A stretch of 64,000 nt of DNA from Frigoribacterium faeni. Its GTDB lineage: Bacteria > Actinomycetota > Actinomycetes > Actinomycetales > Microbacteriaceae. The notes under the pieces are model-generated. The model saw nothing but the letters and a program-made list of their open reading frames with translations. It did not search any database and was not told the DNA's origin. Where the stretch lies: assembly GCF_011761235.1 (NCBI RefSeq), contig NZ_JAAOYW010000003.1, positions 310,001 through 374,000 of the forward strand, in the 5' to 3' direction. The first letter of the stretch is position 1. Each line of letters starts with the position of its first letter. The position numbers were made by a program, and so were the translations under genes. This document shows, piece by piece, positions 1 to 64,000 of the stretch.

Positions 1-825
1 CACGTAGGCCGGTGCCTGCTCGGCGGGCTGCGCGGCGCGGCCCATCGGCGACTCGCTCGAGCCGAACTCGGGCAGCGACTCCGGGTCGACGCCGCCGGTC
101 ACCTGCAGCACCGACCAGGTGGGCCCGGGGGCGACGACGTTCACGCGGATGCCCTTGCCGACGAGCTGCTGCGCGAGGCCCTTCGAGAAGTTGTTGATCG
201 CGCCCTTGGTGGTCGCGTAGTCGAGCCGGTCGGGGGCGGGCTGGTACGCCTCGAGCGAGGCCGTGTTGACGATGGTCGAGCCGGGCGCCAGGTGCGGCAG
301 GGCGGCCTTGATGATCCAGAACGGCGCGTAGACGTTGGTCTTGAAGGTGCGGTCGAACTGCTCGTCCTCGATCTGGTCGATCGACTCCTGCCAGACCTGC
401 ACGCCGGCGACGTTGACGATCGCGTCGAGCCCGCCCATGCCGTCGACGGCACGCTGCACGAGCTCACGGCAGAAGGAGGCGCTGGTCAGGTCGCCGGGCA
501 CCGCCACGGCCTTCTGCCCCGCGGCCTCGATGACGGAGACGACGTGGCGCGCGTCCTCCTCCTCCTCGGGCAGGTACGACAGGGTGACGTCGGCGCCCTC
601 GCGGGCGAACGCGATCGCCACGGCGGCTCCGATGCCCGAGTCGGCCCCGGTCACGAGCGCCTTGCGGCCGGCGAGACGGCCCGTGCCGCGGTAGGTGTCC
701 TCGCCGAGGTCGGGGACGGGCGTCATGCGCGACTGGAGCCCGGGCTCCGGCTGCTGCTGCACCTCCGGGCTGATCACGGGGTAACGGGTGCGGGGGTCGT
801 CGAAGGTGTACTGATCGCGAGTCAT
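1..825 (-). CDS. SDR-family oxidoreductase, general-stress type (C-terminus cut by window)
   Basis: NAD(P)-dependent short-chain dehydrogenase of the YghA/GSP39-like group, probably a cytosolic stress-associated reductase of unknown substrate. The Rossmann motif TGADSGIG lies at residues 59-66 after the proline-rich N-terminal extension typical of this group, and the catalytic YxxxK (YATTK) lies near residue 200. The C-terminus runs off the window at base 1. The ATG at 825 is preceded by TATCAC with a 6-nt gap and no Shine-Dalgarno, so a leaderless start is likely. It is a paralogue of the SDR at 11307-12194, sharing architecture and many motifs. It is divergent from the OhrR-type regulator pair, so peroxide- or stress-linked control is an inference. 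Family call is firm, substrate unknown. Confidence 0.9.
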   Translation of the reverse strand, partial: MTRDQYTFDDPRTRYPVISPEVQQQPEPGLQSRMTPVPDLGEDTYRGTGRLAGRKALVTGADSGIGAAVAIAFAREGADVTLSYLPEEEEDARHVVSVIEAAGQKAVAVPGDLTSASFCRELVQRAVDGMGGLDAIVNVAGVQVWQESIDQIEDEQFDRTFKTNVYAPFWIIKAALPHLAPGSTIVNTASLEAYQPAPDRLDYATTKGAINNFSKGLAQQLVGKGIRVNVVAPGPTWSVLQVTGGVDPESLPEFGSSESPMGRAAQPAEQAPAYV

Positions 826-958
826 CGTTCCGTGATACCCCCGCGACGCTGGCCGGTCGCCCAGGGCGGGCGGTCGTCGGGGTACGCCGCCGCGCCTCCT
901 GCGGTGGTCGCCATGCCGACCGGCTGGGCGGGCAGGTCGACGGCGGCTCCGACGTGTC

Positions 959-979
959 GTGCACCAATCATTGGTACAC
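959..979. promoter_or_regulatory. Palindromic operator overlapping the -10 of the OhrR-type operon
   Basis: Inverted repeat with core ACCAAT-C-ATTGGT at 963-975. The pairing extends to 959-979 with one mismatched pair. The likely -10 box TACACT (975-980) overlaps the right arm and sits 6 nt before the ATG at 987. A MarR/OhrR dimer bound here would block the promoter, so autorepression of 987-1699 is inferred. The divergent SDR promoter is about 120 bp away. Confidence 0.75.
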
Positions 980-986
980 TCAGGGC

Positions 987-1247
987 ATGGCCACGACGAG
1001 GCCCCGCAGGCGGGGAGAGAACGACCACGAGCACGGCAGCTGGTTCGGCGACGCCGTCGAGCGCATGAACGCGCGGCTCCGCCCCTACATCGGCGGGGCG
1101 CAGCTCGGCATCCGCGACGAGGCGCCGATCACGGCGCCCGAGCACGGCGGCGCCTGCCCGCTCTGCGGCCGCCCCATGGACGAGCACGTCGTCGACCGCA
1201 GCGGTCCGCGCACGATGCTGCACTGCCCTCGGGGCGCCGCCGCGTGA
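987..1247 (+). CDS. Small CPLCG zinc-ribbon-like protein
   Basis: An 86-residue protein of unknown function. The N-terminus is basic and polar. The C-terminal third holds a CPLCG knuckle (Cys57, Cys60) followed by His67, His79 and Cys80, which could form a single zinc site. The start at 987 is chosen because TACACT lies 6 nt upstream with no Shine-Dalgarno; an in-frame ATG at 954 would sit upstream of the operator. Its stop overlaps the start of the MarR gene (GTGA), so the two are translationally coupled. A redox-sensitive or accessory role next to the OhrR-type regulator is an inference. Confidence 0.7.
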   Translation: MATTRPRRRGENDHEHGSWFGDAVERMNARLRPYIGGAQLGIRDEAPITAPEHGGACPLCGRPMDEHVVDRSGPRTMLHCPRGAAA

Positions 1248-1699
1248 GCGGCAGCGTCGAGGTCGCGCCGCCGGCCGACCCCCTCGCCCTCGAGAGCCAG
1301 ATCTGCTTCGCCCTCTCCGTCGCCTCGCGCAGCGTCGTCGCGGCCTACCGGCCCGTGCTCGACACGATGGGCCTGACCCATCCGCAGTACCTCGTCATGC
1401 TCGCCCTGTGGGAGCAGCAGCCGCTGGCGCTGCGCGACCTCGCCCGGCTGCTGCGGCTCGACCCGGGCACGCTCTCGCCGCTCGTCAAGCGCCTCGAGGC
1501 GCAGGGGCTGGTGACGCGCGAGCGCAGCGCCCACGACGAGCGGGCGCTGTCGATCGAGCTCACGCCGGCCGGCACCGCGCTGCGCAGCGAGGCCGAGTCG
1601 ATCCCCGAGCGCATGATGGCGCGCCTCGACGTGACCCGCGACGAGCTCGTCGCGCTGCACCGCACGATGACGAAGCTGATCGTCGCGGCCGAGAGCTGA
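1244..1699 (+). CDS. ohrR-like: MarR-family regulator of the OhrR (organic peroxide sensor) type
   Basis: A 151-residue winged-helix repressor. The N-terminal segment LESQICFALSVASR followed by LTHPQYLVMLALWE matches the OhrR signature, including the reactive cysteine that senses organic hydroperoxides (Cys21 here). The DNA-binding wing region SPLVKRLEAQGLVTRERS follows. The GTG start at 1244 overlaps the preceding stop. The palindrome at 959-979 is the probable operator. OhrR usually sits beside ohr (peroxiredoxin-like hydroperoxide reductase); no ohr gene is visible here, and an SDR occupies the divergent position instead. Confident as OhrR-like MarR; targets inferred. Confidence 0.88.
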   Translation: MSGSVEVAPPADPLALESQICFALSVASRSVVAAYRPVLDTMGLTHPQYLVMLALWEQQPLALRDLARLLRLDPGTLSPLVKRLEAQGLVTRERSAHDERALSIELTPAGTALRSEAESIPERMMARLDVTRDELVALHRTMTKLIVAAES

Positions 1700-1711
1700 G
1701 CCGGGCGACCC

Positions 1712-2023
1712 TCAGCGCAGCGGCTGCGGCGCGACGGTCGGTCGCGTCCAGCGCACGTCGACGGGCCGCCCGACCACCCGTGACTCGATCTCGCTACGGA
1801 ACGACTCGACGAAGTGCGCGGCCGACCGCTCGTCGGACACGACCACGTCGAGGCGCAGCGAGCGCAGCTCGTCCGTCACCAGCACGGGGCCGTCGCAGAA
1901 CCGCAGCAGGTACTGGTGCGACTTCACGGGGATGGTCTCCCACTGGCGACGCAGCGTCGTCTCGAGCTGACGGACCGAGTCGATGCCGTCCGCCTGGCGC
2001 ACCTCGGCGCTGATCGCGATCAT
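1712..2023 (-). CDS. Hypothetical protein, 103 aa
   Basis: Not recognised. It begins MIAISAEVRQADGID and is predicted soluble and mixed alpha/beta, with no signal peptide or membrane segment. It is convergent with the OhrR-type gene, separated by only 12 bp. The start at 2023 is the first plausible ATG; no strong Shine-Dalgarno is visible. Codon use is like that of the neighbours, which supports a real gene. Function cannot be assigned from sequence. Confidence 0.6.
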   Translation of the reverse strand: MIAISAEVRQADGIDSVRQLETTLRRQWETIPVKSHQYLLRFCDGPVLVTDELRSLRLDVVVSDERSAAHFVESFRSEIESRVVGRPVDVRWTRPTVAPQPLR

Positions 2024-2118
2024 GCGGGCATCGTGCACCCCGCGGGCGACGCGCGGGTGAACGCGAGGTGACGGGCTGCCGTGCGGTCGGCCCGCGCCTC
2101 CCGGTCCCGGCCTCGGCG

Positions 2119-2850
2119 TCAGCCGGCGTCGGTGCCGGACTCGCTCGTGAACTCGTCGACGGTGCCCTCGATGAGGTGCCAGCAGCGGGTGAAGGCGGCG
2201 TCGGCGTCGCCGGCGAGGAGCGCGTCGGCGACCGCGAGGTGCGCCTCGGCCGCGCTCGGCGTCCACTCGGTGATGGTGAAGCGCGCCTCCTCGACGCGGG
2301 TGCGCAGCAGCGCCTCGACCTGTGTCGCGAAGTGGCCGAGCACGGCGTTGCCCGACCCGTGCAGCAGGGCGGTGTGGAACGCGACGTCGGCCTCGAGGTA
2401 CCGGCGCCCGTCGCCGGAGCGAGCCGCCTCGACCATCGTGCGGGCCGCCTCCTGCACCAGCGAGGCCTGCAGGGGGTCCATCGCGCGGGCGGCGAGGCGG
2501 GCCGCGACGGGCTCGAGGCCGAGCCGCAGCTCGAGCAGTTCGCGCATCTGGGTGAAGTACTCGGGGCCGCGGCCGCGCCAGAGGATCACCTGCGGGCTCA
2601 TGAGATCCCAGGAGGTGCGGGGCTGCACCGCGGTCCCGGTGCGCTGTCGGGGCTCGACGAGCCCGAGCGACTGGAGCACCCGCACGGCCTCGCGCAGCAC
2701 CGACCGGGAGACCGAGAACCGGACGGCGAGCTGGTCGAGGTTCAGGATGGAGCCCGGCGCGAGCCTGCCGTCGACCACCTCCTGGCCGAGGACGTCGACG
2801 ACCTGGCCGTGCAGCCCGCGGTCGCGCGACGAGGGGAGGCCGGGCGTCAT
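2119..2850 (-). CDS. gntR: GntR-family (FadR/FCD) transcriptional regulator of the gluconate genes
   Basis: A 243-residue regulator. The N-terminal winged helix (about residues 15-80, with FSVSRSVLREAVRVLQSLGLVEPRQ) is followed by an FCD ligand domain rich in helices and metal-ligand-type Asp/His (ADVAFHTALLHGSGN). The start at 2850 has an AAGGA Shine-Dalgarno; an alternative ATG at 2925 would add 25 low-complexity residues. It is divergent from gntP-gntK, and a palindrome with the FadR-subfamily GTnnnAC core lies between them at 2931-2949. By analogy with GntR/DgoR-type systems it should be displaced by gluconate or 6-phosphogluconate. Ligand is inferred. Confidence 0.88.
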   Translation of the reverse strand: MTPGLPSSRDRGLHGQVVDVLGQEVVDGRLAPGSILNLDQLAVRFSVSRSVLREAVRVLQSLGLVEPRQRTGTAVQPRTSWDLMSPQVILWRGRGPEYFTQMRELLELRLGLEPVAARLAARAMDPLQASLVQEAARTMVEAARSGDGRRYLEADVAFHTALLHGSGNAVLGHFATQVEALLRTRVEEARFTITEWTPSAAEAHLAVADALLAGDADAAFTRCWHLIEGTVDEFTSESGTDAG

Positions 2851-2930
2851 GGTCGAGTCCTTCGCTGGTGCGGCACCCGACGGCGTCGGGTGTTGCCCGG
2901 ATGGCGGGCCTGTGGCACACTCCATTGATC

Positions 2931-2949
2931 TGATTAGTCATACTAATCA
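2931..2949. promoter_or_regulatory. FadR-type GntR operator between gntR and gntP
   Basis: Perfect palindrome with 8-bp arms TGATTAGT and ACTAATCA around a CAT spacer. The centre GT-CAT-AC fits the GTnnnAC core described for the FadR subfamily of GntR regulators. It is the most AT-rich stretch of the region and probably overlaps both divergent promoters, which suggests one site controls both genes. Confidence 0.8.
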
Positions 2950-3072
2950 TCTCCGTGCGCGCCCCCAGGATGACAGACGTTCCCGACGTCGGTCCCGGGC
3001 CCGGCTCACCGTGCGGAGCACCCCACCTGACGAAGAGGTCGCACGGTCGCGACCTCGAGAGGACGCGACAGC

Positions 3073-4461
3073 ATGACCCTGACGCTCTTGGCCTCGGCCG
3101 CCCCCACGCCCTCGGGCTCCGACGCGCAACTGATCATCGCGGCCCTCGTGGGCATCGCGGTGATCGTCGGCCTCATCACCTGGCTCAAGGTGCACCCGTT
3201 CCTCGCCCTGCTGCTCGGCGCCGTCGGCGTGGGCATCGGCGCGGGGCTCGCCCCCGGCGACGCCGTCACGAGCTTCGGCGCCGGCTTCGGCTCGACGATG
3301 ACGAGCGTCGGCATCCTCATCGGCCTCGGCGCCATGTTCGGCAAGCTGCTCAGCGACAGCGGGGGAGCGGACCGCATCGTCGACACCCTCGTCTCGCGGG
3401 CCTCGCCGCGCGCCCTGCCCTGGGTGATGGCCCTCATCGGCGCCCTGATCGGCCTGCCGATGTTCTTCGAGGTCGGCCTCGTGCTGCTCATCCCCGTGAT
3501 CGTGCTCGTCGCCCGGCGCTCGGGCCTGCCCCTGATGCGCATCGCCATCCCGGCGCTCGCCGGCCTCTCGGCGATGCACGCCCTGGTGCCGCCGCACCCC
3601 GGCCCGCTGCTCGCCGTCTCGACCGTCGGCGCCGACCTGGGCCTCACCCTCGGGCTCGGCGTGCTGGTCGCGATCCCGACGGTGATCGTCGCCGGCCCGC
3701 TGTTCTCGAAGCTCGCCGCGAAGTGGGCGCCGGTGCCCGTGCCCGCCCTGTTCGTCTCGAAGGAGGAGGACGGCGGCGAGGGCACCCGCAGCCGCCCGAC
3801 GTTCCTCAACGCGCTCGTCGGCATCCTGCTGCCCGTCGTTCTCATGCTCGCCCGGTCGGTCCGCGAGGCGGCGCTGCCGTCGGCGACGGGCGCCTGGGTC
3901 GACCTGCTCGAGTTCCTCGGCACCCCGATGGTCGCGCTGACCGTCGCGGTGCTCTACGCGATGGTGTTCTACGCCCGCGCCGGCGGCATGGACCGCGCCG
4001 CGGTGTCGAAGACGCTCGGCTCGTCGCTGCCCGACGTCGCCGGCATCCTGCTCATCGTCGGCGCCGGCGGCGGGTTCAAGCAGGTGCTCATCGACACCGG
4101 CATCGGCACCGTCATCGGCGACGCCGTCTCGGAGTCGGGGGTCAGCGTGCTGCTGGTGGCCTGGTTCGTCGCGGCGCTCGTCCGCGTCGCCACCGGCTCG
4201 GCCACCGTCGCGACCGTCACCGCCGCGGGCATCATGGCCCCGCTCGCCGAGGGCATGACGACGCCCGAGGCCTCGCTGCTCGTGCTCGCGATCGGGGCCG
4301 GCTCGGTGTTCCTCTCGCACGTCAACGACGCCGGCTTCTGGCTCATCAAGGAGTACCTCGGCACCACCGTCGGCCAGAACCTCAAGACCTGGGGCCTGAT
4401 GGAGTGCGTGCTCTCGGTCACGGCCCTCGCCGGGGTCATGATCGTCGACGTGGTCATCTGA
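3073..4461 (+). CDS. gntP: Gluconate:H+ symporter, GntP family
   Basis: A 462-residue inner-membrane permease with about 12-14 hydrophobic segments, matching the usual 440-470 residues of GntP/GntT transporters. Family stretches seen include the N-terminal LKVHPFLALLLGA, ALVPPHPGPL in the middle and VNDAGFWLIKEYLG near the C-terminus. A GAGAGGA-like ribosome site precedes the ATG. The stop overlaps the gntK start (TGATG), so transport and phosphorylation are coupled: gluconate enters and is phosphorylated to 6-phosphogluconate. Regulation by the upstream operator at 2931-2949 is expected. Confidence 0.93.
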   Translation: MTLTLLASAAPTPSGSDAQLIIAALVGIAVIVGLITWLKVHPFLALLLGAVGVGIGAGLAPGDAVTSFGAGFGSTMTSVGILIGLGAMFGKLLSDSGGADRIVDTLVSRASPRALPWVMALIGALIGLPMFFEVGLVLLIPVIVLVARRSGLPLMRIAIPALAGLSAMHALVPPHPGPLLAVSTVGADLGLTLGLGVLVAIPTVIVAGPLFSKLAAKWAPVPVPALFVSKEEDGGEGTRSRPTFLNALVGILLPVVLMLARSVREAALPSATGAWVDLLEFLGTPMVALTVAVLYAMVFYARAGGMDRAAVSKTLGSSLPDVAGILLIVGAGGGFKQVLIDTGIGTVIGDAVSESGVSVLLVAWFVAALVRVATGSATVATVTAAGIMAPLAEGMTTPEASLLVLAIGAGSVFLSHVNDAGFWLIKEYLGTTVGQNLKTWGLMECVLSVTALAGVMIVDVVI

Positions 4462-5036
4462 TGGCGACCCTCGAGAACGCGGGCGCCGCCTCCTCGGCGC
4501 CGCTCGTGCCCGGCTCGGCCCGCCACCCGGCGCACGACGCCGATCCCGTGCTCGTCGTCATGGGGGTGTCGGGGTCGGGCAAGTCGACCGTCGCCGCCCT
4601 GGTCGCCGAGCGCCTCGGCTGGGACTTCGCCGAGGGCGACGACCTGCACCCCGACGAGAACGTCGCGAAGATGGCCGCCGGGCAGCCGCTCGACGACGAC
4701 GACCGGGCGCCCTGGCTCGACACGGTGTCGTCGTGGATCGTCGAGCACGCGATGCAGGGCGTGCCCGGGGTCATCACCTGCTCCGCCCTGAAGCGCAAGT
4801 ACCGCGACGTGCTGCGCGAGCACAACGTCGTGTTCGTGTACCTGCAGGGCGCGAGCGACCTGATCGGGGACCGCATGGCCGAGCGATCGGGGCACTTCAT
4901 GCCCACCGCGCTGCTCGACTCGCAGCTCGCCGCGCTCGAGCCGCCCCAGGCCGACGAGCGGCACGTCGTCGTCGACGCCACCCGCACCCCCGAGGAGGAG
5001 GCGGACGACGTGCTGCGCCTGCTCGGCCTGGCCTAG
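4461..5036 (+). CDS. gntK: Gluconokinase
   Basis: A 191-residue kinase converting D-gluconate and ATP to 6-phosphogluconate for the pentose phosphate (or Entner-Doudoroff) route. The Walker A motif GVSGSGKST is at residues 35-43, followed by the family motifs EGDDLHP and CSALKRKYRD. A roughly 28-residue Ala/Pro-rich N-terminal extension is longer than in E. coli GntK. The ATG at 4461 overlaps the gntP stop. A strong hairpin at 5058-5103 follows. Confidence 0.95.
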   Translation: MATLENAGAASSAPLVPGSARHPAHDADPVLVVMGVSGSGKSTVAALVAERLGWDFAEGDDLHPDENVAKMAAGQPLDDDDRAPWLDTVSSWIVEHAMQGVPGVITCSALKRKYRDVLREHNVVFVYLQGASDLIGDRMAERSGHFMPTALLDSQLAALEPPQADERHVVVDATRTPEEEADDVLRLLGLA

Positions 5037-5057
5037 CCGCCGCGCGGGTGCGCGAGG

Positions 5058-5103
5058 GGCCCCGGATCGACCTGCGGGAGGCTCCCGGGGTCGATCCGGG
5101 GCC
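5058..5103. terminator. Hairpin terminator between convergent gntK and DivIVA-repeat genes
   Basis: Arms GGCCCCGGATCGACC (5058-5072) and its exact complement at 5089-5103, 15 bp, enclosing a loop with a smaller GGGAG/CTCCC stem. No U-tract, as is common in high-GC actinobacteria. It can serve both converging transcripts. Confidence 0.8.
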
Positions 5104-5126
5104 TCTCGTCGCGCGGGGGCTCCAGG

Positions 5127-5396
5127 TCAGCGGGCTCGAGTGCGGAGCTCGGCCACGACCTGGTCGAGGAAGTCGTCGACGTCGTCCTGGCTGTAGCCGT
5201 CGCGGAACTTCGTGGGCGTGAAGCGTGACTGGACGACGTCCTCGACCGTGATCCCCGCCACGCCGGCCCCGGTCGCGTCGTCGGCGGCGAGGGCCGAGCG
5301 GATGCGCTCCAGGAACGTGTCGACCTCGTCCTGGCTGTAGCCCTCGCGGAACTTCGTCGGCGTGAACCGCGCGTTCACCACGTCTTCTGCCTTCAT
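5127..5396 (-). CDS. DivIVA-domain tandem-repeat mini-protein
   Basis: An 89-residue protein made almost entirely of two copies of the short N-terminal DivIVA motif: RFTPTKFREGYSQDEVDTFL (about residues 10-29) and RFTPTKFRDGYSQDDVDDFL (about 57-76), joined by an Ala-rich linker. In DivIVA/Wag31 this motif binds curved membrane at the pole or septum and is followed by long coiled coils, which are absent here. Related actinobacterial proteins are known as DivIVA-domain repeat proteins. The ATG overlaps the stop of the GNAT gene (ATGA), so the two are coupled. A polar or septal targeting role is an inference. Confidence 0.85.
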   Translation of the reverse strand: MKAEDVVNARFTPTKFREGYSQDEVDTFLERIRSALAADDATGAGVAGITVEDVVQSRFTPTKFRDGYSQDDVDDFLDQVVAELRTRAR

Positions 5397-6025
5397 GGTC
5401 TCCCCCTCGTGTCAGGTCGATCCTGCCAGGGCCGCGTGGACGGCCGCGACCCCGGGCCGCGGCCGTCGCCGAGACCGCTCCGGGAGGCGCGGTACAGCAC
5501 GTGGGGCCGGAGGCGGTGGCCGGGCGGCAGCGCCGGGTGCTCGAAGTCGTCGGCCGCGTCGCGCGTCAGGCCGAGGCGCTCCATCAGCGCACGCGAGCGA
5601 GCGTTGGTCGCCGCGGTGAAGCTCACGACCTCGGACAGGTCCAGCCCGTCGGGATCGAAGGCGGTGCGGAGCACCGCCCGTGCGGCCTCCGAGGCGAGGC
5701 CCCGCCCCCAGGCGTCGCGGCGCAGCCGCCAGCCGATCTCGACCTGCTCGGAGAGGGGGCGCCCGCCGACCACCACGTCGAGCGACGGGCGGGACAGGCC
5801 GACGAAGCCGAGCAGCTCGCCGTCCGAGCGCTGCTCGACGGCCCAGAGCCCGAAGCCGTCCCGCTCGAAGGCCTGCTCGAGGCGGTCGATCATCGCGTCC
5901 GACTCCGCACGGGTGCGGGTCGAGGGGAAGAACTCCATCACGACGGGGTCGGCGTTCATCGCCGCGAACGGCTCACGGTCGGCGTCGCGCCAGCGGCGCA
6001 GGAGGAGGCGGTCGGTGGTGAGCAC
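5393..6025 (-). CDS. GNAT acetyltransferase, RimJ/RimL-like
   Basis: A 210-residue N-acetyltransferase. It opens with TDRLLLRRWRDADREPFAAM and has the acetyl-CoA loop region RRDAWGRGLASEAARAVL, typical of RimJ/RimL-type enzymes that acetylate protein N-termini or small amines. The last 30 residues (after HVLYRASRSG) are Arg/Pro-rich and outside the domain. GTG start at 6025, with TACCGT 6 nt upstream and no Shine-Dalgarno, so leaderless. It is coupled to the downstream DivIVA-repeat gene. Substrate unknown. Confidence 0.85.
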   Translation of the reverse strand: MLTTDRLLLRRWRDADREPFAAMNADPVVMEFFPSTRTRAESDAMIDRLEQAFERDGFGLWAVEQRSDGELLGFVGLSRPSLDVVVGGRPLSEQVEIGWRLRRDAWGRGLASEAARAVLRTAFDPDGLDLSEVVSFTAATNARSRALMERLGLTRDAADDFEHPALPPGHRLRPHVLYRASRSGLGDGRGPGSRPSTRPWQDRPDTRGRP

Positions 6026-6039
6026 CCGACGACGGTAGC

Positions 6040-6066
6040 GGAGGCGCGGTGCCGACCCGCGCCTCC
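6040..6066. terminator. Inverted GGAGGCGCGG pair forming a hairpin
   Basis: Two copies of the dispersed 10-mer in opposite orientation (6040-6049 and 6057-6066) with a 7-nt loop. It lies just upstream of the GNAT gene and downstream of the MFS gene on the minus strand, so it probably terminates the MFS transcript. A further copy (6107-6116) lies immediately inside the MFS stop codon. Confidence 0.7.
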
Positions 6067-6103
6067 TGCGGTCGCCGTCGCCTCGTCACCCGGCCCAGGA
6101 CGC

Positions 6104-7498
6104 CTAGGAGGCGCGGCGCGCGCCCCGCAGGCCCACGAACGACACGGCGGCGCTGCCGACGAGCAGCACCGCGACCACGACGACGACGCGGTGGAACCCG
6201 TCGACGGTGAGGGCGCCTCCGGCGATCACGCCCAGGAACGCGACCGCGACCAGCCCCGCCACCCGCGAGATCGCGTTGTTCACGGCGGACGCGATGCCCG
6301 ACCTCGCCGGCGAGACGCCCGACAGCACGGCCGAGGTGAGCGGCGCCACCGTCACCGCGAGGCCGAGGCCGAACAGGACGACCCCGGGCACGACCTGCCA
6401 CCAGACGTCGATCGGGTCGCGCACGAGCAGCATCCAGAGGAACCCGCTCGCCGTGATCAGCGGTCCGACGGACATGAACAGGCGCGGCCCGCGCGCGGCG
6501 GCGAGCGTGCCGAACATCGTCGAGAAGAGCAGCGAGACGATCGTCGTCGGCAGGGTGACCAGGCCGGCGAGCGTCGCCGAGAGGCCGGCGAGCTCCTGCA
6601 CGACGAGGGGGATCGTCAGCGTGCCGAGGTTGATCGCGGCGTAGAGGCCGACCGTGGCGAGGTTGCCGACGGCGAACTCGCGGACGCGGAACAGGTCGAG
6701 CGGCATCATCGGCTGGGGCGCGCGGCGTTCCCACAGGACGAAGGCGACGAGCGCGACGACGCCGCCGACGAGCGGCACGACCACGAACCAGGCGCCGAAC
6801 CCGACGCGCTGGCCCTCGATGAGCGCGAAGACGGGCCCGGCCAGGCCGACCGCCGCGAGCACGGCGCCCACGACGTCGACGCGGGCCGGCTGGTCGGGAC
6901 CCCCGCGGTGGGCGTCGCCGGGGAGGCGCGTCATCAGCCCCAGGGTCAGCACGACCGGGACGACCACCACCGCGAACACCCACCGCCAGCCGACCGTGTC
7001 GACGAGGGCGCCGCCGGCGAGCGGTCCGACGAGGAACGCGACGCCCGTCCAGGCGGTCCAGGTGCCGATGGCCCGGCCCTGGCCCGGCCCGGTGAACGTC
7101 GACGTGATGAGGGCGAGGCTCGACGGCACGAGCAGGGCCGCGGCGACGCCCTGCAGGGCCCGGGCCGCGATGAGCAGGCCCGGGTCGGGGGCGAGGGCCG
7201 CGAGCACGCTCGTGAGCGCGAACGCCACGAGGCCCGCGCGCAGCACGCGGACCCGCCCGAACGTGTCGCTGAGCGAGCCCGCGACGAGCATGAGCGACCC
7301 GAGCGCGAGCAGGTAGGCGTCGACCACCCACTGCTGCAGGGTCAGGTCGGCTCCGCTCGCCGGACCCGCGCCTCCTCCGCCGAGCCCCCGGGCGATCGCC
7401 GGGAGGGCGACCGTGACGATCGACCCGTCGAGGAAAGCGACGAAGGAGGCGAGCACGGCGACCACGAGGACGGTGCGCTGGCCTCGTGCGTCCGTCAT
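6104..7498 (-). CDS. MFS drug:H+ antiporter-like transporter (EmrB/QacA, DHA2 type)
   Basis: A 464-residue membrane protein with about 14 hydrophobic segments. The N-terminal motif VLVVAVLASFVAFLDGSIVTVALPAI and motif A (GSLSDTFGRVRVL) place it in the DHA2 drug:proton antiporter family. The ATG at 7498 overlaps the stop of the upstream membrane gene (ATGA), so the two are cotranslated. The substrate cannot be read from sequence. No TetR/MarR gene is adjacent. The C-terminal codons RRAS overlap a copy of the dispersed 10-mer. Confidence 0.9.
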   Translation of the reverse strand: MTDARGQRTVLVVAVLASFVAFLDGSIVTVALPAIARGLGGGGAGPASGADLTLQQWVVDAYLLALGSLMLVAGSLSDTFGRVRVLRAGLVAFALTSVLAALAPDPGLLIAARALQGVAAALLVPSSLALITSTFTGPGQGRAIGTWTAWTGVAFLVGPLAGGALVDTVGWRWVFAVVVVPVVLTLGLMTRLPGDAHRGGPDQPARVDVVGAVLAAVGLAGPVFALIEGQRVGFGAWFVVVPLVGGVVALVAFVLWERRAPQPMMPLDLFRVREFAVGNLATVGLYAAINLGTLTIPLVVQELAGLSATLAGLVTLPTTIVSLLFSTMFGTLAAARGPRLFMSVGPLITASGFLWMLLVRDPIDVWWQVVPGVVLFGLGLAVTVAPLTSAVLSGVSPARSGIASAVNNAISRVAGLVAVAFLGVIAGGALTVDGFHRVVVVVAVLLVGSAAVSFVGLRGARRAS

Positions 7499-8466
7499 GC
7501 CTCGAGTCTGCTCCTCATGCGCCCGCCCGCCCGCCCGAGCCTGCGCCGCTCGGCGACGAGCGCGCGGTACGCCCAGCAGCCCCTGCCCCAGAGGTACACG
7601 GCCAGGGGCACGGTGATCGCCGTGACGGTGCCGGCCCGCCCGAGGACCGCGTCGTGGAGGTCGCCCGGACCGCTGACCAGGAACACGTAGCGGACGTCGC
7701 CCTCGACGAGCCGGTCCACCGTCGCGTCGTCGGCTCCGTCGGGGACGGGGACGAGCCCCGAGGTGAGGCCCCGGACGAGCGCGTCGAAGACGACCGTCGG
7801 CTCGCCGACGACGTGGAGCTCGGCCAGCACCAGCAGCAGGACGACGAGCGGCGCGGCGAGCCACGCGAGGGCCGGCACGGGGGCGCGGCGACAGGCGTGG
7901 TCGAGGACCGCGGCGTGGGCCGTGGCGAAGCCGGCGACCGTCCCCGCGAGCGAGAACGCCACGAGCCGGTCGACGGACGCCGTCGACGTCGTGGCCGTGA
8001 CGGCGTCGGCGAGGATGCCGCCCATGAGGGCCGTCGTGCCGAACAGGAAGCCCAGGGTGAGGCCGCGGCCGGCGTGGTCGGACGCCCGCTGCAGGGTCGA
8101 CCGGAAGTCGGGGGAGCCGCTCCAGAAGGTGACGGCCCACCAGGTGACGAGGACGGGCAAGGAGCCGACGAACAGGACGGTGACGAACGACAGCCCGACG
8201 GCCAGGCTGACGAACTTCGTCTCGAACGCCTCGTCGGCGAAGAGCCGGGTCAGGACGACGGACAGGGCGAACAGCACGACCAGGCCCGTCAGGCGGCGGG
8301 GCCCGATCCTGGCCGGGCGGGCGTCGGCGGGCAGCCGGTCGAGGTCGTCGCGGCGGGCGGTGATCAAGGCCTGCCGGTAGTCGGTCGCGCCCCGACGAAG
8401 GCGGTCGCCGACGTCGCCTGCCCCGTTCTCGCGCACGCCGACGAGGAACGACACGACGCGACCCAT
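7495..8466 (-). CDS. Polytopic membrane protein of unknown function
   Basis: A 323-residue protein not recognised by family. After a soluble N-terminal 50 residues (GVRENGAGDVGDRLRRG) it has about six or seven hydrophobic segments, ending in a basic tail LGRAGGRMRSRLEA. ATG at 8466 is preferred because TATCGG lies 6 nt upstream without a Shine-Dalgarno (leaderless); a GTG at 8469 is also in frame. It is the first gene of a two-gene unit with the MFS transporter, with overlapping stop and start, which suggests a shared role at the membrane. Confidence 0.7.
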   Translation of the reverse strand: MGRVVSFLVGVRENGAGDVGDRLRRGATDYRQALITARRDDLDRLPADARPARIGPRRLTGLVVLFALSVVLTRLFADEAFETKFVSLAVGLSFVTVLFVGSLPVLVTWWAVTFWSGSPDFRSTLQRASDHAGRGLTLGFLFGTTALMGGILADAVTATTSTASVDRLVAFSLAGTVAGFATAHAAVLDHACRRAPVPALAWLAAPLVVLLLVLAELHVVGEPTVVFDALVRGLTSGLVPVPDGADDATVDRLVEGDVRYVFLVSGPGDLHDAVLGRAGTVTAITVPLAVYLWGRGCWAYRALVAERRRLGRAGGRMRSRLEA

Positions 8467-8487
8467 CACGAGCCGATATGTTACCCG

Positions 8488-8520
8488 CCGCGTGCCCGCC
8501 GCGTGCCTGCCGCGTGCCCG
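8488..8520. repeat. Three 11-bp tandem repeats
   Basis: CCGCGTGCCCG, CCGCGTGCCTG and CCGCGTGCCCG in direct succession. They lie just upstream of the membrane-protein start and beside the long inverted repeat at 8533-8592. Confidence 0.75.
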
Positions 8521-8532
8521 CCGGCGGCCGCC

Positions 8533-8592
8533 GCACCCCGGAGTGGACGATGCACCCCGTCGTTCCGGGGTGCATCGTCCACTCCGGGGTGC
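8533..8592. repeat. Perfect 27-bp inverted repeat (hairpin) between ligD and the membrane-protein gene
   Basis: Arms 8533-8559 and 8566-8592 are exact complements with a 6-nt loop TCGTTC. Each arm is bounded by the 8-mer GCACCCCG (or its complement). It lies downstream of ligD and about 65 bp upstream of the membrane gene, both on the minus strand. It may terminate ligD transcription, but its perfection is more than a terminator needs. Confidence 0.85.
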
Positions 8593-8606
8593 GAGAGGGA
8601 GGGAGC

Positions 8607-8686
8607 GTGTGCGGGAGGAGCAGGTGCGGGAGGGGCCTGGTGCGGGAGGGGGCAGGTGCGGGAGGGGGCAGGCGCGGGAGGGGTCA
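8607..8686. repeat. G-rich minisatellite ending in the ligD stop codon
   Basis: About five imperfect 16-18 bp units built on GGTGCGGGAGGGGGCA. Units at 8639-8654 and 8655-8670 are identical, and the 8671-8686 unit contains the ligD stop (8684-8686). The plus strand carries repeated GGG and GGGGG runs with short spacers, giving G-quadruplex potential downstream of ligD. Confidence 0.75.
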
Positions 8687-11134
8687 GCTCTCGCTGACGA
8701 CGTCGTCCGGCGACTTGTCAGGGCGCCAGCCGCGCCACGACGGCTGCCGCAGGCGACCCGTCGAGGTCCACTCGGCGAACGACACCTCGCCGACCCGCGA
8801 CGGCGTGATCCAGTGCGCGTCCCGCGCGTCGGCTGCGGGCACGTCGACGAGCGGGCTGGTCTTCCGCTCGACCCCGCGGAACTCGGTGAGCAGCTCGTCG
8901 AGGTCCCGGTCGCGGAACCCCGTGCCGACCCGTCCGACGTAGACGAGCCCCTCGTCGCCGGGCACGCCCATCAGCAGCGAGCCGACGCCGGAGGCGCGCC
9001 GCCCGTTCCCGGGACGCCAGCCGGCGATCACCACCTCCTGCGTCGCGTGGTGCTTCATCTTGATCCACGCCCGCGAGCGTCGGCCCGCGCTGTAGGTCGC
9101 GTCGCGGCGCTTCGCGACCACCCCCTCGAGCCGGAGGCGCTGCGACGTCCGCATCGCCTCCTCCAGGTCGCCGTCGAAGGCGACCGGCACGTCGACCGGG
9201 CCCTCCGAGGTCACGATCCGCTCGAGCACCTCCCGCCGCTCGTCGTAGGTGCGCCGCAGCAGCGACCGCCCCTCGGCGTGCAGCACGTCGAAGAGCAGGT
9301 AGCGGACAGGTGCGCCGGCCGCGGCCCGCGCGACCTCGCGGGGCCTCGACAGGCCCATCCGGGTCTGCAGCAGCCCGAAGTCGGGGCGACCGGCCTCGTC
9401 GACGGCCACGACCTCGCCGTCGAGCACCGCGCCTCCGTCGCTGTCGACCAGCCCGGCCAGGACCTGCAGCTCGGGGTAGGCCGGGGTGAGGTCGTTGCCG
9501 TTGCGGCTGGTCAGGGTGACGCGGTCGCCCTGGACGACGGCGACGGCGCGGATGCCGTCCCACTTCATCTCGACCGCCCAGTCGTCGTCGACGTCGGCGG
9601 CGGTGCCGGCGACGGCGAGCATGGGGGAGACGGGGTCGAGCGGATCGGGGTCGGGGTGCCGGCGCGGCTGCGGGCGGGCGCCGTGCGCGTCGTCGGCCAT
9701 GCGGTGGATCAGCCAGTTCTGGTCGGCCTTGCCGCCGCCGTGGCCGGTGTGGATGAGGGCGACGCGGCGGGTGCCCCGCTGCTCGCCGTGCAGCACCGCG
9801 ATGACCTCCTTGCCGTCGCGCCACTTCTCGACGTCGTAGGTGCCCGAGTCCCAGATCGTGACCTCGCCGGCGCCGTACTCGCCCTTCGCGATGGTGCCCT
9901 CGAAGGTGCCGTACTCGAGCGGGTGGTCCTCGGTCATGACCGCGAGGTGGTTCGTGCCGGGGTCGTCGGGCTCGCCCTTGGGCAGCGCCCAGCTGACGAG
10001 CACCCCGTCGTGCTCGAGGCGGAAGTCCCAGTGCAGGCGGCTCGCGTGGTGCTCCTGGATCACGAAGCTGCGGCCGTCGCTCGTCGGCGGGGCCTCGGCG
10101 GGCACCGGCTCGGCCGTCTTGGTCGCGTCGCGCTTCGACCGGTAGACGGCGAGGCGGTCGCGGCGCTCGCGGGCCTCGCCGTCGCCCGACGGGTCGTGCT
10201 CGGGCGACTCGGTGTTGCGCATGTCGTCGCCGAGCTCGCCGGGAGGCACGGGCGTGCCGCTCGAGACGTCGGCCAGGGGGTCGCCGCGACGCCGCAGCCT
10301 CGCCAGCACCTCGGTGTGCTCGAGCTGCCGGAGGCCCTTCGACGCCAGCTCGCGCCAGGTGCGCGGCATCGCGACGGTCGGGCGCTCGCGACCACGGAGC
10401 GAGTACGGCGCGACCGTCGTCTTGTTCCCGTTGTTCTGCGACCAGTCGAGCAGCACCTTGCCGCGCCGGTCGGCCTTGCCCATGGTGCTGAGCACGAGGT
10501 CGGGGTGGTCGGCCTCGACGGCCCGGGCCAGCTCGTGCGCGACGTCCGCCACCTGGGTGCTGGTCTGCGTGCCGTCGAGCCGGGCGTAGAGGTGCACGCC
10601 CTTGCTGCCGCTCGTCACGGGCACGAGCTCGAGGCCCATCCCGTCGAGGATCGGCCGCAGCAGCTGCGCGACCTCGACGCACTCGGCCAGGCCGACGCCC
10701 TCGCCCGGGTCGAGGTCGAGCACGAGGCGGTCGGGGTTCCGCTGCGCGCCGCTCGGGCCGAAGCGCCACTGCGGCACGTGCACCTCGAGCGCGGCGACCT
10801 GCGCCAGCCAGGTGAGCGTCGCGAGGTCGTTCACCATCGGGTAGACGTTCGCGTGGTCCTTGTGCTCGATCTCGTGCCGGGCGACCCAGTCGGGCGCCGA
10901 GTCGGGCAGGTTCTTCTCGAAGAAGACCTCGCCGTCGACCCCGTCCACCCAGCGCTTGCGGGTCGCCGGCCGCCCTTCGACGTGCGGCAGCATCCACTCG
11001 GCGACGGCGGCGTAGTAGCCGAGCACGTCGGCCTTCGTCGTGCCGGTCGCGGGGTACAGCACCTTGTCGAGGTTCGTGAGCTGCAGGGTGTGCCCGCCGA
11101 CCTGCACGCGCTCGCCGCGTCCCTTGCTCGCCAT
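8684..11134 (-). CDS. ligD: ATP-dependent DNA ligase LigD, Pol-PE-Lig architecture (NHEJ)
   Basis: An 816-residue multifunctional enzyme of bacterial non-homologous end joining. Order: primase-like polymerase domain (about 15-290, with the metal-binding DLD at 140-142 and TSGSKGVHLY), 3'-phosphoesterase domain (about 355-480, HHASRLHWDFRLEHDG and LPKG), and ATP-dependent ligase domain (about 500-800, adenylated Lys524 in EMKWDG). This order and length match mycobacterial LigD and differ from the PE-Lig-Pol of Pseudomonas. The ATG at 11134 has a GGAGG ribosome site within a relative of the dispersed 10-mer. ku is 1.1 kb away and divergent, with an SDR between. The partner is Ku, recruited to double-strand ends. 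Confidence 0.96.
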   Translation of the reverse strand: MASKGRGERVQVGGHTLQLTNLDKVLYPATGTTKADVLGYYAAVAEWMLPHVEGRPATRKRWVDGVDGEVFFEKNLPDSAPDWVARHEIEHKDHANVYPMVNDLATLTWLAQVAALEVHVPQWRFGPSGAQRNPDRLVLDLDPGEGVGLAECVEVAQLLRPILDGMGLELVPVTSGSKGVHLYARLDGTQTSTQVADVAHELARAVEADHPDLVLSTMGKADRRGKVLLDWSQNNGNKTTVAPYSLRGRERPTVAMPRTWRELASKGLRQLEHTEVLARLRRRGDPLADVSSGTPVPPGELGDDMRNTESPEHDPSGDGEARERRDRLAVYRSKRDATKTAEPVPAEAPPTSDGRSFVIQEHHASRLHWDFRLEHDGVLVSWALPKGEPDDPGTNHLAVMTEDHPLEYGTFEGTIAKGEYGAGEVTIWDSGTYDVEKWRDGKEVIAVLHGEQRGTRRVALIHTGHGGGKADQNWLIHRMADDAHGARPQPRRHPDPDPLDPVSPMLAVAGTAADVDDDWAVEMKWDGIRAVAVVQGDRVTLTSRNGNDLTPAYPELQVLAGLVDSDGGAVLDGEVVAVDEAGRPDFGLLQTRMGLSRPREVARAAAGAPVRYLLFDVLHAEGRSLLRRTYDERREVLERIVTSEGPVDVPVAFDGDLEEAMRTSQRLRLEGVVAKRRDATYSAGRRSRAWIKMKHHATQEVVIAGWRPGNGRRASGVGSLLMGVPGDEGLVYVGRVGTGFRDRDLDELLTEFRGVERKTSPLVDVPAADARDAHWITPSRVGEVSFAEWTSTGRLRQPSWRGWRPDKSPDDVVSES

Positions 11135-11290
11135 CGCGCGCCTCCTCGTGTCGTGTGCCTGCCCGCGGCGTCGTGCGTGCCGAGGGCGGGCCGGCCTCCC
11201 TCGATGATGCTCGCGCCGCGGCGCGGGCGCCCCGACCACGGCGGCCCGCCGCCCCGTCGTGACGGGGGAGCGGGCCGCGAGCGGAGCCGA

Positions 11291-11300
11291 GGAGGCGCGT
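11291..11300. repeat. Near-copy of the dispersed GGAGGCGCGG element
   Basis: CCGAGGAGGCGCGT, one base off the 10-mer, sits immediately downstream of the SDR stop codon in the 172-bp gap before ligD. The rest of the gap (11135-11290) shows only small hairpins. Confidence 0.6.
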
Positions 11301-11306
11301 TGGCGG

Positions 11307-12194
11307 TCAGACCGCCGGCATGGCCCCCGCGATGGTGATGGTGGCGCCCGAGGTGTAGCTCGACTCCGGGCTCACGAGGTGCACGTAGGCCGCGGCGAGC
11401 TCGGCCGGCTGGCCGGGACGGCCGTAGGGAGCCTGGCCGCCGAACTCCGACACCGTCTCGGCGTCGTCGGAGCCGGGCTGCAGCGGGGTCCAGACCGGGC
11501 CGGGCGAGACCTGGTTGACGCGGATGCCCTTGGGGGCGAGCTGCTGGGCGAGGCCGGCGGTGAAGACGCCGATCGCGCCCTTGGTCAGCGCGTAGTCGAT
11601 CTTGTCGGGGCTGGGCTGCGTGCCCTGGACCGAGCCGGTCGTCACGATGGAGGAGCCCGGCTCGAGGTGCGGGATGACCGCCTGCGAGAGCCAGAACAGC
11701 GAGTAGACGTTGGTCTTGATCGTCGAGTCGATGTCCTCGGTGGTGAGCGTGAGGATGTCGTCGTTGCTCTTCATGCGGCCGGCCACCATGACGAGCGTGT
11801 CGAGGCCGCCGAGCTCGGCGACGGCGGTCGAGACGAGGTCCTTGCAGTACTGCTCGTCCGAGATGTCGCCGGGCACCAGGACGACGCGGCGGCCCTCGCC
11901 CTCGAGCAGGTCGCGCACCTCCTCGGCGTCGGTCTGCTCGCTGGGCAGGTAGCTGAGCACGAGGTCGGCGCCCTCGCGGCTGAGCGCGATGGCGGCGGCA
12001 CGGCCGATGCCGGAGTCGCCGCCGGTGACGATGCCGCGGAAGCCGGTGAGGCGCTCCTTGCCGACGTAGCTGGTCTCGCCGTGGTCGGGCTTCGGGTCCA
12101 TCTTCCAGGCCTCGCCCGGCAGCGACTGCTCCTGCTTCGGGAACGGCGGCGCGGGGTACAGGTCGACCGGGTTCTTCTTGTCGTATTGGCTCAT
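11307..12194 (-). CDS. SDR-family oxidoreductase, general-stress type
   Basis: A 295-residue NAD(P)-dependent dehydrogenase of the same group as the partial gene at 1-825. It has the proline-rich lead DLYPAPPFPKQEQ, cofactor motif TGGDSGIG at 57-64, active-site YALTK near residue 205, and C-terminal SSYTSGATITIAGAM. The start at 12194 (MSQYDKK) is preferred by similarity to the family; an ATG nine bases upstream is also in frame. It sits between ligD and ku on the ligD strand, so cotranscription with ligD is possible, with the 172-bp gap arguing for a separate signal. A stress-linked role is an inference. Confidence 0.9.
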   Translation of the reverse strand: MSQYDKKNPVDLYPAPPFPKQEQSLPGEAWKMDPKPDHGETSYVGKERLTGFRGIVTGGDSGIGRAAAIALSREGADLVLSYLPSEQTDAEEVRDLLEGEGRRVVLVPGDISDEQYCKDLVSTAVAELGGLDTLVMVAGRMKSNDDILTLTTEDIDSTIKTNVYSLFWLSQAVIPHLEPGSSIVTTGSVQGTQPSPDKIDYALTKGAIGVFTAGLAQQLAPKGIRVNQVSPGPVWTPLQPGSDDAETVSEFGGQAPYGRPGQPAELAAAYVHLVSPESSYTSGATITIAGAMPAV

Positions 12195-12277
12195 GCGGTG
12201 CATGGTGCACGCTGAGCGGGGGACGTGCCCGGGGCGTGTACCCGCCGGACGGTCATTCGGAGGTCATGCGGAGGAAC

Positions 12278-13357
12278 ATGGCCCGCATGCGATCGATCTG
12301 GAAGGGCGCCATCACGTTCGGGCTCGTCAACGTGCCCGTCAAGCTGTACAGCGCCACCGAGGACCACGACGTGTCGCTCCACCAGGTGCACGACGCCGAC
12401 GGCGGGCGCATCCGGTACCAGCGGAAGTGCGAGATCTGCGGCAAGGTCGTCGACTACGAGCACATCGACAAGGCCTTCGACGACGGCGACCGCACCGTGG
12501 TGCTCACCGAGGACGACCTCAAGTCGCTGCCCGAGGAGCGCTCGCGCGAGATCGACGTGCTCGAGTTCGTGCCCAGCGACCAGCTCGACCCGCTGATGTT
12601 CGACCGCAGCTACTTCCTCGAGCCCGACTCGGCCTCGCCGAAGGCGTACGTGCTGCTGCGCCGTACGCTCGAGGAGACCGAGCGCACGGCCATAGTGCAC
12701 TTCTCCCTTCGGCAGAAGACACGGCTGGCGGCGCTGCGCGTGCGGGGCGACGTGCTCGTGCTGCAGACGCTGCTCTGGGACGACGAGGTGCGCGAGGCCC
12801 GGTTCCCGGTGCTCGACGAGAAGGTGCGCATCAGCGGCAAGGAGCTCGACATGTCGGGCTCGCTCGTCGAGTCGCTCGGCGACGACTTCGACCCGTCGCA
12901 GTTCGGCGACGACTACCAGGAGGAGCTGCGCAAGCTGATCGACGCCAAGCTCGAGGAGGGCGAGTCGCTCGACACGGACGCGACCTTCGGCCGCTCGGGA
13001 GACGACGACGAGGGCTCCGAGGGCTCGGGCGGCGGCTCGGGCGAGGGCGAGGTCATCGACCTGATGGAGGCGCTGCGCCAGTCGGTGGAGCGCAGCCGGT
13101 CGGGTGCCGCGAAGGCTCCGAAGAAGCCCGCGCGGAAGGCCCCTGTCGACGAGAAGACGACGGCCGAGAAGTCCGCGGCTGAGAAGCCCGCTGCGAAGAC
13201 GAAGCCCGCTGCGGAGAAGAAGCCCGCTGCGAAGAAGAAGCCCGCTGCGAAGAAGAAGCCCGCAGCCGAGAAGAAGTCCGCAGCGGAGACGAAGCCCGCG
13301 GCGAAGAAGAAGCCCGCTGCGGGGAAGGAGCCCGCCGCGCAGGAGAAGGCGAGCTGA
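12278..13357 (+). CDS. ku: Ku DNA end-binding protein with Lys/Ala-rich tail (NHEJ)
   Basis: A 359-residue homodimeric Ku that threads onto double-strand breaks and recruits LigD. The core starts MRSIWKGAITFGLVNVPVKLYSAT, with a CEICG pair near residue 50 as in many bacterial Ku proteins. After about residue 260 comes an acidic/Gly-rich linker, then a tail of about 90 residues made of KPAAKKKPAAEKK-type repeats, a non-specific DNA-binding extension known in actinobacterial Ku. The start is uncertain: ATG 12278 has GGAGG only 3 nt away, ATG 12287 is 12 nt away. It is divergent from the SDR and ligD. The tail is also repetitive at DNA level (about 13180-13345). Confidence 0.95.
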   Translation: MARMRSIWKGAITFGLVNVPVKLYSATEDHDVSLHQVHDADGGRIRYQRKCEICGKVVDYEHIDKAFDDGDRTVVLTEDDLKSLPEERSREIDVLEFVPSDQLDPLMFDRSYFLEPDSASPKAYVLLRRTLEETERTAIVHFSLRQKTRLAALRVRGDVLVLQTLLWDDEVREARFPVLDEKVRISGKELDMSGSLVESLGDDFDPSQFGDDYQEELRKLIDAKLEEGESLDTDATFGRSGDDDEGSEGSGGGSGEGEVIDLMEALRQSVERSRSGAAKAPKKPARKAPVDEKTTAEKSAAEKPAAKTKPAAEKKPAAKKKPAAKKKPAAEKKSAAETKPAAKKKPAAGKEPAAQEKAS

Positions 13358-13370
13358 CGCCGCCCGTTTC

Positions 13371-13387
13371 GGCCGGCCGCGCCGGCC
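13371..13387. terminator. Short GC hairpin between ku and the SAP-like gene
   Basis: GGCCGGC and GCCGGCC arms (13371-13377 and 13381-13387) with a 3-nt loop, in the 30-bp gap between two converging genes. It probably terminates both. Confidence 0.65.
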
Positions 13388-13663
13388 TCAGTGGTCGCGC
13401 AGCATCTCGACGAGCTCGTCCTTCGTGGCGTGGCTGTAGCCGGTGACCCCGAGCTCCTTCGCCCGTCCGCGGAGGTCGGCGACCGTCCAGTCGTCGTACG
13501 ACCCGGCCCGGCCGCCCTTCGCCGCCACCTTCTCCTCGCTGTTGCCCTTCTGGGCCGCGGCGTTCGAGATCCGGGCGGCTTTCTCCTTGGACGCGCCCTC
13601 GGCGCGGAGCGCCTCGTACATCTCGGGCTTCTTCAGCTGCGGGGGCGTGTCGTCCTTCGGCAT
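13388..13663 (-). CDS. Small SAP/Rho-N-like DNA-binding protein
   Basis: A 91-residue protein. The first half ([25 protein letters not shown]) resembles the DUF7218-type module, and the C-terminal half ([34 protein letters not shown]) is a helix-extended-loop-helix of the Rho N-terminal/SAP kind that binds nucleic acid. Leaderless start: TACCGT lies 7 nt before the ATG at 13663. It converges on ku. Some actinobacterial Ku proteins carry a SAP module in the same chain, so an accessory NHEJ role is an attractive but unproved inference. Confidence 0.75.
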
Positions 13664-13680
13664 GCCCGCGACGGTACCCC

Positions 13681-13731
13681 GCCGAGGAGGTGCGTGACCG
13701 GTCTCGGGGACCGGTCACGCACCCGCTCGGC
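13681..13731. terminator. Strong hairpin downstream of phosphoketolase
   Basis: Perfect 15-bp arms GGTGCGTGACCGGTC (13689-13703) and complement (13709-13723) around TCGGG, with an outer GCCGAG/CTCGGC pair. It lies directly after the phosphoketolase stop on the minus strand. Confidence 0.8.
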
Positions 13732-13743
13732 GCCGAGGGCGGC

Positions 13744-16152
13744 TCAGCGCCCGAACTCCCACTCGACGACCTCGGGCAGGTCCTCGCCGTGCTCGTAGGC
13801 CCAGGCCCGGGCCTCGTCGCGCTTGGCCTCGAACTCGGCGACGAGCTCCGGGTGCGCCTCGGCCAGGCCGGGCACGCGGTGCAGCACGTCGAGCACGAGC
13901 CGGAACCGGTCGATGTCGTTGAGCATCGCCATGTCGAAGGGCGTCGTGGTCGTGCCCTTCTCCTGGAACCCGCGCACGTGGAGGCCGTCGTGGTTGGTGC
14001 GCCGGTAGGTCAGCTGGTGCACGAGCGACGGGTAGCCGTGGAAGTCGAAGACGACCGGCCTCGACGTCGTGAAGAGGGCGTCGAAGTCGTCGCTGGTCAG
14101 GCCGTGCGAGTGCTCGTCAGCGTCCTGCAGGCGCATCAGGTCGACGACGTTGACGACGCGCGTCACGAGGTCGGGGAGGCGCCGTCGGAGGATGTCGGCG
14201 GCCGCCACCGTCTCGAGGGTGGGCACGTCGCCCGCGCACGCGAGGACGACGTCGGGGTCGACCCCCTCGACGGGCGTGCCCTCGGTGCCGGCCCACTCCC
14301 AGATGCCGGCGCCGGCGGCCACGTGGGCCTCCGCCTCGGTCAGCGACAGCCAGGCGGGCGCCTCCTGCTTGCCGGCCACGATCACGTTGACGGTGTCGGT
14401 CGTGCGGAGGGCGTGGTCGGCGACGGCGAGCAGGGTGTTCGCGTCCGGGGCCAGGTAGATGCGCACGAGGTGCGCCTGCTTGTTCACGACGACGTCGAGG
14501 AACCCCGGGTCCTGGTGGGAGAAGCCGTTGTGGTCCTGCCGCCAGACGTGCGACGAGAGCAGGTACGTGAACGACGAGATCGGCTCGCGCCAGTCGATGT
14601 CGGTCGAGCTCTCGAGCCACTTGGCGTGCTGGTTGAACATGGAGTCGACGATGTGCACGAAGGCCTCGTACGTGTTGAGCAGGCCGTGCCGGCCGGTGAG
14701 CAGGTAGCCCTCCATCAGCCCCTGCAGCAGGTGCTCGCTGAGCACCTCCATGACGCGGCCGCTGTGCGCGACGTGCTCGTCCTCCTCGTCGATGCGGGCC
14801 GCCCAGACGCGGTCGGTGACGTCGAAGACCGGGTCGAGGCGGTTCGAGACCGTCTCGTCCGGCCCGAAGAGGCGGAACGTCGACGGGTTGTCGCGCACGA
14901 CGTCGGCCAGCCAGCGGCCGAGCACGCGGGTGGCCTCGGCCGTGGTGCGGCGGTCGTCGCCGGTCTCGACGGCGTGCGACCGGTAGTCGGTCAGCGAGAG
15001 CGGCCGGCGGACGAGCCCGCCGTTGGCCGCGGGGACGGCGCTCATGCGCTTCTCGCCGCGGGGTCGCAGCTCGTCGAGGAACGCGGCGGGGGCGCCGTCG
15101 GCGTCGAAGAGCTCGTCCGCGTCGTACGAGCGCATCCAGGAGTCGAGCTGGGCACGGTGGTCGTCGTCCTCGCGCACTCCGCTCAGCGGGACCTGGTGGG
15201 CGCGCCAGGTGCCCTCGACCTTCTCGCCGTCGACCACCCGCGGGCCGGTCCAGCCCTTGGGGGTGCGCAGCACGATCATCGGCCAGCGCGGTCGCTCCGT
15301 GGTCTCGCCGGCGCGTGCCTCGTGCTGGATCTGGTCGATGCGGGCGAAGGCCTCGTCGAGGGCCGCGGCCATCTGCGTGTGCACGACCATCGGGTCCTGG
15401 CCGTCGAAGCCGCCGGAGACGACGATCGGCTGGTAGCCGTAGCCGCGGAACAGCTCGAGCAGCTCGCCCTCGGGGATGCGCGCCAGGATCGTGGGGTTCG
15501 CGATCTTGTAGCCGTTGAGGTTGAGGATCGGCAGCACGGCGCCGTCGTGCACCGTGTCGAGCAGCTTGTTCGCGTGCCAGCTCGTCGCGAGCGGCCCGGT
15601 CTCGGCCTCGCCGTCGCCGATCACGCAGACCGCGACGAGGTCGGGGGAGTCGAGCACGGCCCCGTAGGCGTGGCTGAGCGAGTAGCCGAGCTCGCCGCCC
15701 TCGTTGATCGAGCCGGGGGTCTCGGGCGCCGCGTGCGACGGGATGCCGCCCGGGGCCGAGAACTGCCGGAACAGCTCGCGCATGCCGTCGCGGTCGAGCG
15801 CCACCTTCGGGAACAGCTCGCTGTACGTGTGCTCGAGCCAGGTGTTCGCCACCATGGCCGGCCCGCCGTGGCCGGGGCCGCAGACGTACAGCAGGTCGCG
15901 GTCGTCGCGCCGGATCACCCGGTTCAGGTGGGCGTAGACGAGGCTCAGCGCGGGGGAGGTGCCCCAGTGGCCGAGCAGACGGGGCTTGATGTCGTCGCGG
16001 GCGATCGGCCGGTCGAGGAGGGGGTTGTCACGCAGGTAGATCTGCCCGACGGTCAGGTAGTTGGCCGCGCGCCACCAGGCGTCGACGAGCTCGAGGTCGG
16101 CGGGGGCGGCGGGGACTGCCGGGGCCGCCGGGGACGGGGTCGTGTCGCTCAT
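13744..16152 (-). CDS. xfp: Phosphoketolase (xylulose-5-phosphate/fructose-6-phosphate)
   Basis: An 802-residue TPP enzyme, matching the usual 790-830. It cleaves xylulose-5-P (and often fructose-6-P) with phosphate to acetyl-phosphate plus glyceraldehyde-3-P (or erythrose-4-P). Seen: LLGHWGTSPALSLVYAHLNR, the TPP-binding GDGEAETGPLATSWHANK, the active-site region VCGPGHGGPAMVAN, SHAAPETPGSINEGGELGYSL, and a C-terminal RGFQEKGTTTTPFDM. The ATG at 16152 overlaps the stop of the GH15 gene, so sugar hydrolysis and this carbon shunt are translationally coupled. Cytosolic. Substrate range not readable. Confidence 0.96.
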   Translation of the reverse strand: MSDTTPSPAAPAVPAAPADLELVDAWWRAANYLTVGQIYLRDNPLLDRPIARDDIKPRLLGHWGTSPALSLVYAHLNRVIRRDDRDLLYVCGPGHGGPAMVANTWLEHTYSELFPKVALDRDGMRELFRQFSAPGGIPSHAAPETPGSINEGGELGYSLSHAYGAVLDSPDLVAVCVIGDGEAETGPLATSWHANKLLDTVHDGAVLPILNLNGYKIANPTILARIPEGELLELFRGYGYQPIVVSGGFDGQDPMVVHTQMAAALDEAFARIDQIQHEARAGETTERPRWPMIVLRTPKGWTGPRVVDGEKVEGTWRAHQVPLSGVREDDDHRAQLDSWMRSYDADELFDADGAPAAFLDELRPRGEKRMSAVPAANGGLVRRPLSLTDYRSHAVETGDDRRTTAEATRVLGRWLADVVRDNPSTFRLFGPDETVSNRLDPVFDVTDRVWAARIDEEDEHVAHSGRVMEVLSEHLLQGLMEGYLLTGRHGLLNTYEAFVHIVDSMFNQHAKWLESSTDIDWREPISSFTYLLSSHVWRQDHNGFSHQDPGFLDVVVNKQAHLVRIYLAPDANTLLAVADHALRTTDTVNVIVAGKQEAPAWLSLTEAEAHVAAGAGIWEWAGTEGTPVEGVDPDVVLACAGDVPTLETVAAADILRRRLPDLVTRVVNVVDLMRLQDADEHSHGLTSDDFDALFTTSRPVVFDFHGYPSLVHQLTYRRTNHDGLHVRGFQEKGTTTTPFDMAMLNDIDRFRLVLDVLHRVPGLAEAHPELVAEFEAKRDEARAWAYEHGEDLPEVVEWEFGR

Positions 16153-18095
16153 CGGTTCTCCTGCCGATCGTCGCCGTCGCCGTCGCCGTCGCGCTCGCCC
16201 TCGGGCTGTTCGCCGAGCTCGGTGCGCATCTCGTCGATCGTGATGGCCGCGTTGACGAGCGCGAGGTGGCTGAGTCCCTGCGGCATGTTGCCGAGGAACT
16301 GCCCGTCGTCGGCGCTGATCATCTCGGTGAACAGGCCGAGGTCGTTGGACTGCACGACCAGCTCGTCCATCAGGTCGACGGCCTCGTCGATGCGGCCGAC
16401 GCAGGCGAGCGCGGAGGCGAGCCAGAACGCGCACGCCACGAAGGTGCCCTCCTCGGCGTCGACGCCGCTGTAGCGGAACACGAGGGGGCCGGCGCCGAGC
16501 TCGGCGCGGATCGTGTCGATGGTGCGCGACATGCGCTCGCCGCGGTCGAAGCCGCTCGGGGCGTGCAGCAGCACCGAGGCGTCGAGGGCGTCGCTGTCGG
16601 GGTGCATGAGGTACGCGCCCCTCTCTTCCGACCAGCCGTGCTCGTCGATCCACTCGACGATCAGGTCGCGGTTGCGGCGCCAGTGGGCGAGGTCGTCCTC
16701 TGAGGGGTGCAGCTGGCCGATGTCGACGAGTCCGAGCGCGGCGTCGATGGCCTGCCAGCAGCCCATCTTGCTGCTGACGTAGTGCTGCTCCTCGCCGAGC
16801 TCCCAGATGCCGCTGTCCTTCTCCTGCCAGCGCCGGCACGCGTCGTCGGCGAAGCCCGCCAGGAGGTCCTGGGTGGACGCGTCGAGCATGTTGCCGCCGT
16901 GCGCGTACTGGCTCATGACCGCGATGATGTCCGCGAAGACGCCGAGCTGCAGCTGCCCGCCCGCCGGGTTGCCGGCGTAGACGGGGCCGATGCCCCGCCA
17001 GCCCTCGGACTCCGTCTCGCGGGTGCCGCCGGGCACGTCGCCGTCCAGCTCGAGGAAGATGTGCATCTCGTGGCCGTTGGCCTTGAGCGCCGACAGCAGC
17101 CACGACACGGCCGCGTGCGGCTCTTCGCGGAGCCCGAAGCGGAGCAGCGCGTTGACCGTGTAGGCCAGGTCGCGGACCCACGCGAAGCGGTAGTCCCAGT
17201 TCTTGTCGCCGGTGAAGTTCTCGGGCAGCGCCGTCGTGGCGGCCGCCGCGATGGCGCCGGTGGGGCTGTAGATGAGCAGCTTCAGGGCGAGGGCGCTGCG
17301 GTGCACGGCGTCGGCCCACGGGCCGTCCCAGCTGAACTCGGTCGACCAGCCCTCCCAGTTCTCGATGGTGCGGTCGATGCCCTGGTCGACCACGCGGGGG
17401 TCGGGCAGGTGCAGCGGCTCGTCCTCGACGCCGCAGAGGCACAGGAGCGACCGGGAGCCCTCGGAGGTCGTGAACGACCCGCGGAACTCGAGCGGGCCGT
17501 CGGCGTCGCCGTCGCCCGGCTCGGTGGGGTCGGTGCGGCCGTGCTCGAAGCCGACCAGGGCGAGGTTGATGTCGGCCGCCCGGAGCACCGGACCGTGCAC
17601 CGTGTCGACACGGGTGACGGGGTGTGTGCCGAAGGCGTTGCCCGGCACGACGGCCCAGCGCATCTCGACGGACCCTTCGAGGCCGTCGACGCGGCGCGCG
17701 AGCTCGCCCCAGGGCAGTCGGCCGGCGACGCCCGTGACCAGGGCGTCCGTCACCTCGACGGTGCCCGTCGACGTGCGGAACCGCGTGCGCAGCACGTTCG
17801 TGCCGGGCACGTAGGCCCGCTGCACCTCGAAGTCGTCCGTGACGGGGCGCAGCTCGACCCGGCCGCCGTCGGCCGCGTCGACGATGCCCGAGAACACGGG
17901 GTCGCTCGGCAGCGACGGGAACGGCAGCCAGTCGATCTGCCCGTCGCGGGCGATCAGGGCCACGGTGCGGCCGTCGCCGATGGCGCCGTACGACCGGAGC
18001 GCGACGTAGCCGTCCTCGCGGGGGTCGGGCGCCGACCAGGAGTCGTCGTGGAAGGAGTCGGTGTCGTCGGGCGCGGTCTCGAGGGTGTCGGTCAC
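16149..18095 (-). CDS. Glycoside hydrolase family 15 (glucoamylase/trehalase-like)
   Basis: A 648-residue (alpha/alpha)6-barrel hydrolase of the actinobacterial GH15 group, which includes trehalases and glucan 1,4-alpha-glucosidases. An N-terminal beta domain (about 30-270, YGAIGDGRTVALIARDGQIDWLPFP) precedes the catalytic domain with NWDYRFAWVRDLAYTVNALL, SEGWRGIGPVYAGNPAGGQLQLG and a late EEGTFVACAFWLASALA that should carry the base. No signal peptide, so cytosolic; trehalose or maltooligosaccharides are the likely substrates. GTG start at 18095; it overlaps phosphoketolase by 4 nt. The last 15 residues are an Asp/Gly-rich tail. Confidence 0.9.
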   Translation of the reverse strand: MTDTLETAPDDTDSFHDDSWSAPDPREDGYVALRSYGAIGDGRTVALIARDGQIDWLPFPSLPSDPVFSGIVDAADGGRVELRPVTDDFEVQRAYVPGTNVLRTRFRTSTGTVEVTDALVTGVAGRLPWGELARRVDGLEGSVEMRWAVVPGNAFGTHPVTRVDTVHGPVLRAADINLALVGFEHGRTDPTEPGDGDADGPLEFRGSFTTSEGSRSLLCLCGVEDEPLHLPDPRVVDQGIDRTIENWEGWSTEFSWDGPWADAVHRSALALKLLIYSPTGAIAAAATTALPENFTGDKNWDYRFAWVRDLAYTVNALLRFGLREEPHAAVSWLLSALKANGHEMHIFLELDGDVPGGTRETESEGWRGIGPVYAGNPAGGQLQLGVFADIIAVMSQYAHGGNMLDASTQDLLAGFADDACRRWQEKDSGIWELGEEQHYVSSKMGCWQAIDAALGLVDIGQLHPSEDDLAHWRRNRDLIVEWIDEHGWSEERGAYLMHPDSDALDASVLLHAPSGFDRGERMSRTIDTIRAELGAGPLVFRYSGVDAEEGTFVACAFWLASALACVGRIDEAVDLMDELVVQSNDLGLFTEMISADDGQFLGNMPQGLSHLALVNAAITIDEMRTELGEQPEGERDGDGDGDDRQENR

Positions 18096-18219
18096 CCGTC
18101 CTACGGTGCTCCTGGTCGCCTCCTCGTGCTCGCCGCTGACAGGGGTCTGTGCGGTACGGGCGACGCGGCGTACCCCTGGGGAGGAGGCGGCAGCCAGGCC
18201 GGACGCGTAGACGGGGGAG

Positions 18220-19095
18220 ATGACCGAGACCCGCACCCCCCGTCCTCGCCTGTTCCTCGACGCCCGGGCGACCCTCGGCGAGAGCCCCGTGTGGGACGTC
18301 GACGCGCAGGAGCTCGTCTGGACGGACATCCCGCCCGGGCTGCTGCACCGCACGTCGGCGGACGGCCTCCGCGACCGGTCGCTGCCGATGGACCCGCCCC
18401 TCCCCAGCTTCCAGCGCCGTCGGGGCGGCGGCCTCATCGCCGCCCTCGAGGACCGCGTCGTCCTCGCCGAGGACGACGGCGGGTCGCTGCAGGTGCTCGC
18501 GACGGTCGAGCTCGCGAAGGAGGGCATGCGCCTCAACGAGGGCAAGTGCGACCCCTTCGGCGCGTTCGTGGTCGGGGCGACCGACCCCGACGGCGCCCCC
18601 GTCGCCGGCCTGTGGCGCGTCGGCCCCGACGGCGCGGTGACCCTGCTGCGCGACGACTTCACGACCACCAACGGCTTCGAGTGGAACGACGACGGGTCGG
18701 AGATCTACCTCACCGACACCGGCGCCGAGACGATCTACCGGGCGTCGTGGGACGCCGAGGGCACCCTCGGCGAGCTCGTCCCCTTCTCGTCGGGCGGTTC
18801 GCACGACGGCCTCGCCCGCGACGAGCGCGGCGAGTTCTGGGGAGCGATCTACGGCGAGAGCGTCGTCGTGCACCTCGACCGCGACGGTGACGTCGTCGAG
18901 CGGATCGAGTTCCCCGTGCCGAACCTCACGGGCATCGGCTTCGGCGGCGCCGACCTGCGCACCCTCTTCGTGCTGTCGGCACGCGAGCACCTCGACGCCG
19001 ACCAGCTGGCCGAGCACCCGCTGAGCGGCGGCGTCTTCGCGCTCGACCTCGACCGGGCCGGGCGGGCCCCGTTCCTCTTCGGCCCGCAGGACTGA
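18220..19095 (+). CDS. SMP-30/gluconolactonase-family protein
   Basis: A 291-residue six-bladed beta-propeller lactonase. It opens LFLDARATLGESPVWDVDAQELVWTDI, as in SMP-30 proteins, and has the metal/active-site stretches TTNGFEWNDDGSEIYLTDT and GSHDGLARDERGEFWGA. It would hydrolyse a sugar lactone (for example gluconolactone) to the acid, a substrate for the gluconate genes at 3-5 kb, although the two loci are not adjacent. Start at 18220 has a GGGGGAG ribosome site. Divergent from the GH15 gene. Confidence 0.9.
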   Translation: MTETRTPRPRLFLDARATLGESPVWDVDAQELVWTDIPPGLLHRTSADGLRDRSLPMDPPLPSFQRRRGGGLIAALEDRVVLAEDDGGSLQVLATVELAKEGMRLNEGKCDPFGAFVVGATDPDGAPVAGLWRVGPDGAVTLLRDDFTTTNGFEWNDDGSEIYLTDTGAETIYRASWDAEGTLGELVPFSSGGSHDGLARDERGEFWGAIYGESVVVHLDRDGDVVERIEFPVPNLTGIGFGGADLRTLFVLSAREHLDADQLAEHPLSGGVFALDLDRAGRAPFLFGPQD

Positions 19096-19108
19096 CCCGG
19101 CACGCCGA

Positions 19109-19147
19109 AGGGCCCCGAGGAGGCGCGGTGCGCGTCCCCGGGGCCCT
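19109..19147. terminator. Hairpin terminator carrying the dispersed 10-mer in its loop
   Basis: AGGGCCCCG (19109-19117) pairs with CGGGGCCCT (19139-19147). The loop holds a GGAGGCGCGG copy at 19119-19128. It sits between the converging SMP-30 and FAD-reductase genes. Confidence 0.75.
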
Positions 19148-19168
19148 CGCGGTGCCGGCCGGGCCGGC

Positions 19169-20404
19169 TCAGATCCGCCCGACGAGCCCGTCGCGCGACA
19201 GGTCGGCCCCCTCGGCCAGGACGGCGCGGGCGGCGTCCCGGGCGCCCTCGACGTTCCACAGCAGCACGCCGGCGACGGCACCGTCGGCCAGGTAGTACGC
19301 GACGGCCGCCCCGTCGCCCTCGTCGTCGACGATCGTCTCGAGCGACGCGTCGAGCGTGCCGACGGCCTCGTACGAGATGTCGAACACGCGCGAGTAGTAG
19401 TACGGCGTGTGGCCGTACTGCTCCGTCGACCCGGCCATCACCCGGCCGACGACGGCGCCCTGCTCCTTCGCGTTGTCGACGTGCTCGACGCGGCGGCGGC
19501 CCAGGATGCGGTCCGGGTACGACGCGACGTCGCCCGCCGCGAAGACGTCCGGGTCGGAGGTGCGCAGCGAGGCGTCGACGACGATGCCGTCCTCCACCTC
19601 GAGGCCCGCGGCCTCGGCCAGCTCCGTCGACGGGGCGATGCCGAGGCCCACGGCGACGGCGTCGGCGTCGAGGGCCGACCCGTCGTCGAGCTCGAGGCGC
19701 AGCCCCGTGTCGGAGGCCGTGCCGCGCTCGACGCGACGACCGCGCACCAGCGCGACGCCCGCCTCCTCGAAGGCCGCCTGGAACCGCGTCGCGATCTCGG
19801 CGGGGAACACCGAGCCGCCGAGCACGTCGTCGGGCGTGACGAGGGTCACGCGGGTGTCGTTCTGCACGAGGGCGGCCGCGAGCTCGGTCCCGATGTAGCT
19901 GCCGCCCACCACGACGACGTGGCGGCCGCCGCCCGACAGCGAGCGCAGGCGCCGGTAGTCGGCCGCGGTGCGGAAGTGCACGACGCGGTCGTCGTCGGGC
20001 AGGTCGAGCCGCGTCGGCGAGCCGCCGGTCGCGAGCAGGAGGCGCCCCCACGACACGGTCCGCCCGTCGTCGGTCGTCAGGGTGCGGGCCGCGCGGTCGA
20101 TCCCGGTCACCCTGGTGCGCAGGCGGATCTCGGCCCCCGAGGCCTCGCGGGTGCCGAGGTCGTTGTCGGCCTCGGAGTAGTCGGGGTCGATCCAGAGCTT
20201 CTTCGAGAGGGCCGGGCGGGTGTACGGCTCGTCGACGTCGTCGCTGACGACGAGGACGGTCGCGTCGGGGGCGGCTTCGTGGATCGCCGTCACGGCCGCG
20301 TCGGCGGTCATGCCTCCGCCGACGACGACGTGGTCGTAGGCCTCGGGCGCGTCGGCGGTGCGGGCGCCGGGTGCGGCGGTGTCGGGGGCGTTGCTGTCGG
20401 TCAT
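19169..20404 (-). CDS. FAD-dependent NAD(P)H oxidoreductase (ferredoxin/rubredoxin reductase-like)
   Basis: A 411-residue flavoprotein of the pyridine-nucleotide reductase superfamily, without the redox-active CxxxxC of disulfide reductases. It has the FAD site VVVGGGMTADAA near residue 31, PALSKKLW, the NAD site VVVGGSYIGTELAAAL near 165, FAD-contact DVFAAGDVASYPD, and a reductase C-terminal domain. This layout is that of ferredoxin/rubredoxin reductases and AIF-like proteins. ATG at 20404 with GGAGG 5 nt upstream. Its electron partner is not in the window. A terminator separates it from dps. Confidence 0.88.
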   Translation of the reverse strand: MTDSNAPDTAAPGARTADAPEAYDHVVVGGGMTADAAVTAIHEAAPDATVLVVSDDVDEPYTRPALSKKLWIDPDYSEADNDLGTREASGAEIRLRTRVTGIDRAARTLTTDDGRTVSWGRLLLATGGSPTRLDLPDDDRVVHFRTAADYRRLRSLSGGGRHVVVVGGSYIGTELAAALVQNDTRVTLVTPDDVLGGSVFPAEIATRFQAAFEEAGVALVRGRRVERGTASDTGLRLELDDGSALDADAVAVGLGIAPSTELAEAAGLEVEDGIVVDASLRTSDPDVFAAGDVASYPDRILGRRRVEHVDNAKEQGAVVGRVMAGSTEQYGHTPYYYSRVFDISYEAVGTLDASLETIVDDEGDGAAVAYYLADGAVAGVLLWNVEGARDAARAVLAEGADLSRDGLVGRI

Positions 20405-20426
20405 GGTTCCTCCGGGGGTGCGAGAA

Positions 20427-20472
20427 GGGCACCGCACCGGAGGTCGCGTAGGAGATCTCCGGGGCGGTGCCC
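20427..20472. terminator. Hairpin terminator downstream of dps
   Basis: GGGCACCGC then CCGGAG (20427-20442) pairs with CTCCGG then GCGGTGCCC (20457-20472), 15 pairs and one mismatch. It separates dps from the FAD-reductase gene on the same strand, so they are separate transcripts. Confidence 0.8.
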
Positions 20473-20507
20473 AGTCGTGGTCGCCCGCACGGGCGGGCAG
20501 GTGGGTG

Positions 20508-21047
20508 CTAGTTGGCGACGGCGCCGACGCGGTCCTGGCCCTCGGCCATGGCGTCCTCGTCGCGGTCGCGCGTGTCGGCGGACTTCGCGTCCTGCTCGGG
20601 GTGGCGGTTCTCGGCGCCGGTCATCCAGGCGAGCTGCTCGAGGCGCTCGAGGATGCTGTGCAGCACGTCGGCCGTCGTGGGGTCCTCGTCGTCGACGTCG
20701 TCGTGCACCGTGCGCATGGTCGACGTGACGGCGTACATGCGGTCGACGATGAGGTCGACGACCGCGGTCGTCTCGACGGGGCCGGCCGGGAACTGCGGCA
20801 GGCTCGTCTGCGACGACACCGTGTTCGAGCGGCCGTCGGGCACGAGGTACACGGCGCGCATGCGCTCCGCGACCTCGTCGCTGAACTCGCGGGCGGCGTC
20901 GACGATCTCGTCGAGCTGCAGGTGCAGGTCGCGGAAGTTGCTGCCGAGCAGGTTCCAGTGGGCCTGCTTGCCCTGGACGTGCAGCTCGATCAGGTCGACG
21001 AGGACCTTCTGCATGGACTCGCGGAGTTCGGGGGATCCTTGGAACAT
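20508..21047 (-). CDS. dps: Dps family ferritin-like DNA-protecting protein
   Basis: A 179-residue protein that stores iron and protects DNA by using H2O2 to oxidise Fe(II); it forms dodecamers. Ferroxidase ligands fit H30 (in KQAHWNLLG), H42, D57 and E61 (REFSDEVAERM). Start at 21047 has AAGGAG 6 nt upstream. The last 30 residues (ENRHPEQDAKSADTRDRDEDA) form an acidic tail beyond the Dps core. Fits the redox theme with OhrR and mycoredoxin. Peroxide or stationary-phase control is expected for the family but not seen in sequence. Confidence 0.95.
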   Translation of the reverse strand: MFQGSPELRESMQKVLVDLIELHVQGKQAHWNLLGSNFRDLHLQLDEIVDAAREFSDEVAERMRAVYLVPDGRSNTVSSQTSLPQFPAGPVETTAVVDLIVDRMYAVTSTMRTVHDDVDDEDPTTADVLHSILERLEQLAWMTGAENRHPEQDAKSADTRDRDEDAMAEGQDRVGAVAN

Positions 21048-21175
21048 GGGGGCTCCTTCAGTCGTGGGGGCGGGCGGCCCTCCGGCCGCTGCGTCGCACC
21101 CGTCGGGTGCGGAGTGGAACGGTAGTCCCGCGCGGTGGAGCGGCGTTCCAGGTTCCGGGGGACACGCCCCGCCGA

Positions 21176-21185
21176 GGAGGCGCGG
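21176..21185. repeat. Dispersed GGAGGCGCGG copy in the dps/21300 divergent gap
   Basis: GCCGAGGAGGCGCGGGC, exact copy of the 10-mer with its common flanks. The rest of the 252-bp gap (21048-21299) shows a small GCACCC/GGGTGC hairpin and a weak -10 candidate TATCTT before the 21300 gene. Confidence 0.8.
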
Positions 21186-21299
21186 GCGCGGCCGCGACGA
21201 CCGCCCCGGCCGAAACCGGCGGCGTGGTATCTTCTCGACCACGGCCCGGAGGCGGCCGACCGACGGGCGCCGCAGCCCGTCCGGCTCTGAGGGGGGCAC

Positions 21300-21662
21300 A
21301 TGGGCGAGGGATCGCAGGGCTTCGAGTCCGTCGAGGTGACGCGGCTGCGTCGCGAGATCGAGAGCGCGTGGGGCGCCTTCGACGACATCGACCAGATGTC
21401 GTGGGACCACCGCGTGCTCGTGGTCCGCTACGTCGTCGGCGCGCTGCCCGACGCGGCGAGCACCGCCGCCCGCGCCGGCCACTCCGGCCTCGCGCTCCGC
21501 CTCCTCGCCGACGCCGCGGAGTTCCCGCCGCCGTGGGCGTCGATCTGCACCGGCTGGCAGGAGGCGCTCGCCGCCTCCGTCGCCGCCGTCGAGTGCCGGC
21601 CCGCGCCGCTGTGGCTCGACGACGAGAGCGCCGGCTCGGCCGCGGCGCACAGCATCGCCTGA
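21300..21662 (+). CDS. Hypothetical protein, 120 aa
   Basis: Not recognised. It begins MGEGSQGFESVEVTRLRREIES and has a WDHRVLVVRYVVGAL helix and an Ala-rich middle; predicted soluble and helical. A GGGGGG run precedes the ATG, and a TATCTT -10 candidate lies about 70 nt upstream. It is followed 24 bp later by the leaderless lipase-like gene. The coding signal is consistent across its length. No function assigned. Confidence 0.6.
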   Translation: MGEGSQGFESVEVTRLRREIESAWGAFDDIDQMSWDHRVLVVRYVVGALPDAASTAARAGHSGLALRLLADAAEFPPPWASICTGWQEALAASVAAVECRPAPLWLDDESAGSAAAHSIA

Positions 21663-21686
21663 GCACGTCGTCCTAGCCTCGGCGTC

Positions 21687-22409
21687 ATGACCCCTGCACC
21701 GTCCCGGGGGCGTGGTCGCCGACGGGTCGGCGTGGCACGCTTCGCGCTGACCCTGCTGACCGACTACGCCTACGTCTGGCGCGTGCACCTCGTGCCGAGG
21801 TCGGGCCGCGTCGTGCCGGCGCGCTGGCGGCACGGCGACCGCGCCCCCGTGCTCCTGCTGCCGGGGGTCTACGAGACGTGGCGGTTCCTGCGCCCGGCGG
21901 CGGAGCGGCTCTCCGCCCTCGGGCACCCGATCGTCGTCGTGCCCGGCACGGGCCACAACCGGCGGCCGATCGCCGCGACCGCCGAGGCGGCCCAGCGCAT
22001 CCTCGACGCGCACGACCTGCGAGGCGTGGTCGTGCTCGCGCACAGCAAGGGCGGCCTCGTCGGCAAGACGATGATGGTGGGCACCGACGTCGACGGGCGG
22101 ATCGAGCGCATGGTCGCGGTCAACAGCCCGTTCTCGGGCACCCGCTGGTCGCGGGTGCTGCCGAACCCGGCGCTGCGTGCCTTCTCGCCGCGGGACGCCG
22201 CCCTGCTCCGTCTCGCCGAGCAGCTCTTGGCGAACGGCCGCGTGACGTCGATGGCGTCGCGGTTCGACGCCCACGTGACCGAGGGCAGCGTCCTGCCCGG
22301 CGCGGTCAACGTCGGGTTCCCGGTGGACGGCCACTTCCGGCCCCTGGGCCACGCCCGCTGCGTCGACATGATCGTCGCCGCCGTCAGCGGCCCGAGCCCA
22401 GCGCCCTGA
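21687..22409 (+). CDS. Alpha/beta hydrolase, lipase-like
   Basis: A 240-residue esterase/lipase. The nucleophile elbow is AHSKGG (Ser near residue 119), the Ala-first form known from Bacillus LipA-type lipases. APVLLLPGVYETWRFLRP and the late DGHFRPLGH supply the oxyanion and histidine regions. No clear signal peptide. Leaderless: TAGCCT lies 7 nt before the ATG. Its 3' end overlaps the converging hydrolase by 26 bp (22384-22409). Substrate unknown. Confidence 0.8.
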   Translation: MTPAPSRGRGRRRVGVARFALTLLTDYAYVWRVHLVPRSGRVVPARWRHGDRAPVLLLPGVYETWRFLRPAAERLSALGHPIVVVPGTGHNRRPIAATAEAAQRILDAHDLRGVVVLAHSKGGLVGKTMMVGTDVDGRIERMVAVNSPFSGTRWSRVLPNPALRAFSPRDAALLRLAEQLLANGRVTSMASRFDAHVTEGSVLPGAVNVGFPVDGHFRPLGHARCVDMIVAAVSGPSPAP

Positions 22410-23421
22410 CCGTCTCGCGGGGCCGCTCGACGTGGGCGAAGTGCCCGCAGCCCGGCAGCACCGTGGTGCGGGCGCCCGGCAGCAGCGCCCGCAGGACCAC
22501 CAGGTCGTCGGGCCGCGCGAACGCGTCGTCCGCGCCCGCGACGACGGACACGGGGCAGCCGATGCCCGCCCACGCCCCCGTGTCGTAGTCGACCCCCGAA
22601 GCGGCCGCGGCCACGAAGGCCCGCGGCCGGATCTCCCCCACGAACGCCTCGAGCACCGACCGCGGCACCTGCCGCACGTGCCGGAACACCGGCGCCGAGA
22701 GGGCCCGCAGCAGGCCGGCCCGGGCGGCCGCCCGGAGCAGCGGGCGGGAGGCGCGCGGCAGCACCCGGAACACGCCGCGCAGCAGCACGAGCGCCGGCAC
22801 CGTCCGCAGGCCGCGGAGCGGGTGGGCGGCGGCCTCGAGGGCCGAGAAGGTCGTGGGCGAGACGAGGCCGAGCGAGCGCACCCGCTCCGGCGCCACGGCG
22901 GCGACGTGCAGCGCGACGAGCGCGCCCAGCGAGTGCCCGACGAGGGCGGGTCGGTCGAGCCCGGAGGCGTCGGCGACGGCGAGGACGACCCGCGCCGCGG
23001 CGTGCACGTCGAGGGCCGGCGTCGGCTCGGGGCTGGCGCCCCAGCCCGGCAGGTCGACGAGCACGAGCGGGCCGGTGAGCTCCGCGGACGCGTCGGCGCC
23101 GGCCTCGCGGGCGGCCCGGAGCAGGGGCAGCCACGTCGTCCACGAGCCCGCGGCCCCGTGCAGCAGCACGGTGGCGGCGGCCCGCGCCTCGTCGCCCGCG
23201 GCGCCCGGGTCCGTGAGCACGGCCGAGCGGTGCACGACGACCCGGCCGTCGGGGGTGGTGACGACGCCCTCGACCAGGTCGCGCGCCTCCTCGGGGTCGA
23301 GCCCGAAGGGCGCGTAGCCGTCGGCGGGCGGTGCGTCGGCGGCAGGCGGGGCCGGGTTCCCGGGCTGAGCGTCGTCGGCGGGCGGGGCCGCGTCCCCGGG
23401 CGGGGCGTCGTCGGCGGTCAC
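22384..23421 (-). CDS. Alpha/beta hydrolase with Pro/Ala-rich N-terminus
   Basis: A 345-residue hydrolase. The first 40 residues are a repetitive Ala/Pro/Asp stretch (PPADDAQPGNPAPPAADAPP). The fold then shows VLLHGAAGSWTTWLPLL, the nucleophile elbow GHSLGALVAL near residue 160, a variable cap, the acid region VVAGADDAF and the catalytic His in CGHFAHVERP. GTG at 23421 overlaps the stop of the FUSC gene, so it is translated with that exporter. Hydrolase acting on an exported or imported ester is possible; not readable. Confidence 0.82.
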   Translation of the reverse strand: MTADDAPPGDAAPPADDAQPGNPAPPAADAPPADGYAPFGLDPEEARDLVEGVVTTPDGRVVVHRSAVLTDPGAAGDEARAAATVLLHGAAGSWTTWLPLLRAAREAGADASAELTGPLVLVDLPGWGASPEPTPALDVHAAARVVLAVADASGLDRPALVGHSLGALVALHVAAVAPERVRSLGLVSPTTFSALEAAAHPLRGLRTVPALVLLRGVFRVLPRASRPLLRAAARAGLLRALSAPVFRHVRQVPRSVLEAFVGEIRPRAFVAAAASGVDYDTGAWAGIGCPVSVVAGADDAFARPDDLVVLRALLPGARTTVLPGCGHFAHVERPRETVRALGSGR

Positions 23422-24491
23422 TCGCCGATGACCTCCTCGCGCACGCGCCGGATGTCCTCGAGCAGCGAGCCGATCAGCACCCAGTGGTCGGGATCGGGCC
23501 GCAGCACCTGCACGGGCGCGGTGAGCGCCGGGCCCTCGGGCAGGGCCGGGGGCGTCGGCGTGCGTCCGCCGCCCGTCGGACCCGAGGAGGCGGGCGGCGC
23601 CGCGTCCTCCGCCTCGCGTCGCAGCAGCCGGACGTCGTGCGCCGCCCGGTGCAGCTCCTCGGCGATCTGCCCCACGGCCGGGTCGTCGACGAGCTCGGCG
23701 TCGTAGTTGTCGTGGACCGACCGGGTCATGCCGACCACGCGGTTGACGAGCACCGTGAGGCGGACGAGCAGCTGCGAGTCGGCCTCGAGCACCGTGCGCT
23801 GGCGGCTCGCGCGCGGGTTGAGCATGAGGCTCTCCTCGCCCGCGGCGACGGCGGCCGCCGCCTTCGCCTGCAGCTCGCGCAGGCCCCGGGCCTGGGCGAG
23901 GACGGCCCCCAGGCGCTCCCGGTCGCTGGGCGTCGCCAGCACGTCGCCGAGCTCGTCGAGCACGGCGGCGAGGTCGCGGGTGAGGCGACCGACGGCGAGG
24001 TGCGCGGGGGCGAGCAGCACCGGCGGCACGACGAGCGCGTTGATCGCCAGGGCGACGACCGCGCCGATGACGGTCTCGAGCACGCGGTCGAGCGCGTAGT
24101 CGGGGGTCTGCGCCCCGATCGCGAGCACGAGCATCGCCGAGATCGGCACCTGGTTGGCGCTGCTGGGCGTGAGGCGCAGCGCCCACGACACGAGCAGGCT
24201 GACGACGACGATGCCGAGCACGATCCAGGTCGAGGCGCCGAAGAGCTGCCCCGCGGCGAACGCGATGAGCACGCCCGCCACGACGCCGACGCTGCGCTCG
24301 AGGCCGCGCACCAGCGACTGGTTGACGCTCGGCAGCACGACGAGCAGCGCGGCGATCGCGGCGAAGATCGGCAGCGGCTGCTGCAGCAGCGCGACGGACG
24401 CGAACCAGGCGACCACGACGGCCGCCGAGGTCTTGACGACCTGCAGCAGAGGGGTGCGCCGTGTCTGACGGATGCGCGAGACCAGGTGCAC
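23418..24491 (-). CDS. FUSC-family inner-membrane protein (aromatic acid exporter-like)
   Basis: A 357-residue protein with about six hydrophobic segments in the first 170 residues (LPIFAAIAALLVVLP, SVGVVAGVLIAFAAG), followed by a cytosolic helical region with RQRTVLEADSQLLVRLTVLVNRV. This is the half-size FUSC/YccS-AaeB-type layout. GTG start at 24491, with TATCCT 7 nt upstream, so leaderless. Coupled to the downstream hydrolase. Substrate unknown. A GGAGGCGCGG copy (24516-24525) lies just upstream. Confidence 0.82.
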   Translation of the reverse strand: MHLVSRIRQTRRTPLLQVVKTSAAVVVAWFASVALLQQPLPIFAAIAALLVVLPSVNQSLVRGLERSVGVVAGVLIAFAAGQLFGASTWIVLGIVVVSLLVSWALRLTPSSANQVPISAMLVLAIGAQTPDYALDRVLETVIGAVVALAINALVVPPVLLAPAHLAVGRLTRDLAAVLDELGDVLATPSDRERLGAVLAQARGLRELQAKAAAAVAAGEESLMLNPRASRQRTVLEADSQLLVRLTVLVNRVVGMTRSVHDNYDAELVDDPAVGQIAEELHRAAHDVRLLRREAEDAAPPASSGPTGGGRTPTPPALPEGPALTAPVQVLRPDPDHWVLIGSLLEDIRRVREEVIGE

Positions 24492-24618
24492 GCCCCCGAG
24501 GATACCGGCGGCCGAGGAGGCGCGGGCCGGCCGGTCGTGACCGGTCGCGCATCACGATTCGGTCACCGCGCCGCGCGGAGGACGCGGCCCCGGGCGGCGC
24601 ACGCGCTTCAATGGACGC

Positions 24619-25827
24619 GTGTGGCCCAACTCAGCAGAGGTGCTCCCCGCGGCCTTCGCCGGCTCGGGGCTGGCCGTCGTGGCGTTCCGGCCGCACTCGG
24701 TCGAGCCCTCGGGCCACGGGTTCCTCTACGGCTACGAGGTCGACACCCTGGCCGCCGACGGGACGACCGACACCGTCCTGACCTTCATCGACACCGACGT
24801 GACGAGCGTCGACGCGACGAGCGTGCTCACCACCGACCCGTCGACGGGGCAGCAGCTCGCCGTCTGGGCCTACCCGGCCGACCCGCTCCTCCCTGCCCTC
24901 GCCGGCGTGACCTACCCCGACCGCGTGCCCGAGTCGCTGGCCGCGCTGGGCATCGCGGTGACGTCCCCGACGCTCAGCGTCGCCGCCTACCGACCGGGCA
25001 AGCGGGCGGTCATCCGGCTCGACTCGGCCGAGACCACGCTGTTCCTCAAGGTCATCCGGCCGGACCGCGTCGCGCCGATCGTCGCCCAGCACGAGGCCTT
25101 CCGGGCCCAGGGGCTGCCCGTGCCGCGGGTGCTCGCCTCGCGGCCCGACGGGCTGCTCGTGCTCGAGCGGGTGCCGGGCGTGCCCGCCGGCCACCGCGTC
25201 GCCGACCTCGCCGACGACCCGCGCTTCGTGCAGCAGATCGTCGACCTCGGGCGCCTGGTCTCCGGGGTCCGCGTCGCCAACCGGGCCCAGTCGGACGCCC
25301 TCGACCACGCCGGGTGGCACCGCCGCACGCTCGGGTCGGCCCTGCCCGACCGGGCCGCCGAGATCGACGTCCTCTACGCCGAGATCGACCGGCGCCGGGC
25401 CACGTGGGCGGGCGACCCGCTGACCGTGATCCACGGCGACCTGCACCTCGAGCAGCTCTTCGTGCACCCCGCCGAGCCGTGGCGGGTCACCGGCCTGCTC
25501 GACATCGACACCGCGGGGCTCGGCCACCCCGCCCGCGACGCCGCGGCCCTCGTCGCCCACCTCGTGGTCACGGGACAGTGGCACCGCGGCAACGGCGACG
25601 AGGCGGAGGCCCGCGCCTGCGAGCGGCTGGCCGACGAGCTCTCGCGCACCTGGGCACGGGCCGTCCCGGCCCTGGCCGACCGGCTCGCCCCGGCCGTGGC
25701 GTCCCAGCTGCTGGCGCACGCGGGCGGCCAGGCGACGCTCGGCACCGACACGGGGCGCCGCAAGGCCGTGCAGCTGCTCGGGGCCGCGCGCGGGGCGCTC
25801 GGCGGCGTGCCCGGCGCCTCCTCCTGA
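24619..25827 (+). CDS. Aminoglycoside phosphotransferase (APH)-fold kinase
   Basis: A 402-residue small-molecule kinase. The first 120 residues are a separate N-terminal region (AFRPHSVEPSGHGFLYGYEVDTL). The kinase domain has an LFLKVIRP lysine region, Brenner motif HGDLHLEQLF near residue 275, and metal-binding LLDIDTAGLGHP. This resembles maltokinase/choline-kinase-like actinobacterial proteins. GTG at 24619 with TTCAAT 6 nt upstream, so leaderless. The stop codon lies in a 35-bp tandem duplication. Substrate unknown; resistance role is not implied. Confidence 0.82.
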   Translation: MWPNSAEVLPAAFAGSGLAVVAFRPHSVEPSGHGFLYGYEVDTLAADGTTDTVLTFIDTDVTSVDATSVLTTDPSTGQQLAVWAYPADPLLPALAGVTYPDRVPESLAALGIAVTSPTLSVAAYRPGKRAVIRLDSAETTLFLKVIRPDRVAPIVAQHEAFRAQGLPVPRVLASRPDGLLVLERVPGVPAGHRVADLADDPRFVQQIVDLGRLVSGVRVANRAQSDALDHAGWHRRTLGSALPDRAAEIDVLYAEIDRRRATWAGDPLTVIHGDLHLEQLFVHPAEPWRVTGLLDIDTAGLGHPARDAAALVAHLVVTGQWHRGNGDEAEARACERLADELSRTWARAVPALADRLAPAVASQLLAHAGGQATLGTDTGRRKAVQLLGAARGALGGVPGASS

Positions 25828-25886
25828 CGCGCTGCGGCGCGGTGCCCGGCGCGTCCTCCTGACGCGCTGCGGCGCGGTGCCCGGCG
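25807..25886. repeat. 35-bp tandem duplication spanning the stop codon
   Basis: Two nearly identical 35-bp copies (25807-25841 and 25842-25876; one difference) plus the first 10 bp of a third. The kinase stop TGA (25825-25827) is in copy 1, and a second TGA occupies the same place in copy 2. Confidence 0.9.
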
Positions 25887-26327
25887 GCCCCCGCCGCGAC
25901 ACGGCGGGCGCCCGGTGGCGGCACGGGCGCCGGACCGCGTAAAGTGGGCGCCAGCACCGTCCGTGTCGTCGTCCGACACGGTGGGCCCGACCGGGCCGGT
26001 GGCGGCTCGTCCGCCTCGCAGGTCTGCACGGGCCCGGTGACGTGGCACCGGCACCGCGCCTCCTGAGCACCTCGCGTCAGGGGCTGGTTCCGTCCGCCGC
26101 GTCGGCGTGCCGGTCGTCGTCCGACCGGCGTCCGTCCCCGTCAGCCCGTCGTCCGGACCCCACCCGTCCGGCCGTGTCGCGTCTCGCCCCGGTGCCCGCA
26201 CCGCGGCGGTCCGCCGCGTCGGGCCGCTCGGCGCCGGGGGCAGGCCGGAGCACCGCACCGCAGCACCACCCGTCGTCGCTCGACGACTCAGCACCGTCGA
26301 CCACCCCGTCGACCACGAGGAGGAGCC
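25887..26327 (+). promoter_or_regulatory. Non-coding leader upstream of the SNF2 helicase gene
   Basis: No gene seen here. It holds a TAAAGT -10 candidate (25940-25945), a CCGTGTCG/CGACACGG hairpin (25961-25981) and a GGAGGCGCGG copy on the minus strand (26054-26063). If transcription begins near 25952, the 5' UTR is about 375 nt, ending in a GAGGAGGAG ribosome site before a TTG start. The leader is GC-rich and C-biased. Regulatory role is an inference. Confidence 0.5.
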
Positions 26328-28460
26328 TTGGCTCGACCAGGCCAGCGCCAGCAGGGCGGCACCCGCACCGCCAGTCAGAAGCACCGCCGCCGCGAGGTGG
26401 ACAACGACGGCCTCATCCCCGTCCTCGCGCGCGCCGTCCGCGAGGTGGAGGCCGCCGCGCAGCGCGGCCAGGTGAAGCCCTCCAGCCGCACGAAGTTCCA
26501 GGTCATCGCCCTGCTCATGCGCGAGGAGCGCGCGCGGGTCAAGGTCGACAAGACCGTGAGCGACTCCGAGCGCGCCGAGCAGATGAAGCGCCTCGACGGC
26601 GTCGCGCAGATCCTCGCCAAGACGGCGGCGCGCGACACCTCGCTCATCGCCCTGCTCGGCGAGGACGCCGTGGTCTCCGAGAGCGCCAAGGCCCTCAAGC
26701 GCGACATGCAGATGTCGGCCGGCATGGAGCTCGCCCCCGAGGAGCAGGTCGTCGTGCGCGAGGCCGCGCCCGTCGCCCCGGTCTCGGAGCGCCAGGTCGT
26801 GCCCCAGTCGGTCGTCTCGCGCCAGCTCGCGAACCCGTTCCTGCCGCCGGACTTCTCGCTCGCCGAGGTGACCCGCGAGGTGCACCCCGTGCGCCTGGCG
26901 AACTGGGAGCTCTTCGGCCCGCTCTTCAAGTCGTTCGAGTACGGCGCCGGCGGCGGCTCCGCCTGCATGCCGCTGCCCGAGCCCACCACGGTCGACGCCC
27001 CCGCCGGCGCGACCCTCATGCACCACCAGGCGCAGCTCGTCGAGTCGGCTCGTCAGGGCCACCGCACCTACCTGCTCGCCGACGAGCCCGGCCTCGGCAA
27101 GACCGCCCAGTCGCTGCTCGCCGCCCAGGCGGCCGGGGCGTACCCTCTGCTCGTCGTCGTGCCGAACGTGGTCAAGACCAACTGGGCCCGCGAGGTGCAG
27201 CTCTGGACGCCGACCCGCACGGCCACGGTCATCCACGGCGACGGCGACACCCTCGACGCGTTCGCCGACGTCGTCATCGTCAACTACGAGGTGCTCGACC
27301 GCCACGTCGGCTGGCTCGGCGACCTCGGCTTCAAGGGCATGATCGTCGACGAGGCGCACTTCATCAAGAACAAGGAGTCGCAGCGCTCGCGGCACGTGCT
27401 GCAGCTCTCCGAGCGCATCCGTGCCCGCACCGCGCACCCCCTGCTCATGGCGCTGACCGGCACGCCGCTGATCAACGACATCGAGGACTTCCGGGCCATC
27501 TGGGAGTTCCTCGGCTGGATCGGCGACAAGAAGCCGGCCGCCGAGCTCATGGAACAGCTCGAGGAGGCGGGGCTCACCCCCGCAGACCCCGGCTTCTTCT
27601 CGTCCGCCCGCGAGATCGTCATCGACCTCGGCATCGTCCGGCGCCGCAAGGTCGACGTGGCCGCCGACATCCCCGCCCGCCGCATCGCCGACCTGCCCGT
27701 CGAGCTCGACGACGAGGCCGGCCGCTCCATCCGCGAGGCGGAGCGCGAGCTGGCCCGCCGTCTCGTCTCCCGGTACCGGTCCGCGCTCGCGGCCCGCACC
27801 TCCGGCGTCCGGGTCGAGGGCGTCGACCACGACCTCGTCCGCCAGGTCGCGAAGTGGGAGCTCGAGGACACGACCACGGCGAAGAACGGCGAGAACGTCT
27901 TCAGCATGGTGCGCCGCATCGGCCAGGCGAAGGCCGGGCTGGCCGCCGACTACACCGCGCAGCTCGCCCGCAACGTCGGCAAGGTCGTGTTCTTCGCGAA
28001 GCACATCGACGTGATGGACGTCGCCGAGCAGACCTTCGCCAAGCGCGGCATCAAGTACGCCTCGATCCGCGGCGACCAGACCCCGGCCGTGCGCCAGCGC
28101 CAGATCGACGCCTTCGTGGGCGACCCCGAGGTCGAGGTCGTCGTGTGCTCGCTCACGGCGGCCGGCGTCGGCCTCAACCTGCAGGTCGCGTCGAACGTCG
28201 TGCTCGCCGAGCTGTCGTGGACGGACGCCGAGCAGACGCAGGCCATCGACCGCGTGCACCGCATCGGCCAGGAGGAGCCCGTCACCGCCTGGCGCGTCAT
28301 CGCCGCCCAGACGATCGACACGAAGATCGCCGAGCTGATCGACAGCAAGGCGGGGCTCGCCGCCCGCGCCCTCGACGGCGACGACAGCGAGGTGGTCGAC
28401 TCGACCGACATCCAGCTGAGCGCCCTCGTCGCCCTCCTCACGGAGGCGCTCGCCGAGTAG
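26328..28460 (+). CDS. SNF2-family DEAD/DEAH-box helicase/translocase
   Basis: A 710-residue Swi2/Snf2-type ATPase. A 225-residue helical N-terminal region (KQRQ/REE-rich, no known domain) precedes the helicase core: Walker A DEPGLGKT (252-259), DEAH (341-344), ALTGTPLIN, and C-terminal motifs VCSLTAAGVGLNLQ and QAIDRVHRIGQ. Acts on dsDNA or remodels nucleoprotein complexes; bacterial members aid RNAP recycling (RapA) or repair. TTG start at 26328, chosen for the GAGGAGGAG site 5 nt upstream. A strong inverted repeat follows. The TTG and long leader suggest restrained expression. Confidence 0.9.
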   Translation: MARPGQRQQGGTRTASQKHRRREVDNDGLIPVLARAVREVEAAAQRGQVKPSSRTKFQVIALLMREERARVKVDKTVSDSERAEQMKRLDGVAQILAKTAARDTSLIALLGEDAVVSESAKALKRDMQMSAGMELAPEEQVVVREAAPVAPVSERQVVPQSVVSRQLANPFLPPDFSLAEVTREVHPVRLANWELFGPLFKSFEYGAGGGSACMPLPEPTTVDAPAGATLMHHQAQLVESARQGHRTYLLADEPGLGKTAQSLLAAQAAGAYPLLVVVPNVVKTNWAREVQLWTPTRTATVIHGDGDTLDAFADVVIVNYEVLDRHVGWLGDLGFKGMIVDEAHFIKNKESQRSRHVLQLSERIRARTAHPLLMALTGTPLINDIEDFRAIWEFLGWIGDKKPAAELMEQLEEAGLTPADPGFFSSAREIVIDLGIVRRRKVDVAADIPARRIADLPVELDDEAGRSIREAERELARRLVSRYRSALAARTSGVRVEGVDHDLVRQVAKWELEDTTTAKNGENVFSMVRRIGQAKAGLAADYTAQLARNVGKVVFFAKHIDVMDVAEQTFAKRGIKYASIRGDQTPAVRQRQIDAFVGDPEVEVVVCSLTAAGVGLNLQVASNVVLAELSWTDAEQTQAIDRVHRIGQEEPVTAWRVIAAQTIDTKIAELIDSKAGLAARALDGDDSEVVDSTDIQLSALVALLTEALAE

Positions 28461-28480
28461 CCCCGCCCCGCCCGGGCACT

Positions 28481-28540
28481 GCACCGGGTTCCGTACACTG
28501 CACCGCGTCTAGTCCTGGTGCAGTGTACGAAACCCGGTGC
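28481..28540. terminator. Long 24-bp inverted repeat at convergent gene ends
   Basis: Arms 28481-28504 and 28517-28540 match in 23 of 24 positions, with a 12-nt loop. The loop and right arm overlap the stop codon and last codons of the 28509-29456 gene, so the protein's C-terminus is encoded by the hairpin. Probably a bidirectional terminator. Confidence 0.85.
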
Positions 28541-29456
28541 GTTCGCGACGCAGGCCCGCTCGGCCGAGCGCCGCCGCCAGCTGGGCGGGCCGGTAGAGCT
28601 CCGCCCACACCGTCCTCACGACGCCGCGGACCTCGGGCAGCGCACGCAGCCGGTCCTCCCGCAGCTTCTCCCGCACGACCACCTCCTCGGCGCTGAGGCC
28701 GCCGCGCCACTCGGCCGCGCGGTACTTCCGCAGACCGTCGAACTCGTCGAGCAGGCCGATCTTGTCCCACCAGAAGTCGCCGTAGCCGATCAGTCCGGCC
28801 TCGTCACGGAAGGGCACCTGCAGTCGTGGGGGAGGGAAGCCGAGTCCGTCGAGGGCGACGCGGAGGACGGACTCCCCGGCCGACTCGGCCAGCGGCGTCG
28901 AGAAGCTGCCGACCCAGGCGACGCGGGACGCGCCTCGGCGGCGATCCCGCCGGTCCGCCGCGGCCCGGAACTCGCCGAGGGTGCAGAGCCGGGTCCGCAG
29001 GCAGTGGTCGAGCACCGCCACCGCTTGGCTGCGGGACGCCGAGAGCGCGACGTCGACGGCCGTCCGGGCGGGCGTGGTCACGACGACGTCTTCGATGGTC
29101 GTCCGGTCGCCGTCGGCGAGCGGCGCCCGGTGCTTCGTGACGTGGGCGCCCGTGTGGGTCCGGCCGCGGCCGGGCTCCGTGACGCTGATCGTCGGGCTGG
29201 ACGCCCCCACGAGCGGGAGCCCCCAGAGCGCGGCGGCGCAGAGGTGCGAGACGACGACCGGACGGGCGAGTCGGTCGAGCGTGGCGATCGTCCGGACGAC
29301 CAGTCGATCTTCCGGGGTCAGCGGCGCCCACTGCGACGAGCGGACGTACCGGCCGGGCGCGACGCGCACGAGCTCGCCACGGGCATGAGCGCGCCGTTCG
29401 GCCGGGTCGTCGTGGCGCGACTGGATGAGGAGGCCTGCGGCGCGGGAGGGGAGCAC
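28509..29456 (-). CDS. AbiEi-like/endonuclease-fold protein of actinobacterial type
   Basis: A 315-residue protein. The N-terminal part (ARGELVRVAPGRYVRSSQWAPLTPEDRLV) resembles the AbiEi antitoxin-type winged helix common in actinobacterial orphans, followed by LCAAALWGLPLVG and a nuclease-like C-terminal domain IGYGDFWWDKIGLLDEFDGLRKY of the Vsr/DUF559 kind with acidic pairs. GTG start at 29456 is a guess: no Shine-Dalgarno is clear, and longer starts overlap the divergent VOC gene. No cognate AbiEii toxin is adjacent. Its last codons lie in an inverted repeat. Function unproved. Confidence 0.7.
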   Translation of the reverse strand: MLPSRAAGLLIQSRHDDPAERRAHARGELVRVAPGRYVRSSQWAPLTPEDRLVVRTIATLDRLARPVVVSHLCAAALWGLPLVGASSPTISVTEPGRGRTHTGAHVTKHRAPLADGDRTTIEDVVVTTPARTAVDVALSASRSQAVAVLDHCLRTRLCTLGEFRAAADRRDRRRGASRVAWVGSFSTPLAESAGESVLRVALDGLGFPPPRLQVPFRDEAGLIGYGDFWWDKIGLLDEFDGLRKYRAAEWRGGLSAEEVVVREKLREDRLRALPEVRGVVRTVWAELYRPAQLAAALGRAGLRRERTGFRTLHQD

Positions 29457-29607
29457 CCGGTCAGCGTGGCGTCCTCGGGGCCGGCGGGGCGCCTCCTCGA
29501 GTCCGGCCTGTGGGCGACGAGCGGGTTCTGGGTGCCTGGGGAGGGGCGCCTCCCAGGAGGCGGGTGTTGGGTCGGGCGGGTCACCACCCGACCTGAAGGA
29601 GCAGACC

Positions 29608-30000
29608 ATGCCCGAGATCCAGGGCTACGCCCACGTCGCCATCACCGTGTCCGACCTCGACGCGAGCCTCGCGTTCTACGAGTCCCTGCTCGGCGCGCCG
29701 CCCGTGGGCCAGATCACGCTCGACGGGCTCGACCGCCGCCTGTTCTCGGTGGGCAACGGGCAGATCCTGGGCGTGACCGCGTACACCGAGGGCACCGCCG
29801 TCCCGTTCGACCCCACCGTGCCCGGCCTCGACCACATCGGCTTCGCCGTGGCCGACCACGACGCCGTCGTCGCCTGGCAGCAGCACGCCCAGTCCGTGGG
29901 CATCGACTCCGACCTCGAGCAGCCCGACTTCGGCACGACCCTCATGGTCAAGGACCCCGACGGCAACCAGATCGAGTTCTTCGCGCGCGCCGCGTCGTGA
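29608..30000 (+). CDS. VOC-family (glyoxalase/bleomycin-resistance fold) protein
   Basis: A 130-residue vicinal-oxygen-chelate protein with two beta-alpha-beta modules. His9 (AHVAITVSD), the second-module HIGFAVADH and the late Glu in NQIEFFAR can form the metal site. Family members include lyases, dioxygenases and resistance proteins; the activity is not readable. Start at 29608 has AAGGAG 7 nt upstream. Its stop overlaps the GTG of the next gene (GTGA), so the two are coupled. Confidence 0.88.
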   Translation: MPEIQGYAHVAITVSDLDASLAFYESLLGAPPVGQITLDGLDRRLFSVGNGQILGVTAYTEGTAVPFDPTVPGLDHIGFAVADHDAVVAWQQHAQSVGIDSDLEQPDFGTTLMVKDPDGNQIEFFARAAS

Positions 30001-30653
30001 GCGCCGTCGGCGACGGCGTCCGCGTCGCCGTCGAGGGGGCGCCGTCGTTCCTCAGGGGGCGTCGGCGGCCGGTCCTCGCGGCCTGGGTCGGGGCGGCCCT
30101 CGTCGTGGGCGCCGTCGGAGGTGCGGCGTCCGCCTCGGGCCTGGACACGAGCCCCGCGGCTGCCGGGACGGTGCTCGCCAGCCTCCTGGCGGCGCTCGTG
30201 CTCCGGATCGTCGTCGCCGTGTGGTCGCGCCGCGACCGCCGGTCGGTCGGCGAGCACTGGTCGGTGCCGCCCGTGTCCCTCGCTCCGCACGAGCGACGCG
30301 AGCTCGAGGCCGCTCGCCGGGAGGGGCGGCACCCCGACCTCGACGACGACGCGGTCGAACGTGCCCGCCGCGTCGCGGTCTTCGACCGGCGCCGGCTGGT
30401 GCCGGTGCTCCTCGCGGGGCCGCTCGTCGTGGTGTTCCTCGTCCTGGCGATCCTGCTCGCCGTCTCCGTCGTCCTCGACGGCGACGTGACGCTCTGGACG
30501 CTCCTGGCGCCCACGTACTTCGCCGTCACCGGGGCGATCGGCCTCGTCGCGGACACCCGGCGGCTCGGCAGGACCGTCGCCCTGGCCGGGTCAGGGGAGC
30601 CGGCCTACCGCGTCCCCGAGCCGTCCGTCACCGGGGCCGCTGCCGATCGCTGA
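29997..30653 (+). CDS. Hypothetical membrane protein
   Basis: A 218-residue protein with about four hydrophobic segments in two pairs (around residues 27-45, 55-75, 130-155 and 162-185) and a basic, polar loop between them (SLAPHERRELEAARREGRH). GTG start at 29997 overlaps the VOC-gene stop. Not recognised. Coupling with the VOC protein suggests a joint role, but no function can be given. Confidence 0.7.
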   Translation: MSAVGDGVRVAVEGAPSFLRGRRRPVLAAWVGAALVVGAVGGAASASGLDTSPAAAGTVLASLLAALVLRIVVAVWSRRDRRSVGEHWSVPPVSLAPHERRELEAARREGRHPDLDDDAVERARRVAVFDRRRLVPVLLAGPLVVVFLVLAILLAVSVVLDGDVTLWTLLAPTYFAVTGAIGLVADTRRLGRTVALAGSGEPAYRVPEPSVTGAAADR

Positions 30654-30676
30654 CGCCGAGCGCCGGCGGCCGGGCG

Positions 30677-30949
30677 CTACAGCCCGAGCTTCGCCTGCAC
30701 GTCGGCGAGCGACGGGTTCGTGGCCGTCGAGCCGTCGGGGAAGATCACGGTGGGCACGGTCTGGTTGCCGCCGTTGACGCTCTCGACGATCTCGGCAGTG
30801 CCCGCGACCTCCTCGATGTTGACCTCGGTGTAGGCGATGCCCTGCTTGCCGAGCTGCTGCTTCAGGCGGGCGCAGTAGCCGCACCACGACGTGCTGAACA
30901 TCGTGATGGTGCCGGCTTCGGGGACGTAGGAGGTGGCGGTGTCGGTCAT
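30677..30949 (-). CDS. mrx1: Mycoredoxin/glutaredoxin-like thiol oxidoreductase
   Basis: A 90-residue thioredoxin-fold protein. The active site is CGYC (Cys23-Cys26) in TITMFSTSWCGYCARLKQQL, with the cis-proline region QTVPTVIF. In actinobacteria such proteins use mycothiol to reduce mixed disulfides. Leaderless start at 30949 (TAGCCT 6 nt upstream). Divergent from poxB. Fits the window's peroxide-defence genes. Use of mycothiol is inferred from the taxon. Confidence 0.9.
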   Translation of the reverse strand: MTDTATSYVPEAGTITMFSTSWCGYCARLKQQLGKQGIAYTEVNIEEVAGTAEIVESVNGGNQTVPTVIFPDGSTATNPSLADVQAKLGL

Positions 30950-31013
30950 CGTCCCAGGCTATGCCCGGTCGGCGGTGAGGGACGGGGGAGTTGGCTGGGA
31001 GGACACGGGCCCG

Positions 31014-31023
31014 GGAGGCGCGG
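31014..31023. repeat. Dispersed GGAGGCGCGG copy in the mrx1/poxB gap
   Basis: Exact 10-mer in CCCGGGAGGCGCGGGTGAG, about 57 bp upstream of poxB. The poxB ribosome site AGGAGG is separate, closer to the ATG. Confidence 0.8.
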
Positions 31024-31079
31024 GTGAGGACGCCTGCACCGCCGGCCCGACACCACCGCGCTCGCACCAGGAGGACCCC

Positions 31080-32837
31080 ATGGCGGACACCGTCGCCGAC
31101 CAGATCATCGCCCAGCTCGTCGCCGCCGGAGTCCGGCGCATCTACGGGATCGTCGGCGACAGCCTGAACCCGATCGTCGACGCGGTGCGCCGCACCGGCG
31201 GCTCGGCGAAGGGCGGCATCGACTGGATCCACGTGCGCAACGAGGAGGCCGCGGCGTTCATGGCCTCGGGCGACGCGCAGATGAGCGGCGAGCTCGCCGT
31301 CTGCGCCGGTTCGTGCGGCCCCGGCAACCTGCACCTCATCAACGGCCTCTACGACGCCCACCGCAGCCGTGCCAAGGTGCTCGCCATCGCGAGCCACATC
31401 CCGAGCGCGATGATCGGCAGCGACTACTTCCAGGAGACGCACCCCGACCGGCTCTTCGTCGAGTGCTCGGGCTACTCCGAGATGATCTCGACGGCCGTCC
31501 AGTCGCCGTCGGTGGTCGCGTCCGCGATCCGCCACACGATGGCGGGCCACGGCGTCAGCGTCGTCACGCTGCCCGGCGACATCGCCGAGCTCGAGGCCCA
31601 GGGGTCGACCCCGCCGTTCCTCACCACCCGTGCCCCCGAGCTCGTGCCCGCGCAGGAGGACGTCCAGGCGCTCGCCGACGCGATCAACGCCGCGGGCACG
31701 GTCGCGTTCTTCGTCGGCGAGGGCGGACGCGGCGCCCACGACGAGATCATCGAGCTGGCCGGCGTCGTCGGGGCGCCGATCGGCCACAGCCTGCGCGGCA
31801 AGGACGTCGTCCAGCACGACAACCCCTACGACGTGGGCATGACGGGCCTGCTCGGCTACGGCGCGGCCCACGCGGGCATCCACGACGCCGACCTGCTCGT
31901 GCTGCTCGGCACCGACTTCCCGTACCCGCAGTTCCTGCCCGACGGCGACCAGGTGAAGGTCGCCCAGGTCGACGTCGAGGCCGCCGTGATCGGCCGCCGT
32001 GCGACCGTGCACGTGCCGGTGCACGGCGCGGTCCTGCCCACCCTGCGCATGCTCATGCCCCTCGTCGAGGCCAAGAAGAGCCGCCGGTTCCTCGAGAAGA
32101 CGCTCAAGAAGCACGAGAAGCTGATGAACGGCGTCGTCGGGGCGTACACGAAGAAGGCCGAGAAGCTCGTCCCGATCCACCCCGAGTACGCGGCCTCGAT
32201 CCTCGACGAGATCGCGGCCGACGACGCGATCTTCACCGCCGACACCGGCATGGCCAACGTGTGGGCCGCGCGGTACGTCACGCCGACCGCCGGCCGTCGC
32301 ATCTTCGGCTCGTACCTGCACGGCTCGATGGCGAACGCCCTGCCGCACGCCCTCGGCGCCCAGCTCGCGTTCCCGGGCCGCCAGGTGGTGTCCATGTCCG
32401 GCGACGGCGGGCTCTCGATGCTGATGGGCGAGCTGATCACGGCGAAGATGTACGAGATCCCCGTGAAGATCGTCGTCTTCAACAACTCGACGCTGGGCCT
32501 CGTCAAGCTCGAGATGCTCGTCGACGGGTACCCCGACTTCGGCGTCGACGTGCCCTACGTCGACTACGCGGCCGTGGCCCGCTCGATCGGCATCCACGCG
32601 GTGCACGTCGACCAGCCGGGCGACCTGCGCGACGGGTTCGAGGCGGTCTTCGAGCACGACGGGCCGGCCCTCATCGACATCGCGACCGACCCGCAGGCGC
32701 TCTCGCTGCCGCCGGCCATCACCGGCTCCCAGGTCAAGGGCTTCTCGCTGGCCATGTCGAAGATCGTCATGAACGGCGGGGCCGGCGAGGTCGTCTCGAT
32801 GGCCCGCTCGAACCTGCGGAACGTGCCCCGCCCGTAG
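31080..32837 (+). CDS. poxB: Pyruvate dehydrogenase (quinone)/TPP-dependent oxidase
   Basis: A 585-residue TPP- and FAD-dependent peripheral membrane enzyme that oxidises pyruvate to acetate and CO2 with electrons going to quinone. Order: N-terminal Pyr domain with the catalytic Glu in HVRNEEAAAF (residues 51-60), central FAD domain, C-terminal PP domain with GDGGLSML at 441-448 and the paired Asn at 468-469. Length fits PoxB (about 570-585). ATG with GGAGG upstream. A hairpin terminator follows. Acetate overflow would complement phosphoketolase acetyl-phosphate. Assignment as PoxB rather than another TPP oxidase rests on overall layout. Confidence 0.9.
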   Translation: MADTVADQIIAQLVAAGVRRIYGIVGDSLNPIVDAVRRTGGSAKGGIDWIHVRNEEAAAFMASGDAQMSGELAVCAGSCGPGNLHLINGLYDAHRSRAKVLAIASHIPSAMIGSDYFQETHPDRLFVECSGYSEMISTAVQSPSVVASAIRHTMAGHGVSVVTLPGDIAELEAQGSTPPFLTTRAPELVPAQEDVQALADAINAAGTVAFFVGEGGRGAHDEIIELAGVVGAPIGHSLRGKDVVQHDNPYDVGMTGLLGYGAAHAGIHDADLLVLLGTDFPYPQFLPDGDQVKVAQVDVEAAVIGRRATVHVPVHGAVLPTLRMLMPLVEAKKSRRFLEKTLKKHEKLMNGVVGAYTKKAEKLVPIHPEYAASILDEIAADDAIFTADTGMANVWAARYVTPTAGRRIFGSYLHGSMANALPHALGAQLAFPGRQVVSMSGDGGLSMLMGELITAKMYEIPVKIVVFNNSTLGLVKLEMLVDGYPDFGVDVPYVDYAAVARSIGIHAVHVDQPGDLRDGFEAVFEHDGPALIDIATDPQALSLPPAITGSQVKGFSLAMSKIVMNGGAGEVVSMARSNLRNVPRP

Positions 32838-32846
32838 CGGGAGCAC

Positions 32847-32890
32847 AGGAGGCGCGGTGCCGGTCCCACAGGACGGGCACCGCGCCTCCT
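32847..32890. terminator. Hairpin terminator built from an inverted GGAGGCGCGG pair
   Basis: Two 10-mer copies (32848-32857 and 32880-32889, opposite orientation) are the outer part of a 20-position stem with one mismatch and a CACA loop. It follows poxB and separates it from the converging maltokinase gene. Confidence 0.85.
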
Positions 32891-32921
32891 TCGTCCGTCC
32901 CGCCCCCGGGCGGCTACGGGG

Positions 32922-34277
32922 TCAGCCCGCGCGGCGACCCGAGCGCGCGACGAGGCGGGCGACGGCGGCGAGGGGGATGCCGATCCAGTCGGGCCGGTTC
33001 CGCTTCTCGTAGATGGCCTCGTAGACGGCCTTGTCGATCTCGAACGCGTCGAGCAGGGCCCGCTGGGCGCGCACGTCGACGCCCGACGACGCGATGTAGC
33101 CGTCGACGAACGCGACCCGGGCGTCGTGCGCCCACGCCGACGCGTCGACCGCGGGCGTCTGCTGCGCCAGCGACCCCGCGACGTAGTCGAACGAGCGGAG
33201 CATGCCGGCGATGTCGCGGATCGTCAGGTCCGGCCGCGAGCGCTCGGGCATGGGCCGCAGGGGCTCGCCCTCGAAGTCGAGCAGCACCCAGCCCCGCGTG
33301 GGCGACTGCAGCGCCTGCCCGAGGTGCAGGTCGCCGTGGATCCGCTGCAGGCTCGGCCACGTCAGCGACTCGGCCGCCTCGTACACGGCGAGCACCGCCT
33401 CCTCGTGCTCGGCGATCTCGGGCACCTCGCGGGCGGCGATCGAGATGCGGCGGCGCATGCTGGTGAGGGCGTCGGCGACGGCGTCGTCGTCGGCGGGCAC
33501 CGTGCCGAGCCGGTCGGCGAGCGTCGCGTGCACCTCGGCGACCGCGGTGCCGAGCTCGCGGGCCGACGTCGTGAAGTCGGCTCGGGCCGAGGCGGCGTCG
33601 AGGGCGACGCGCCAGGCGTCCTCCGCACCGGCGAGGAACTCCTGCGAGAAGGCCAGGTGGCCGTGGGCCCGGCCCTCGTCGCGACCCGGGTCGGGCCAGC
33701 TGGCCTGCAGCGAGCCGAACGTGGTGGGCACGCGGGTCGACCCTCCCTCGGTGAGCGCCGCCTGCGTGGTGACGTCGGGGTTGTCGCCGTGGTGCAGCAC
33801 CCGGAACACCTTCGCGATGGCGTGCTCGACGGGGCCGCCGTCGAGGTCGTAGATGATCGACGTGTTCGACTGCTCGCCCGTGAGCACGCGCGAACGGCGC
33901 ACCTGCCCGGCCTCGACCAGGGAGGTGCCGTCGACGACGACGTCCGAGCCGTCGACGTGCGAGCCCGCCGACATCAGCTCGAAGAGGTGCCGCGCCCACG
34001 CCGGGTCGTGCGGGGCGTCGTAGAGGTACAGGTCGTCGGCCGAGCCGATGAAGGCCGCGTCGCCGCCGGGCAGCGGGGTGCGACGGGCGACCACGGGCAC
34101 CTGGTAGAGCACGGGCAGGTCGGGGGCCTCGTCGACGACGAGCAGCGTGATCGCCAGCACCCCGTCGAGGTCGGCCTCGAACGAGCCGATCACCCGGATC
34201 GCGGGCGTGCTGCCCTTCGTGGCGTACCAGCGCTGGCGCGCCATCCATCCGGCAAGGGTCGGCGCGACGTCGCTCAT
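32922..34277 (-). CDS. mak: Maltokinase (trehalose/GlgE pathway type)
   Basis: A 451-residue kinase that phosphorylates maltose to maltose-1-phosphate, the donor for GlgE alpha-glucan synthesis. N-terminal cap (LAGWMARQRWYATKG), then APH-like fold with GEQSNTSIIY, Brenner HGDLHLGQ near residue 325 and metal site LLDFEGEP. Length matches Pep2/Mak (about 430-460). Leaderless (TAGGGT 6 nt before ATG at 34277). In mycobacteria mak often sits with treS/glgE; neither is here, so it is an orphan copy. No reading of regulation. Confidence 0.88.
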   Translation of the reverse strand: MSDVAPTLAGWMARQRWYATKGSTPAIRVIGSFEADLDGVLAITLLVVDEAPDLPVLYQVPVVARRTPLPGGDAAFIGSADDLYLYDAPHDPAWARHLFELMSAGSHVDGSDVVVDGTSLVEAGQVRRSRVLTGEQSNTSIIYDLDGGPVEHAIAKVFRVLHHGDNPDVTTQAALTEGGSTRVPTTFGSLQASWPDPGRDEGRAHGHLAFSQEFLAGAEDAWRVALDAASARADFTTSARELGTAVAEVHATLADRLGTVPADDDAVADALTSMRRRISIAAREVPEIAEHEEAVLAVYEAAESLTWPSLQRIHGDLHLGQALQSPTRGWVLLDFEGEPLRPMPERSRPDLTIRDIAGMLRSFDYVAGSLAQQTPAVDASAWAHDARVAFVDGYIASSGVDVRAQRALLDAFEIDKAVYEAIYEKRNRPDWIGIPLAAVARLVARSGRRAG

Positions 34278-34349
34278 CGCTCGACCCTACGCCCGGGAGC
34301 GGGCTCCGAGTCCGCCGGGTCCCGAGACCGGTGCGCTAGAACGGTGTGC

Positions 34350-35165
34350 ATGAGCACCCGCGAGCAGACCGAGATCGAGCGCAAGTACGACGTCCGCGAC
34401 GAGGCGGTCGTGCCCGACCTGACGGGCGTCCGCGGCGCCGGCCCGGGCGCGGAGGCCGATGGCGATCCCCAGGGCGACGAGCGAGGCCGAGGAGGCGCGA
34501 GCCCGGTCCTCGAGGTCGCGCGCGTCGACCGCGCCGCCCCCGCGCACCTGCGGGCCGTCTACCACGACACGGACGACCACCTCCTGCTCCGCTCGCGCGT
34601 CACCCTGCGGCGCCGCACCGGCGGGCACGACGAGGGGTGGCACCTCAAGCTGCCGCCCACCGGCCCGGCGGGCTCGAGCGGTCAGCAGACACCCTCGGGC
34701 GACCCCGGGACGACCGGGACCGACCACTCGACGGCCGCCGCCGGCGGGAGGCGCGAGGTGCACGCGCCCCTCGGGGTCGAGGGCTCGGGGGTGCCCGCCG
34801 AGCTGCTCGGCCGCGTCCGGGACCTGCTGGGCGGTCGGCCCGTCTCGCCCGTCGTCGTGCTCGAGACGACGCGCACGGCGACGAGCCTGGTCGGAGCCGA
34901 CGGCTCCGAGCTCGTCGAGGTGGCCGACGACGTCGTCACGGCGACCGTGTCACGGGCGCCCGCGTCGGGGGCGCCGACGTCGTCGGGCGGGGAGCCCGTC
35001 GTCCGGCGCTGGCGCGAGTGGGAGGCCGAGCTCGCCCCCGGTGTGGACGGCGCGTCGGGCGAGGCCCTGCTCGACGCCGTCGAGGCGCGCCTGCTCGACG
35101 CGGGCGCCGTGCCGTCCGCCTCGCGCTCGAAGCTCGCCCGAGCCCTCGGCGCCGAGACCGCCTGA
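34350..35165 (+). CDS. CYTH-domain protein (triphosphate tunnel metalloenzyme)
   Basis: A 271-residue protein with the CYTH signature ExExK at residues 8-12 (EIERK), then basic strands LLRSRVTLRRRTGG and WHLKLPP and the C-terminal acidic WEAELAP. Members hydrolyse inorganic triphosphate or ThTP, or make cAMP. The usual C-terminal CHAD domain is absent. Long Gly/Pro/Asp-rich loops (about 30-50 and 100-130) enlarge it beyond the usual 180-200 residues. Leaderless, TAGAAC 7 nt upstream. A relative of the dispersed 10-mer lies in-frame (34491-34500). Its stop codon opens a 20-bp tandem repeat. Confidence 0.85.
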   Translation: MSTREQTEIERKYDVRDEAVVPDLTGVRGAGPGAEADGDPQGDERGRGGASPVLEVARVDRAAPAHLRAVYHDTDDHLLLRSRVTLRRRTGGHDEGWHLKLPPTGPAGSSGQQTPSGDPGTTGTDHSTAAAGGRREVHAPLGVEGSGVPAELLGRVRDLLGGRPVSPVVVLETTRTATSLVGADGSELVEVADDVVTATVSRAPASGAPTSSGGEPVVRRWREWEAELAPGVDGASGEALLDAVEARLLDAGAVPSASRSKLARALGAETA

Positions 35166-35215
35166 GACCGCCCGCGTCGGCCTGAGACCGCCCGCGTCCA
35201 CCTGAGACCGCCTGC
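35161..35215. repeat. 20-bp tandem repeat (about 2.7 copies) spanning the CYTH stop codon
   Basis: CCTGAGACCGCCCGCGTCGG, CCTGAGACCGCCCGCGTCCA, then CCTGAGACCGCCTGC. The first TGA is the CYTH stop (35163-35165); the other copies repeat it in the same position. Confidence 0.9.
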
Positions 35216-35243
35216 TACAGCCTGCGGCCGCCGAGGCTCGGCG

Positions 35244-35786
35244 TCAGCCGGCCCGGCGCGACTCGAGCAGCGCCTCGATCCGTCGGACGGTGGCGTCGTT
35301 CCGCGCCGTCACCGGCACGCCCAGCGACCGCCACCACGCGGCGGGCACCCGGCTGGCGAGCACACCGGACGGCAGCCACTGGTAGACCGCCTCGCCCGTC
35401 ACGACCATGAGCTCGGGGGCGAGGTCGGACGCGGGAGGCGCCTCCGCGACCACGGGACGACCCGCCTGGGCGAACGCGACCGACAGCGTGCGCGGCTCGC
35501 GTGCCCCGTCGCGCAGCGGGTTCGCCGCGGCGATCCGCCGGAACGCGTCGGCGGCGAGGACGACGAGCTCGGCGTCGACGCCCGTCCGCTCGCGGACGGC
35601 CGCGCGGAGGGCGTCGGCGTCACGGGCGCCCAGCGGCTCGGCCGCGGAGAACACGAGGTTGCCGCTGTTCAGCACGGTCGCCGGGCGCTCGTGGCCGAGG
35701 TCGAGGGCCGCGCCGCGCAGGTCCGCCATGGGGACGCGCCCCGCCGTCCCCACGTTGACGCCCCTCAGCAGCGCGACGTGGTCCAC
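35244..35786 (-). CDS. DUF1697-family protein
   Basis: A 180-residue cytosolic protein of the DUF1697 family. It has the typical ALLRGVNVGTAGRVPMADLRGAALDLG start, the central VLNSGNLVFS, and a late WLPSGVLASRV and ARNDATVRRI. Function of the family is unknown. GTG start at 35786 is chosen because it begins this motif; it lies 8 bp after the oligopeptidase stop and probably belongs to the same transcript. Confidence 0.88.
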   Translation of the reverse strand: MDHVALLRGVNVGTAGRVPMADLRGAALDLGHERPATVLNSGNLVFSAAEPLGARDADALRAAVRERTGVDAELVVLAADAFRRIAAANPLRDGAREPRTLSVAFAQAGRPVVAEAPPASDLAPELMVVTGEAVYQWLPSGVLASRVPAAWWRSLGVPVTARNDATVRRIEALLESRRAG

Positions 35787-35794
35787 GAGGTCGC

Positions 35795-37903
35795 TCAGGC
35801 CCGGCCGAGCACGTCGAGCAGCCAGGCGAGCTCGAAGGCCCGCTCGCGCCACGACTCGTACCGGCCGCTCACGCCGCCGTGGCCCGCCGACATCTCGGTC
35901 TTCAGCAGCACGGGGGCGCCGACGTCGCGCAGCCGCGCCGTCCACTTCGCGGGCTCGACGTAGAGCACCCGGGTGTCGTTGAGCGACGTCACGGCGAGGA
36001 TGCGCGGGTAGCGCACGCCCTCGCGCACGTTCTCGTAGGGGGTGTACCCGGCCATGTACTCGTACACCTCGGCGTCGTGCAGGGGGTCGCCCCACTCGTC
36101 CCACTCGATGACGGTCAGCGGGAGCGACGGGTCGAGGATGCTCGTCAGGGCGTCGACGAAGGGCACGCCCGCGACGATGCCCGCGAAGCGGTCGGGGGCG
36201 AGGTTCGCGACGGCGCCCATGAGCAGCCCGCCGGCGCTGCCGCCCTCGGCGACGAGCAGTTCCGGGCTGGTCCGCCCCTCGGCGATCAGGTGGTCGGCGA
36301 CGTCGACGAAGTCGGTGAACGTGTTCTTCTTCGAGAGGGTCTTGCCCTGCTCGTACCAGGCACGGCCCATCTCGCCGCCGCCGCGCACGTGGGCGACGGC
36401 GAAGACCACGCCGCGGTCGAGCATCGAGAGCCGGGCGACGCTGAAGCCCGGGTCGATGCTGTGCTCGTACGAGCCGTAGCCGTACAGGTGCAGCGGCGCG
36501 GGCTCGCCGGCGGACACGGCGTCCCGGCGCCAGACGAGCGAGACGGGGATGCGCGTGCCGTCGGCGGCGGTCGCCCACTCGCGCGCCTGCTCGTAGTCGG
36601 CCGGGTCGTAGTCGCCGAGCACGACCTGCTGCTTGAGCACGCGGCGCTCGCCGTTGCGGACGTCGAGGTCGACGACGGTCGAGGGGGTCGTGAACGAGGT
36701 GTGCACGAAGCGGACCGTCGGCTGGGCGAACTCGGGGCCGCCCGAGGCCCCCGCCGAGAAGAGCGGCTCGTCGAAGGCGACCTCGACGGGCGCGCCGATG
36801 CCCGCCTCGTCGAGGGGCAGCACGGCGAACCGGGGCAGCGCCTCACGGCGGTACTCGACGACGAGGTGCCCGGCGAACGCGTCGACCGACTCGAGGCGGA
36901 CGGCCTGGTCGTGCGGCAGCACGACCTGCCGGTCGGTGGTCGAGGTCGGGTCGTCGGCCGGCACGTCGACGAGCTCGAAGTTCTCGGCGCCGTCGTTGTG
37001 CACGACGAGGAGGCGGTCGCTGCCGGCCACCACGGCGTGCTCCACCTCGTACTCGACGCCCTCCCGGCGGGGCCAGACGACGCGGAACTCGCCGGTCGGG
37101 TGGGTCGCGTCGAGCAGCCAGGTCTCGCTCGTGATCTTCGAGCCCATCTCGACGAGCAGGTACTGGCGGCTGCGGGTGAGGCCGACGCCGATCCAGAAGC
37201 GCTCGTCGGGCTCGGTCATGACGACGACGTCGTCGCCGGTCGTGCCGACGCGGTGCCGCCAGATCGTGTCCGGCCGCCACGCCTCGTCGACCGTGGGGTA
37301 GAAGATCCACTCGCCGGTCGCGTCGAAGACGGCGCCGGGCGCCGTGTCCTCGACGCGGTCGTCGAGGTCGCGGCCCGTCTCGAGGTCGCGGACGCGCAGC
37401 ACGTACCGCTCGTCGCCGGTGGTGTCGACGGCCCAGGCGAGCCGGGTGCCGTCGGCCGAGACGTCGAAGCTGCCGAGGGAGAAGAACTCGTGGCCGTCGG
37501 CCTCGACGTTGCCGTCGAGCAGCACCTGCTCGCCGTCGGCGGGCCGGTCGGCCGCGATCGCCGGGGGAGTCCAGTCGTCCGGCCCCGAGATCGGCGCGCG
37601 GCAGTGGATGCCGTACTGCTGGCCCTCGGCGGTGCGCGAGTAGTACCACCAGGCGCCCTCGCGGACGGGGACGCCGAGGTCCGTCTCCTGGACCCGGCCC
37701 TTGATCTCGTCGAAGATCGTCTCGCGGAGACCGGCGAGGTGGTCGGTCTGCTCGGCGGTCCAGGCGTTCTCGGCCTCGAGGTGGGCGATCACCTCGGGGT
37801 CCTCCTTGTCGCGCAGCCACTCGTACGCGTCGACGACGTCGTGGCCGTGGTGGCTGCGGACGACGGGCTTCTGCGGGGCACGGGGCGGGGTGAGGGAGGC
37901 CAT
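35795..37903 (-). CDS. ptrB: Oligopeptidase B (S9 prolyl-oligopeptidase family)
   Basis: A 702-residue cytosolic serine peptidase that cuts small peptides after basic residues. An N-terminal seven-bladed propeller (about 80-410) gates a C-terminal alpha/beta hydrolase domain: GGSAGG (Ser near 554), Asp in SLNDTRV and His in SAGHGG. Length fits oligopeptidase B (about 680-710). Leaderless (TAGGCT 6 nt before ATG at 37903). DUF1697 follows closely. Specificity inferred from family. Confidence 0.92.
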   Translation of the reverse strand: MASLTPPRAPQKPVVRSHHGHDVVDAYEWLRDKEDPEVIAHLEAENAWTAEQTDHLAGLRETIFDEIKGRVQETDLGVPVREGAWWYYSRTAEGQQYGIHCRAPISGPDDWTPPAIAADRPADGEQVLLDGNVEADGHEFFSLGSFDVSADGTRLAWAVDTTGDERYVLRVRDLETGRDLDDRVEDTAPGAVFDATGEWIFYPTVDEAWRPDTIWRHRVGTTGDDVVVMTEPDERFWIGVGLTRSRQYLLVEMGSKITSETWLLDATHPTGEFRVVWPRREGVEYEVEHAVVAGSDRLLVVHNDGAENFELVDVPADDPTSTTDRQVVLPHDQAVRLESVDAFAGHLVVEYRREALPRFAVLPLDEAGIGAPVEVAFDEPLFSAGASGGPEFAQPTVRFVHTSFTTPSTVVDLDVRNGERRVLKQQVVLGDYDPADYEQAREWATAADGTRIPVSLVWRRDAVSAGEPAPLHLYGYGSYEHSIDPGFSVARLSMLDRGVVFAVAHVRGGGEMGRAWYEQGKTLSKKNTFTDFVDVADHLIAEGRTSPELLVAEGGSAGGLLMGAVANLAPDRFAGIVAGVPFVDALTSILDPSLPLTVIEWDEWGDPLHDAEVYEYMAGYTPYENVREGVRYPRILAVTSLNDTRVLYVEPAKWTARLRDVGAPVLLKTEMSAGHGGVSGRYESWRERAFELAWLLDVLGRA

Positions 37904-37936
37904 CGCGCCAGCCTAGCCAGCCGCGCCCGCCGTGCC

Positions 37937-38734
37937 TCAGACCCGGCGGTCGGTGCCCGTGAGGCCGTCCTGGTCGGGCACCTCGGGGTACTCGTCGGAG
38001 GCGACGTCGACGTCGGCGGGGCCGGGCGCGGCCTCCTGCCGCCGTATCTCGGCCGCCTCGTCGGCGGTGCCGGCCTTCTCGGCGCCGCCCGCGGAGCGGA
38101 CGCCGGGCAGCGTGACCGTGCCGTCGAGGTCGTCGTCGGGCAGGTCGGTGCGGTCGTCGCGCGCGTCGGTCGTCATGCGGTCGACGCTACCCGCGCCTCC
38201 CGGTCGCAGCACGTCGTCGGCGAGCAGCGTCGGCGGCGTCAGCCCGGACACGGTGGGGGAGAGGTGGGCCTCGCCGGGCTCGAGGTCGGCGATGGCGCGG
38301 CGGTCGTCGCGGAGCCGCCGCACGCTCGCGTTGAGCCGGGCGTGCAGCTGCATGAGGTGCAGGCGGTAGAGGTCGGGCTGGTCGTCGCTGTCGTCGAGGA
38401 ACGTGTTGCAGGCCAGCGTCATCTCGTTGAGCACGGGCAGCGCGGTGCTGCGGGGGCGGGTGCGCCGACGGGCCGCGCGGATGACGCCCCGCAGCGCGCC
38501 GATCGAGCGCCGGGCGTGCTGCCAGTCGGGGTCGCTCGCCGCGGCGTCGGGGCTGCGCGTCGCCCGCACGCGGCGCAGCACGCGCCGGAAGTGGATCTCG
38601 GTCACGAGCTCGTTGAGCGCGGCTGCCTCGGCCCGGCGCGACTCGAGCAGCCGGACGAGCAGGTTCGAGCCGAAGGCCGCCCCCGCGCCGAGGAACGCGC
38701 CGAGGGTGACGGTGAGGACGTCGCTCCAGATCAT
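37937..38734 (-). CDS. Membrane-anchored protein with acidic C-terminal tail
   Basis: A 265-residue protein of unknown function. One N-terminal hydrophobic segment (VLTVTLGAFLGAGAAFGSN), then a cytosolic helical region rich in Arg (EIHFRRVLRRVRATRS; YRLHLMQLHARLNASVRRLRDDRR), then about 80 acidic/Gly/Pro residues. Leaderless (TACCGT 6 nt before the ATG). A GGAGGCGCGG copy (38191-38200) is in frame in the tail. It converges with nothing close; ptrB is immediately downstream on the same strand. Confidence 0.7.
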   Translation of the reverse strand: MIWSDVLTVTLGAFLGAGAAFGSNLLVRLLESRRAEAAALNELVTEIHFRRVLRRVRATRSPDAAASDPDWQHARRSIGALRGVIRAARRRTRPRSTALPVLNEMTLACNTFLDDSDDQPDLYRLHLMQLHARLNASVRRLRDDRRAIADLEPGEAHLSPTVSGLTPPTLLADDVLRPGGAGSVDRMTTDARDDRTDLPDDDLDGTVTLPGVRSAGGAEKAGTADEAAEIRRQEAAPGPADVDVASDEYPEVPDQDGLTGTDRRV

Positions 38735-38845
38735 GCGGCCACGGTAGCGGCGACCCCCGACACGGGCGAGGGGCGCGGCGGCCCGGACGGCCCCGGCCCG
38801 GTGCGGCCCCGGGCGCCCGCGGTCCGGTGCGGTCCGGCGAGCCGC

Positions 38846-39196
38846 TCAGCGGGAGGCCGCGTCGATGCGCCCCATCAGCGACCAGACGGCCCGCGACAGC
38901 TCGGGGTGCCACAGGGCGACCCCGCGCAGGAACCGCAGCTCGTCGTCCGTGCCGAGGCCGCCCGCGACGGGCACGCCCCCGACGCCCCGGGCGTCGGCGC
39001 GCAGGCCGATGACGACCTGCTCGTCGACGGTGGGGAGCGACGGCACGACGTCCCACGGGTCCTCTCCGCCGCGGCAGCGCAGCTCGACCAGCGCGGCGAG
39101 CTCGTCGTGCGCCTCGGCCCGCAGCACCTCGAGGCTGCGGCCGGCGCCGCGGAACTCCGGCACGCCCCCGAGCGGGGCGTCGGGCGTCTCGGGCAT
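38846..39196 (-). CDS. Hypothetical protein, 116 aa
   Basis: Not recognised. It begins MPETPDAPLGGVPEFRGAGR, then helices with HDELAALVELRCRGGEDPWDVVPSLPTVDEQVVIG and ends FLRGVALWHPELSRAVWSLMGRI. Soluble. Leaderless (TAGGGT 7 nt before ATG at 39196). Divergent from the Nudix gene by 99 bp, so the two promoters are back to back. Confidence 0.65.
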   Translation of the reverse strand: MPETPDAPLGGVPEFRGAGRSLEVLRAEAHDELAALVELRCRGGEDPWDVVPSLPTVDEQVVIGLRADARGVGGVPVAGGLGTDDELRFLRGVALWHPELSRAVWSLMGRIDAASR

Positions 39197-39295
39197 GACG
39201 ACGACCCTACGCGGCGCGCCCCGGGCGGCTCCCGGGCGCCGCGTCCCCCGCGGGCCGGGCCCCTCGCCCGCCGGCCCGTCGCTAGCCTGGGCCGC

Positions 39296-39778
39296 ATGCC
39301 CTACCGCGTCTGCGTCACGTACCTGCTCCGCGAGCACGACGGGGTCGCCCAGGTGCTGCTCGGCCGCAAGAAGACCGGTCTCGGCGCGGGCTACCACGTC
39401 GGGCTCGGCGGCAAGCTCGAGCCCGGCGAGACGGCGGTCGACGCCGCGGTCCGCGAGGTGGCCGAGGAGGCGGGCGTGACGGTCGACCCGGCCGACCTCG
39501 ACCCCCGGGGCGAGCTGCTCTACCTGTTCCCGCACCGCGAGTCGTGGAGCCAGCGGTCGTCGGTCTTCGTGACGAGTCGCTGGCAGGGCGAGCCGGCCGA
39601 GAGCGACGAGCTGGTCCCGGCCTGGCACGACGTGGCCGCCCTGCCCGCGGGGGACATGTGGGACGACGCCCGACGGTGGCTGCCCGGGGTCCTCGCCGGG
39701 GGACACGTGGCCCACGAGTTCACCTTCGGCGCCGACCTCGCGACGGTGGTCTCCGACCGGCCGCTCACCGCCTCCTGA
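39296..39778 (+). CDS. Nudix hydrolase, MutT/MTH1-like
   Basis: A 160-residue hydrolase of nucleoside diphosphate derivatives. The Nudix box GKLEPGETAVDAAVREVAEEAGV is at residues 39-61, preceded by GRKKTGLGAGYHVGLGG, which resembles the MTH1 group that cleans 8-oxo-dGTP and other oxidised nucleotides. Leaderless: TAGCCT 7 nt before the ATG. A housekeeping role against oxidised nucleotides fits the redox genes in the window. Exact substrate not readable. Confidence 0.9.
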   Translation: MPYRVCVTYLLREHDGVAQVLLGRKKTGLGAGYHVGLGGKLEPGETAVDAAVREVAEEAGVTVDPADLDPRGELLYLFPHRESWSQRSSVFVTSRWQGEPAESDELVPAWHDVAALPAGDMWDDARRWLPGVLAGGHVAHEFTFGADLATVVSDRPLTAS

Positions 39779-39935
39779 ACCGCCTCCCGGTCCGCAGAAC
39801 GGAGGACTCCGCCGCGTTCTGCCCCCGCTCGGGTGCCCCCGCAAGAGGGGGACGCACTCGGCCGGTGTCGTCCCTAGAGTCGGTCGAGACGAGTCATTCG
39901 GGTGACAGATCACCACGATCAGGAGAGAGCGCGAC

Positions 39936-40241
39936 ATGAGCGGACACCAGGCGGTCACCATCCGCGCGACACGCGCGACGGGTGACGTTCGCCGGTGGTC
40001 CGGTCTGTCGCTGACGACGCCGCTATGGGCGGTGGCCCTCGGGTGGGCCGTCGCCGCTGCCGCGATCGTCGTCGGCGCCCTGCTGGGGAGCACGGGCCTC
40101 GCGCTCTCCCTGATCGGCACCGCCGCGGTGCTCACGCGCTTCGCGGTCGTCGCCGTCCGCCACGCGAACTCGGACCGGGCCGCCGAACAGGCCCTGTCCG
40201 CCAGGCGCGAGGCGGCTGCGGTCGCCGCCGGGAGCCGCTGA
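39936..40241 (+). CDS. Small membrane protein, 101 aa
   Basis: Two adjacent hydrophobic helices (about residues 27-48 and 52-73, PLWAVALGWAVAAAAIVVGALL) with basic ends. An AGGAG ribosome site precedes the ATG. The 157-bp gap upstream contains a GCAGAACG/CGTTCTGC hairpin and another CCCCC/GGGGG one. Not recognised. Confidence 0.7.
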   Translation: MSGHQAVTIRATRATGDVRRWSGLSLTTPLWAVALGWAVAAAAIVVGALLGSTGLALSLIGTAAVLTRFAVVAVRHANSDRAAEQALSARREAAAVAAGSR

Positions 40242-40269
40242 CCAGGCGACCGACCTGGCGACCGTGACG

Positions 40270-40298
40270 CGGGCCCGTGTGCAGTGCACACGGGCCCG
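40270..40298. terminator. Palindromic terminator between convergent genes
   Basis: CGGGCCCGTGTGCA (40270-40283) and TGCACACGGGCCCG (40285-40298) are perfect complements around a single G, an almost complete palindrome of 29 bp. Serves the 39936 gene and the converging ABC-2-like gene. Confidence 0.8.
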
Positions 40299-40314
40299 TC
40301 GTCGTCCGGCGCCG

Positions 40315-41616
40315 TCAGCGCGCCGTCGGCCCGTCCCGTCGCGGCACCACCCGCACCGGCCGCGTGTCGACGTCGGTGTCCTCGAGGCCGCCCGGCGCGC
40401 CGAGGAACATGTCGCCGTGCACGTCGCCGTCGACCGCCGGCAGGTCGACCGCCCCGGTCTCGAGGCGTCGCCGCTCGTCGACCGGCACGAGGTCGATGCT
40501 GCCGGTGTCGGTCGCGACCAGGCCGTGCCGGGCGAGCACGTCGTCCCGCTCCTTCGTGAGGAACTCGCGGTTGGCGTTCTGGGCGTCCGCGAACATGGTC
40601 GTCCGGCCGGTGACGATGCGGCGGATGCGCCGACGCTCCCACCAGGCCTTGCCGACGACCATGAGCACGACGCCCGCGACCGCGTAGCTCGCGAGCATCG
40701 TCAGCCCGCGGCCGTAGCCCGGGCCCACGTCGTAGAGCACGCGCTTGAGCATCTCGGTGATGCCGCTGCCGACCACGACCGCGTTCAGCCAGGCGAAGGG
40801 CTGGGGCATGAACCAGGCGGGGTAGGCGCCGCCCGAGGCGGGCATCGACAAGAAGACGAACACGATCATCGCGGGCAGCGCGACGAAGCGGCCGGCGAAG
40901 TAGCTGATGCCGTTGACCGTCAGGCCGATGGCGGTGATCCAGGCCCAGCCGAGCAGCACCAGCTCGCCCAGGTGCCCCTGCACCGCCCCGATGACGGGCC
41001 CGGCGAGGACGTTCGTGATGAGCGAGATGAGCAGCGCGCCGACGACGATCACCGAGACGCGGGTGCGGTGCCGCAGCGGCGCCCCCATGAGGCCGATGAA
41101 CATGGCGACCATGTAGCCGCCGATGCACCAGGCGAGCATGAGGTAGAGCGACACCGTGCCGTACTCGTCGTACGCGGGCAGGGGCGCGAGGTCCTCGACG
41201 ACCGGGGAGGCGCCTCCTGCCTCGAGCACCGGCGTGAGCATCGCCGGGATGAGCGCCGACACCTGGTACTGGTGCGCGCTCGCCTTGTAGATGGTCGAGG
41301 TGGCCGGGTCCCACGCGACGGCGACGTGACCGGTGCGCACGGCCTCGCGCGCCTCCTCGACGTCGGTCTCGCCCTCGACGACGAACACGCCGGGCTGGGC
41401 CTCGTCGAGCGCGCCCTGCAGGGCCGACGACGACCCCACGACCGCGACGGGCACGTCGTGCGGGTGCGGCGCGTGGAACGCCGCGATGTAGCAGAGGCAG
41501 AAGCCGACGATGAAGAACAGCGGCAGCCACAGCTGCAGGCCGATCAGCTGCAGCGACGGGTGCAGGGTCGAGTACCGGCGGCGGAAGCGGCCCGGCTCGG
41601 GCTTCGTCGACGTCAC
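40315..41616 (-). CDS. ABC-2/YhgE-like multispanning membrane protein
   Basis: A 433-residue protein. First hydrophobic segment LWLPLFFIVGFCLCYIAAF, then a soluble extracytoplasmic-type region (about 55-150), then about five membrane segments (SLYLMLAWCIGGYMVAMFIGL; VSVIVVGALLISLI; LLGWAWITAIGLT) and a cytosolic Arg/Asp-rich tail. The layout is that of ABC-2/YhgE-Pip-type permeases, but no ATP-binding partner is adjacent. GTG at 41616 with GGAGG 4 nt upstream. Probably single-gene. Function unknown. Confidence 0.72.
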   Translation of the reverse strand: MTSTKPEPGRFRRRYSTLHPSLQLIGLQLWLPLFFIVGFCLCYIAAFHAPHPHDVPVAVVGSSSALQGALDEAQPGVFVVEGETDVEEAREAVRTGHVAVAWDPATSTIYKASAHQYQVSALIPAMLTPVLEAGGASPVVEDLAPLPAYDEYGTVSLYLMLAWCIGGYMVAMFIGLMGAPLRHRTRVSVIVVGALLISLITNVLAGPVIGAVQGHLGELVLLGWAWITAIGLTVNGISYFAGRFVALPAMIVFVFLSMPASGGAYPAWFMPQPFAWLNAVVVGSGITEMLKRVLYDVGPGYGRGLTMLASYAVAGVVLMVVGKAWWERRRIRRIVTGRTTMFADAQNANREFLTKERDDVLARHGLVATDTGSIDLVPVDERRRLETGAVDLPAVDGDVHGDMFLGAPGGLEDTDVDTRPVRVVPRRDGPTAR

Positions 41617-41677
41617 GCGTCCTCCTTCTCGGTCGTCGTCACGATACGCGCGCCAGGGCGGACGGGCACCGCCGCCG

Positions 41678-43390
41678 TCACGAGCGGGTGCTCGACATGG
41701 CGTTGGTGTCCATCGCGAGCTCCTCGGCGTCGATGCCGAGCAGCACGTGGCGCATGACCTCCTCGTCGAGGGTGCCGGCGTCGCGTTCCCGCAGCACGAC
41801 CTCGCGTCGCTTGTCGAGCAGCTCGCGCCGGATCTGGCTCACCGCCCGGGGCACCTCGCGGCGCCGGTCGCGCTCGGCGCCCGTCACCGTGCGGTCCGAG
41901 GCGTCCTCGACGGCGCCGCGCTGCAGGGCGTCGTTCTGGCGCACCAGCCGTGCCGTCGCGGCCTGGACGGCGCGCTCGGTCAGCTCGGGGCCGTACTGGG
42001 CCGTCCAGGCGCCGCGTCGCGACTCGACGTGGGCGAGGGTCTCCTCGGTGCTCGTCGCGAAGAGCCGCAGCTGGGCGGCGAGGTCGCGGTCGCGCTGGCT
42101 CGTGTCCTGCACGCCCAGCCAGCGGATGACCGCCGGCAGCGTCAGGCCCTGCAGCAGCAGCGTGCCCACCGTCACGACGAACGCGATCAGGAACATCGTG
42201 TCGCGGGCCGGCACGGGCACCCCGCTGTCGGTCACGGCCGGGATCGACACGACGGCCGCGAGGGTCACCACGCCGCGCATGCCCGTCCACGAGATGACGC
42301 TGAGCTGGCGCCAGCTGAGCCGCGGCTGCGGGTGGTACCGCACGCGTCGCAGGGCCGGCACGCGGCGCATGCCCCGCAGGAGGCGCGACAGCAGCAGGTA
42401 GCGCAGCACGCGGGCCGCGTAGTAGCTGGCGAACACGAACGCGGGCCGCACCAGCACGACGACCGCGAGCACGACGAAGGCCACCCCGACGCTCTGGCCG
42501 AGCCCCCGGTCGCTGGCCGCGACCTCCTGGACCACGGTGCGGAGCTGCAGCCCGATGAGCGCGAAGACGAAGCCCTCGAGCAGCACGTCGGCGGCCGCCC
42601 AGAACGGCCTCTCCTGCAGGCGGGTCGCGTAGCCGGTGCGCGGCGAGTTGAAGCCGACGAAGAGGCCGGCGGCCACGACCGCGAGCACGCCCGACCCGCT
42701 GAGCTCCTCGGCGGTGATGTAGGCGATGAAGGGCAGCAGCAGGCCGATGACGTTCTCGATCACGGGGTCGTCGATGCGCATCCGCACCCGGTGCGCGACG
42801 AAGCCGAGCACGAGGCCGACGGCGACCCCCACGCCGATCGCGAGGCCGAAGATGCCCAGGTCCTGCCAGAGGGTCAAGGAGGCGCCCCCCACGATCGCGA
42901 GGAACACCTTCACCAGCGTCAGCGACGCCGCGTCGTTGATCAGGCTCTCGCCCGAGAGCACGGTCATGACCTTGCGGGGCAGGCCGAGCTTGCGGCCGAT
43001 GGCGGCGGCCGAGACCGCGTCGGGCGGCGCGACGACCGCGCCGACGAGCACGGCGGCGGGCCAGGTCATGTCGGGGATGAGCACGTACGCGACGGCCCCC
43101 ACGACGAAGGCGGTGACGACGACGGCGCCGATGCCGAGCCGCTGGATCTGCACGCGGCTCTCCCGGAAGTTCAGCAGCGACACGTCGAGCGACGCCGAGT
43201 AGAGCAGCGGGGGCAGCACGACGGTGAGGATGACCTCGCTGTCGATCTCGATGTCGGGCACCCCGGGCAGGAACGACACGGCCAGCGCCACGGCGACCGT
43301 GAGCAGCGGGGCCGGCAGCCCCCGCCAGCGGGCGAAGCCGGTGACGAGCAGCGAGCCGGAGAGGATGATCAGCACCTCGGCGAGTTCCAT
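41678..43390 (-). CDS. nhaP-like: CPA1 family Na+/H+ antiporter
   Basis: A 570-residue antiporter with about 12 N-terminal membrane segments. Family signatures include GAVVAPPDAVSAAAIGRKLGLP and LSGESLINDAASLTL, both part of the NhaP/NHE ion path, and WTGMRGVVTLAAVVS. The last 160 residues form a cytosolic helical tail (LFATSTEETLAHVESRRGAW). The start at 43390 (MELAEVLIILSG) fits the first membrane helix; an earlier ATG would add an unlikely 19-residue lead. Roles: pH and sodium homeostasis. No regulator seen. Confidence 0.92.
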   Translation of the reverse strand: MELAEVLIILSGSLLVTGFARWRGLPAPLLTVAVALAVSFLPGVPDIEIDSEVILTVVLPPLLYSASLDVSLLNFRESRVQIQRLGIGAVVVTAFVVGAVAYVLIPDMTWPAAVLVGAVVAPPDAVSAAAIGRKLGLPRKVMTVLSGESLINDAASLTLVKVFLAIVGGASLTLWQDLGIFGLAIGVGVAVGLVLGFVAHRVRMRIDDPVIENVIGLLLPFIAYITAEELSGSGVLAVVAAGLFVGFNSPRTGYATRLQERPFWAAADVLLEGFVFALIGLQLRTVVQEVAASDRGLGQSVGVAFVVLAVVVLVRPAFVFASYYAARVLRYLLLSRLLRGMRRVPALRRVRYHPQPRLSWRQLSVISWTGMRGVVTLAAVVSIPAVTDSGVPVPARDTMFLIAFVVTVGTLLLQGLTLPAVIRWLGVQDTSQRDRDLAAQLRLFATSTEETLAHVESRRGAWTAQYGPELTERAVQAATARLVRQNDALQRGAVEDASDRTVTGAERDRRREVPRAVSQIRRELLDKRREVVLRERDAGTLDEEVMRHVLLGIDAEELAMDTNAMSSTRS

Positions 43391-43545
43391 GCGGCGGGGG
43401 CTCCGTTCCGTCGGTGCAGATCTGCAGTTCGTGAAGTCGGTCACCATCCTCTCAGGCGCCTCCTCGGAGAACTCCGGATGAACGACGGTCGTCGGGCGCG
43501 CGACCGGCGGGGGTGCCGCGGCCCGTCGGCTCGTAGAGTCGGGTC

Positions 43546-45093
43546 GTGACCGCTGCCCCCGACGACGACCCGCTGCTGCGCGAGACCACGGGCGGCCTCG
43601 TCCGCGGGGCGGACCGGCGGGGCGTGCTCGCCTGGCGGGGCATCCCGTACGCGGCGGCCCCGACCGGCGCTCGCCGGTTCCGCGCCCCCGTCCGGCCCGA
43701 CCCGTGGTCGGGCGTGCGCGACGCCGCGCGCTTCGGCCCGGCCGCGCCGCAGGACCGCGGCCAGTTCGTGGGCGTCGACCGTCGCACGCCCCTCGACGAG
43801 GACTGCCTCACCGTCAACGTCGTCGCGCCCCGCGGCTCCCGGCCGGGCGACCGCCTCCCGGTGCTCGTCTACGTGCACGGAGGCGCCTACAGCGTCGGCT
43901 CGTCGCGCGAGTACCCGAGGCAGGGCGAGACGCTCGTCCGCGAGTCGGGCATCGTCTACGTCAGCCTCAACTACCGCCTCGGCGCGCTCGGCTGGCTCGA
44001 CCTGTCGCACTGGTCGACGGCCAAGCGGCCGATCGAGTCGAACCTCGGCCTCCGCGACCAGGTGGCGGCCCTGGAGTGGGTGCGCGACAACGTCGCCCGC
44101 TTCGGCGGCGACCCCGACGCGGTCACGCTCTCGGGCGAGAGCTCGGGCGGCGCCGCGGTGACCACGCTGATGACCGTGCCGTCGGCCCGCGGCCTGTTCG
44201 CCCGGGCGATCGCCCAGAGCTCGCCGACCAACGCGGTCTACCTGCCGGCCGTGACCCGGCGGTGGGGCGCCGAGTACCTCGAGCTGCTCAGCCACCAGGT
44301 CCGCGACGACGACCTCGAGTCGACGTCGCTCGACGACGCGGCCCGGATGCTCGAGGAGGCGCCGGTCGCCTCGATCGTGCGGGCGGCGGCCGAGCTGCAG
44401 CTGCGCACCCCGGACGAGGCGCCCGGCACGATCTGCTTCTGTCCCGTCATCGACGGCGACGTGCTCCCCGAGCGGCCGCTCGACGCCTTCAAGGCCGGCC
44501 GGGCGCACCCCGTCCCGCTCGTCATCGGCACGAACGACCGCGAGGGCTCGGTCTTCACCGGGCGGCGCGACATCCTCGCGACGACGAAGCCGCGCATCCG
44601 GGCGATCTTCGCCGCGACGGCCAAGCCGTCGCGCAAGGCGATCAAGCGGCTGTACCCGGGTCTGCCCGACCGGCCGGCGGCGCTCGACTTCGGCGGCGAC
44701 TACGCCTTCTGGTTCCCGACCGTCAAGGTCGCCGAGCGGCACTCGCGGCACCAGGAGGTCCGCTTCTACCGGTTCGACGCCGCCACGCGCATCCTGCGGG
44801 TGGCCGGGGTCGACGCGTTCCACGGGCTCGAGCTGTGGGCGCTGTACGACCGGATGGGCACGCCGTTCGGCTGGGCGATGAGCCTGCTCGGCGGGCGTCG
44901 CGCGTTCCTCCGCACCGCCGACCGCATGCGCGCCCGGTGGGTCGAGTTCGTCACGACGGGCACGGTGGCGGACTGGCCCCCGTACGAGCCCGAGCGGCGG
45001 CGCACGCTCGTGATCGACGCGGTCGACCGCGTCGAGGACGACCCGCGCGGCGACCGGCGCCGGGCCTGGCAGGAGTTCGTGCCGCACGTCTGA
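43546..45093 (+). CDS. Type-B carboxylesterase
   Basis: A 515-residue alpha/beta hydrolase. N-terminal LAWRGIPYAAAPTGARRFRAP, EDCLTVNVVAP, oxyanion YVHGGAYSVGSS (near residue 112), nucleophile GESSGG (Ser near 199), and HGLELW for the catalytic His region. Length matches PnbA-type esterases. No signal peptide. GTG start, leaderless (TAGAGT 6 nt upstream). Substrate is probably small esters or p-nitrobenzyl-type compounds; unknown. Confidence 0.92.
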   Translation: MTAAPDDDPLLRETTGGLVRGADRRGVLAWRGIPYAAAPTGARRFRAPVRPDPWSGVRDAARFGPAAPQDRGQFVGVDRRTPLDEDCLTVNVVAPRGSRPGDRLPVLVYVHGGAYSVGSSREYPRQGETLVRESGIVYVSLNYRLGALGWLDLSHWSTAKRPIESNLGLRDQVAALEWVRDNVARFGGDPDAVTLSGESSGGAAVTTLMTVPSARGLFARAIAQSSPTNAVYLPAVTRRWGAEYLELLSHQVRDDDLESTSLDDAARMLEEAPVASIVRAAAELQLRTPDEAPGTICFCPVIDGDVLPERPLDAFKAGRAHPVPLVIGTNDREGSVFTGRRDILATTKPRIRAIFAATAKPSRKAIKRLYPGLPDRPAALDFGGDYAFWFPTVKVAERHSRHQEVRFYRFDAATRILRVAGVDAFHGLELWALYDRMGTPFGWAMSLLGGRRAFLRTADRMRARWVEFVTTGTVADWPPYEPERRRTLVIDAVDRVEDDPRGDRRRAWQEFVPHV

Positions 45094-45198
45094 GGCGAGC
45101 GGCGCCGGGGCGGACCCGGACACCTGTCGTCCACCTCCTCGATGCGTGCCGTGCACCGTCGAGTTGACCGGCGTTCACCGGGGTGCGAGTGTTGCCCG

Positions 45199-46506
45199 GT
45201 GGATCTCACGCTCATCGTCGTCCTGGTCATCGCACTGGCCCTCTTCTTCGACTTCACCAACGGGTTCCACGACACGGCCAACGCCATGGCGACCCCGATC
45301 GCGACGGGGGCGATGAAGCCCAAGGTCGCCGTCACCGTCGCCGCGGTGCTCAACCTCGTGGGGGCGTTCCTCAGCACCGAGGTCGCCAAGACGGTGTCGG
45401 GGGGCATCATCCGCGAGGGCGACGGCGGGGTGCAGATCTCGCCCGAGATGATCTTCGCGGGCCTGATCGGCGCCGTGGTCTGGAACATGTTCACCTGGCT
45501 GCGCGGCCTGCCCTCGAGCTCGTCGCACGCGCTCTTCGGCGGCCTCATCGGGGCCGCGGTCGTCGGCGCGGGCATCACCTCGGTCGACTTCTCGGTCGTG
45601 CTGTCCAAGGTGGTGCTGCCCGCCCTGCTGGCGCCGCTCATCGCGGGCCTCGTCGGGTACACGGCCACCCGGCTCGCCTACCGGATCACCCGGCGCCGCG
45701 ACGACAAGAGCGAGCGCGGGGGGTTCCGTTACGGGCAGATCTTCACCTCGTCGCTCGTCGCGCTCGCGCACGGCACGAACGACGCGCAGAAGACGATGGG
45801 CGTCATCACGCTGACCCTCATCGCCTCGGGCGCCCTCGGCGCGGGCTCCGGGCCGCCGCTCTGGGTCGTCGTGGTCTGCGCCTTCGCCATCGCGCTCGGC
45901 ACCTACACCGGCGGTTGGCGCATCATCCAGACCATGGGCGGCGGCCTCACCGAGGTCAAGCCGACCCAGGGCTTCTCCGCCGAGGCGTCGACCACGGCCA
46001 CCGTGCTCGCCTCGAGCCACCTCGGCTTCGCGCTCTCGACCACGCAGGTGGCCAGCGGCTCGATCATCGGCGCCGGGCTCGGCCGCCGCGGGTCGAAGAT
46101 CCAGTGGAGCACCGCCGGCAAGATCGTCGCCGCCTGGTTCATCACGCTCCCCGCGAGCGCCGCCGTCGGGGCCGTCGCCGCCTTCGTCGCCTCGCTCGGC
46201 ACCGCCGGCCTGGTCGTCGACGCGATCGTGGGCGTCGCCGTGATCGCCGGCATCTTCCTGCTCTCGCGGCGCCGTCCGCACGACCAGTCGTCGGCCATGG
46301 AGGTCGACGTGGCGGCGACGAGCGTGCTGTCCCGCCGCCGCGCGCGCCGCGCCGAGAAGCGCGGGCGCGTCGACACGCCCGCCGGCGGCATCGAGGCGCC
46401 GTTCGTGCGGATCGACGACCCCCCGGTCGCGACGACTGCCGCCGCCGCCGACCGGTCCGCACGCACCGACCGCACCGACCGCACCGACGAGGAGCCCACC
46501 CGATGA
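45199..46506 (+). CDS. pit: PiT-family low-affinity phosphate transporter
   Basis: A 435-residue inner-membrane Pi:H+ (metal-phosphate) symporter. Both PiT halves are visible: FDFTNGFHDTANAMATPIATGAM near the N-terminus and ALAHGTNDAQKTMG in the second half, with about 10 membrane segments. GTG start at 45199. A polar 75-residue tail ends with a repeated RTDRTDRTD. The stop overlaps the next ATG (ATGA). A PhoU-like partner gene, often present, is absent here. Confidence 0.94.
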   Translation: MDLTLIVVLVIALALFFDFTNGFHDTANAMATPIATGAMKPKVAVTVAAVLNLVGAFLSTEVAKTVSGGIIREGDGGVQISPEMIFAGLIGAVVWNMFTWLRGLPSSSSHALFGGLIGAAVVGAGITSVDFSVVLSKVVLPALLAPLIAGLVGYTATRLAYRITRRRDDKSERGGFRYGQIFTSSLVALAHGTNDAQKTMGVITLTLIASGALGAGSGPPLWVVVVCAFAIALGTYTGGWRIIQTMGGGLTEVKPTQGFSAEASTTATVLASSHLGFALSTTQVASGSIIGAGLGRRGSKIQWSTAGKIVAAWFITLPASAAVGAVAAFVASLGTAGLVVDAIVGVAVIAGIFLLSRRRPHDQSSAMEVDVAATSVLSRRRARRAEKRGRVDTPAGGIEAPFVRIDDPPVATTAAAADRSARTDRTDRTDEEPTR

Positions 46507-46715
46507 GCATCGACTGGTCCGCCTTCGTCACCGTCGCCCTCGTGTCGCTGTTCTCCGCGGCGGCGCTCGTGACGGTCTACTCGCTGGGCCTCCGCCTCCT
46601 CACGGTCGACGACCGCAGCACGGTGCGCACGGTCGCGGGCTGGGCCTGCTTCGTGGTCTGCGGCCTGGGCGTGCTCTACGGGATCTACCTGATCGTCCCG
46701 GCACTGCACCGCTGA
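46503..46715 (+). CDS. Small membrane protein coupled to pit
   Basis: A 70-residue protein with two hydrophobic helices (FVTVALVSLFSAAALVTVYSLGL; VAGWACFVVCGLGVLYGIYLIV). Overlaps the pit stop by ATGA, so it is made with the transporter. Likely a subunit or modulator of the PiT protein; inference only. Its stop codon lies in a short duplicated palindromic unit (46709-46761). Confidence 0.75.
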   Translation: MSIDWSAFVTVALVSLFSAAALVTVYSLGLRLLTVDDRSTVRTVAGWACFVVCGLGVLYGIYLIVPALHR

Positions 46716-46761
46716 GCGGTCGGTCCCGCCGCGTCCACGAACCGCCGATCCGCTGAGCGGT
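46709..46761. repeat. Short direct repeat with the pit-partner stop codon
   Basis: CCGCTGAGCGGT occurs at 46709-46720 and again at 46750-46761 (period 41) with similar flanks. The first copy contains the TGA stop (46713-46715). Each copy is itself a small palindrome CCGCT/AGCGG. Confidence 0.75.
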
Positions 46762-46792
46762 CCGTGCCGCCGAGCCGCGCCGCACCGTCCGC

Positions 46793-47042
46793 CGTCCCTT
46801 CTCGTCGTTCAGGAACTCGGCCCCGCCGGGTCTTGATCCGTGCACGATCCAGGACTCCTGCGTCCTGAGTCGCGCGGATCAGGCCGCACGTTCCTGAACG
46901 AGGGAGGGCGGGGCGCGGGTCGGGCGTCCCCTCTCGTCGTTCAGGAACGCGGCCCCGCCGGGTCCTGACCCGTGCACGACTCAGGACTCCCCGGTCCTGA
47001 GTCGCGCGGATCAGGACGCGTCCTCCTGAACGAGGGAGGGCG
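46793..47042. repeat. Tandem pair of 118-bp structured repeats
   Basis: Copies A (46793-46910) and B (46925-47042), period 132, about 88% identical by my count. Each folds as three nested stems: A pairs 46805-46816 with 46890-46901, 46832-46840 with 46875-46883, and 46850-46855 with 46862-46867; B pairs 46937-46946 with 47024-47033, 46962-46972 with 47007-47017 (one mismatch) and 46978-46987 with 46994-47003. The element lies between converging genes (46715 and 47080). No coding signal seen in this 364-bp gap, which also holds a GGAGGCGCGG copy at 47069-47078. Termination, a REP/MITE-like element or a small RNA are all possible. Confidence 0.8.
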
Positions 47043-47079
47043 AGGGGGCGAGGGAGGGCGAGGGCCGAGGAGGCGCGGG

Positions 47080-48606
47080 TCAGCGGGTCCGGACCGGCCC
47101 GGTCGGCAGCGCCGCGTCCGCGTACTCCGGCTCGCGCCGGGGGATCGCCAGGGCCAGCAGCACGCTGAGCAGGGCGACGGCGCCGCCGATCACGAACGTC
47201 AGGCGGAAGCCGGCCTCGGTGGGCACCGAGACGTCGCCGAACGGCATCGAGTTCGCGGTGAGCAGCAGGCCGATCACGGCCGAGGCGCTCGTCGTGCCGA
47301 GCGAGCGCATCAGGGTGTTGAGGCCGTTGGCGGCCGCGGTCTCGGTCGCCGGCACGGCGTGCATGATGAGCGTCGGCATGGCCGCGTACGCGAGCCCGAT
47401 GCCGAAGCCGATCAACACCGAGACGAGCACGATCTGCCAGACCTGGTCGAAGGCGACCGCCGCGACGGCGTAGCTCAGCACGATGATCGACCCGCCGACG
47501 ACGAGGCAGAGCCGGGCGCCGAAGCGGGCGGTGGCGCGGGCCGCGACGGGGGCCATGAGCATCATGACGACGCCCGACGGCGCGAGGCACAGCGACGCGA
47601 CCATGATCGTCTGGCCGAGCCCGACGCCCGTCTCGGCCGGCAGCTCGAGCAGCTGCGGCAGCGACACGTTGCTGCCGAAGAGCGCGAAGCCGAGCGCGAC
47701 GGACGCGAGGTTGGTCAGCAGCACGGCCGGGCGCACGGCGACGCGCAGGTCGACGAGCGGGCTGGCGACGCGCAGCTGGTAGACGCCCCACAGGACGAGG
47801 ACGGCGAGGCCGACCAGGCCGGAGGCGAGGGTCGCGCCGCTGAGCCAGCCCCAGTCGTTGCCCTTCGAGACCGCGAGCAGCACGCCGGTGAGCCCGACGG
47901 CCAGGCCGATCGCGCCCGGCAGGTCGAACCGGCCCTCGGTGCGCAGGGTGCTCGCCGGCACGAGCCAGGCCACGAGGGCGAAGACGACGGCGCCGAGCAG
48001 CGCGGCCGTCCAGAACAGCACGTGCCAGTCGAAGGTCACCGAGATCCAGGCGCTGAGCGGCAGGCCGACGGCGCCGCCGAAGCCGAGGGTCGCGCTGACG
48101 AGCGCGACCGCGCCGCCGAGGCGCTCGGGCGGCAGGGTGTCGCGGAGGATGCTGATGGCCAGCGGGATGATGCCGAGGGCCGTCCCCTGCAGGGCGCGGC
48201 CGACGATGAGCGGCACGAGCTCGGAGGTGGAGGCGGCGATCACCGACCCGACGATCATCACGACGACGAGCGCGAGCACGATGCGGCGCTTGCCCATGAG
48301 GTCGCCGAGGCGGCCCGCGATGGGGGTGACGACGGCGCCGGCGAGCAGGGTCGCCGTGATGATCCAGGGCGTGTCGGCGGGGTCGGCGTCGAGCAGCTCG
48401 GGGAACGACGGCACGATCGGGATGACGAGCATCTGCATGAGCGCGGCGACGAGGCCGGAGAAGGCGAGCACCGCCGTCACGACGCGCGGGTCGGGCGTGC
48501 GCGTCAGGCGGCGACGCTCGGCGGGGGTCAGCGAGGAGGAGCCTCGCGGCGACGGGCCGCCCTCGGGGGCGTCGGGGCGGGCGTCGTCGTGTGTCGTCTG
48601 GGTCAT
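47080..48606 (-). CDS. MFS transporter, DHA2-like
   Basis: A 508-residue exporter-like protein with about 14 hydrophobic segments, after a 55-residue Pro/Asp-rich cytosolic lead. Motif A is GRLGDLMGKRRIVLAL, and GRALQGTALGIIPLAI is also present. Start at 48606 chosen over an upstream ATG (48717) because of an AGAGAAG ribosome site and because the longer lead is non-homologous. Divergent from aspA. A GGAGGCGCGG copy overlaps the last bases before its stop. Substrate unknown. Confidence 0.9.
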   Translation of the reverse strand: MTQTTHDDARPDAPEGGPSPRGSSSLTPAERRRLTRTPDPRVVTAVLAFSGLVAALMQMLVIPIVPSFPELLDADPADTPWIITATLLAGAVVTPIAGRLGDLMGKRRIVLALVVVMIVGSVIAASTSELVPLIVGRALQGTALGIIPLAISILRDTLPPERLGGAVALVSATLGFGGAVGLPLSAWISVTFDWHVLFWTAALLGAVVFALVAWLVPASTLRTEGRFDLPGAIGLAVGLTGVLLAVSKGNDWGWLSGATLASGLVGLAVLVLWGVYQLRVASPLVDLRVAVRPAVLLTNLASVALGFALFGSNVSLPQLLELPAETGVGLGQTIMVASLCLAPSGVVMMLMAPVAARATARFGARLCLVVGGSIIVLSYAVAAVAFDQVWQIVLVSVLIGFGIGLAYAAMPTLIMHAVPATETAAANGLNTLMRSLGTTSASAVIGLLLTANSMPFGDVSVPTEAGFRLTFVIGGAVALLSVLLALAIPRREPEYADAALPTGPVRTR

Positions 48607-48744
48607 TCGTCTTCTCTGCTGGTGGCCTGGCGGCACGGCGCGGCGACGCGTCGGTGCAGGGTGTGCAACTCGGGCGGCGTCGAGAAGCTTCCCACGGTTC
48701 TCGAGGGTGGTCGACATGTGTCGTGGTTCTCTGCGGGACCGGGA

Positions 48745-48769
48745 CCGCGCCTCCTCGGCTCGCTAGGCT
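48745..48769 (+). promoter_or_regulatory. aspA promoter candidate with dispersed 10-mer
   Basis: A minus-strand GGAGGCGCGG copy (48745-48754) is followed by a -10 candidate TAGGCT (48764-48769), in the 230-bp gap between the divergent MFS and aspA genes. The aspA message would have a short leader with GGAGG near the GTG. Confidence 0.45.
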
Positions 48770-48836
48770 CGGGACGGCCCACCGTCGTGGCCCACGAGGC
48801 CGCGGCGGCGAACGACGACGACGGAGGCACGACACC

Positions 48837-50444
48837 GTGACGACCGACAGCTCCCGCACCGACGACCAGCCGGACGCCGGCACCGACGACCTCGACGGGC
48901 GGCCCGACGACCGGGCGGCGTCGCGCGGCCGCCGCTCCGCCGGCCCGAGCACCCGCACCGAGACCGACTCGCTCGGCAGCCGCGAGGTGCCCGCCGACGC
49001 CTACTGGGGCATCCACACGGCTCGTGCGCTCGAGAACTTCCCGATCAGCCAGCGCCCCATCTCCGTCTACCCCGACCTCGTGATCGCGCTCGCGCTCGTC
49101 AAGCAGGCCGCGGCCCGCGCGAACGTCGAGATCGGCGTGCTCGAGCGGCACAAGGCCGAGGCCATCGAGCGGGCCTGCGTCGAGATCCGCGAGGGCGCCC
49201 TGCACGACCAGTTCGCGGTCGGCGTCATCCAGGGAGGCGCGGGCACGAGCACGAACATGAACAGCAACGAGGTGATCGCCAACCGCGCCCTCGAGCTGCT
49301 GGGCCACGCCAAGGGCGAGTACGAGCACCTGCACCCGATCGACGACGTCAACCGCAGCCAGAGCACCAACGACACCTACCCGACCTCGGTGAAGATCGGG
49401 ATGGTGCTCACGCTCCGCCGCCTCCTCGACGAGCTCGACCTGCTCGCCACCGCGTTCGCGACCAAGGGCGCCGAGTTCCACGACGTGCTCAAGGTCGGCC
49501 GCACCCAGCTGCAGGACGCCGTGCCGATGACACTGGGGCAGGAGTTCGTCGGCTTCGCCCACACCCTCGGCGAGGACGTCCAGCGCCTCCGCGACGTCGT
49601 GCCCCTGCTCGGCGAGATCAACCTCGGCGCCACGGCCATCGGCACCGGCATCACGGCCGACCCCCAGTACGCCGAGGCCGTGCGCCGCCACCTCGGCGAG
49701 CTGTCGGGCATGGACCTCGTCACCGCGCCCGACCTGATCGAGGCGACCAGCGACACGGGCGTGTTCATGACGCTGAGCGGCGCGCTCAAGCGCAGCGCCA
49801 TCAAGCTCTCGAAGATCTGCAACGACCTGCGCCTGCTCTCGTCGGGGCCGCAGGCCGGCATCGGCGAGATCACGCTGCCGCCGCGCCAGGCCGGGTCGTC
49901 GATCATGCCCGGCAAGGTCAACCCCGTCATCCCCGAGGTCGTCAACCAGGTCGCCTTCTCGGTGGCGGGGGCCGACGTGACCGTCACCATGGCGGCCGAG
50001 GCCGGTCAGCTGCAGCTGAACGCGTTCGAGCCCGTCATCACCCACTCGGTGATGCAGAGCCTGCAGTGGATGACCTACGCCTGCCGCACGCTGCGGGTCA
50101 ACTGCGTCGACGGCATCCAGGCGAACCGCGCCCGCCTCACGCAGCAGGTCGAGACGAACGTCGGCAGCGTCACCGCCCTCACGCCCTACATCGGCTACGC
50201 GGCCGCGGCCGCCATCGCCCACACGGCGCTCACGACGAACGCCCCGATCGCGACGCTCGTCGTCGCGGCGGGCCTGATGAGCGAGCAGCAGGTGCAGAAG
50301 GTCCTGTCGCCCGCCCGCCTGTCGGGCCTCGAGGCCGTGACCAGCGCCATCCCCGTCATCGAGGTCGACGACCCCGCCGCCGCCGTCGCGCGGGCCGCCA
50401 ACACGACCGGCGCCCGCAACCCGGGCGACGAGACGGCCGGCTGA
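48837..50444 (+). CDS. aspA: Aspartate ammonia-lyase
   Basis: A 535-residue homotetrameric lyase converting L-aspartate to fumarate and ammonia. The fumarase/aspartase superfamily loop GSSIMPGKVNP is near residues 353-363 with the catalytic Ser, and earlier FAVGVIQGGAGTSTNMNSNEV and DDVNRSQSTNDTYPT line the active site. About 55 low-complexity residues precede the core, longer than usual; GTG at 48837 has GGAGG 9 nt upstream. Class II fumarase is the main alternative; the sequence around TGVFMTLSGALKR and length favour aspartase. Confidence 0.9.
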   Translation: MTTDSSRTDDQPDAGTDDLDGRPDDRAASRGRRSAGPSTRTETDSLGSREVPADAYWGIHTARALENFPISQRPISVYPDLVIALALVKQAAARANVEIGVLERHKAEAIERACVEIREGALHDQFAVGVIQGGAGTSTNMNSNEVIANRALELLGHAKGEYEHLHPIDDVNRSQSTNDTYPTSVKIGMVLTLRRLLDELDLLATAFATKGAEFHDVLKVGRTQLQDAVPMTLGQEFVGFAHTLGEDVQRLRDVVPLLGEINLGATAIGTGITADPQYAEAVRRHLGELSGMDLVTAPDLIEATSDTGVFMTLSGALKRSAIKLSKICNDLRLLSSGPQAGIGEITLPPRQAGSSIMPGKVNPVIPEVVNQVAFSVAGADVTVTMAAEAGQLQLNAFEPVITHSVMQSLQWMTYACRTLRVNCVDGIQANRARLTQQVETNVGSVTALTPYIGYAAAAAIAHTALTTNAPIATLVVAAGLMSEQQVQKVLSPARLSGLEAVTSAIPVIEVDDPAAAVARAANTTGARNPGDETAG

Positions 50445-50471
50445 GCCGACGGCGTCGCGCGGCGGGCGACG

Positions 50472-51602
50472 TCAGTCGGCCGAGACCGGCTCGCCGCGGT
50501 CGCGCTCGCGGTCGTCGGCGCCGGGGCGTTCCTCGCGCACGCGCAGGTGCAGGTGGTCGCCCCGCAGGTGCAGGTGGCGCAGCTCGTCGGCCTCGAGCAC
50601 GCCGCCGTTCTCGCGCAGGGCGCGCTCGCGCAGCGCACGCCCGACCCGGACGTCCCACGCGCTGTTCCGGGCGAGGATGTGGGCCCGCGCCGTGTCGCGC
50701 ATCGGCAGGGGGATGACCTCCTCGGCCTGCACGCCGCGCCGCAGCTGACGCATCCGCAGCACCTCGCTGTCGAGCTCGCCGCCGATCACGAGCACGAAGT
50801 TGCTGATGTACGAGTACAGCAGCACGACGACGACGCCGCCGAGCCAGCCGTAGAAGCGGTCGTAGTTCGAGACGGTCGACACGTAGAGGGCGAAGCCGAG
50901 CGTGCAGACGGCCCAGATGACGAGGGCGAACATGGCGCCGTACGACACCCAGCGCAGCCGCGGCGGCCGCACGTTCGGGGTGAAGTAGTAGAGCATGGCG
51001 ACGGCGAACACCGCGAGCGCGGCGATGACCGGCCACTTGACCACGTTGTACAGCGTGAACCAGGGCTCGCCGAAGCCGGCCGCCTCGCCGATGCCGACGA
51101 AGAGCGTCGGGGTGACGAGCAGCAGCGCGGCGATGACGGCGAACGACACCATGAGCACGAAGGTGACGATCATCATGTGGCCGCGGAACTTCCAGATGCG
51201 CCGCCCCTCCTCGACCTCGTAGGCGGTGTTCATCGCCCGGCCGAAGGCGGTCGTGTACGACGACAGCGACCAGAGCGTCAGCCACAGGCCGATGCCGAAC
51301 GCGACGCCGGGGTTCGACAGGCTGAGCATCTGCTCGAGCGGCCGCCGGAGCGTGTCGATCGCGTCGGGGCTGAGCACGAAGCGGGCGACCTCGAGGATGT
51401 CCGTCACCGCCTCCTCGCCGTCCTGGAACAGGGCCACGCCCGAGACCAGCGCCAGCGCCGTCGGCAGGATGGCCAGGGTCGAGAAGAACGTCAGGGAGGC
51501 GGCGGCGTCGATCGTGCGGTGCCTCAGGAAGTCGTGCCAGACCCGCATCACGACGTACCGGGTCAGCGACGGGTTCTCGGGGAGGGACCGCGTCGCAGGC
51601 AT
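50472..51602 (-). CDS. YihY/BrkB-family membrane protein
   Basis: A 376-residue protein with six or so membrane helices (LTFFSTLAILPTALALVSG; LWLTLWSLSSYTTAFGRAMNTAYEV). This is the YihY/virulence factor BrkB layout; family function is unsettled (once called RNase BN). C-terminal 80 residues are soluble and Arg/Glu-rich with HLHLRGDHLHLRVREE. Leaderless: TACCCT lies 6 nt before the ATG at 51602. Converges with aspA. Confidence 0.88.
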   Translation of the reverse strand: MPATRSLPENPSLTRYVVMRVWHDFLRHRTIDAAASLTFFSTLAILPTALALVSGVALFQDGEEAVTDILEVARFVLSPDAIDTLRRPLEQMLSLSNPGVAFGIGLWLTLWSLSSYTTAFGRAMNTAYEVEEGRRIWKFRGHMMIVTFVLMVSFAVIAALLLVTPTLFVGIGEAAGFGEPWFTLYNVVKWPVIAALAVFAVAMLYYFTPNVRPPRLRWVSYGAMFALVIWAVCTLGFALYVSTVSNYDRFYGWLGGVVVVLLYSYISNFVLVIGGELDSEVLRMRQLRRGVQAEEVIPLPMRDTARAHILARNSAWDVRVGRALRERALRENGGVLEADELRHLHLRGDHLHLRVREERPGADDRERDRGEPVSAD

Positions 51603-51688
51603 CCCCCGAGGGTACAACGGGGGAGCAGGCGGAGCGCGTCCTCCTCGGGGGCGGGCCGCCGCCTCCTCGGGGCCCTATCGTCGTGGGC

Positions 51689-53134
51689 ATGACGTGGGAC
51701 GACCCAGGACGACAGATCGCGCCGCTCGGGCAGCCCGCCCGGGCTCCCGAGCCCGTCTGGTGGCCCGTGCAGCCGGTCTTCGCGCAGCCGGCGCCGCCGC
51801 GTCGGCCCGTCGCCAGCGGCGTGGCCCTGGCGGTCGGCTTCACCGTCATCGGGGTGTTCGTCCTCGCGGTGGTCGTCTACTTCTTGATCTTCCTGTCGCC
51901 GGCCGTCATCCTCGCCGCGAGCCTCCTCGCCTTCGTGCCGCTGGGGATCGTGGTCGTCGGCATCTGGCTCGTCGACCGGTGGGAGCCCGAGCCGCGCGTC
52001 GCCCTGCTCTTCGCGTTCCTCTGGGGCGCGGCCGTGTCGATCAGCACCGCCCTGATCGTCGACTACGTCGTCGGGTCGGTCCAGGGGCTCGTGGGCATCG
52101 GCGCGGAGGGCGGCGCCGAGGTCTTCGGCGCGGTCGTCCAGGCGCCGGTCGTCGAGGAGGTCGCCAAGGGCGCCGGGGTGCTGCTCGTCCTGTGGATCTT
52201 CCGCCGCCACTTCGACGGGCCGGTCGACGGCGTCGTGTACGCCGCCACCGTGGCCGCGGGCTTCGCCTTCGTCGAGAACATCCAGTACTTCGCGCTGCAG
52301 GTCGTCGACGACCAGACGCTCGGCAGCGACGGGCTCGTGTTCGTGTTCGTCGTCCGGGCGCTCATGTCGCCGTTCGCCCACGTGATGTACACGGCCTGCA
52401 CCGGCATCGCCCTCGGCTGGGCCGCGCGGCGCACGGGCCGCCTCGGGGCCGTCGGCTGGTTCGCGCTCGGCGTCGTCCCCGCCATCGCCCTGCACGCGCT
52501 GTGGAACGGCGCCCTCGTCGTCGTCGGCGACGCCTTCTTCGTCTACTACCTGCTCGTGCAGGTGCCGATCTTCGTCGCCATGGTGCTGCTGGTCGTGTTC
52601 CTCCGCCGCAACGAGCGACGCGTCACGCACGCGCGCCTCGCTGAGTACGCGGCGGTCGGCTGGTTCAGCGCCGACGAGGTAGGCATGCTCTCGACCGGGG
52701 CAGGGCGTCGGCGGGCACGACGCTGGGCGGCCGCCAACGGCACCGGGCCCGCCATGAAGCGGTTCGTGTCGGACGCTACCCGCCTGGCCTTCACCCGGCA
52801 GCGGCTCGTCAAGAGCCGCCGCGGGCACGACGAGGGGGCGCGTCGCGACGAGGCCGACCTGCTCGCCGCGCTCGCCGCGAGCCGGGCCGCGCTTCAGGCC
52901 CCGCCCGCCGCCTTCGTCGGGTGGCCGCAGCAGCAGCCGGGGCAGCAGCCCGGGTGGCCGCAGCCCGGGTGGCCGCAGCAGCAGGTGCCGCAGCAGGCGT
53001 GGGACGAGCAGACGTGGCCGCAGCAGGGGCAGGTGCAGCAGCCCGGCTGGCCCGGTCAGCAGCAGCCCGACTGGCAGGCGGCCCCGCCGACGCACGACCC
53101 CTGGGGCCGGCCGCTCCCGCCTCCCGGCCGCTAG
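51689..53134 (+). CDS. PrsW-family intramembrane metalloprotease with Trp/Gln/Pro-rich tail
   Basis: A 481-residue membrane protein of the CPBP/PrsW superfamily. After an Ala/Pro-rich lead, about eight membrane segments carry the motifs EEVAK (near 155), FAFVEN and HALWNG, which supply the metal ligands of these glutamic/metallo-type proteases; in Bacillus PrsW performs site-1 cleavage of an anti-sigma factor. The last 75 residues are repeats such as GWPQQQPGQQPGWPQPGWPQ. Leaderless (TATCGT 7 nt upstream). Its stop overlaps the converging MFS stop by 4 bp. Substrate unknown. Confidence 0.85.
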   Translation: MTWDDPGRQIAPLGQPARAPEPVWWPVQPVFAQPAPPRRPVASGVALAVGFTVIGVFVLAVVVYFLIFLSPAVILAASLLAFVPLGIVVVGIWLVDRWEPEPRVALLFAFLWGAAVSISTALIVDYVVGSVQGLVGIGAEGGAEVFGAVVQAPVVEEVAKGAGVLLVLWIFRRHFDGPVDGVVYAATVAAGFAFVENIQYFALQVVDDQTLGSDGLVFVFVVRALMSPFAHVMYTACTGIALGWAARRTGRLGAVGWFALGVVPAIALHALWNGALVVVGDAFFVYYLLVQVPIFVAMVLLVVFLRRNERRVTHARLAEYAAVGWFSADEVGMLSTGAGRRRARRWAAANGTGPAMKRFVSDATRLAFTRQRLVKSRRGHDEGARRDEADLLAALAASRAALQAPPAAFVGWPQQQPGQQPGWPQPGWPQQQVPQQAWDEQTWPQQGQVQQPGWPGQQQPDWQAAPPTHDPWGRPLPPPGR

Positions 53135-54480
53135 GGCGTCGGGTGCTGCGCGTCGTAGGTGCGGAACGCCGGCGTGAGCCGGGCCACCACCGCGATGAGC
53201 ACGACGATGAGCGCCCCGCCGAGGAGGGGCGGCCAGACGACCCCCGCGGCCGCGACGAGCCCGACGAACAGGTCGCCGACGCGCGGCCCGCCCGTGACCA
53301 CGACGATGAAGATGCCCTGCAGGCGTCCCCTCATCTGGTCGGGGGCGGCCGTCTGCAGGATGGTCGAGCGGAAGATCGAGCTCACGTTGTCGGCGGCCCC
53401 GGCCCCCGCCAGGGCGACCGCCGCGCCGGTCAGCGCGACGAGGTCGGCCTGCCCGAGCCCCTCGGTCAGTCCGCCGTCCCCCCGCGGCACGGTCAGGGCG
53501 AGCACGACGCCGAAGGCCGCGATGCAGACGCCGTAGACCGTGATGGCGCGGTCGACCGCGCGGCCCTGCAGCCGCACGTGGCCGAGCCGGCCCGAGAAGA
53601 CGCTGCTGAGCAACGCGCCCACGGCGTAGGAGGCGGTGAGCACGCCGACCGTCACCGCGCCTCCTCCGATCACCACGGCCCCGACCACGGGGTAGAGCAC
53701 CCGCGGCTGGCCGAACGTCATCGCGATGACGTCGACGACGAAGGTGGTGCGCACGGTGGGGGCCCGTCGCAGGAACTGCACGCCCTCGATCAGCGAGGCG
53801 AGCCCCGGCCGCAGGGCCGTGCCCTCCGGCCGGATCGGCGGCAGCGTCACGATGCCGAGGAAGGCGAACGAGAAGAGCACGACGTCGACCGTGTAGGTCG
53901 GCGCGAAGCCGATGCCCGCGACGAGCACGCCCGCCAGGGCGGGCCCCACGGTGAGCATCAGGCCCGTCCCGATGCCGCCGAGCGCCGCCGCGGCGGGCAG
54001 CAGCGAGGCCGGCAGGAGGCGCGGCACGATCGACGCCCGTGACGTCGCGATCATCGTGCCCGCGACCGCGTTGACGCAGGTCAGCACGTAGAGCAGGCCC
54101 ACCTCGTGCAGGCCGAGCCACGCGTGCAGCGCGATGGCGGCCGTCGACATCCAGGCGAAGACGGCGGCCACCAGGGCGACGGTGCGCCGGTCGAAGGCGT
54201 CGGCCAGCATGCCGCCCCAGAGCCCGGCGACGATCATCGGCACGAGCGACACGACGCCGACGAGCGCCACCGCGAAGGTCGAGCGGGTGATGTCGTAGAC
54301 CTCGAGGCCCACGGCGACGAGCGTCAGCTGGGTGCCGATGCCGCTGACGGTGTTGCCGACGAACAGGCGGGCGAAGGCGGGGCTCTGACGCAGGGGCGTG
54401 AGGTCGGCGAACACGGGGCGGCGGGGAGTCGCCGCGGGGCCGCTCGAGGGCGGCTCGGGGGCGGGCGGTGGAGTGGACAA
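53131..54480 (-). CDS. MFS transporter, enterobactin-exporter (EntS)-like
   Basis: A 449-residue transporter with about 12 membrane segments, beginning LRQSPAFARLFVGNTVSGIGTQLTLVAVGLEVYD and including GGMLADAFDRRTVALVAA, typical of the EntS/DHA3 group. The start is uncertain: a TTG at 54480 is used, but GTGs at 54504 and 54414 are possible and no good Shine-Dalgarno fits. It diverges from the FKBP gene. A minus-strand GGAGGCGCGG copy (53655-53664) is in frame within a membrane helix. Export substrate unknown. Confidence 0.85.
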   Translation of the reverse strand: MSTPPPAPEPPSSGPAATPRRPVFADLTPLRQSPAFARLFVGNTVSGIGTQLTLVAVGLEVYDITRSTFAVALVGVVSLVPMIVAGLWGGMLADAFDRRTVALVAAVFAWMSTAAIALHAWLGLHEVGLLYVLTCVNAVAGTMIATSRASIVPRLLPASLLPAAAALGGIGTGLMLTVGPALAGVLVAGIGFAPTYTVDVVLFSFAFLGIVTLPPIRPEGTALRPGLASLIEGVQFLRRAPTVRTTFVVDVIAMTFGQPRVLYPVVGAVVIGGGAVTVGVLTASYAVGALLSSVFSGRLGHVRLQGRAVDRAITVYGVCIAAFGVVLALTVPRGDGGLTEGLGQADLVALTGAAVALAGAGAADNVSSIFRSTILQTAAPDQMRGRLQGIFIVVVTGGPRVGDLFVGLVAAAGVVWPPLLGGALIVVLIAVVARLTPAFRTYDAQHPTP

Positions 54481-54579
54481 GCCTCCATCATGCGCGATGT
54501 GCACGTCCCGCGCGCCGTCGGACCCGGCCCGGTCGACGAGGCCGACGACGCGGCGAGGAGGCGGTGGTTGGATGGGGGC

Positions 54580-54954
54580 ATGACCCACGACCCCAGCACC
54601 AAGCCCGAGATCGACGCCCCCACCGCTCCCGCTCCCGCCGAGCTCGAGATCACCGACATCACGGTCGGCGACGGCGACGAGGCCACCACCGGCTCGACCG
54701 TCAACGTCCACTACGTCGGCGTCGAGTTCGACTCCGGAGAGGAGTTCGACGCGTCGTGGAGCCGCGGCGAGCCCATCAACTTCCCCCTCGCGGCGCTCGT
54801 CCGCGGCTGGCAGGAGGGCATCCCCGGCATGAAGGTCGGCGGCCGTCGCCAGCTCGTCGTCCCGCCGCACCTGGCCTACGGCCCCGCCGGCGGCGGCCAC
54901 CCGCTGTCGGGCAAGACCCTCATCTTCGTGATCGACCTCCTCGGCGTCAGCTGA
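54580..54954 (+). CDS. FKBP-type peptidyl-prolyl cis-trans isomerase
   Basis: A 124-residue PPIase. The FKBP core has VNVHYVGVEFDSGEEFDASW, GWQEGIPGMKVGGRRQLVVPPHLAYGP and LIFVIDLL, covering the hydrophobic pocket. A 20-residue Pro/Ala lead precedes it; no signal peptide, so cytosolic. Likely leaderless (TTGGAT 6 nt upstream). Its stop overlaps the ATG of the aldo/keto reductase (ATGA), so the two are coupled. Confidence 0.92.
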   Translation: MTHDPSTKPEIDAPTAPAPAELEITDITVGDGDEATTGSTVNVHYVGVEFDSGEEFDASWSRGEPINFPLAALVRGWQEGIPGMKVGGRRQLVVPPHLAYGPAGGGHPLSGKTLIFVIDLLGVS

Positions 54955-55784
54955 TGACGGCCCCCTCGATCGGCCTCGCCGACGGCCGGACCATCCCGGC
55001 TCTCGGCCTCGGCACGTACGGGATGGACGGCGACGAGGGCGCGAGCCAGGTCGCCACGGCGATCGAGTCCGGCTACCGCCTCCTCGACACCGCCCTCAAC
55101 TACGGCAACGAGGCGGCCGTCGGCGAGGCCGTCCGCCGCGTCGACGTGCCGCGCGACGAGCTCGTCGTGACCTCGAAGCTGCCCGGTCGGCACCACGGCT
55201 ACGACGAGACCCTCGCCAGCTTCGAGGAGACCCGCAAGAATCTCGGACTGGACTTCGTCGACCTGTACCTGATCCACTGGCCGCTGCCGCGGGTCGACAA
55301 GTACGTCGACTCGTTCCGCGCGTTCGTGAAGCTGCAGGAGGACGGCCTCGTCGGCAGCGTCGGCGTCTCGAACTTCACCGAGCAGCACCTGCAGCGCGTC
55401 GCCGACGAGACCGGCGTCGTGCCCGTGGTGAACCAGATCGAGCTGCACCCGTACTTCCCCCAGGCGGGGCTGCGGGCGGTCCACGAGCGCATGGGCATCG
55501 TCACCGAGAGCTGGAGCCCGCTCGCCAAGCAGAGCGAGCTGCTGCAGGAGGCGGTGGTCACCGAGATCGCGGCGGCGCACGGCAGGACGCCCACCCAGGT
55601 CGTGCTGCGCTGGCACGTCCAGCTCGGCGCCGTGCCCGTGCCGAAGTCGGCCGACCCCGGCCGCCAGCGCGAGAACCTCGACGTCTTCGACTTCGAGCTG
55701 TCCGACGACGAGGTCGCCCGCATCAGCGGCCTCGAGCGCGGCCGACTCTGGGACGGCGACCCCGAGACGCACGAAGAGTTCTGA
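54954..55784 (+). CDS. dkg-like: Aldo/keto reductase, 2,5-diketo-D-gluconate reductase type
   Basis: A 276-residue NADPH-dependent (alpha/beta)8 reductase. Catalytic set: Asp in LLDTALNYGNE, Tyr in the same stretch, Lys in SKLPGRHH, His in LIHWPLP. The C-terminal VPKSADPGRQRENLDVFDFELSDDEVA is the cofactor strand. The AKR5C-like layout suggests reduction of keto sugar acids or small aldehydes. Coupled to the FKBP gene by ATGA. A terminator follows. Confidence 0.9.
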   Translation: MTAPSIGLADGRTIPALGLGTYGMDGDEGASQVATAIESGYRLLDTALNYGNEAAVGEAVRRVDVPRDELVVTSKLPGRHHGYDETLASFEETRKNLGLDFVDLYLIHWPLPRVDKYVDSFRAFVKLQEDGLVGSVGVSNFTEQHLQRVADETGVVPVVNQIELHPYFPQAGLRAVHERMGIVTESWSPLAKQSELLQEAVVTEIAAAHGRTPTQVVLRWHVQLGAVPVPKSADPGRQRENLDVFDFELSDDEVARISGLERGRLWDGDPETHEEF

Positions 55785-55807
55785 CGCCCCGCGCGTCCGC
55801 GACCGAC

Positions 55808-55839
55808 ACGCCCGTCCCCTCCGTCGAGGGGGCGGGCGT
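55808..55839. terminator. Hairpin terminator after the aldo/keto reductase
   Basis: ACGCCCGTCCCC (55808-55819) pairs with GGGGGCGGGCGT (55828-55839), 12 pairs with one G-T, loop of 8. Confidence 0.8.
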
Positions 55840-55917
55840 CGTCGTTCGTGGAGCCGGGGCGCGGCGGCGCACAGGTAGACTGGCGTGCCGTCTTTTCCCG
55901 AGGGGTGGAGCAACCTG

Positions 55918-58197
55918 GTGTCATCTGAGCTCGAGCGCGAACGCGCCTACGTGGCCACGCTGTACGCGCGTCTGGACGAGTTGAAGGCCGACGCCCGCGT
56001 GCGGCTCGAGCGCACCCGGCGGGAGGCCGTCGGCGGCAACCACCAGAGCCGCAGCGAGCGCGACGCCTTCGCCCGGCTCTACGAGGACACGATCACGCAG
56101 CTCGGCGCCGTCGACGAGCGCCTCGCGTTCGGCCGCCTCGAGCTCGAGCGGCCCGACGAGACGGGCAGCGCCCACCGCTACATCGGCCGCGTCGGCCTGC
56201 GCGACCGGCAGCACCACCCGATCCTGCTCGACTGGCGGGTGCCCGGCGCGAGCGCCTTCTACCAGGCCACCGCGGCGACGCCGATGGGCGTGCGCGCCCG
56301 TCGTCACCTGACCCTCGACGGCCGCACGGTCACCCGCCTCGAGGACGAGGTCTTCGACCCCGACCTCCTCGACCGCGACGACGTCCAGCTGCAGGGCGAG
56401 GGCGCCCTGATGGCGGCCCTCACGGCCCAGCGCACGGGTCGCATGACCGACATCGTCGCTACCATCCAGGCCGAGCAGGACGCGATCATCCGCTCCGCCC
56501 TCGACGGCGTGCTCGTCGTGCAGGGCGGCCCGGGCACGGGCAAGACCGCGGTCGCGCTGCACCGCGCCGCGTACCTGCTCTACTCGCACCGCGACCGCCT
56601 CCGGGGCTCGGGCGTGCTCGTCGTCGGCCCGTCACGGTCGTTCCTGCGCTACATCGAGCAGGTGCTCCCGTCGCTCGGCGAGAGCGGCGTCGTGCTCTCC
56701 AGCCTCGGCGGCCTCTACCCCGACCTCGAGACGCAGGTCGACGACGCCCCCGACGTCGCGGCCCTCAAGGGCTCGGCCGAGATGGCCGAGCTGATCAAGC
56801 GCGCGGTGCGCTCGCGGCAGGTCAGGCCCAGCCAGGCCACGACCGTCGACGTCAACGGCGAGCGGCTCGTCGTGCCGGCCGAGCTCGTCGGCGACGCCCT
56901 GCGCCGTGCGCAGGAGCGGGGCAAGCAGCACAACCTCGGCCGCGTCACCTTCAACAAGGCGGCCCTCTCGGCCCTCACCCGTCTGCTCGTCTCGCAGATG
57001 CGCGAGCACGGCACGACCGTCGACGAGTCCGACGAGGCCGTCCTGCGCGAGGACATCCGGCAGTCGCACGACGTCCGGGTGCTGCTGAACACGGCGTGGA
57101 TGCCGCTCTCGGCCGAGAAGCTCGTCGAGGACCTCTTCGCGCGGCCGAACTGGCTGGCGACGCTCACCCCCCGCTGGACCCCGGAGCAGCGCGCCCTCCT
57201 GTTGCGCGCCCGCGGCTCGCAGTTCACGATCTCCGACGTGCCGCTGCTCGACGAGGCGGCCGAGCTGCTGGGCGAGTTCCAGGCCGGGGTCGACCCCGAC
57301 AAGCTCGCCCGCAAGCAGCAGCGCAAGCGCGACATCGAGAACGCCGAGCGCGCCATCGAGAACATGGGCGTCGAGGGCATGGTGTCGGCCGAGCAGATCG
57401 CCGGCGGCTTCGCCGAGCGCGCCGCGTCGATGACCACAGCCGAGCGGGCCGCGGGCGACCGCACCTGGGCCTTCGGGCACGTCGTGGTCGACGAGGCGCA
57501 AGAGCTCTCGCCCATGCAGTGGCGCCTGCTGTCGCGCCGGTGCCCGCTGCGCTCGTTCACCGTCGTCGGCGACATCGCCCAGGCGTCGAGCCCGGCCGCC
57601 GCCTCCTCGTGGCAGCGGGCGCTCGAGGCGCTGCTCGGCCGTCGCCGCGGGTCGAGCGTCGCCGGCACCACCGCGCCCTGGCGCCTCGAAGAGCTCACGG
57701 TCAACTACCGCACGCCGAGCCAGATCGTCGAGCACGCCGAGCGGCTCGCCGTCGCGAACGGGCTGACCGTCACGCCCAGCCGGTCGGTGCGGTCGAGCGA
57801 GTGGCCGGTCCGCGAGATCGCGGTGCCCGCGCTCGCCGCGACGGGCGACAGCCGAGGAGGCGCGGCGCACGACGCGCTCGTCGCCGCGGCCGTCGAGGCG
57901 GCCGCCGCCGACCGCGGGGTCGACGCCGACGGCACCCTCGCCGTCATCGCGCCGCAGCACCTCGTGGCCGACCTCGTCGCCGGCCTCGAGCCGCTGTTCC
58001 CGGGGCAGGTGGCGCCGGGCACGGCGTCCCTCACGAAGCCGATCTCGGTGCTCAGCCCGGCGACGTCGAAGGGCCTCGAGTTCGACGCCGTCGTGCTCGT
58101 CGACCCCGAGGGCGTCCGCACGGGCGCGGCCCGGGGCGCGGCGAGCCTCTACGTCGCCATGACCCGGCCGACGCAGCGCCTCACCGTCGTCGGCTAG
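55918..58197 (+). CDS. helD: HelD-type UvrD/Rep-family helicase (RNAP recycling)
   Basis: A 759-residue superfamily-1 ATPase related to HelD, which in Gram-positives pries stalled RNA polymerase from DNA. The N-terminal coiled region (LERERAYVATLYARLDELKADARVRLERTRREA) and YIGRVGLRD are HelD-like. Walker A GGPGTGKT is at residues 203-210, DEAQELSPMQWRLL the Walker B, later TTAPWRLEELTVNYRTPSQIVEHA and a C-terminal SKGLEFDAVVLVDP and YVAMTRPTQRLTVVG. GTG at 55918 with GGAG 8 nt upstream; TAGACT (55876-55881) is a likely -10. A GGAGGCGCGG copy is in frame (57856-57865). Confidence 0.88.
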   Translation: MSSELERERAYVATLYARLDELKADARVRLERTRREAVGGNHQSRSERDAFARLYEDTITQLGAVDERLAFGRLELERPDETGSAHRYIGRVGLRDRQHHPILLDWRVPGASAFYQATAATPMGVRARRHLTLDGRTVTRLEDEVFDPDLLDRDDVQLQGEGALMAALTAQRTGRMTDIVATIQAEQDAIIRSALDGVLVVQGGPGTGKTAVALHRAAYLLYSHRDRLRGSGVLVVGPSRSFLRYIEQVLPSLGESGVVLSSLGGLYPDLETQVDDAPDVAALKGSAEMAELIKRAVRSRQVRPSQATTVDVNGERLVVPAELVGDALRRAQERGKQHNLGRVTFNKAALSALTRLLVSQMREHGTTVDESDEAVLREDIRQSHDVRVLLNTAWMPLSAEKLVEDLFARPNWLATLTPRWTPEQRALLLRARGSQFTISDVPLLDEAAELLGEFQAGVDPDKLARKQQRKRDIENAERAIENMGVEGMVSAEQIAGGFAERAASMTTAERAAGDRTWAFGHVVVDEAQELSPMQWRLLSRRCPLRSFTVVGDIAQASSPAAASSWQRALEALLGRRRGSSVAGTTAPWRLEELTVNYRTPSQIVEHAERLAVANGLTVTPSRSVRSSEWPVREIAVPALAATGDSRGGAAHDALVAAAVEAAAADRGVDADGTLAVIAPQHLVADLVAGLEPLFPGQVAPGTASLTKPISVLSPATSKGLEFDAVVLVDPEGVRTGAARGAASLYVAMTRPTQRLTVVG

Positions 58198-58229
58198 CGC
58201 CGCCTGCACGCTCGGACGGTCGCCAGCGC

Positions 58230-58299
58230 CGAGGGCGGGTGTTCCGGCTCGAGGGCGGGTCGTCGCCGACCCGCCGTCGGCCCGGAACGCCCGCCCTCG
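58230..58299. terminator. Nested hairpin after helD
   Basis: Outer arms 58230-58247 and 58282-58299 (18 bp with one G-T) and an inner 9-bp stem (58254-58262 with 58267-58275). CGAGGGCGGGT occurs twice in direct orientation. Sits between helD and the converging His-rich exported protein gene. Confidence 0.8.
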
Positions 58300-58312
58300 A
58301 CAGAGCCGGTCC

Positions 58313-58912
58313 TCAGCGGTAGTCGGGCGGCCAGGCGAACGCGGGAGGCGCGGCGACGGTCTCGCCCCGCGGGGCGAGCACGAGCGCGACGTCCTCGAAG
58401 TCGCTCAGGCGGATGCCGGCCGGGTCGCCCGACCAGCGGCTCCCGTCCACGAAGGCGGTCAGCTCGAGGCCGTCGTCGGGGCCGAGGGAGCCGATGCGCA
58501 CGGCGTCGAGGTGGACGTCCCACTCGGTGAACAGCTGCCCGAGCACGAACGACTCCCGCCGGGGCGACTCGACGTGCACGATGCCCGAGGTGTCGTGGGT
58601 GTGCAGGGGAGCGGCGAGCTTCGTGTCGGCGTCGTGGCCGATGTCGCCGGGGATCGTGACGTCCTCGCCGTCGACGGTGATCGAGAGGTGGGTGTGCACG
58701 TGCATCGCGAGGTCCTGGCCCCAGACGTTCTGCATGCCCGCGAGCTCGGCCCGGCCCGGCCGGTCGCCCACGTCGGGTACGGGCCACGGGGGAGCGACCT
58801 CGGCCCCGACGACCCGGGTGGGCAGCCCCGAGCCGACCACCCCGACGCCGACGGCGCCGCCGGCGACCACGAGCGCGGCGAGGGAGGCGAAGACGACGTC
58901 GCGGGACGGCAC
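58313..58912 (-). CDS. Exported/membrane-anchored protein with HxHxH motif
   Basis: A 199-residue protein of unknown function. N-terminal hydrophobic segment (FASLAALVVAGGAVGVGVVGSG) acts as signal or anchor. His71-x-His73-x-His75 (MHVHTHLSITVDG) precedes a beta-rich domain with TKLAAPLHTHDTSGIVHVES, so a metal-binding extracytoplasmic role is plausible. GTG start at 58912, only 4 bp from the emfourin stop, so it is the last gene of the peptidase-inhibitor unit. A dispersed 10-mer copy (58344-58353) lies in frame. Confidence 0.75.
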   Translation of the reverse strand: MPSRDVVFASLAALVVAGGAVGVGVVGSGLPTRVVGAEVAPPWPVPDVGDRPGRAELAGMQNVWGQDLAMHVHTHLSITVDGEDVTIPGDIGHDADTKLAAPLHTHDTSGIVHVESPRRESFVLGQLFTEWDVHLDAVRIGSLGPDDGLELTAFVDGSRWSGDPAGIRLSDFEDVALVLAPRGETVAAPPAFAWPPDYR

Positions 58913-58916
58913 CCGG

Positions 58917-59273
58917 TCAGCTCCGCCGGTCGGCGGCGTCCGGTCCGCGGCCGAGCCCAGCGGCGGGGGAGTCGTCGTGCGGCTGGGCCCGTTCGGCGTC
59001 GCTGGTCTCGCGCACGCGCTCGACGAGCTCCTTCCAGGGCCCGGTGACCTGCTGCTCGGGCAGCTTCGCCTTCTTCGCGGGGGTCGTCCCGGCCGAGATG
59101 AGCCAGACGAAGCGGTCGGGCTGCACGGGCTGGGTCGGGGCGGGCGCCTCCGACCAGGGCACGAGATCGAGCAGGACGAGCCACGATTCGGTGTCGGGCT
59201 CGGCGTCGACGTCGACCTGCCAGGTGCGGGTGAGCCCGGCGAAGCCGCCGGACCTCTGGACGGTCACGATCAT
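58917..59273 (-). CDS. Emfourin-like inhibitor of protealysin
   Basis: A 118-residue protein whose start IVTVQRSGGFAGLTRTWQVD matches emfourin, the tight-binding inhibitor of M4 protealysin-like peptidases. It lies directly downstream of the protealysin gene, 31 bp away, but has its own leaderless-type promoter (TAGCAT 7 nt before the ATG), so inhibitor can be made independently of the peptidase. The last 30 residues are Asp/Gly/Arg-rich. Family assignment by motif and neighbourhood. Confidence 0.85.
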   Translation of the reverse strand: MIVTVQRSGGFAGLTRTWQVDVDAEPDTESWLVLLDLVPWSEAPAPTQPVQPDRFVWLISAGTTPAKKAKLPEQQVTGPWKELVERVRETSDAERAQPHDDSPAAGLGRGPDAADRRS

Positions 59274-59304
59274 GGCCGCGATGCTACTCCGCGACCCGGG
59301 ACGG

Positions 59305-60348
59305 TCAGGCGACCGGCTCGACGCCCACGCCCCGCCAGCCCGCGACCGTCGCCCGAGCCTCGTCGGAGTCGGCGCCGTAGCGCTCCGTCGCCGCCGCCAC
59401 GGTGGCCGTGGCGAAGTCCGTGAAGGAGGCGGTCGTCGCGAGCCGGCCGCCGACGAGCGTGTCGTACCAGACCTGCCCGGCCCGCTGCCACGCGCGCCCG
59501 CCGAGGGCGTCGGCGACGAGGAAGAACGCGCGGTTCGGGATGCCGGAGTTGAGGTGCACCCCGCCGGAGTCGTCCGTCGTCTCGACGTAGTCGTCCATGT
59601 GGGCGGGCTGCGGGTCCGTGCCGAGGACGTCGTCGTCGTAGGCGGTGCCGGGGGCCGACATCGACCGCAGGGCCTTGCCCTGCACGGCCTCGGTGAAGAG
59701 CCCCTCGCCGATCAGCCAGGTCGCCTGCTCGGTCGTCTGGTCGAACAGGTGCTGCTCGACGAGCGCACCGAACACGTCGCTGACCGACTCGTTGAGGGCG
59801 CCGGACTGCCCCTGGTACTCGAGGTTCGCCGTGTACTGCGTGACCCCGTGGGCGAGCTCGTGCCCGATGACGCTGACCGAGGCCGTGAACCGGCGGAACA
59901 CCTCGCCGTCCCCGTCGCCGAACACCATGCGCTCGCCGTTCCAGAACGCGTTGTCGTAGTCGCGGCCGTAGTGCACCGTGGCGTCGAGTGGCAGGCCCGC
60001 GCCGTCGATGCTCGACCGGCCGTAGGCCTCGGCGAAGAGCGCGTGCGTGGCGCCGAGGGCGTCGTACGCCTCGGTGACGGCGACGTCGTCGCCGGCCGGC
60101 TCGCCCTCTCCGCGCACCCGCACGCCGGGCAGCTGCTCGGTGCCCTGGGCGTCCCAGACGGTGCGCTCGACCTCGCGACCGCGGGCGACGGCGCCCTGGC
60201 GGACGGGCGGCGCCTCGCTGCGCGCGGCTCGGACCTCGTCGATCTGGAGCAGGCCCTGCCGGGCGGCCTCGGGGGCGCGCGTGAACCGGTCGGTGTCGGC
60301 CGCGGCCAGGTGGGCGAGCAGGTACGGGGGGACGATGAACCGTGTCAT
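59305..60348 (-). CDS. Protealysin-like M4 metallopeptidase
   Basis: A 347-residue thermolysin-family zinc peptidase of the protealysin group. The propeptide is short and carries the PPYLL motif at residues 7-11, with no signal peptide, as in protealysin precursors, so it is cytosolic or released without Sec. Zinc ligands are H163 and H167 in HELAHGVT and E187 in NESVSDVFG; the second catalytic His region is GGVHLNSGIPNRAFF. Length matches protealysin (about 340). The inhibitor emfourin is next door. Confidence 0.93.
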   Translation of the reverse strand: MTRFIVPPYLLAHLAAADTDRFTRAPEAARQGLLQIDEVRAARSEAPPVRQGAVARGREVERTVWDAQGTEQLPGVRVRGEGEPAGDDVAVTEAYDALGATHALFAEAYGRSSIDGAGLPLDATVHYGRDYDNAFWNGERMVFGDGDGEVFRRFTASVSVIGHELAHGVTQYTANLEYQGQSGALNESVSDVFGALVEQHLFDQTTEQATWLIGEGLFTEAVQGKALRSMSAPGTAYDDDVLGTDPQPAHMDDYVETTDDSGGVHLNSGIPNRAFFLVADALGGRAWQRAGQVWYDTLVGGRLATTASFTDFATATVAAATERYGADSDEARATVAGWRGVGVEPVA

Positions 60349-60465
60349 GGACGAACTCTCGCACCGGCCCCCGACATCGCGGCCGATCGTTCACACGATC
60401 GTCACGGGCGGCGGCCGCGGCTCCCGCGTCCGCTCCCGCCCGCCGGAGCCGGTAGCGTCGACCGG

Positions 60466-61005
60466 ATGACCGCCTCCGACGCCTCCGCCCTCGTCGACCG
60501 CCTGATCGCCGTCGTCCCCGACTTCCCCGTGCCGGGCATCCTGTTCCGCGACGTGACGCCGCTCTTCTCCGACGCCGACGCGTTCGCCACCGTGACCGCG
60601 GCCCTCTCCGAGCCCTTCGACGGCTCGTTCGCGGCGGTGGCCGGCATCGAGGCCCGCGGCTTCGCCCTCGCGGGCGGCATCGCGATCGAGCAGGGCGTGG
60701 GCGTGCTCACGGTCCGCAAGGCCGGCAAGCTCCCGGGCGAGGTCCTCAGCGAGAGCTACGCCCTCGAGTACGGCGAGGCCACCCTCGAGCTGCGCCCGAG
60801 CCAGCTGCCGGCCGGCACCCGCGTGCTCGTCGTCGACGACGTCCTCGCGACCGGCGGCACGGCCGAGGCCACCGTGACGCTGCTCGAGCGCGCCGGCTAC
60901 GAGGTCGTCGGCATCGCGGTCCTGCTCGAGCTCGAGGGCCTGCCCGGCCGGGAGCGGCTCGCGTCGCGCCTCCCCGTGCACGCCCTCGGCACCGCGCCCG
61001 CCTAG
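60466..61005 (+). CDS. apt: Adenine phosphoribosyltransferase
   Basis: A 179-residue purine-salvage enzyme making AMP from adenine and PRPP. The PRPP loop LVVDDVLATGGTAEA is at residues 121-135, and VPGILFRDVTPLFSD and AGIEARGFALAGGIA are Apt hallmarks. Leaderless (TAGCGT 7 nt before ATG). Divergent from the protealysin gene and convergent with the M50 peptidase gene. Confidence 0.95.
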   Translation: MTASDASALVDRLIAVVPDFPVPGILFRDVTPLFSDADAFATVTAALSEPFDGSFAAVAGIEARGFALAGGIAIEQGVGVLTVRKAGKLPGEVLSESYALEYGEATLELRPSQLPAGTRVLVVDDVLATGGTAEATVTLLERAGYEVVGIAVLLELEGLPGRERLASRLPVHALGTAPA

Positions 61006-61022
61006 GGCGCGCCGGCCTCGGC

Positions 61023-61766
61023 CTAAGGCGCGAGCCACCCCGGGAACACGAGCAGCGACGAGCCGACGAGGCAGGCGGCCGCGACCGCCACGAAGACGCC
61101 CACCCAGACGACGCCGGGCACGTGCGTCTGGCTCGCGAGCTGGTCGGCGTCCGACTCGGTGCGGGCCCCGTGCCGCGCGGCCCGGCGTCGGCTCGACTGC
61201 AGCTCGAGGGAGGCGCGGAGGGCGCCCAGCCCGAGCACGCTGACCAGCACCAGCCCGAACACCTGCTGCCACTCGACGGGCGCGAGCCAGGTGACGCCCG
61301 CGACGAGGGCGCCGCCGACGAGCACGACCCAGAGGCCGAACCAGTTGCGGATCTGCACGAGCATGAGGGCGAGCAGCAGCAGCAGGGCCCAGAGCAGCCC
61401 GGCGGCGAAGCCCGCGCCGAGCAGCCAGGCGGCCCCGAGCGACGCCAGCGCCGGGGCGGTGTAGCCCGCCAGCAACGTGAGCACCATGCCGGGCCCGGTG
61501 CGCGGGCCACGAGAGACCGTCAGCCCCGACGTGTCGGAGTGCAGGCGGATGCCCGACAGCCGTCGGCCCGTCACGACCGCGGCGAGCCCGTGGCCGCCCT
61601 CGTGCACGACGGTCACCGCGTGCCGCACCGTGTGCCAGGTGCCGGGCAGCAGCACGAGCGCGGCGCCGGCCGCGACGGCGAGCGCGGTCCACGACGGGGG
61701 CAGCGGGTCCGCGCGCTGCACGACCCGGGCCCAGAGCGCGGCCAGGGAGGCGGTGGTCTCGTCCAT
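61023..61766 (-). CDS. M50-family (site-2-protease-like) intramembrane metallopeptidase
   Basis: A 247-residue polytopic protein. The zinc motif HEGGH is at 55-59, after a first hydrophobic segment and followed by four or more membrane helices. It resembles the B. subtilis YwmB/M50B group rather than RseP (no PDZ domain). Leaderless (TAGGCT 6 nt before ATG at 61766). A GGAGGCGCGG copy is in frame at 61209-61218. A role in regulated intramembrane proteolysis is possible; PrsW lies 8 kb away. Confidence 0.85.
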   Translation of the reverse strand: MDETTASLAALWARVVQRADPLPPSWTALAVAAGAALVLLPGTWHTVRHAVTVVHEGGHGLAAVVTGRRLSGIRLHSDTSGLTVSRGPRTGPGMVLTLLAGYTAPALASLGAAWLLGAGFAAGLLWALLLLLALMLVQIRNWFGLWVVLVGGALVAGVTWLAPVEWQQVFGLVLVSVLGLGALRASLELQSSRRRAARHGARTESDADQLASQTHVPGVVWVGVFVAVAAACLVGSSLLVFPGWLAP

Positions 61767-61785
61767 CCCGCCAGCCTAGGAGGCG

Positions 61786-61849
61786 CCTCCCGCCCTCCCT
61801 CCCCGGGGTCGACCTGGTCCGCCTCGAGGATGGTCCTCGGGGCGGGAGG
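61786..61849. repeat. Structured 64-bp element in the M50/vanZ gap
   Basis: CCTCCCGCCC (61786-61795) pairs with GGGCGGGAGG (61840-61849), enclosing a CGAGGA/TCCTCG mini-stem. It overlaps no coding region. Function unknown. Confidence 0.55.
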
Positions 61850-61884
61850 GGGTCCTCCGAGGCCGCGTGCCCCACCATGGGTGC

Positions 61885-62343
61885 ATGCGCCGTGCCGTCC
61901 TGCTCCTCCTCACCCTCGCCTACCTCGCCCTCGTCGGCTGGATGACGCTGCGGCCCGAGGTCTACGGCGAGCGGACGAGCAACCTGCTCTGGCGGGCCCT
62001 CGGCTTCTTCTCGCGACACGACGAGACGGCCTGGATCACCTTCGACCGGGTCGAGTTCACGTCGAACGTGATCATGTTCCTGCCGATGGGCGCCCTCGTG
62101 GTCCTGCTGCTGCCCCGCCGGTTCTGGTGGCTCGGCGTCGTCGTGGGCTTCGCCGCCTCGTGGGGCATCGAGTCGTACCAGAGCTCCTACCTCGACGGGC
62201 GGGTCAGCGACGTGCGCGACCTGGTGTCGAACACGCTCGGCGCGACCGTGGGGGCGGCGTTCACGGCCCTCCTGCTGCCCCGGCGCAGGCGTGGTCGTGG
62301 GCGCAGGTCGCCGCAGGCGGGTCGTGCCCGCGTCGCCTCCTGA
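61885..62343 (+). CDS. VanZ-family membrane protein
   Basis: A 152-residue VanZ-like protein with four hydrophobic segments: LLLLTLAYLALVGWMTLRP, TSNVIMFLPMGALVVLL, FWWLGVVVGFAASWGIESYQ and NTLGATVGAAFTALLL. VanZ domains occur in teicoplanin-resistance loci and in many unrelated actinobacterial genes, so no resistance role is implied. An Arg-rich tail follows. The stop codon lies in a GTCGCCTC/GAGGCGAC hairpin just upstream of the rpsO -10. Confidence 0.85.
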   Translation: MRRAVLLLLTLAYLALVGWMTLRPEVYGERTSNLLWRALGFFSRHDETAWITFDRVEFTSNVIMFLPMGALVVLLLPRRFWWLGVVVGFAASWGIESYQSSYLDGRVSDVRDLVSNTLGATVGAAFTALLLPRRRRGRGRRSPQAGRARVAS

Positions 62344-62357
62344 GGCGACCCGTCTGG

Positions 62358-62453
62358 TAAGCTCGCCAGGTTGCCGTCTGAACGGCCGCGGAACAAGAGA
62401 GCTCGCACATCCTGTGACGGGCGCCGCGCAACGAAGCAGAGAGGGGATCCTGA
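62358..62453 (+). promoter_or_regulatory. rpsO promoter and leader
   Basis: -10 candidate TAAGCT (62358-62363), leader of about 84 nt with a GCCGT/ACGGC hairpin (62373-62386) and a GAGGGG ribosome site before the ATG. S15 represses its own translation in other bacteria by binding the leader; here that is only an inference. Confidence 0.55.
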
Positions 62454-62723
62454 ATGGCACTCGCACCTGACGTCAAGACCCGGATCATCGAAGAATACGC
62501 GACCCACCCCGGCGACACCGGATCCCCCGAGGTCCAGATCGCCGTGATGACGCAGCGCATCCTCGACCTGACCGAGCACCTCAAAGAGCACAAGCACGAC
62601 CACCACTCGCGTCGTGGCCTGCTGCTCCTCGTCGGCCAGCGCCGTCGTCTCCTGGGCTACCTGTCCAAGGTCGACATCGAGCGCTACCGCACGCTGATCG
62701 GTCGCCTCGGCCTGCGTCGCTAG
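62454..62723 (+). CDS. rpsO: 30S ribosomal protein S15
   Basis: An 89-residue core ribosomal protein binding the 16S central domain. The sequence [31 protein letters not shown] and [19 protein letters not shown] is S15 without doubt. ATG with GAGGGG upstream. A terminator follows at once and the next gene is on the other strand, so the usual rpsO-pnp pair is not kept here. Confidence 0.98.
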
Positions 62724-62744
62724 TCGACCTCCGAGTCACGACTC

Positions 62745-62777
62745 CGGCCCCCGTCCTGCTCTGCAGGGCGGGGGCCG
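62745..62777. terminator. rpsO terminator hairpin
   Basis: CGGCCCCCGTCCTG (62745-62758) with CAGGGCGGGGGCCG (62764-62777), 14 pairs including one G-T, loop of 5. Confidence 0.85.
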
Positions 62778-62813
62778 TCCTCGTCCCGGCGGCCTCCCGG
62801 CGGGGGAGCCGGC

Positions 62814-64000
62814 TCAGTACCAGCCGTTCCTGACCCAGAAGCCCCACGCCCCGCAGGGCGACCCGTAGCGCGTCGAGACGTAGCTGAGGCCCCAGTCGAC
62901 CTGGGTGCGGTAGCTCGTCCGCCAGTCCAGCCCGGCCGAGGCGAGGGCCGTCGCCGGGTAGGCCTGCGGGATGCCGTACGCGCCGCTCGACGGGTTCGTG
63001 GCGGTCGTCCGCCAGCCCGACTCCTTGTTCCAGAGCTGCACGAGGCAGGCGTACTCGGCCCCGGTACCGATCCGCGACGCCGCGTAGGCCTTGGCTCCCG
63101 CGGGGTCGTTCACCGCGACCGGCGCCGGCGACGGCGTCGGCGCAGGCGCGACCGGGGCAGGTGCCGGGGCGACCGGGGCGGGCGCGACCGGTGCCGGAGC
63201 GGCAGGTGCAGGTGCCGGAGCAGCAGGTGCCGGGGCCGCCGGAGCGGCGCCGCCGCCCGAGTCCGCCGCCCGGTCGGACGCCGCCGCGTCGGCCAGCTCG
63301 GTGCTCGCCTGCACCGCCGCGTCGCGTCGCGTAGTGCGTTCGGCCTCGGCGGTGCTCTGGCGCAGGGCGGCCAGCTGGGCGTAGAGATCGTCCGTGCGGG
63401 TGGTCGCCGACGCGACCGCCTGGTCGGCCGCGGCCTGTGCCGAGGAGGCGACCGACGCCTCCTGCGCCGCCTCCGTCGCGAGGCGCTCGCGTTCCGCCCG
63501 GGCGGCGTCCGACTGGTCGCGGAGCGCCGCGAGCTCGTTGCTGCTCGCCGTCGCGTCGGCGAGGACCACCTTCCAGCGGGTGCCGAGCTGGGTGAGCGTG
63601 CCCAGCTGCCGCAGGACGTCGTCGGGGCGGTCGGAGCCCAGCAGCACGCTGGTCGTCGAGGTCCCGTCGCCGGCGCGGGCCAGGTGGGCCGCCAGCTGGC
63701 CTGCCTGCTCGTGGGCCGCCTCCTCGGCGTCGGCGGCCTCGGCCGCCCGGGAGTCGAGCTGGTCGGAACGGGCCGCGGCGGCGGCCAGGGCGTCGGCGGC
63801 GCGCGTGCTGGCGGCGTCGGCCGTCACGGCCTCCTCGCTCGCGTCGGCGGCCGTCGCCTCGGCCTCGTCGAGGGAGGCGAGCACGGCGTCGATCTGCTGC
63901 TGCACCGAGGCGGCGTCGCCCGGGGCCGGGGGAGCGGCGCCCGCCGGCGTCGCGAGGGGCAGCACGAGAGCGGCGGCGGCCAGGGCGACGACGACGGCGG
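62814..64000 (-). CDS. Secreted coiled-coil/lytic transglycosylase-like protein (N-terminus cut by window)
   Basis: At least 395 residues. The visible start is inside a signal peptide (AAAALVLPLATPAGAAPPAP), and the true start lies beyond base 64000. A long coiled-coil region (about 40-240, Ala/Asp/Glu-rich) is followed by a Pro/Ala linker of PAPAPVAPAP repeats and a C-terminal lysozyme-like domain with CLVQLWNKESGWRTTATNPSSGAYGIPQAYPATALASAG, which has the catalytic Glu in NKESGW. This resembles cell-wall lytic transglycosylases of Actinobacteria (Rpf-like fold). Secreted, acting on peptidoglycan. Confidence 0.85.
   Translation of the reverse strand, partial: AVVVALAAAALVLPLATPAGAAPPAPGDAASVQQQIDAVLASLDEAEATAADASEEAVTADAASTRAADALAAAAARSDQLDSRAAEAADAEEAAHEQAGQLAAHLARAGDGTSTTSVLLGSDRPDDVLRQLGTLTQLGTRWKVVLADATASSNELAALRDQSDAARAERERLATEAAQEASVASSAQAAADQAVASATTRTDDLYAQLAALRQSTAEAERTTRRDAAVQASTELADAAASDRAADSGGGAAPAAPAPAAPAPAPAAPAPVAPAPVAPAPAPVAPAPTPSPAPVAVNDPAGAKAYAASRIGTGAEYACLVQLWNKESGWRTTATNPSSGAYGIPQAYPATALASAGLDWRTSYRTQVDWGLSYVSTRYGSPCGAWGFWVRNGWY

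Follow-up and report, generated by a model that had tools for sequence, protein, structure and literature searches.

Related systems

The DNA uptake sequence (DUS) of Neisseria, GCCGTCTGAA, whose receptor is the pilin ComP, resembles the word considered here, GGAGGCGCGG, in being a 10-base sequence with many copies in coding and intergenic DNA. One paper describes close inverted repeats of the DUS as terminators, its high conservation at permissive places and its absence from recently acquired genes (PMC2397512), and another describes its operation with the type IV pilus machinery (PMC6370729). GGAGGCGCGG differs from the DUS in sequence and in its host, a high-G+C Gram-positive actinobacterium in which uptake and a receptor are predicted. 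Uptake sequences of the Pasteurellaceae (USS), of the AAGTGCGGT and ACAAGCGGTC types, provide a further comparison. About 10% of the copies of known uptake sequences are reported as inverted pairs. In one study all uptake sequences examined favor one orientation within genes (PMC2346458). Sequence-specific uptake in Neisseria is treated as an outlier, with Haemophilus the other case, in a 2025 paper (PMC12040237). Natural transformation of the actinobacterium Micrococcus luteus, which has comEA and comEC, is associated with Tad/Flp pili in a paper from which the phrase "uptake sequence" is absent (PMC4322843).

Our literature searches found nothing linking Frigoribacterium with natural transformation and no report of uptake sequences for Actinomycetota. 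The sequence-only reading of this DNA had called them, to its knowledge, undescribed for the group. REP/BIME elements and Chi/KOPS sites are, like GGAGGCGCGG, short, dispersed and abundant chromosomal words. REP elements are intergenic palindromes, and Chi and KOPS (FtsK-orienting) sites are oriented with replication and show strong strand bias; neither type matches the distribution of GGAGGCGCGG measured below.

Copies of the word in the window

The window, the whole 64,000-nt stretch of Frigoribacterium DNA that was analyzed, contains 24 exact copies of GGAGGCGCGG on the two strands. Each of the 20 positions listed by the sequence-only reading is an exact copy, but four others (5483, 7366, 9427, and 54015) had been overlooked. 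Dinucleotide-preserving shuffles of the window (n = 100) gave a mean of 2.54 copies and at most 7, and under an order-4 Markov model GGAGGCGCGG outscores every other window 10-mer with at least 12 copies (24 copies vs 1.5 expected).

Genes in the window and in the larger sample were called with a home-built gene finder. These fresh calls placed 13 of the 24 copies between genes and 11 inside genes; the sequence-only reading had assigned approximately 13 to intergenic positions or gene ends. Intergenic copies are located in divergent gaps at 890–899 (− strand), 21176–21185 (+), 24516–24525 (+), 31014–31023 (+), and 48745–48754 (−), in convergent gaps at 19119–19128 (+), 32848–32857 (+), and 47069–47078 (+), and in intergenic positions without a listed gap type at 2092–2101 (−), 6040–6049 (+), 6057–6066 (−), 26054–26063 (−), and 32880–32889 (−). 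Copies inside genes are at 5483–5492 (+), 7366–7375 (−), 9427–9436 (−), 38191–38200 (−), 49233–49242 (+), 53655–53664 (−), 54015–54024 (+), 57856–57865 (+), 58344–58353 (+), and 61209–61218 (+), and one is at the 3′ end of the gene spanning 6104–7498 (6107–6116, +). No RNA family at gathering score and no tRNA was detected in the window.

The copies at 6040 and 6057 form the left and right arms of one inverted pair, and those at 32848 and 32880 the left and right arms of another. Folding of the + strand stretches gives a hairpin for each pair (−33.7 and −50.9 kcal/mol, respectively), as had been proposed, and folding also places the copy at 19119 inside a longer hairpin.

Genome-wide excess and placement

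The genome from which the window derives contains 926 copies of GGAGGCGCGG, as compared with 103 of the reversed word. The excess noticed in the window is confirmed and proves stronger than first put. A detailed sample of 464 kb holds 100 copies, of which 42 are intergenic (intergenic DNA being 10% of the sequence), 57 coding, and one on a boundary. Over the same sample 300 anagrams of the word averaged 8.9 copies, with a largest count of 54. The 57 coding copies, which occupy all six frame/strand classes, compare with 12.8 ± 3.2 after synonymous shuffling (largest of 200 shuffles, 21). Composition, codon or mutation bias acting alone could draw on the 74% G+C content of the window and on the frequency there of neighboring words such as GAGGAGGCGG, but counts are much lower in the synonymous shuffles and in sister genera, and for the anagrams and the reversed word; at the level of these tests codon or composition bias is excluded as the source of the word, and we give bias alone virtually no credence. 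A GGAGG 4–13 nt upstream of a called start was found for only two of the 100 sampled copies, so most copies do not act as Shine-Dalgarno sites; the sequence-only reading had likewise placed them away from Shine-Dalgarno distance.

The excess over anagrams is 10.9, 1.6, and 1.1 at zero, one, and two mismatches, and 47, 3.9, and 1.3 for the 11-mer A+GGAGGCGCGG. At one mismatch the excess is weak, since the count of 356 for GGAGGCGCGG is matched by 21 of 200 anagrams and nearly by the reversed word (347). The drop past zero mismatches is more abrupt than for the Pasteurellaceae USS, whose carriers, unlike those of GGAGGCGCGG, are not Gram-positive. Conservation around the word is slight beyond ∼18 bp. 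Origin by spread of one recent mobile family is disfavored because the sites are dispersed over coding and intergenic DNA without common long flanks.

Copies are evenly divided between the strands, 462 and 464 in the whole-genome totals and 40 and 36, without trend along the contig, in the sample of contig C1, the origin, terminus and replichores being unmapped. Because strand bias is absent from both sets, an oriented Chi- or KOPS-type site is an unlikely identity for GGAGGCGCGG. Nineteen of the 20 sampled stretches of C1 hold a copy, and the spread is not limited to one region. With respect to the genes that contain them, 27 coding copies in the 464 kb sample are sense and 30 antisense; in this small sample GGAGGCGCGG does not follow the one-orientation preference, which is a reported regularity of uptake sequences rather than their definition.

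Conservation and group-specific words

At the intergenic sites of the window, 27 of 50 alignments to five congeners retain the word exactly, as compared with 4.5–17% of control 10-mers; at the coding sites 28 of 45 do so (controls, 10–25%). The copies at 6107 and 9427 are exact in all five congeners. All 12 distinct Frigoribacterium genomes are enriched in GGAGGCGCGG, with 842–1623 copies vs 41–148 of the reversed word. The survey for GGAGGCGCGG covered Frigoribacterium and genomes of the family, and enrichment was found in one other genus, g32. The one sampled genome of g32 uses a longer dialect of the type CGG[CA]CTGGAGGCGCGG. A 51-base hairpin of g32 is 94% shared with a Curtobacterium citreum record, which suggests that g32 is Curtobacterium. 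A further genus, g55, is doubtful: one of its four genomes has 399 copies vs 142 reversed, and none of eight sampled copies is intergenic. That genome is included among the 10 GGAGGCGCGG carriers of the family survey.

A second word, CGGATGCCGC, is above the cut-off in 114 of 249 Microbacteriaceae genomes and in none of the 10 genomes assigned to GGAGGCGCGG; the two words never occur together. In an order-wide survey, which was made for CGGATGCCGC only, none of 274 genomes of other families was above the cut-off. The words of Microbacteriaceae genera differ more among themselves than do the Pasteurellaceae USS types.

Counts on mobile DNA come from little material. CGGATGCCGC is close to background in the phages and plasmids examined. 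Four Microbacterium phages contain two CGGATGCCGC copies in 142 kb vs 1.2 expected (host chromosome uncounted), both in phage LaviMo (two in 17 kb vs 0.13 expected). Two plasmids contain one copy in 100 kb vs 1.3 expected, and a chromosome-like replicon 20 in 50 kb vs 1.2 expected. A TerL match was obtained in one of 37 genomes searched for prophage; CGGATGCCGC is missing from the 15.8 kb of that prophage, whose bounds were set visually and which falls between copies 19.7 kb apart. For GGAGGCGCGG, one Curtobacterium phage together with 100 kb of one plasmid yielded one copy vs ∼1.6 expected.

Pilus and competence machinery

The genome studied here encodes a type IV pilus operon (locus L147) and comEA-comEC. 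L147 includes three prepilin-like proteins (10126–10788, 10785–12131, and 12254–12682 of the locus) and a 588-aa protein (8333–10099). ComEA was examined in this genome, and pilin, PilM, and ComEC were detected in the tested genomes of Frigoribacterium and g32. The Pfam ComEC model matches the comEC stretch; an NCBIfam search of the same stretch, with a guessed reading frame for the query, gave no match, and DprA was not found with one query against 504 kb of the genome's sequence.

PilM is present in all 10 genomes assigned to GGAGGCGCGG. It is absent from 42 of the 114 CGGATGCCGC genomes, these 42 being among 127 PilM-negative genomes, and 40 of 122 PilM-positive family genomes carry neither word. 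Within the family, carrying a word correlates significantly but loosely with type IV pili (odds ratio 4.1, p = 8e-8 by genome, uncorrected for ancestry or genome size; two-sample p = 0.0016 for the CGGATGCCGC ratio against PilM, where the reversed control had at least 15 hits). N_methyl pilins occur in 128 of 249 family genomes, a split close to that of PilM though not the same. Given the 42 PilM-negative carriers, the data do not support type IV pili as strictly required for CGGATGCCGC; those carriers would need some different pilus. The Tad/Flp route of M. luteus is one possible path (PMC4322843). Among PilM-positive genera carrying neither word, dialect searches in 80 kb of g17 and of g68 gave as best words CGAGGCGCTC (21 vs 4.2) and AGCAGCTGCT (12 strand-wise counts vs 1.1), neither comparably strong, and no comparably strong word was found among intergenic words of g5 and g50, also PilM-positive (80 kb each).

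Function of the word

The best explanation, which we consider an even call, is that (A)GGAGGCGCGG is a DUS/USS-like uptake tag, a self-label with genus dialects. These bacteria would then be competent and would recognize the word during uptake: a surface DNA receptor, most probably one of the minor pilins of the L147 type IV pilus, would prefer word-bearing DNA, and ComEA and ComEC would carry it inward. Recombination with DNA of kin would keep seeding and repairing copies, which would therefore accumulate at permissive sites on both strands. Inverted neighbors that had arisen by chance could have been reused as gene-end hairpins, and other genera would use other words, the longer type in g32 and, across much of the family, CGGATGCCGC. 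The uptake-sequence interpretation of the sequence-only reading is thus partly supported. In its favor are the genome-wide excess, the strand balance, the coding and intergenic copies, the inverted pairing of ∼10% of copies, the retention of sites from species to species, group-restricted dialects, the pilus operon, and comEA-comEC; the loose type IV pilus correlation, the weak one-mismatch excess, the lack of gene-orientation bias, and the two CGGATGCCGC copies in phage LaviMo count against it, and rarity on mobile DNA is seen, on little material, for the sister word CGGATGCCGC. Unlike the Neisseria DUS, GGAGGCGCGG has no orientation bias in genes, and some word-bearing Microbacteriaceae lack PilM.

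The main rival, which we regard as unlikely, is that the word is bound inside the cell by a protein of the chromosome or of recombination whose specificity changed between genera, for example a nucleoid protein, a Chi-like regulator of a helicase-nuclease, or a repair factor. Such a site would also fit the enrichment on chromosomes, the conservation, the restriction of words to groups, and the low phage counts, and would explain both CGGATGCCGC in genomes without type IV pili and the missing gene-orientation bias, yet the lack of strand bias along C1 or relative to genes is unlike known Chi or FtsK-orienting sites, the copies are spread over C1, with one of 20 stretches empty, and inverted pairs at gene ends would be unexpected. 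Those pairs are the strength of a terminator or REP-like reading, in which the word forms the stem of hairpins after genes: the 464 kb sample contains five (+,−) pairs, all between genes, the two window pairs are strong hairpins, and copies are denser in convergent and tandem gaps (1.05 and 1.12 per kb) than in divergent ones (0.44). However, 90 of the 100 copies are outside such pairs, a single GGAGGCGCGG is non-palindromic, with slight conservation past ∼18 bp, and the copies inside genes are on both strands and above codon expectation. The reading is improbable overall, and as the main role of the word it is ruled out by the coding majority and the few paired copies.

As a tentative extension that we place somewhat short of an even chance, much of the Microbacteriaceae may have sequence-specific, self-preferring uptake in which two or more families of words, CGGATGCCGC being one and GGAGGCGCGG plus its dialects another, replace each other between genera. 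It would be the first Gram-positive uptake-sequence system known to us, and an independent actinobacterial case would indicate that sequence-specific uptake evolves repeatedly. It would also offer many natural dialects for studying receptor-word co-evolution and would forecast which environmental actinobacteria can be transformed. Under the uptake-tag reading, dialect change would be visible even within Frigoribacterium, where only one group of genomes shows enrichment of GGAGGCGGTGG. Were the function intracellular, a large bacterial family would still carry a chromosomal code word that is abundant and that our searches did not find described.

Abundance and genomic placement of GGAGGCGCGG

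The window (C3:310001-374000) carries an M4 protease gene that shares 91-92% identity with Frigoribacterium sp. PhB116 and ACAM 257, and the organism is accordingly treated as a Frigoribacterium, a high-G+C Gram-positive member of the Microbacteriaceae. The window (74% G+C) contains 24 copies of the dispersed 10-mer GGAGGCGCGG, 14 on the plus strand and 10 on the minus strand; the recurrence noticed in the sequence-only reading holds, but its count of 20 copies was too low. Dinucleotide shuffles of the window averaged 2.54 copies, with none of 100 shuffles reaching 24, and GGAGGCGCGG ranks first by an order-4 Markov score among window 10-mers having at least 12 copies. Over the whole genome (3,199,322 bases, 5 contigs), the proposed comparison with a control bears out the excess: GGAGGCGCGG occurs 462 + 464 times by strand and the reversed word 58 + 45 times.

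By the gene calls made within this analysis, 13 window copies are intergenic and 11 coding, in agreement with the earlier estimate of about 13 between genes. Placement was evaluated in a 464 kb sample comprising the window and 20 stretches, each of 20 kb, from contig C1. This sample holds 100 copies of GGAGGCGCGG (42 intergenic, 57 coding and 1 spanning a boundary), as compared with an average of 8.9 and a maximum of 54 for 300 of its anagrams. Intergenic DNA makes up 10.1% of the sample yet carries 42 of the 100 copies, and shuffling synonymous codons inside each of 438 genes (200 rounds) predicted 12.8 coding copies (sd 3.2, maximum 21) versus the 57 observed. The reversed word fell under expectation in the same shuffle (11 observed vs 27.7 expected). 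Coding copies occupy all six frame/strand classes, and density by gap is 1.12/kb in tandem, 1.05/kb in convergent and 0.44/kb in divergent gaps. Only 2 of the 100 copies lie at Shine-Dalgarno distance, as had been asserted, and no strand trend was found along the sampled C1 stretches (40 plus, 36 minus). In the window and stretches L031-L050, G runs of at least 10 also far exceed expectation (GGGGGGGGGG, 39 overlapping words vs 0.5 under a Markov model).

Motif shape, orientation and conservation

Intergenic copies of the GGAGGCGCGG core are preceded by A in 33 cases of 42, and coding copies in 27 of 57; downstream, position +13 prefers C and +17 prefers A or T. Excess over anagrams at 0, 1, 2 and 3 mismatches is 10.9, 1.6, 1.1 and 1.06, an abrupt drop beyond zero mismatches, and the one-mismatch count is matched by 21 of 200 anagrams (reversed word, 347 vs 356). 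The corresponding ratios for the 11-mer formed by A plus the core are 47, 3.9 and 1.3. This fall is steep, whereas the excess of known uptake sequences declines more gradually with mismatches according to Bakkali (PMC1939737). Uptake sequences also always favor one orientation inside genes, according to Van Passel (PMC2346458), in contrast to the coding copies of GGAGGCGCGG in the 464 kb sample, which divide into 27 on the gene strand and 30 opposite.

Five (+,-) pairs spaced within 60 bp account for 10 of the 100 sampled copies. The two inverted pairs that the sequence-only reading took for hairpins do fold, at -33.7 kcal/mol (6030-6080) and -50.9 kcal/mol (32835-32900).

The window was aligned with the corresponding regions of five congeners. 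Of the cases that aligned, 27 of 50 between genes and 28 of 45 within genes retained GGAGGCGCGG unchanged; unaligned cases (15/65 and 10/55, respectively) were dropped, and because the congener genomes are related, the cases are not independent. Control 10-mers with nine G/C were kept exact in 4.5-17% of intergenic and 10-25% of coding cases. The congener regions (72 kb each, four joined stretches) contain 29 to 39 copies. Neisseria DUS are described as strongly conserved at permissive core-genome places (Treangen et al., PMC2397512).

The sample of the window's genome (window and L031-L050) also holds an excess of a second variant, GGAGGCGGTGG, at 35 copies vs 1.6 expected. In stretches from other genomes (L149, L203-L206 and L213-L224), this variant is likewise enriched in G110 (13 vs 0.5), ACAM257 (4 vs 0.3) and PhB116 (5 vs 0.3), with no such enrichment in Leaf186 and PhB160 (1 vs 0.3 each). 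It is possibly a sub-dialect.

Two mutually exclusive words in the Microbacteriaceae

A family survey covered 249 genomes from 85 genera. GGAGGCGCGG was strongly enriched in 5/5 Frigoribacterium genomes (842-1378 copies) and in 4/4 genomes of a second genus, g32 (220-688 vs 61-118 reversed). One of four genomes of g55 carried 399 copies vs 142 reversed, the remaining three being near control, and no other surveyed genus reached at least 60 copies at twice the control. Among 28 named genomes, the 10 Frigoribacterium all showed enrichment (842-1623 copies vs 41-148 for the reversed word); the 18 others, including Plantibacter, Clavibacter, Schumannella, Leifsonia, Microbacterium and Streptomyces, did not. 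Judged by identical counts, three Frigoribacterium genomes are common to both sets, so the proposed check of relatives found enrichment in all 12 distinct genomes of the genus, together with g32. In 80 kb of one g32 genome (15 copies), the word has the longer form CGG[CA]CTGGAGGCGCGG, with T preceding the core in 11 of 15 copies where Frigoribacterium mostly has A.

A blind k-mer search turned up CGGATGCCGC in two further genera. When the cut-off is set at 60 copies and a 4-fold excess over the reversed word, CGGATGCCGC passes in 114 of 249 family genomes but in none of the 10 assigned to GGAGGCGCGG. Leifsonia sp. Root4 passes (1258 vs 43), as do 18 of 19 named Microbacterium, the exception being sp. 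8M (82 vs 57); none of three Frigoribacterium or four Plantibacter passes. In an order-wide draw of 297 genomes, 23 of them Microbacteriaceae, the cut-off was passed by none of the 274 from 19 other families, one of which (G525) stood at 59 vs 6. CGGATGCCGC occurs within genes and in intergenic DNA, roughly evenly by strand in samples of two genomes; three of four genomes inspected also have it as inverted pairs. A family divided between two mutually exclusive words resembles the Pasteurellaceae with their two versions of USS (PMC1939737).

In mobile DNA, CGGATGCCGC is found twice in four Microbacterium phages (142 kb), whose own composition predicts 1.2 copies; LaviMo (17 kb, 0.13 expected) has both. 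It is found once in two Microbacterium plasmids (100 kb, 1.3 expected) and not at all in 15.8 kb of a prophage in G063. A Microbacterium replicon with 20 copies in 50 kb (1.2 expected) looks chromosomal despite being filed as a plasmid. The 8-base core GGATGCCG reaches 2-8 times expectation in the four phages. GGAGGCGCGG occurs once, near expectation, in the small material of one Curtobacterium phage plus 100 kb of one Curtobacterium plasmid.

Association with type IV pilus genes and candidate function

Type IV pilus genes form an operon in the window's genome (stretch L147, C2:542001-562000), which encodes a PilT relative that exceeds the curated cut-off, an ATPase of PilB type with its best model match below cut-off, a PilC-type membrane protein, a major pilin, two minor prepilins, a prepilin peptidase, PilM and a PilO match below cut-off; the gene separating PilM from PilO has no family match. 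A comEA-like gene, below its model's cut-off, adjoins comEC, but ComEC does not discriminate because it was detected in 26/26 genomes tested. PilM was found in 122 of 249 family genomes, including 10/10 assigned to GGAGGCGCGG. Either word is carried by 82/122 PilM-positive vs 42/127 PilM-negative genomes (Fisher p 8e-8) and, per genus, by 31/43 vs 14/42 (p 0.0005), with phylogeny and genome size ignored in both comparisons.

In most of what DNA sequence can reveal, GGAGGCGCGG behaves like an uptake sequence, and most properties measured here agree with those of DUS and USS. Uptake tagging would be its likeliest explanation, to which we give an even chance; the main rival, an intracellular binding or recombination site, we consider rather unlikely. 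PilM-negative carriers include 2/3 drawn genomes of genus g85, identified as Microbacterium by counts identical to those of named genomes, and 3/4 genomes of genus g79. Such carriers imply a different pilus (Tad/Flp, as shown for Micrococcus luteus, PMC4322843), a recent loss or a function other than uptake. We do not class GGAGGCGCGG as a proven DUS/USS member because the pilus link is loose, the orientation regularity is not seen and the word is known from sequence alone. Judged by title among the matches listed, no paper containing GGAGGCGCGG deals with these bacteria or with a recurrent word in a genome, and none containing CGGATGCCGC is about such a motif. Searches for an overrepresented uptake sequence in Actinobacteria, an uptake sequence in Microbacteriaceae, or Frigoribacterium with natural transformation returned no match, and no actinobacterial uptake word appeared among the papers listed by broader searches (titles and abstract starts; few subscription papers, no bioRxiv preprints). 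Within this limited literature, such a word appears unreported.

Other repeats in sampled relatives

Alongside CGGATGCCGC, G063 (L162-L166) carries intergenic repeat words GGTTTCGACA and GACAGGCTCA at 7-8 copies per 100 kb. G045 (L179-L182), which has no PilM, holds many copies of a repeat around GGCGTATCGAGA / TCTCGATACGCC that looks like a longer interspersed repeat, not one word. The palindrome TTTCACGTGAAA of G178 (L183-L186), whose words occur 8 times strand-wise (~4 sites) in 80 kb vs ~0.1 expected, looks like a transcription-factor operator. G142 of genus g79 (L187-L190) has strongly enriched intergenic words AGACCTAC (16 copies in 80 kb) and CTACAGCCCT (13), and overlapping palindromes CGGATGCCGCGGCATCCG. 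A g32 hairpin, GGGAGGCACGGTGCCAGCTGGCACCGTGCCTCC (L155:11062-11111), is a paired form of the g32 core with one base changed; it matches, at 94%, a plasmid record of Curtobacterium citreum whose G+C is oddly high (86%).
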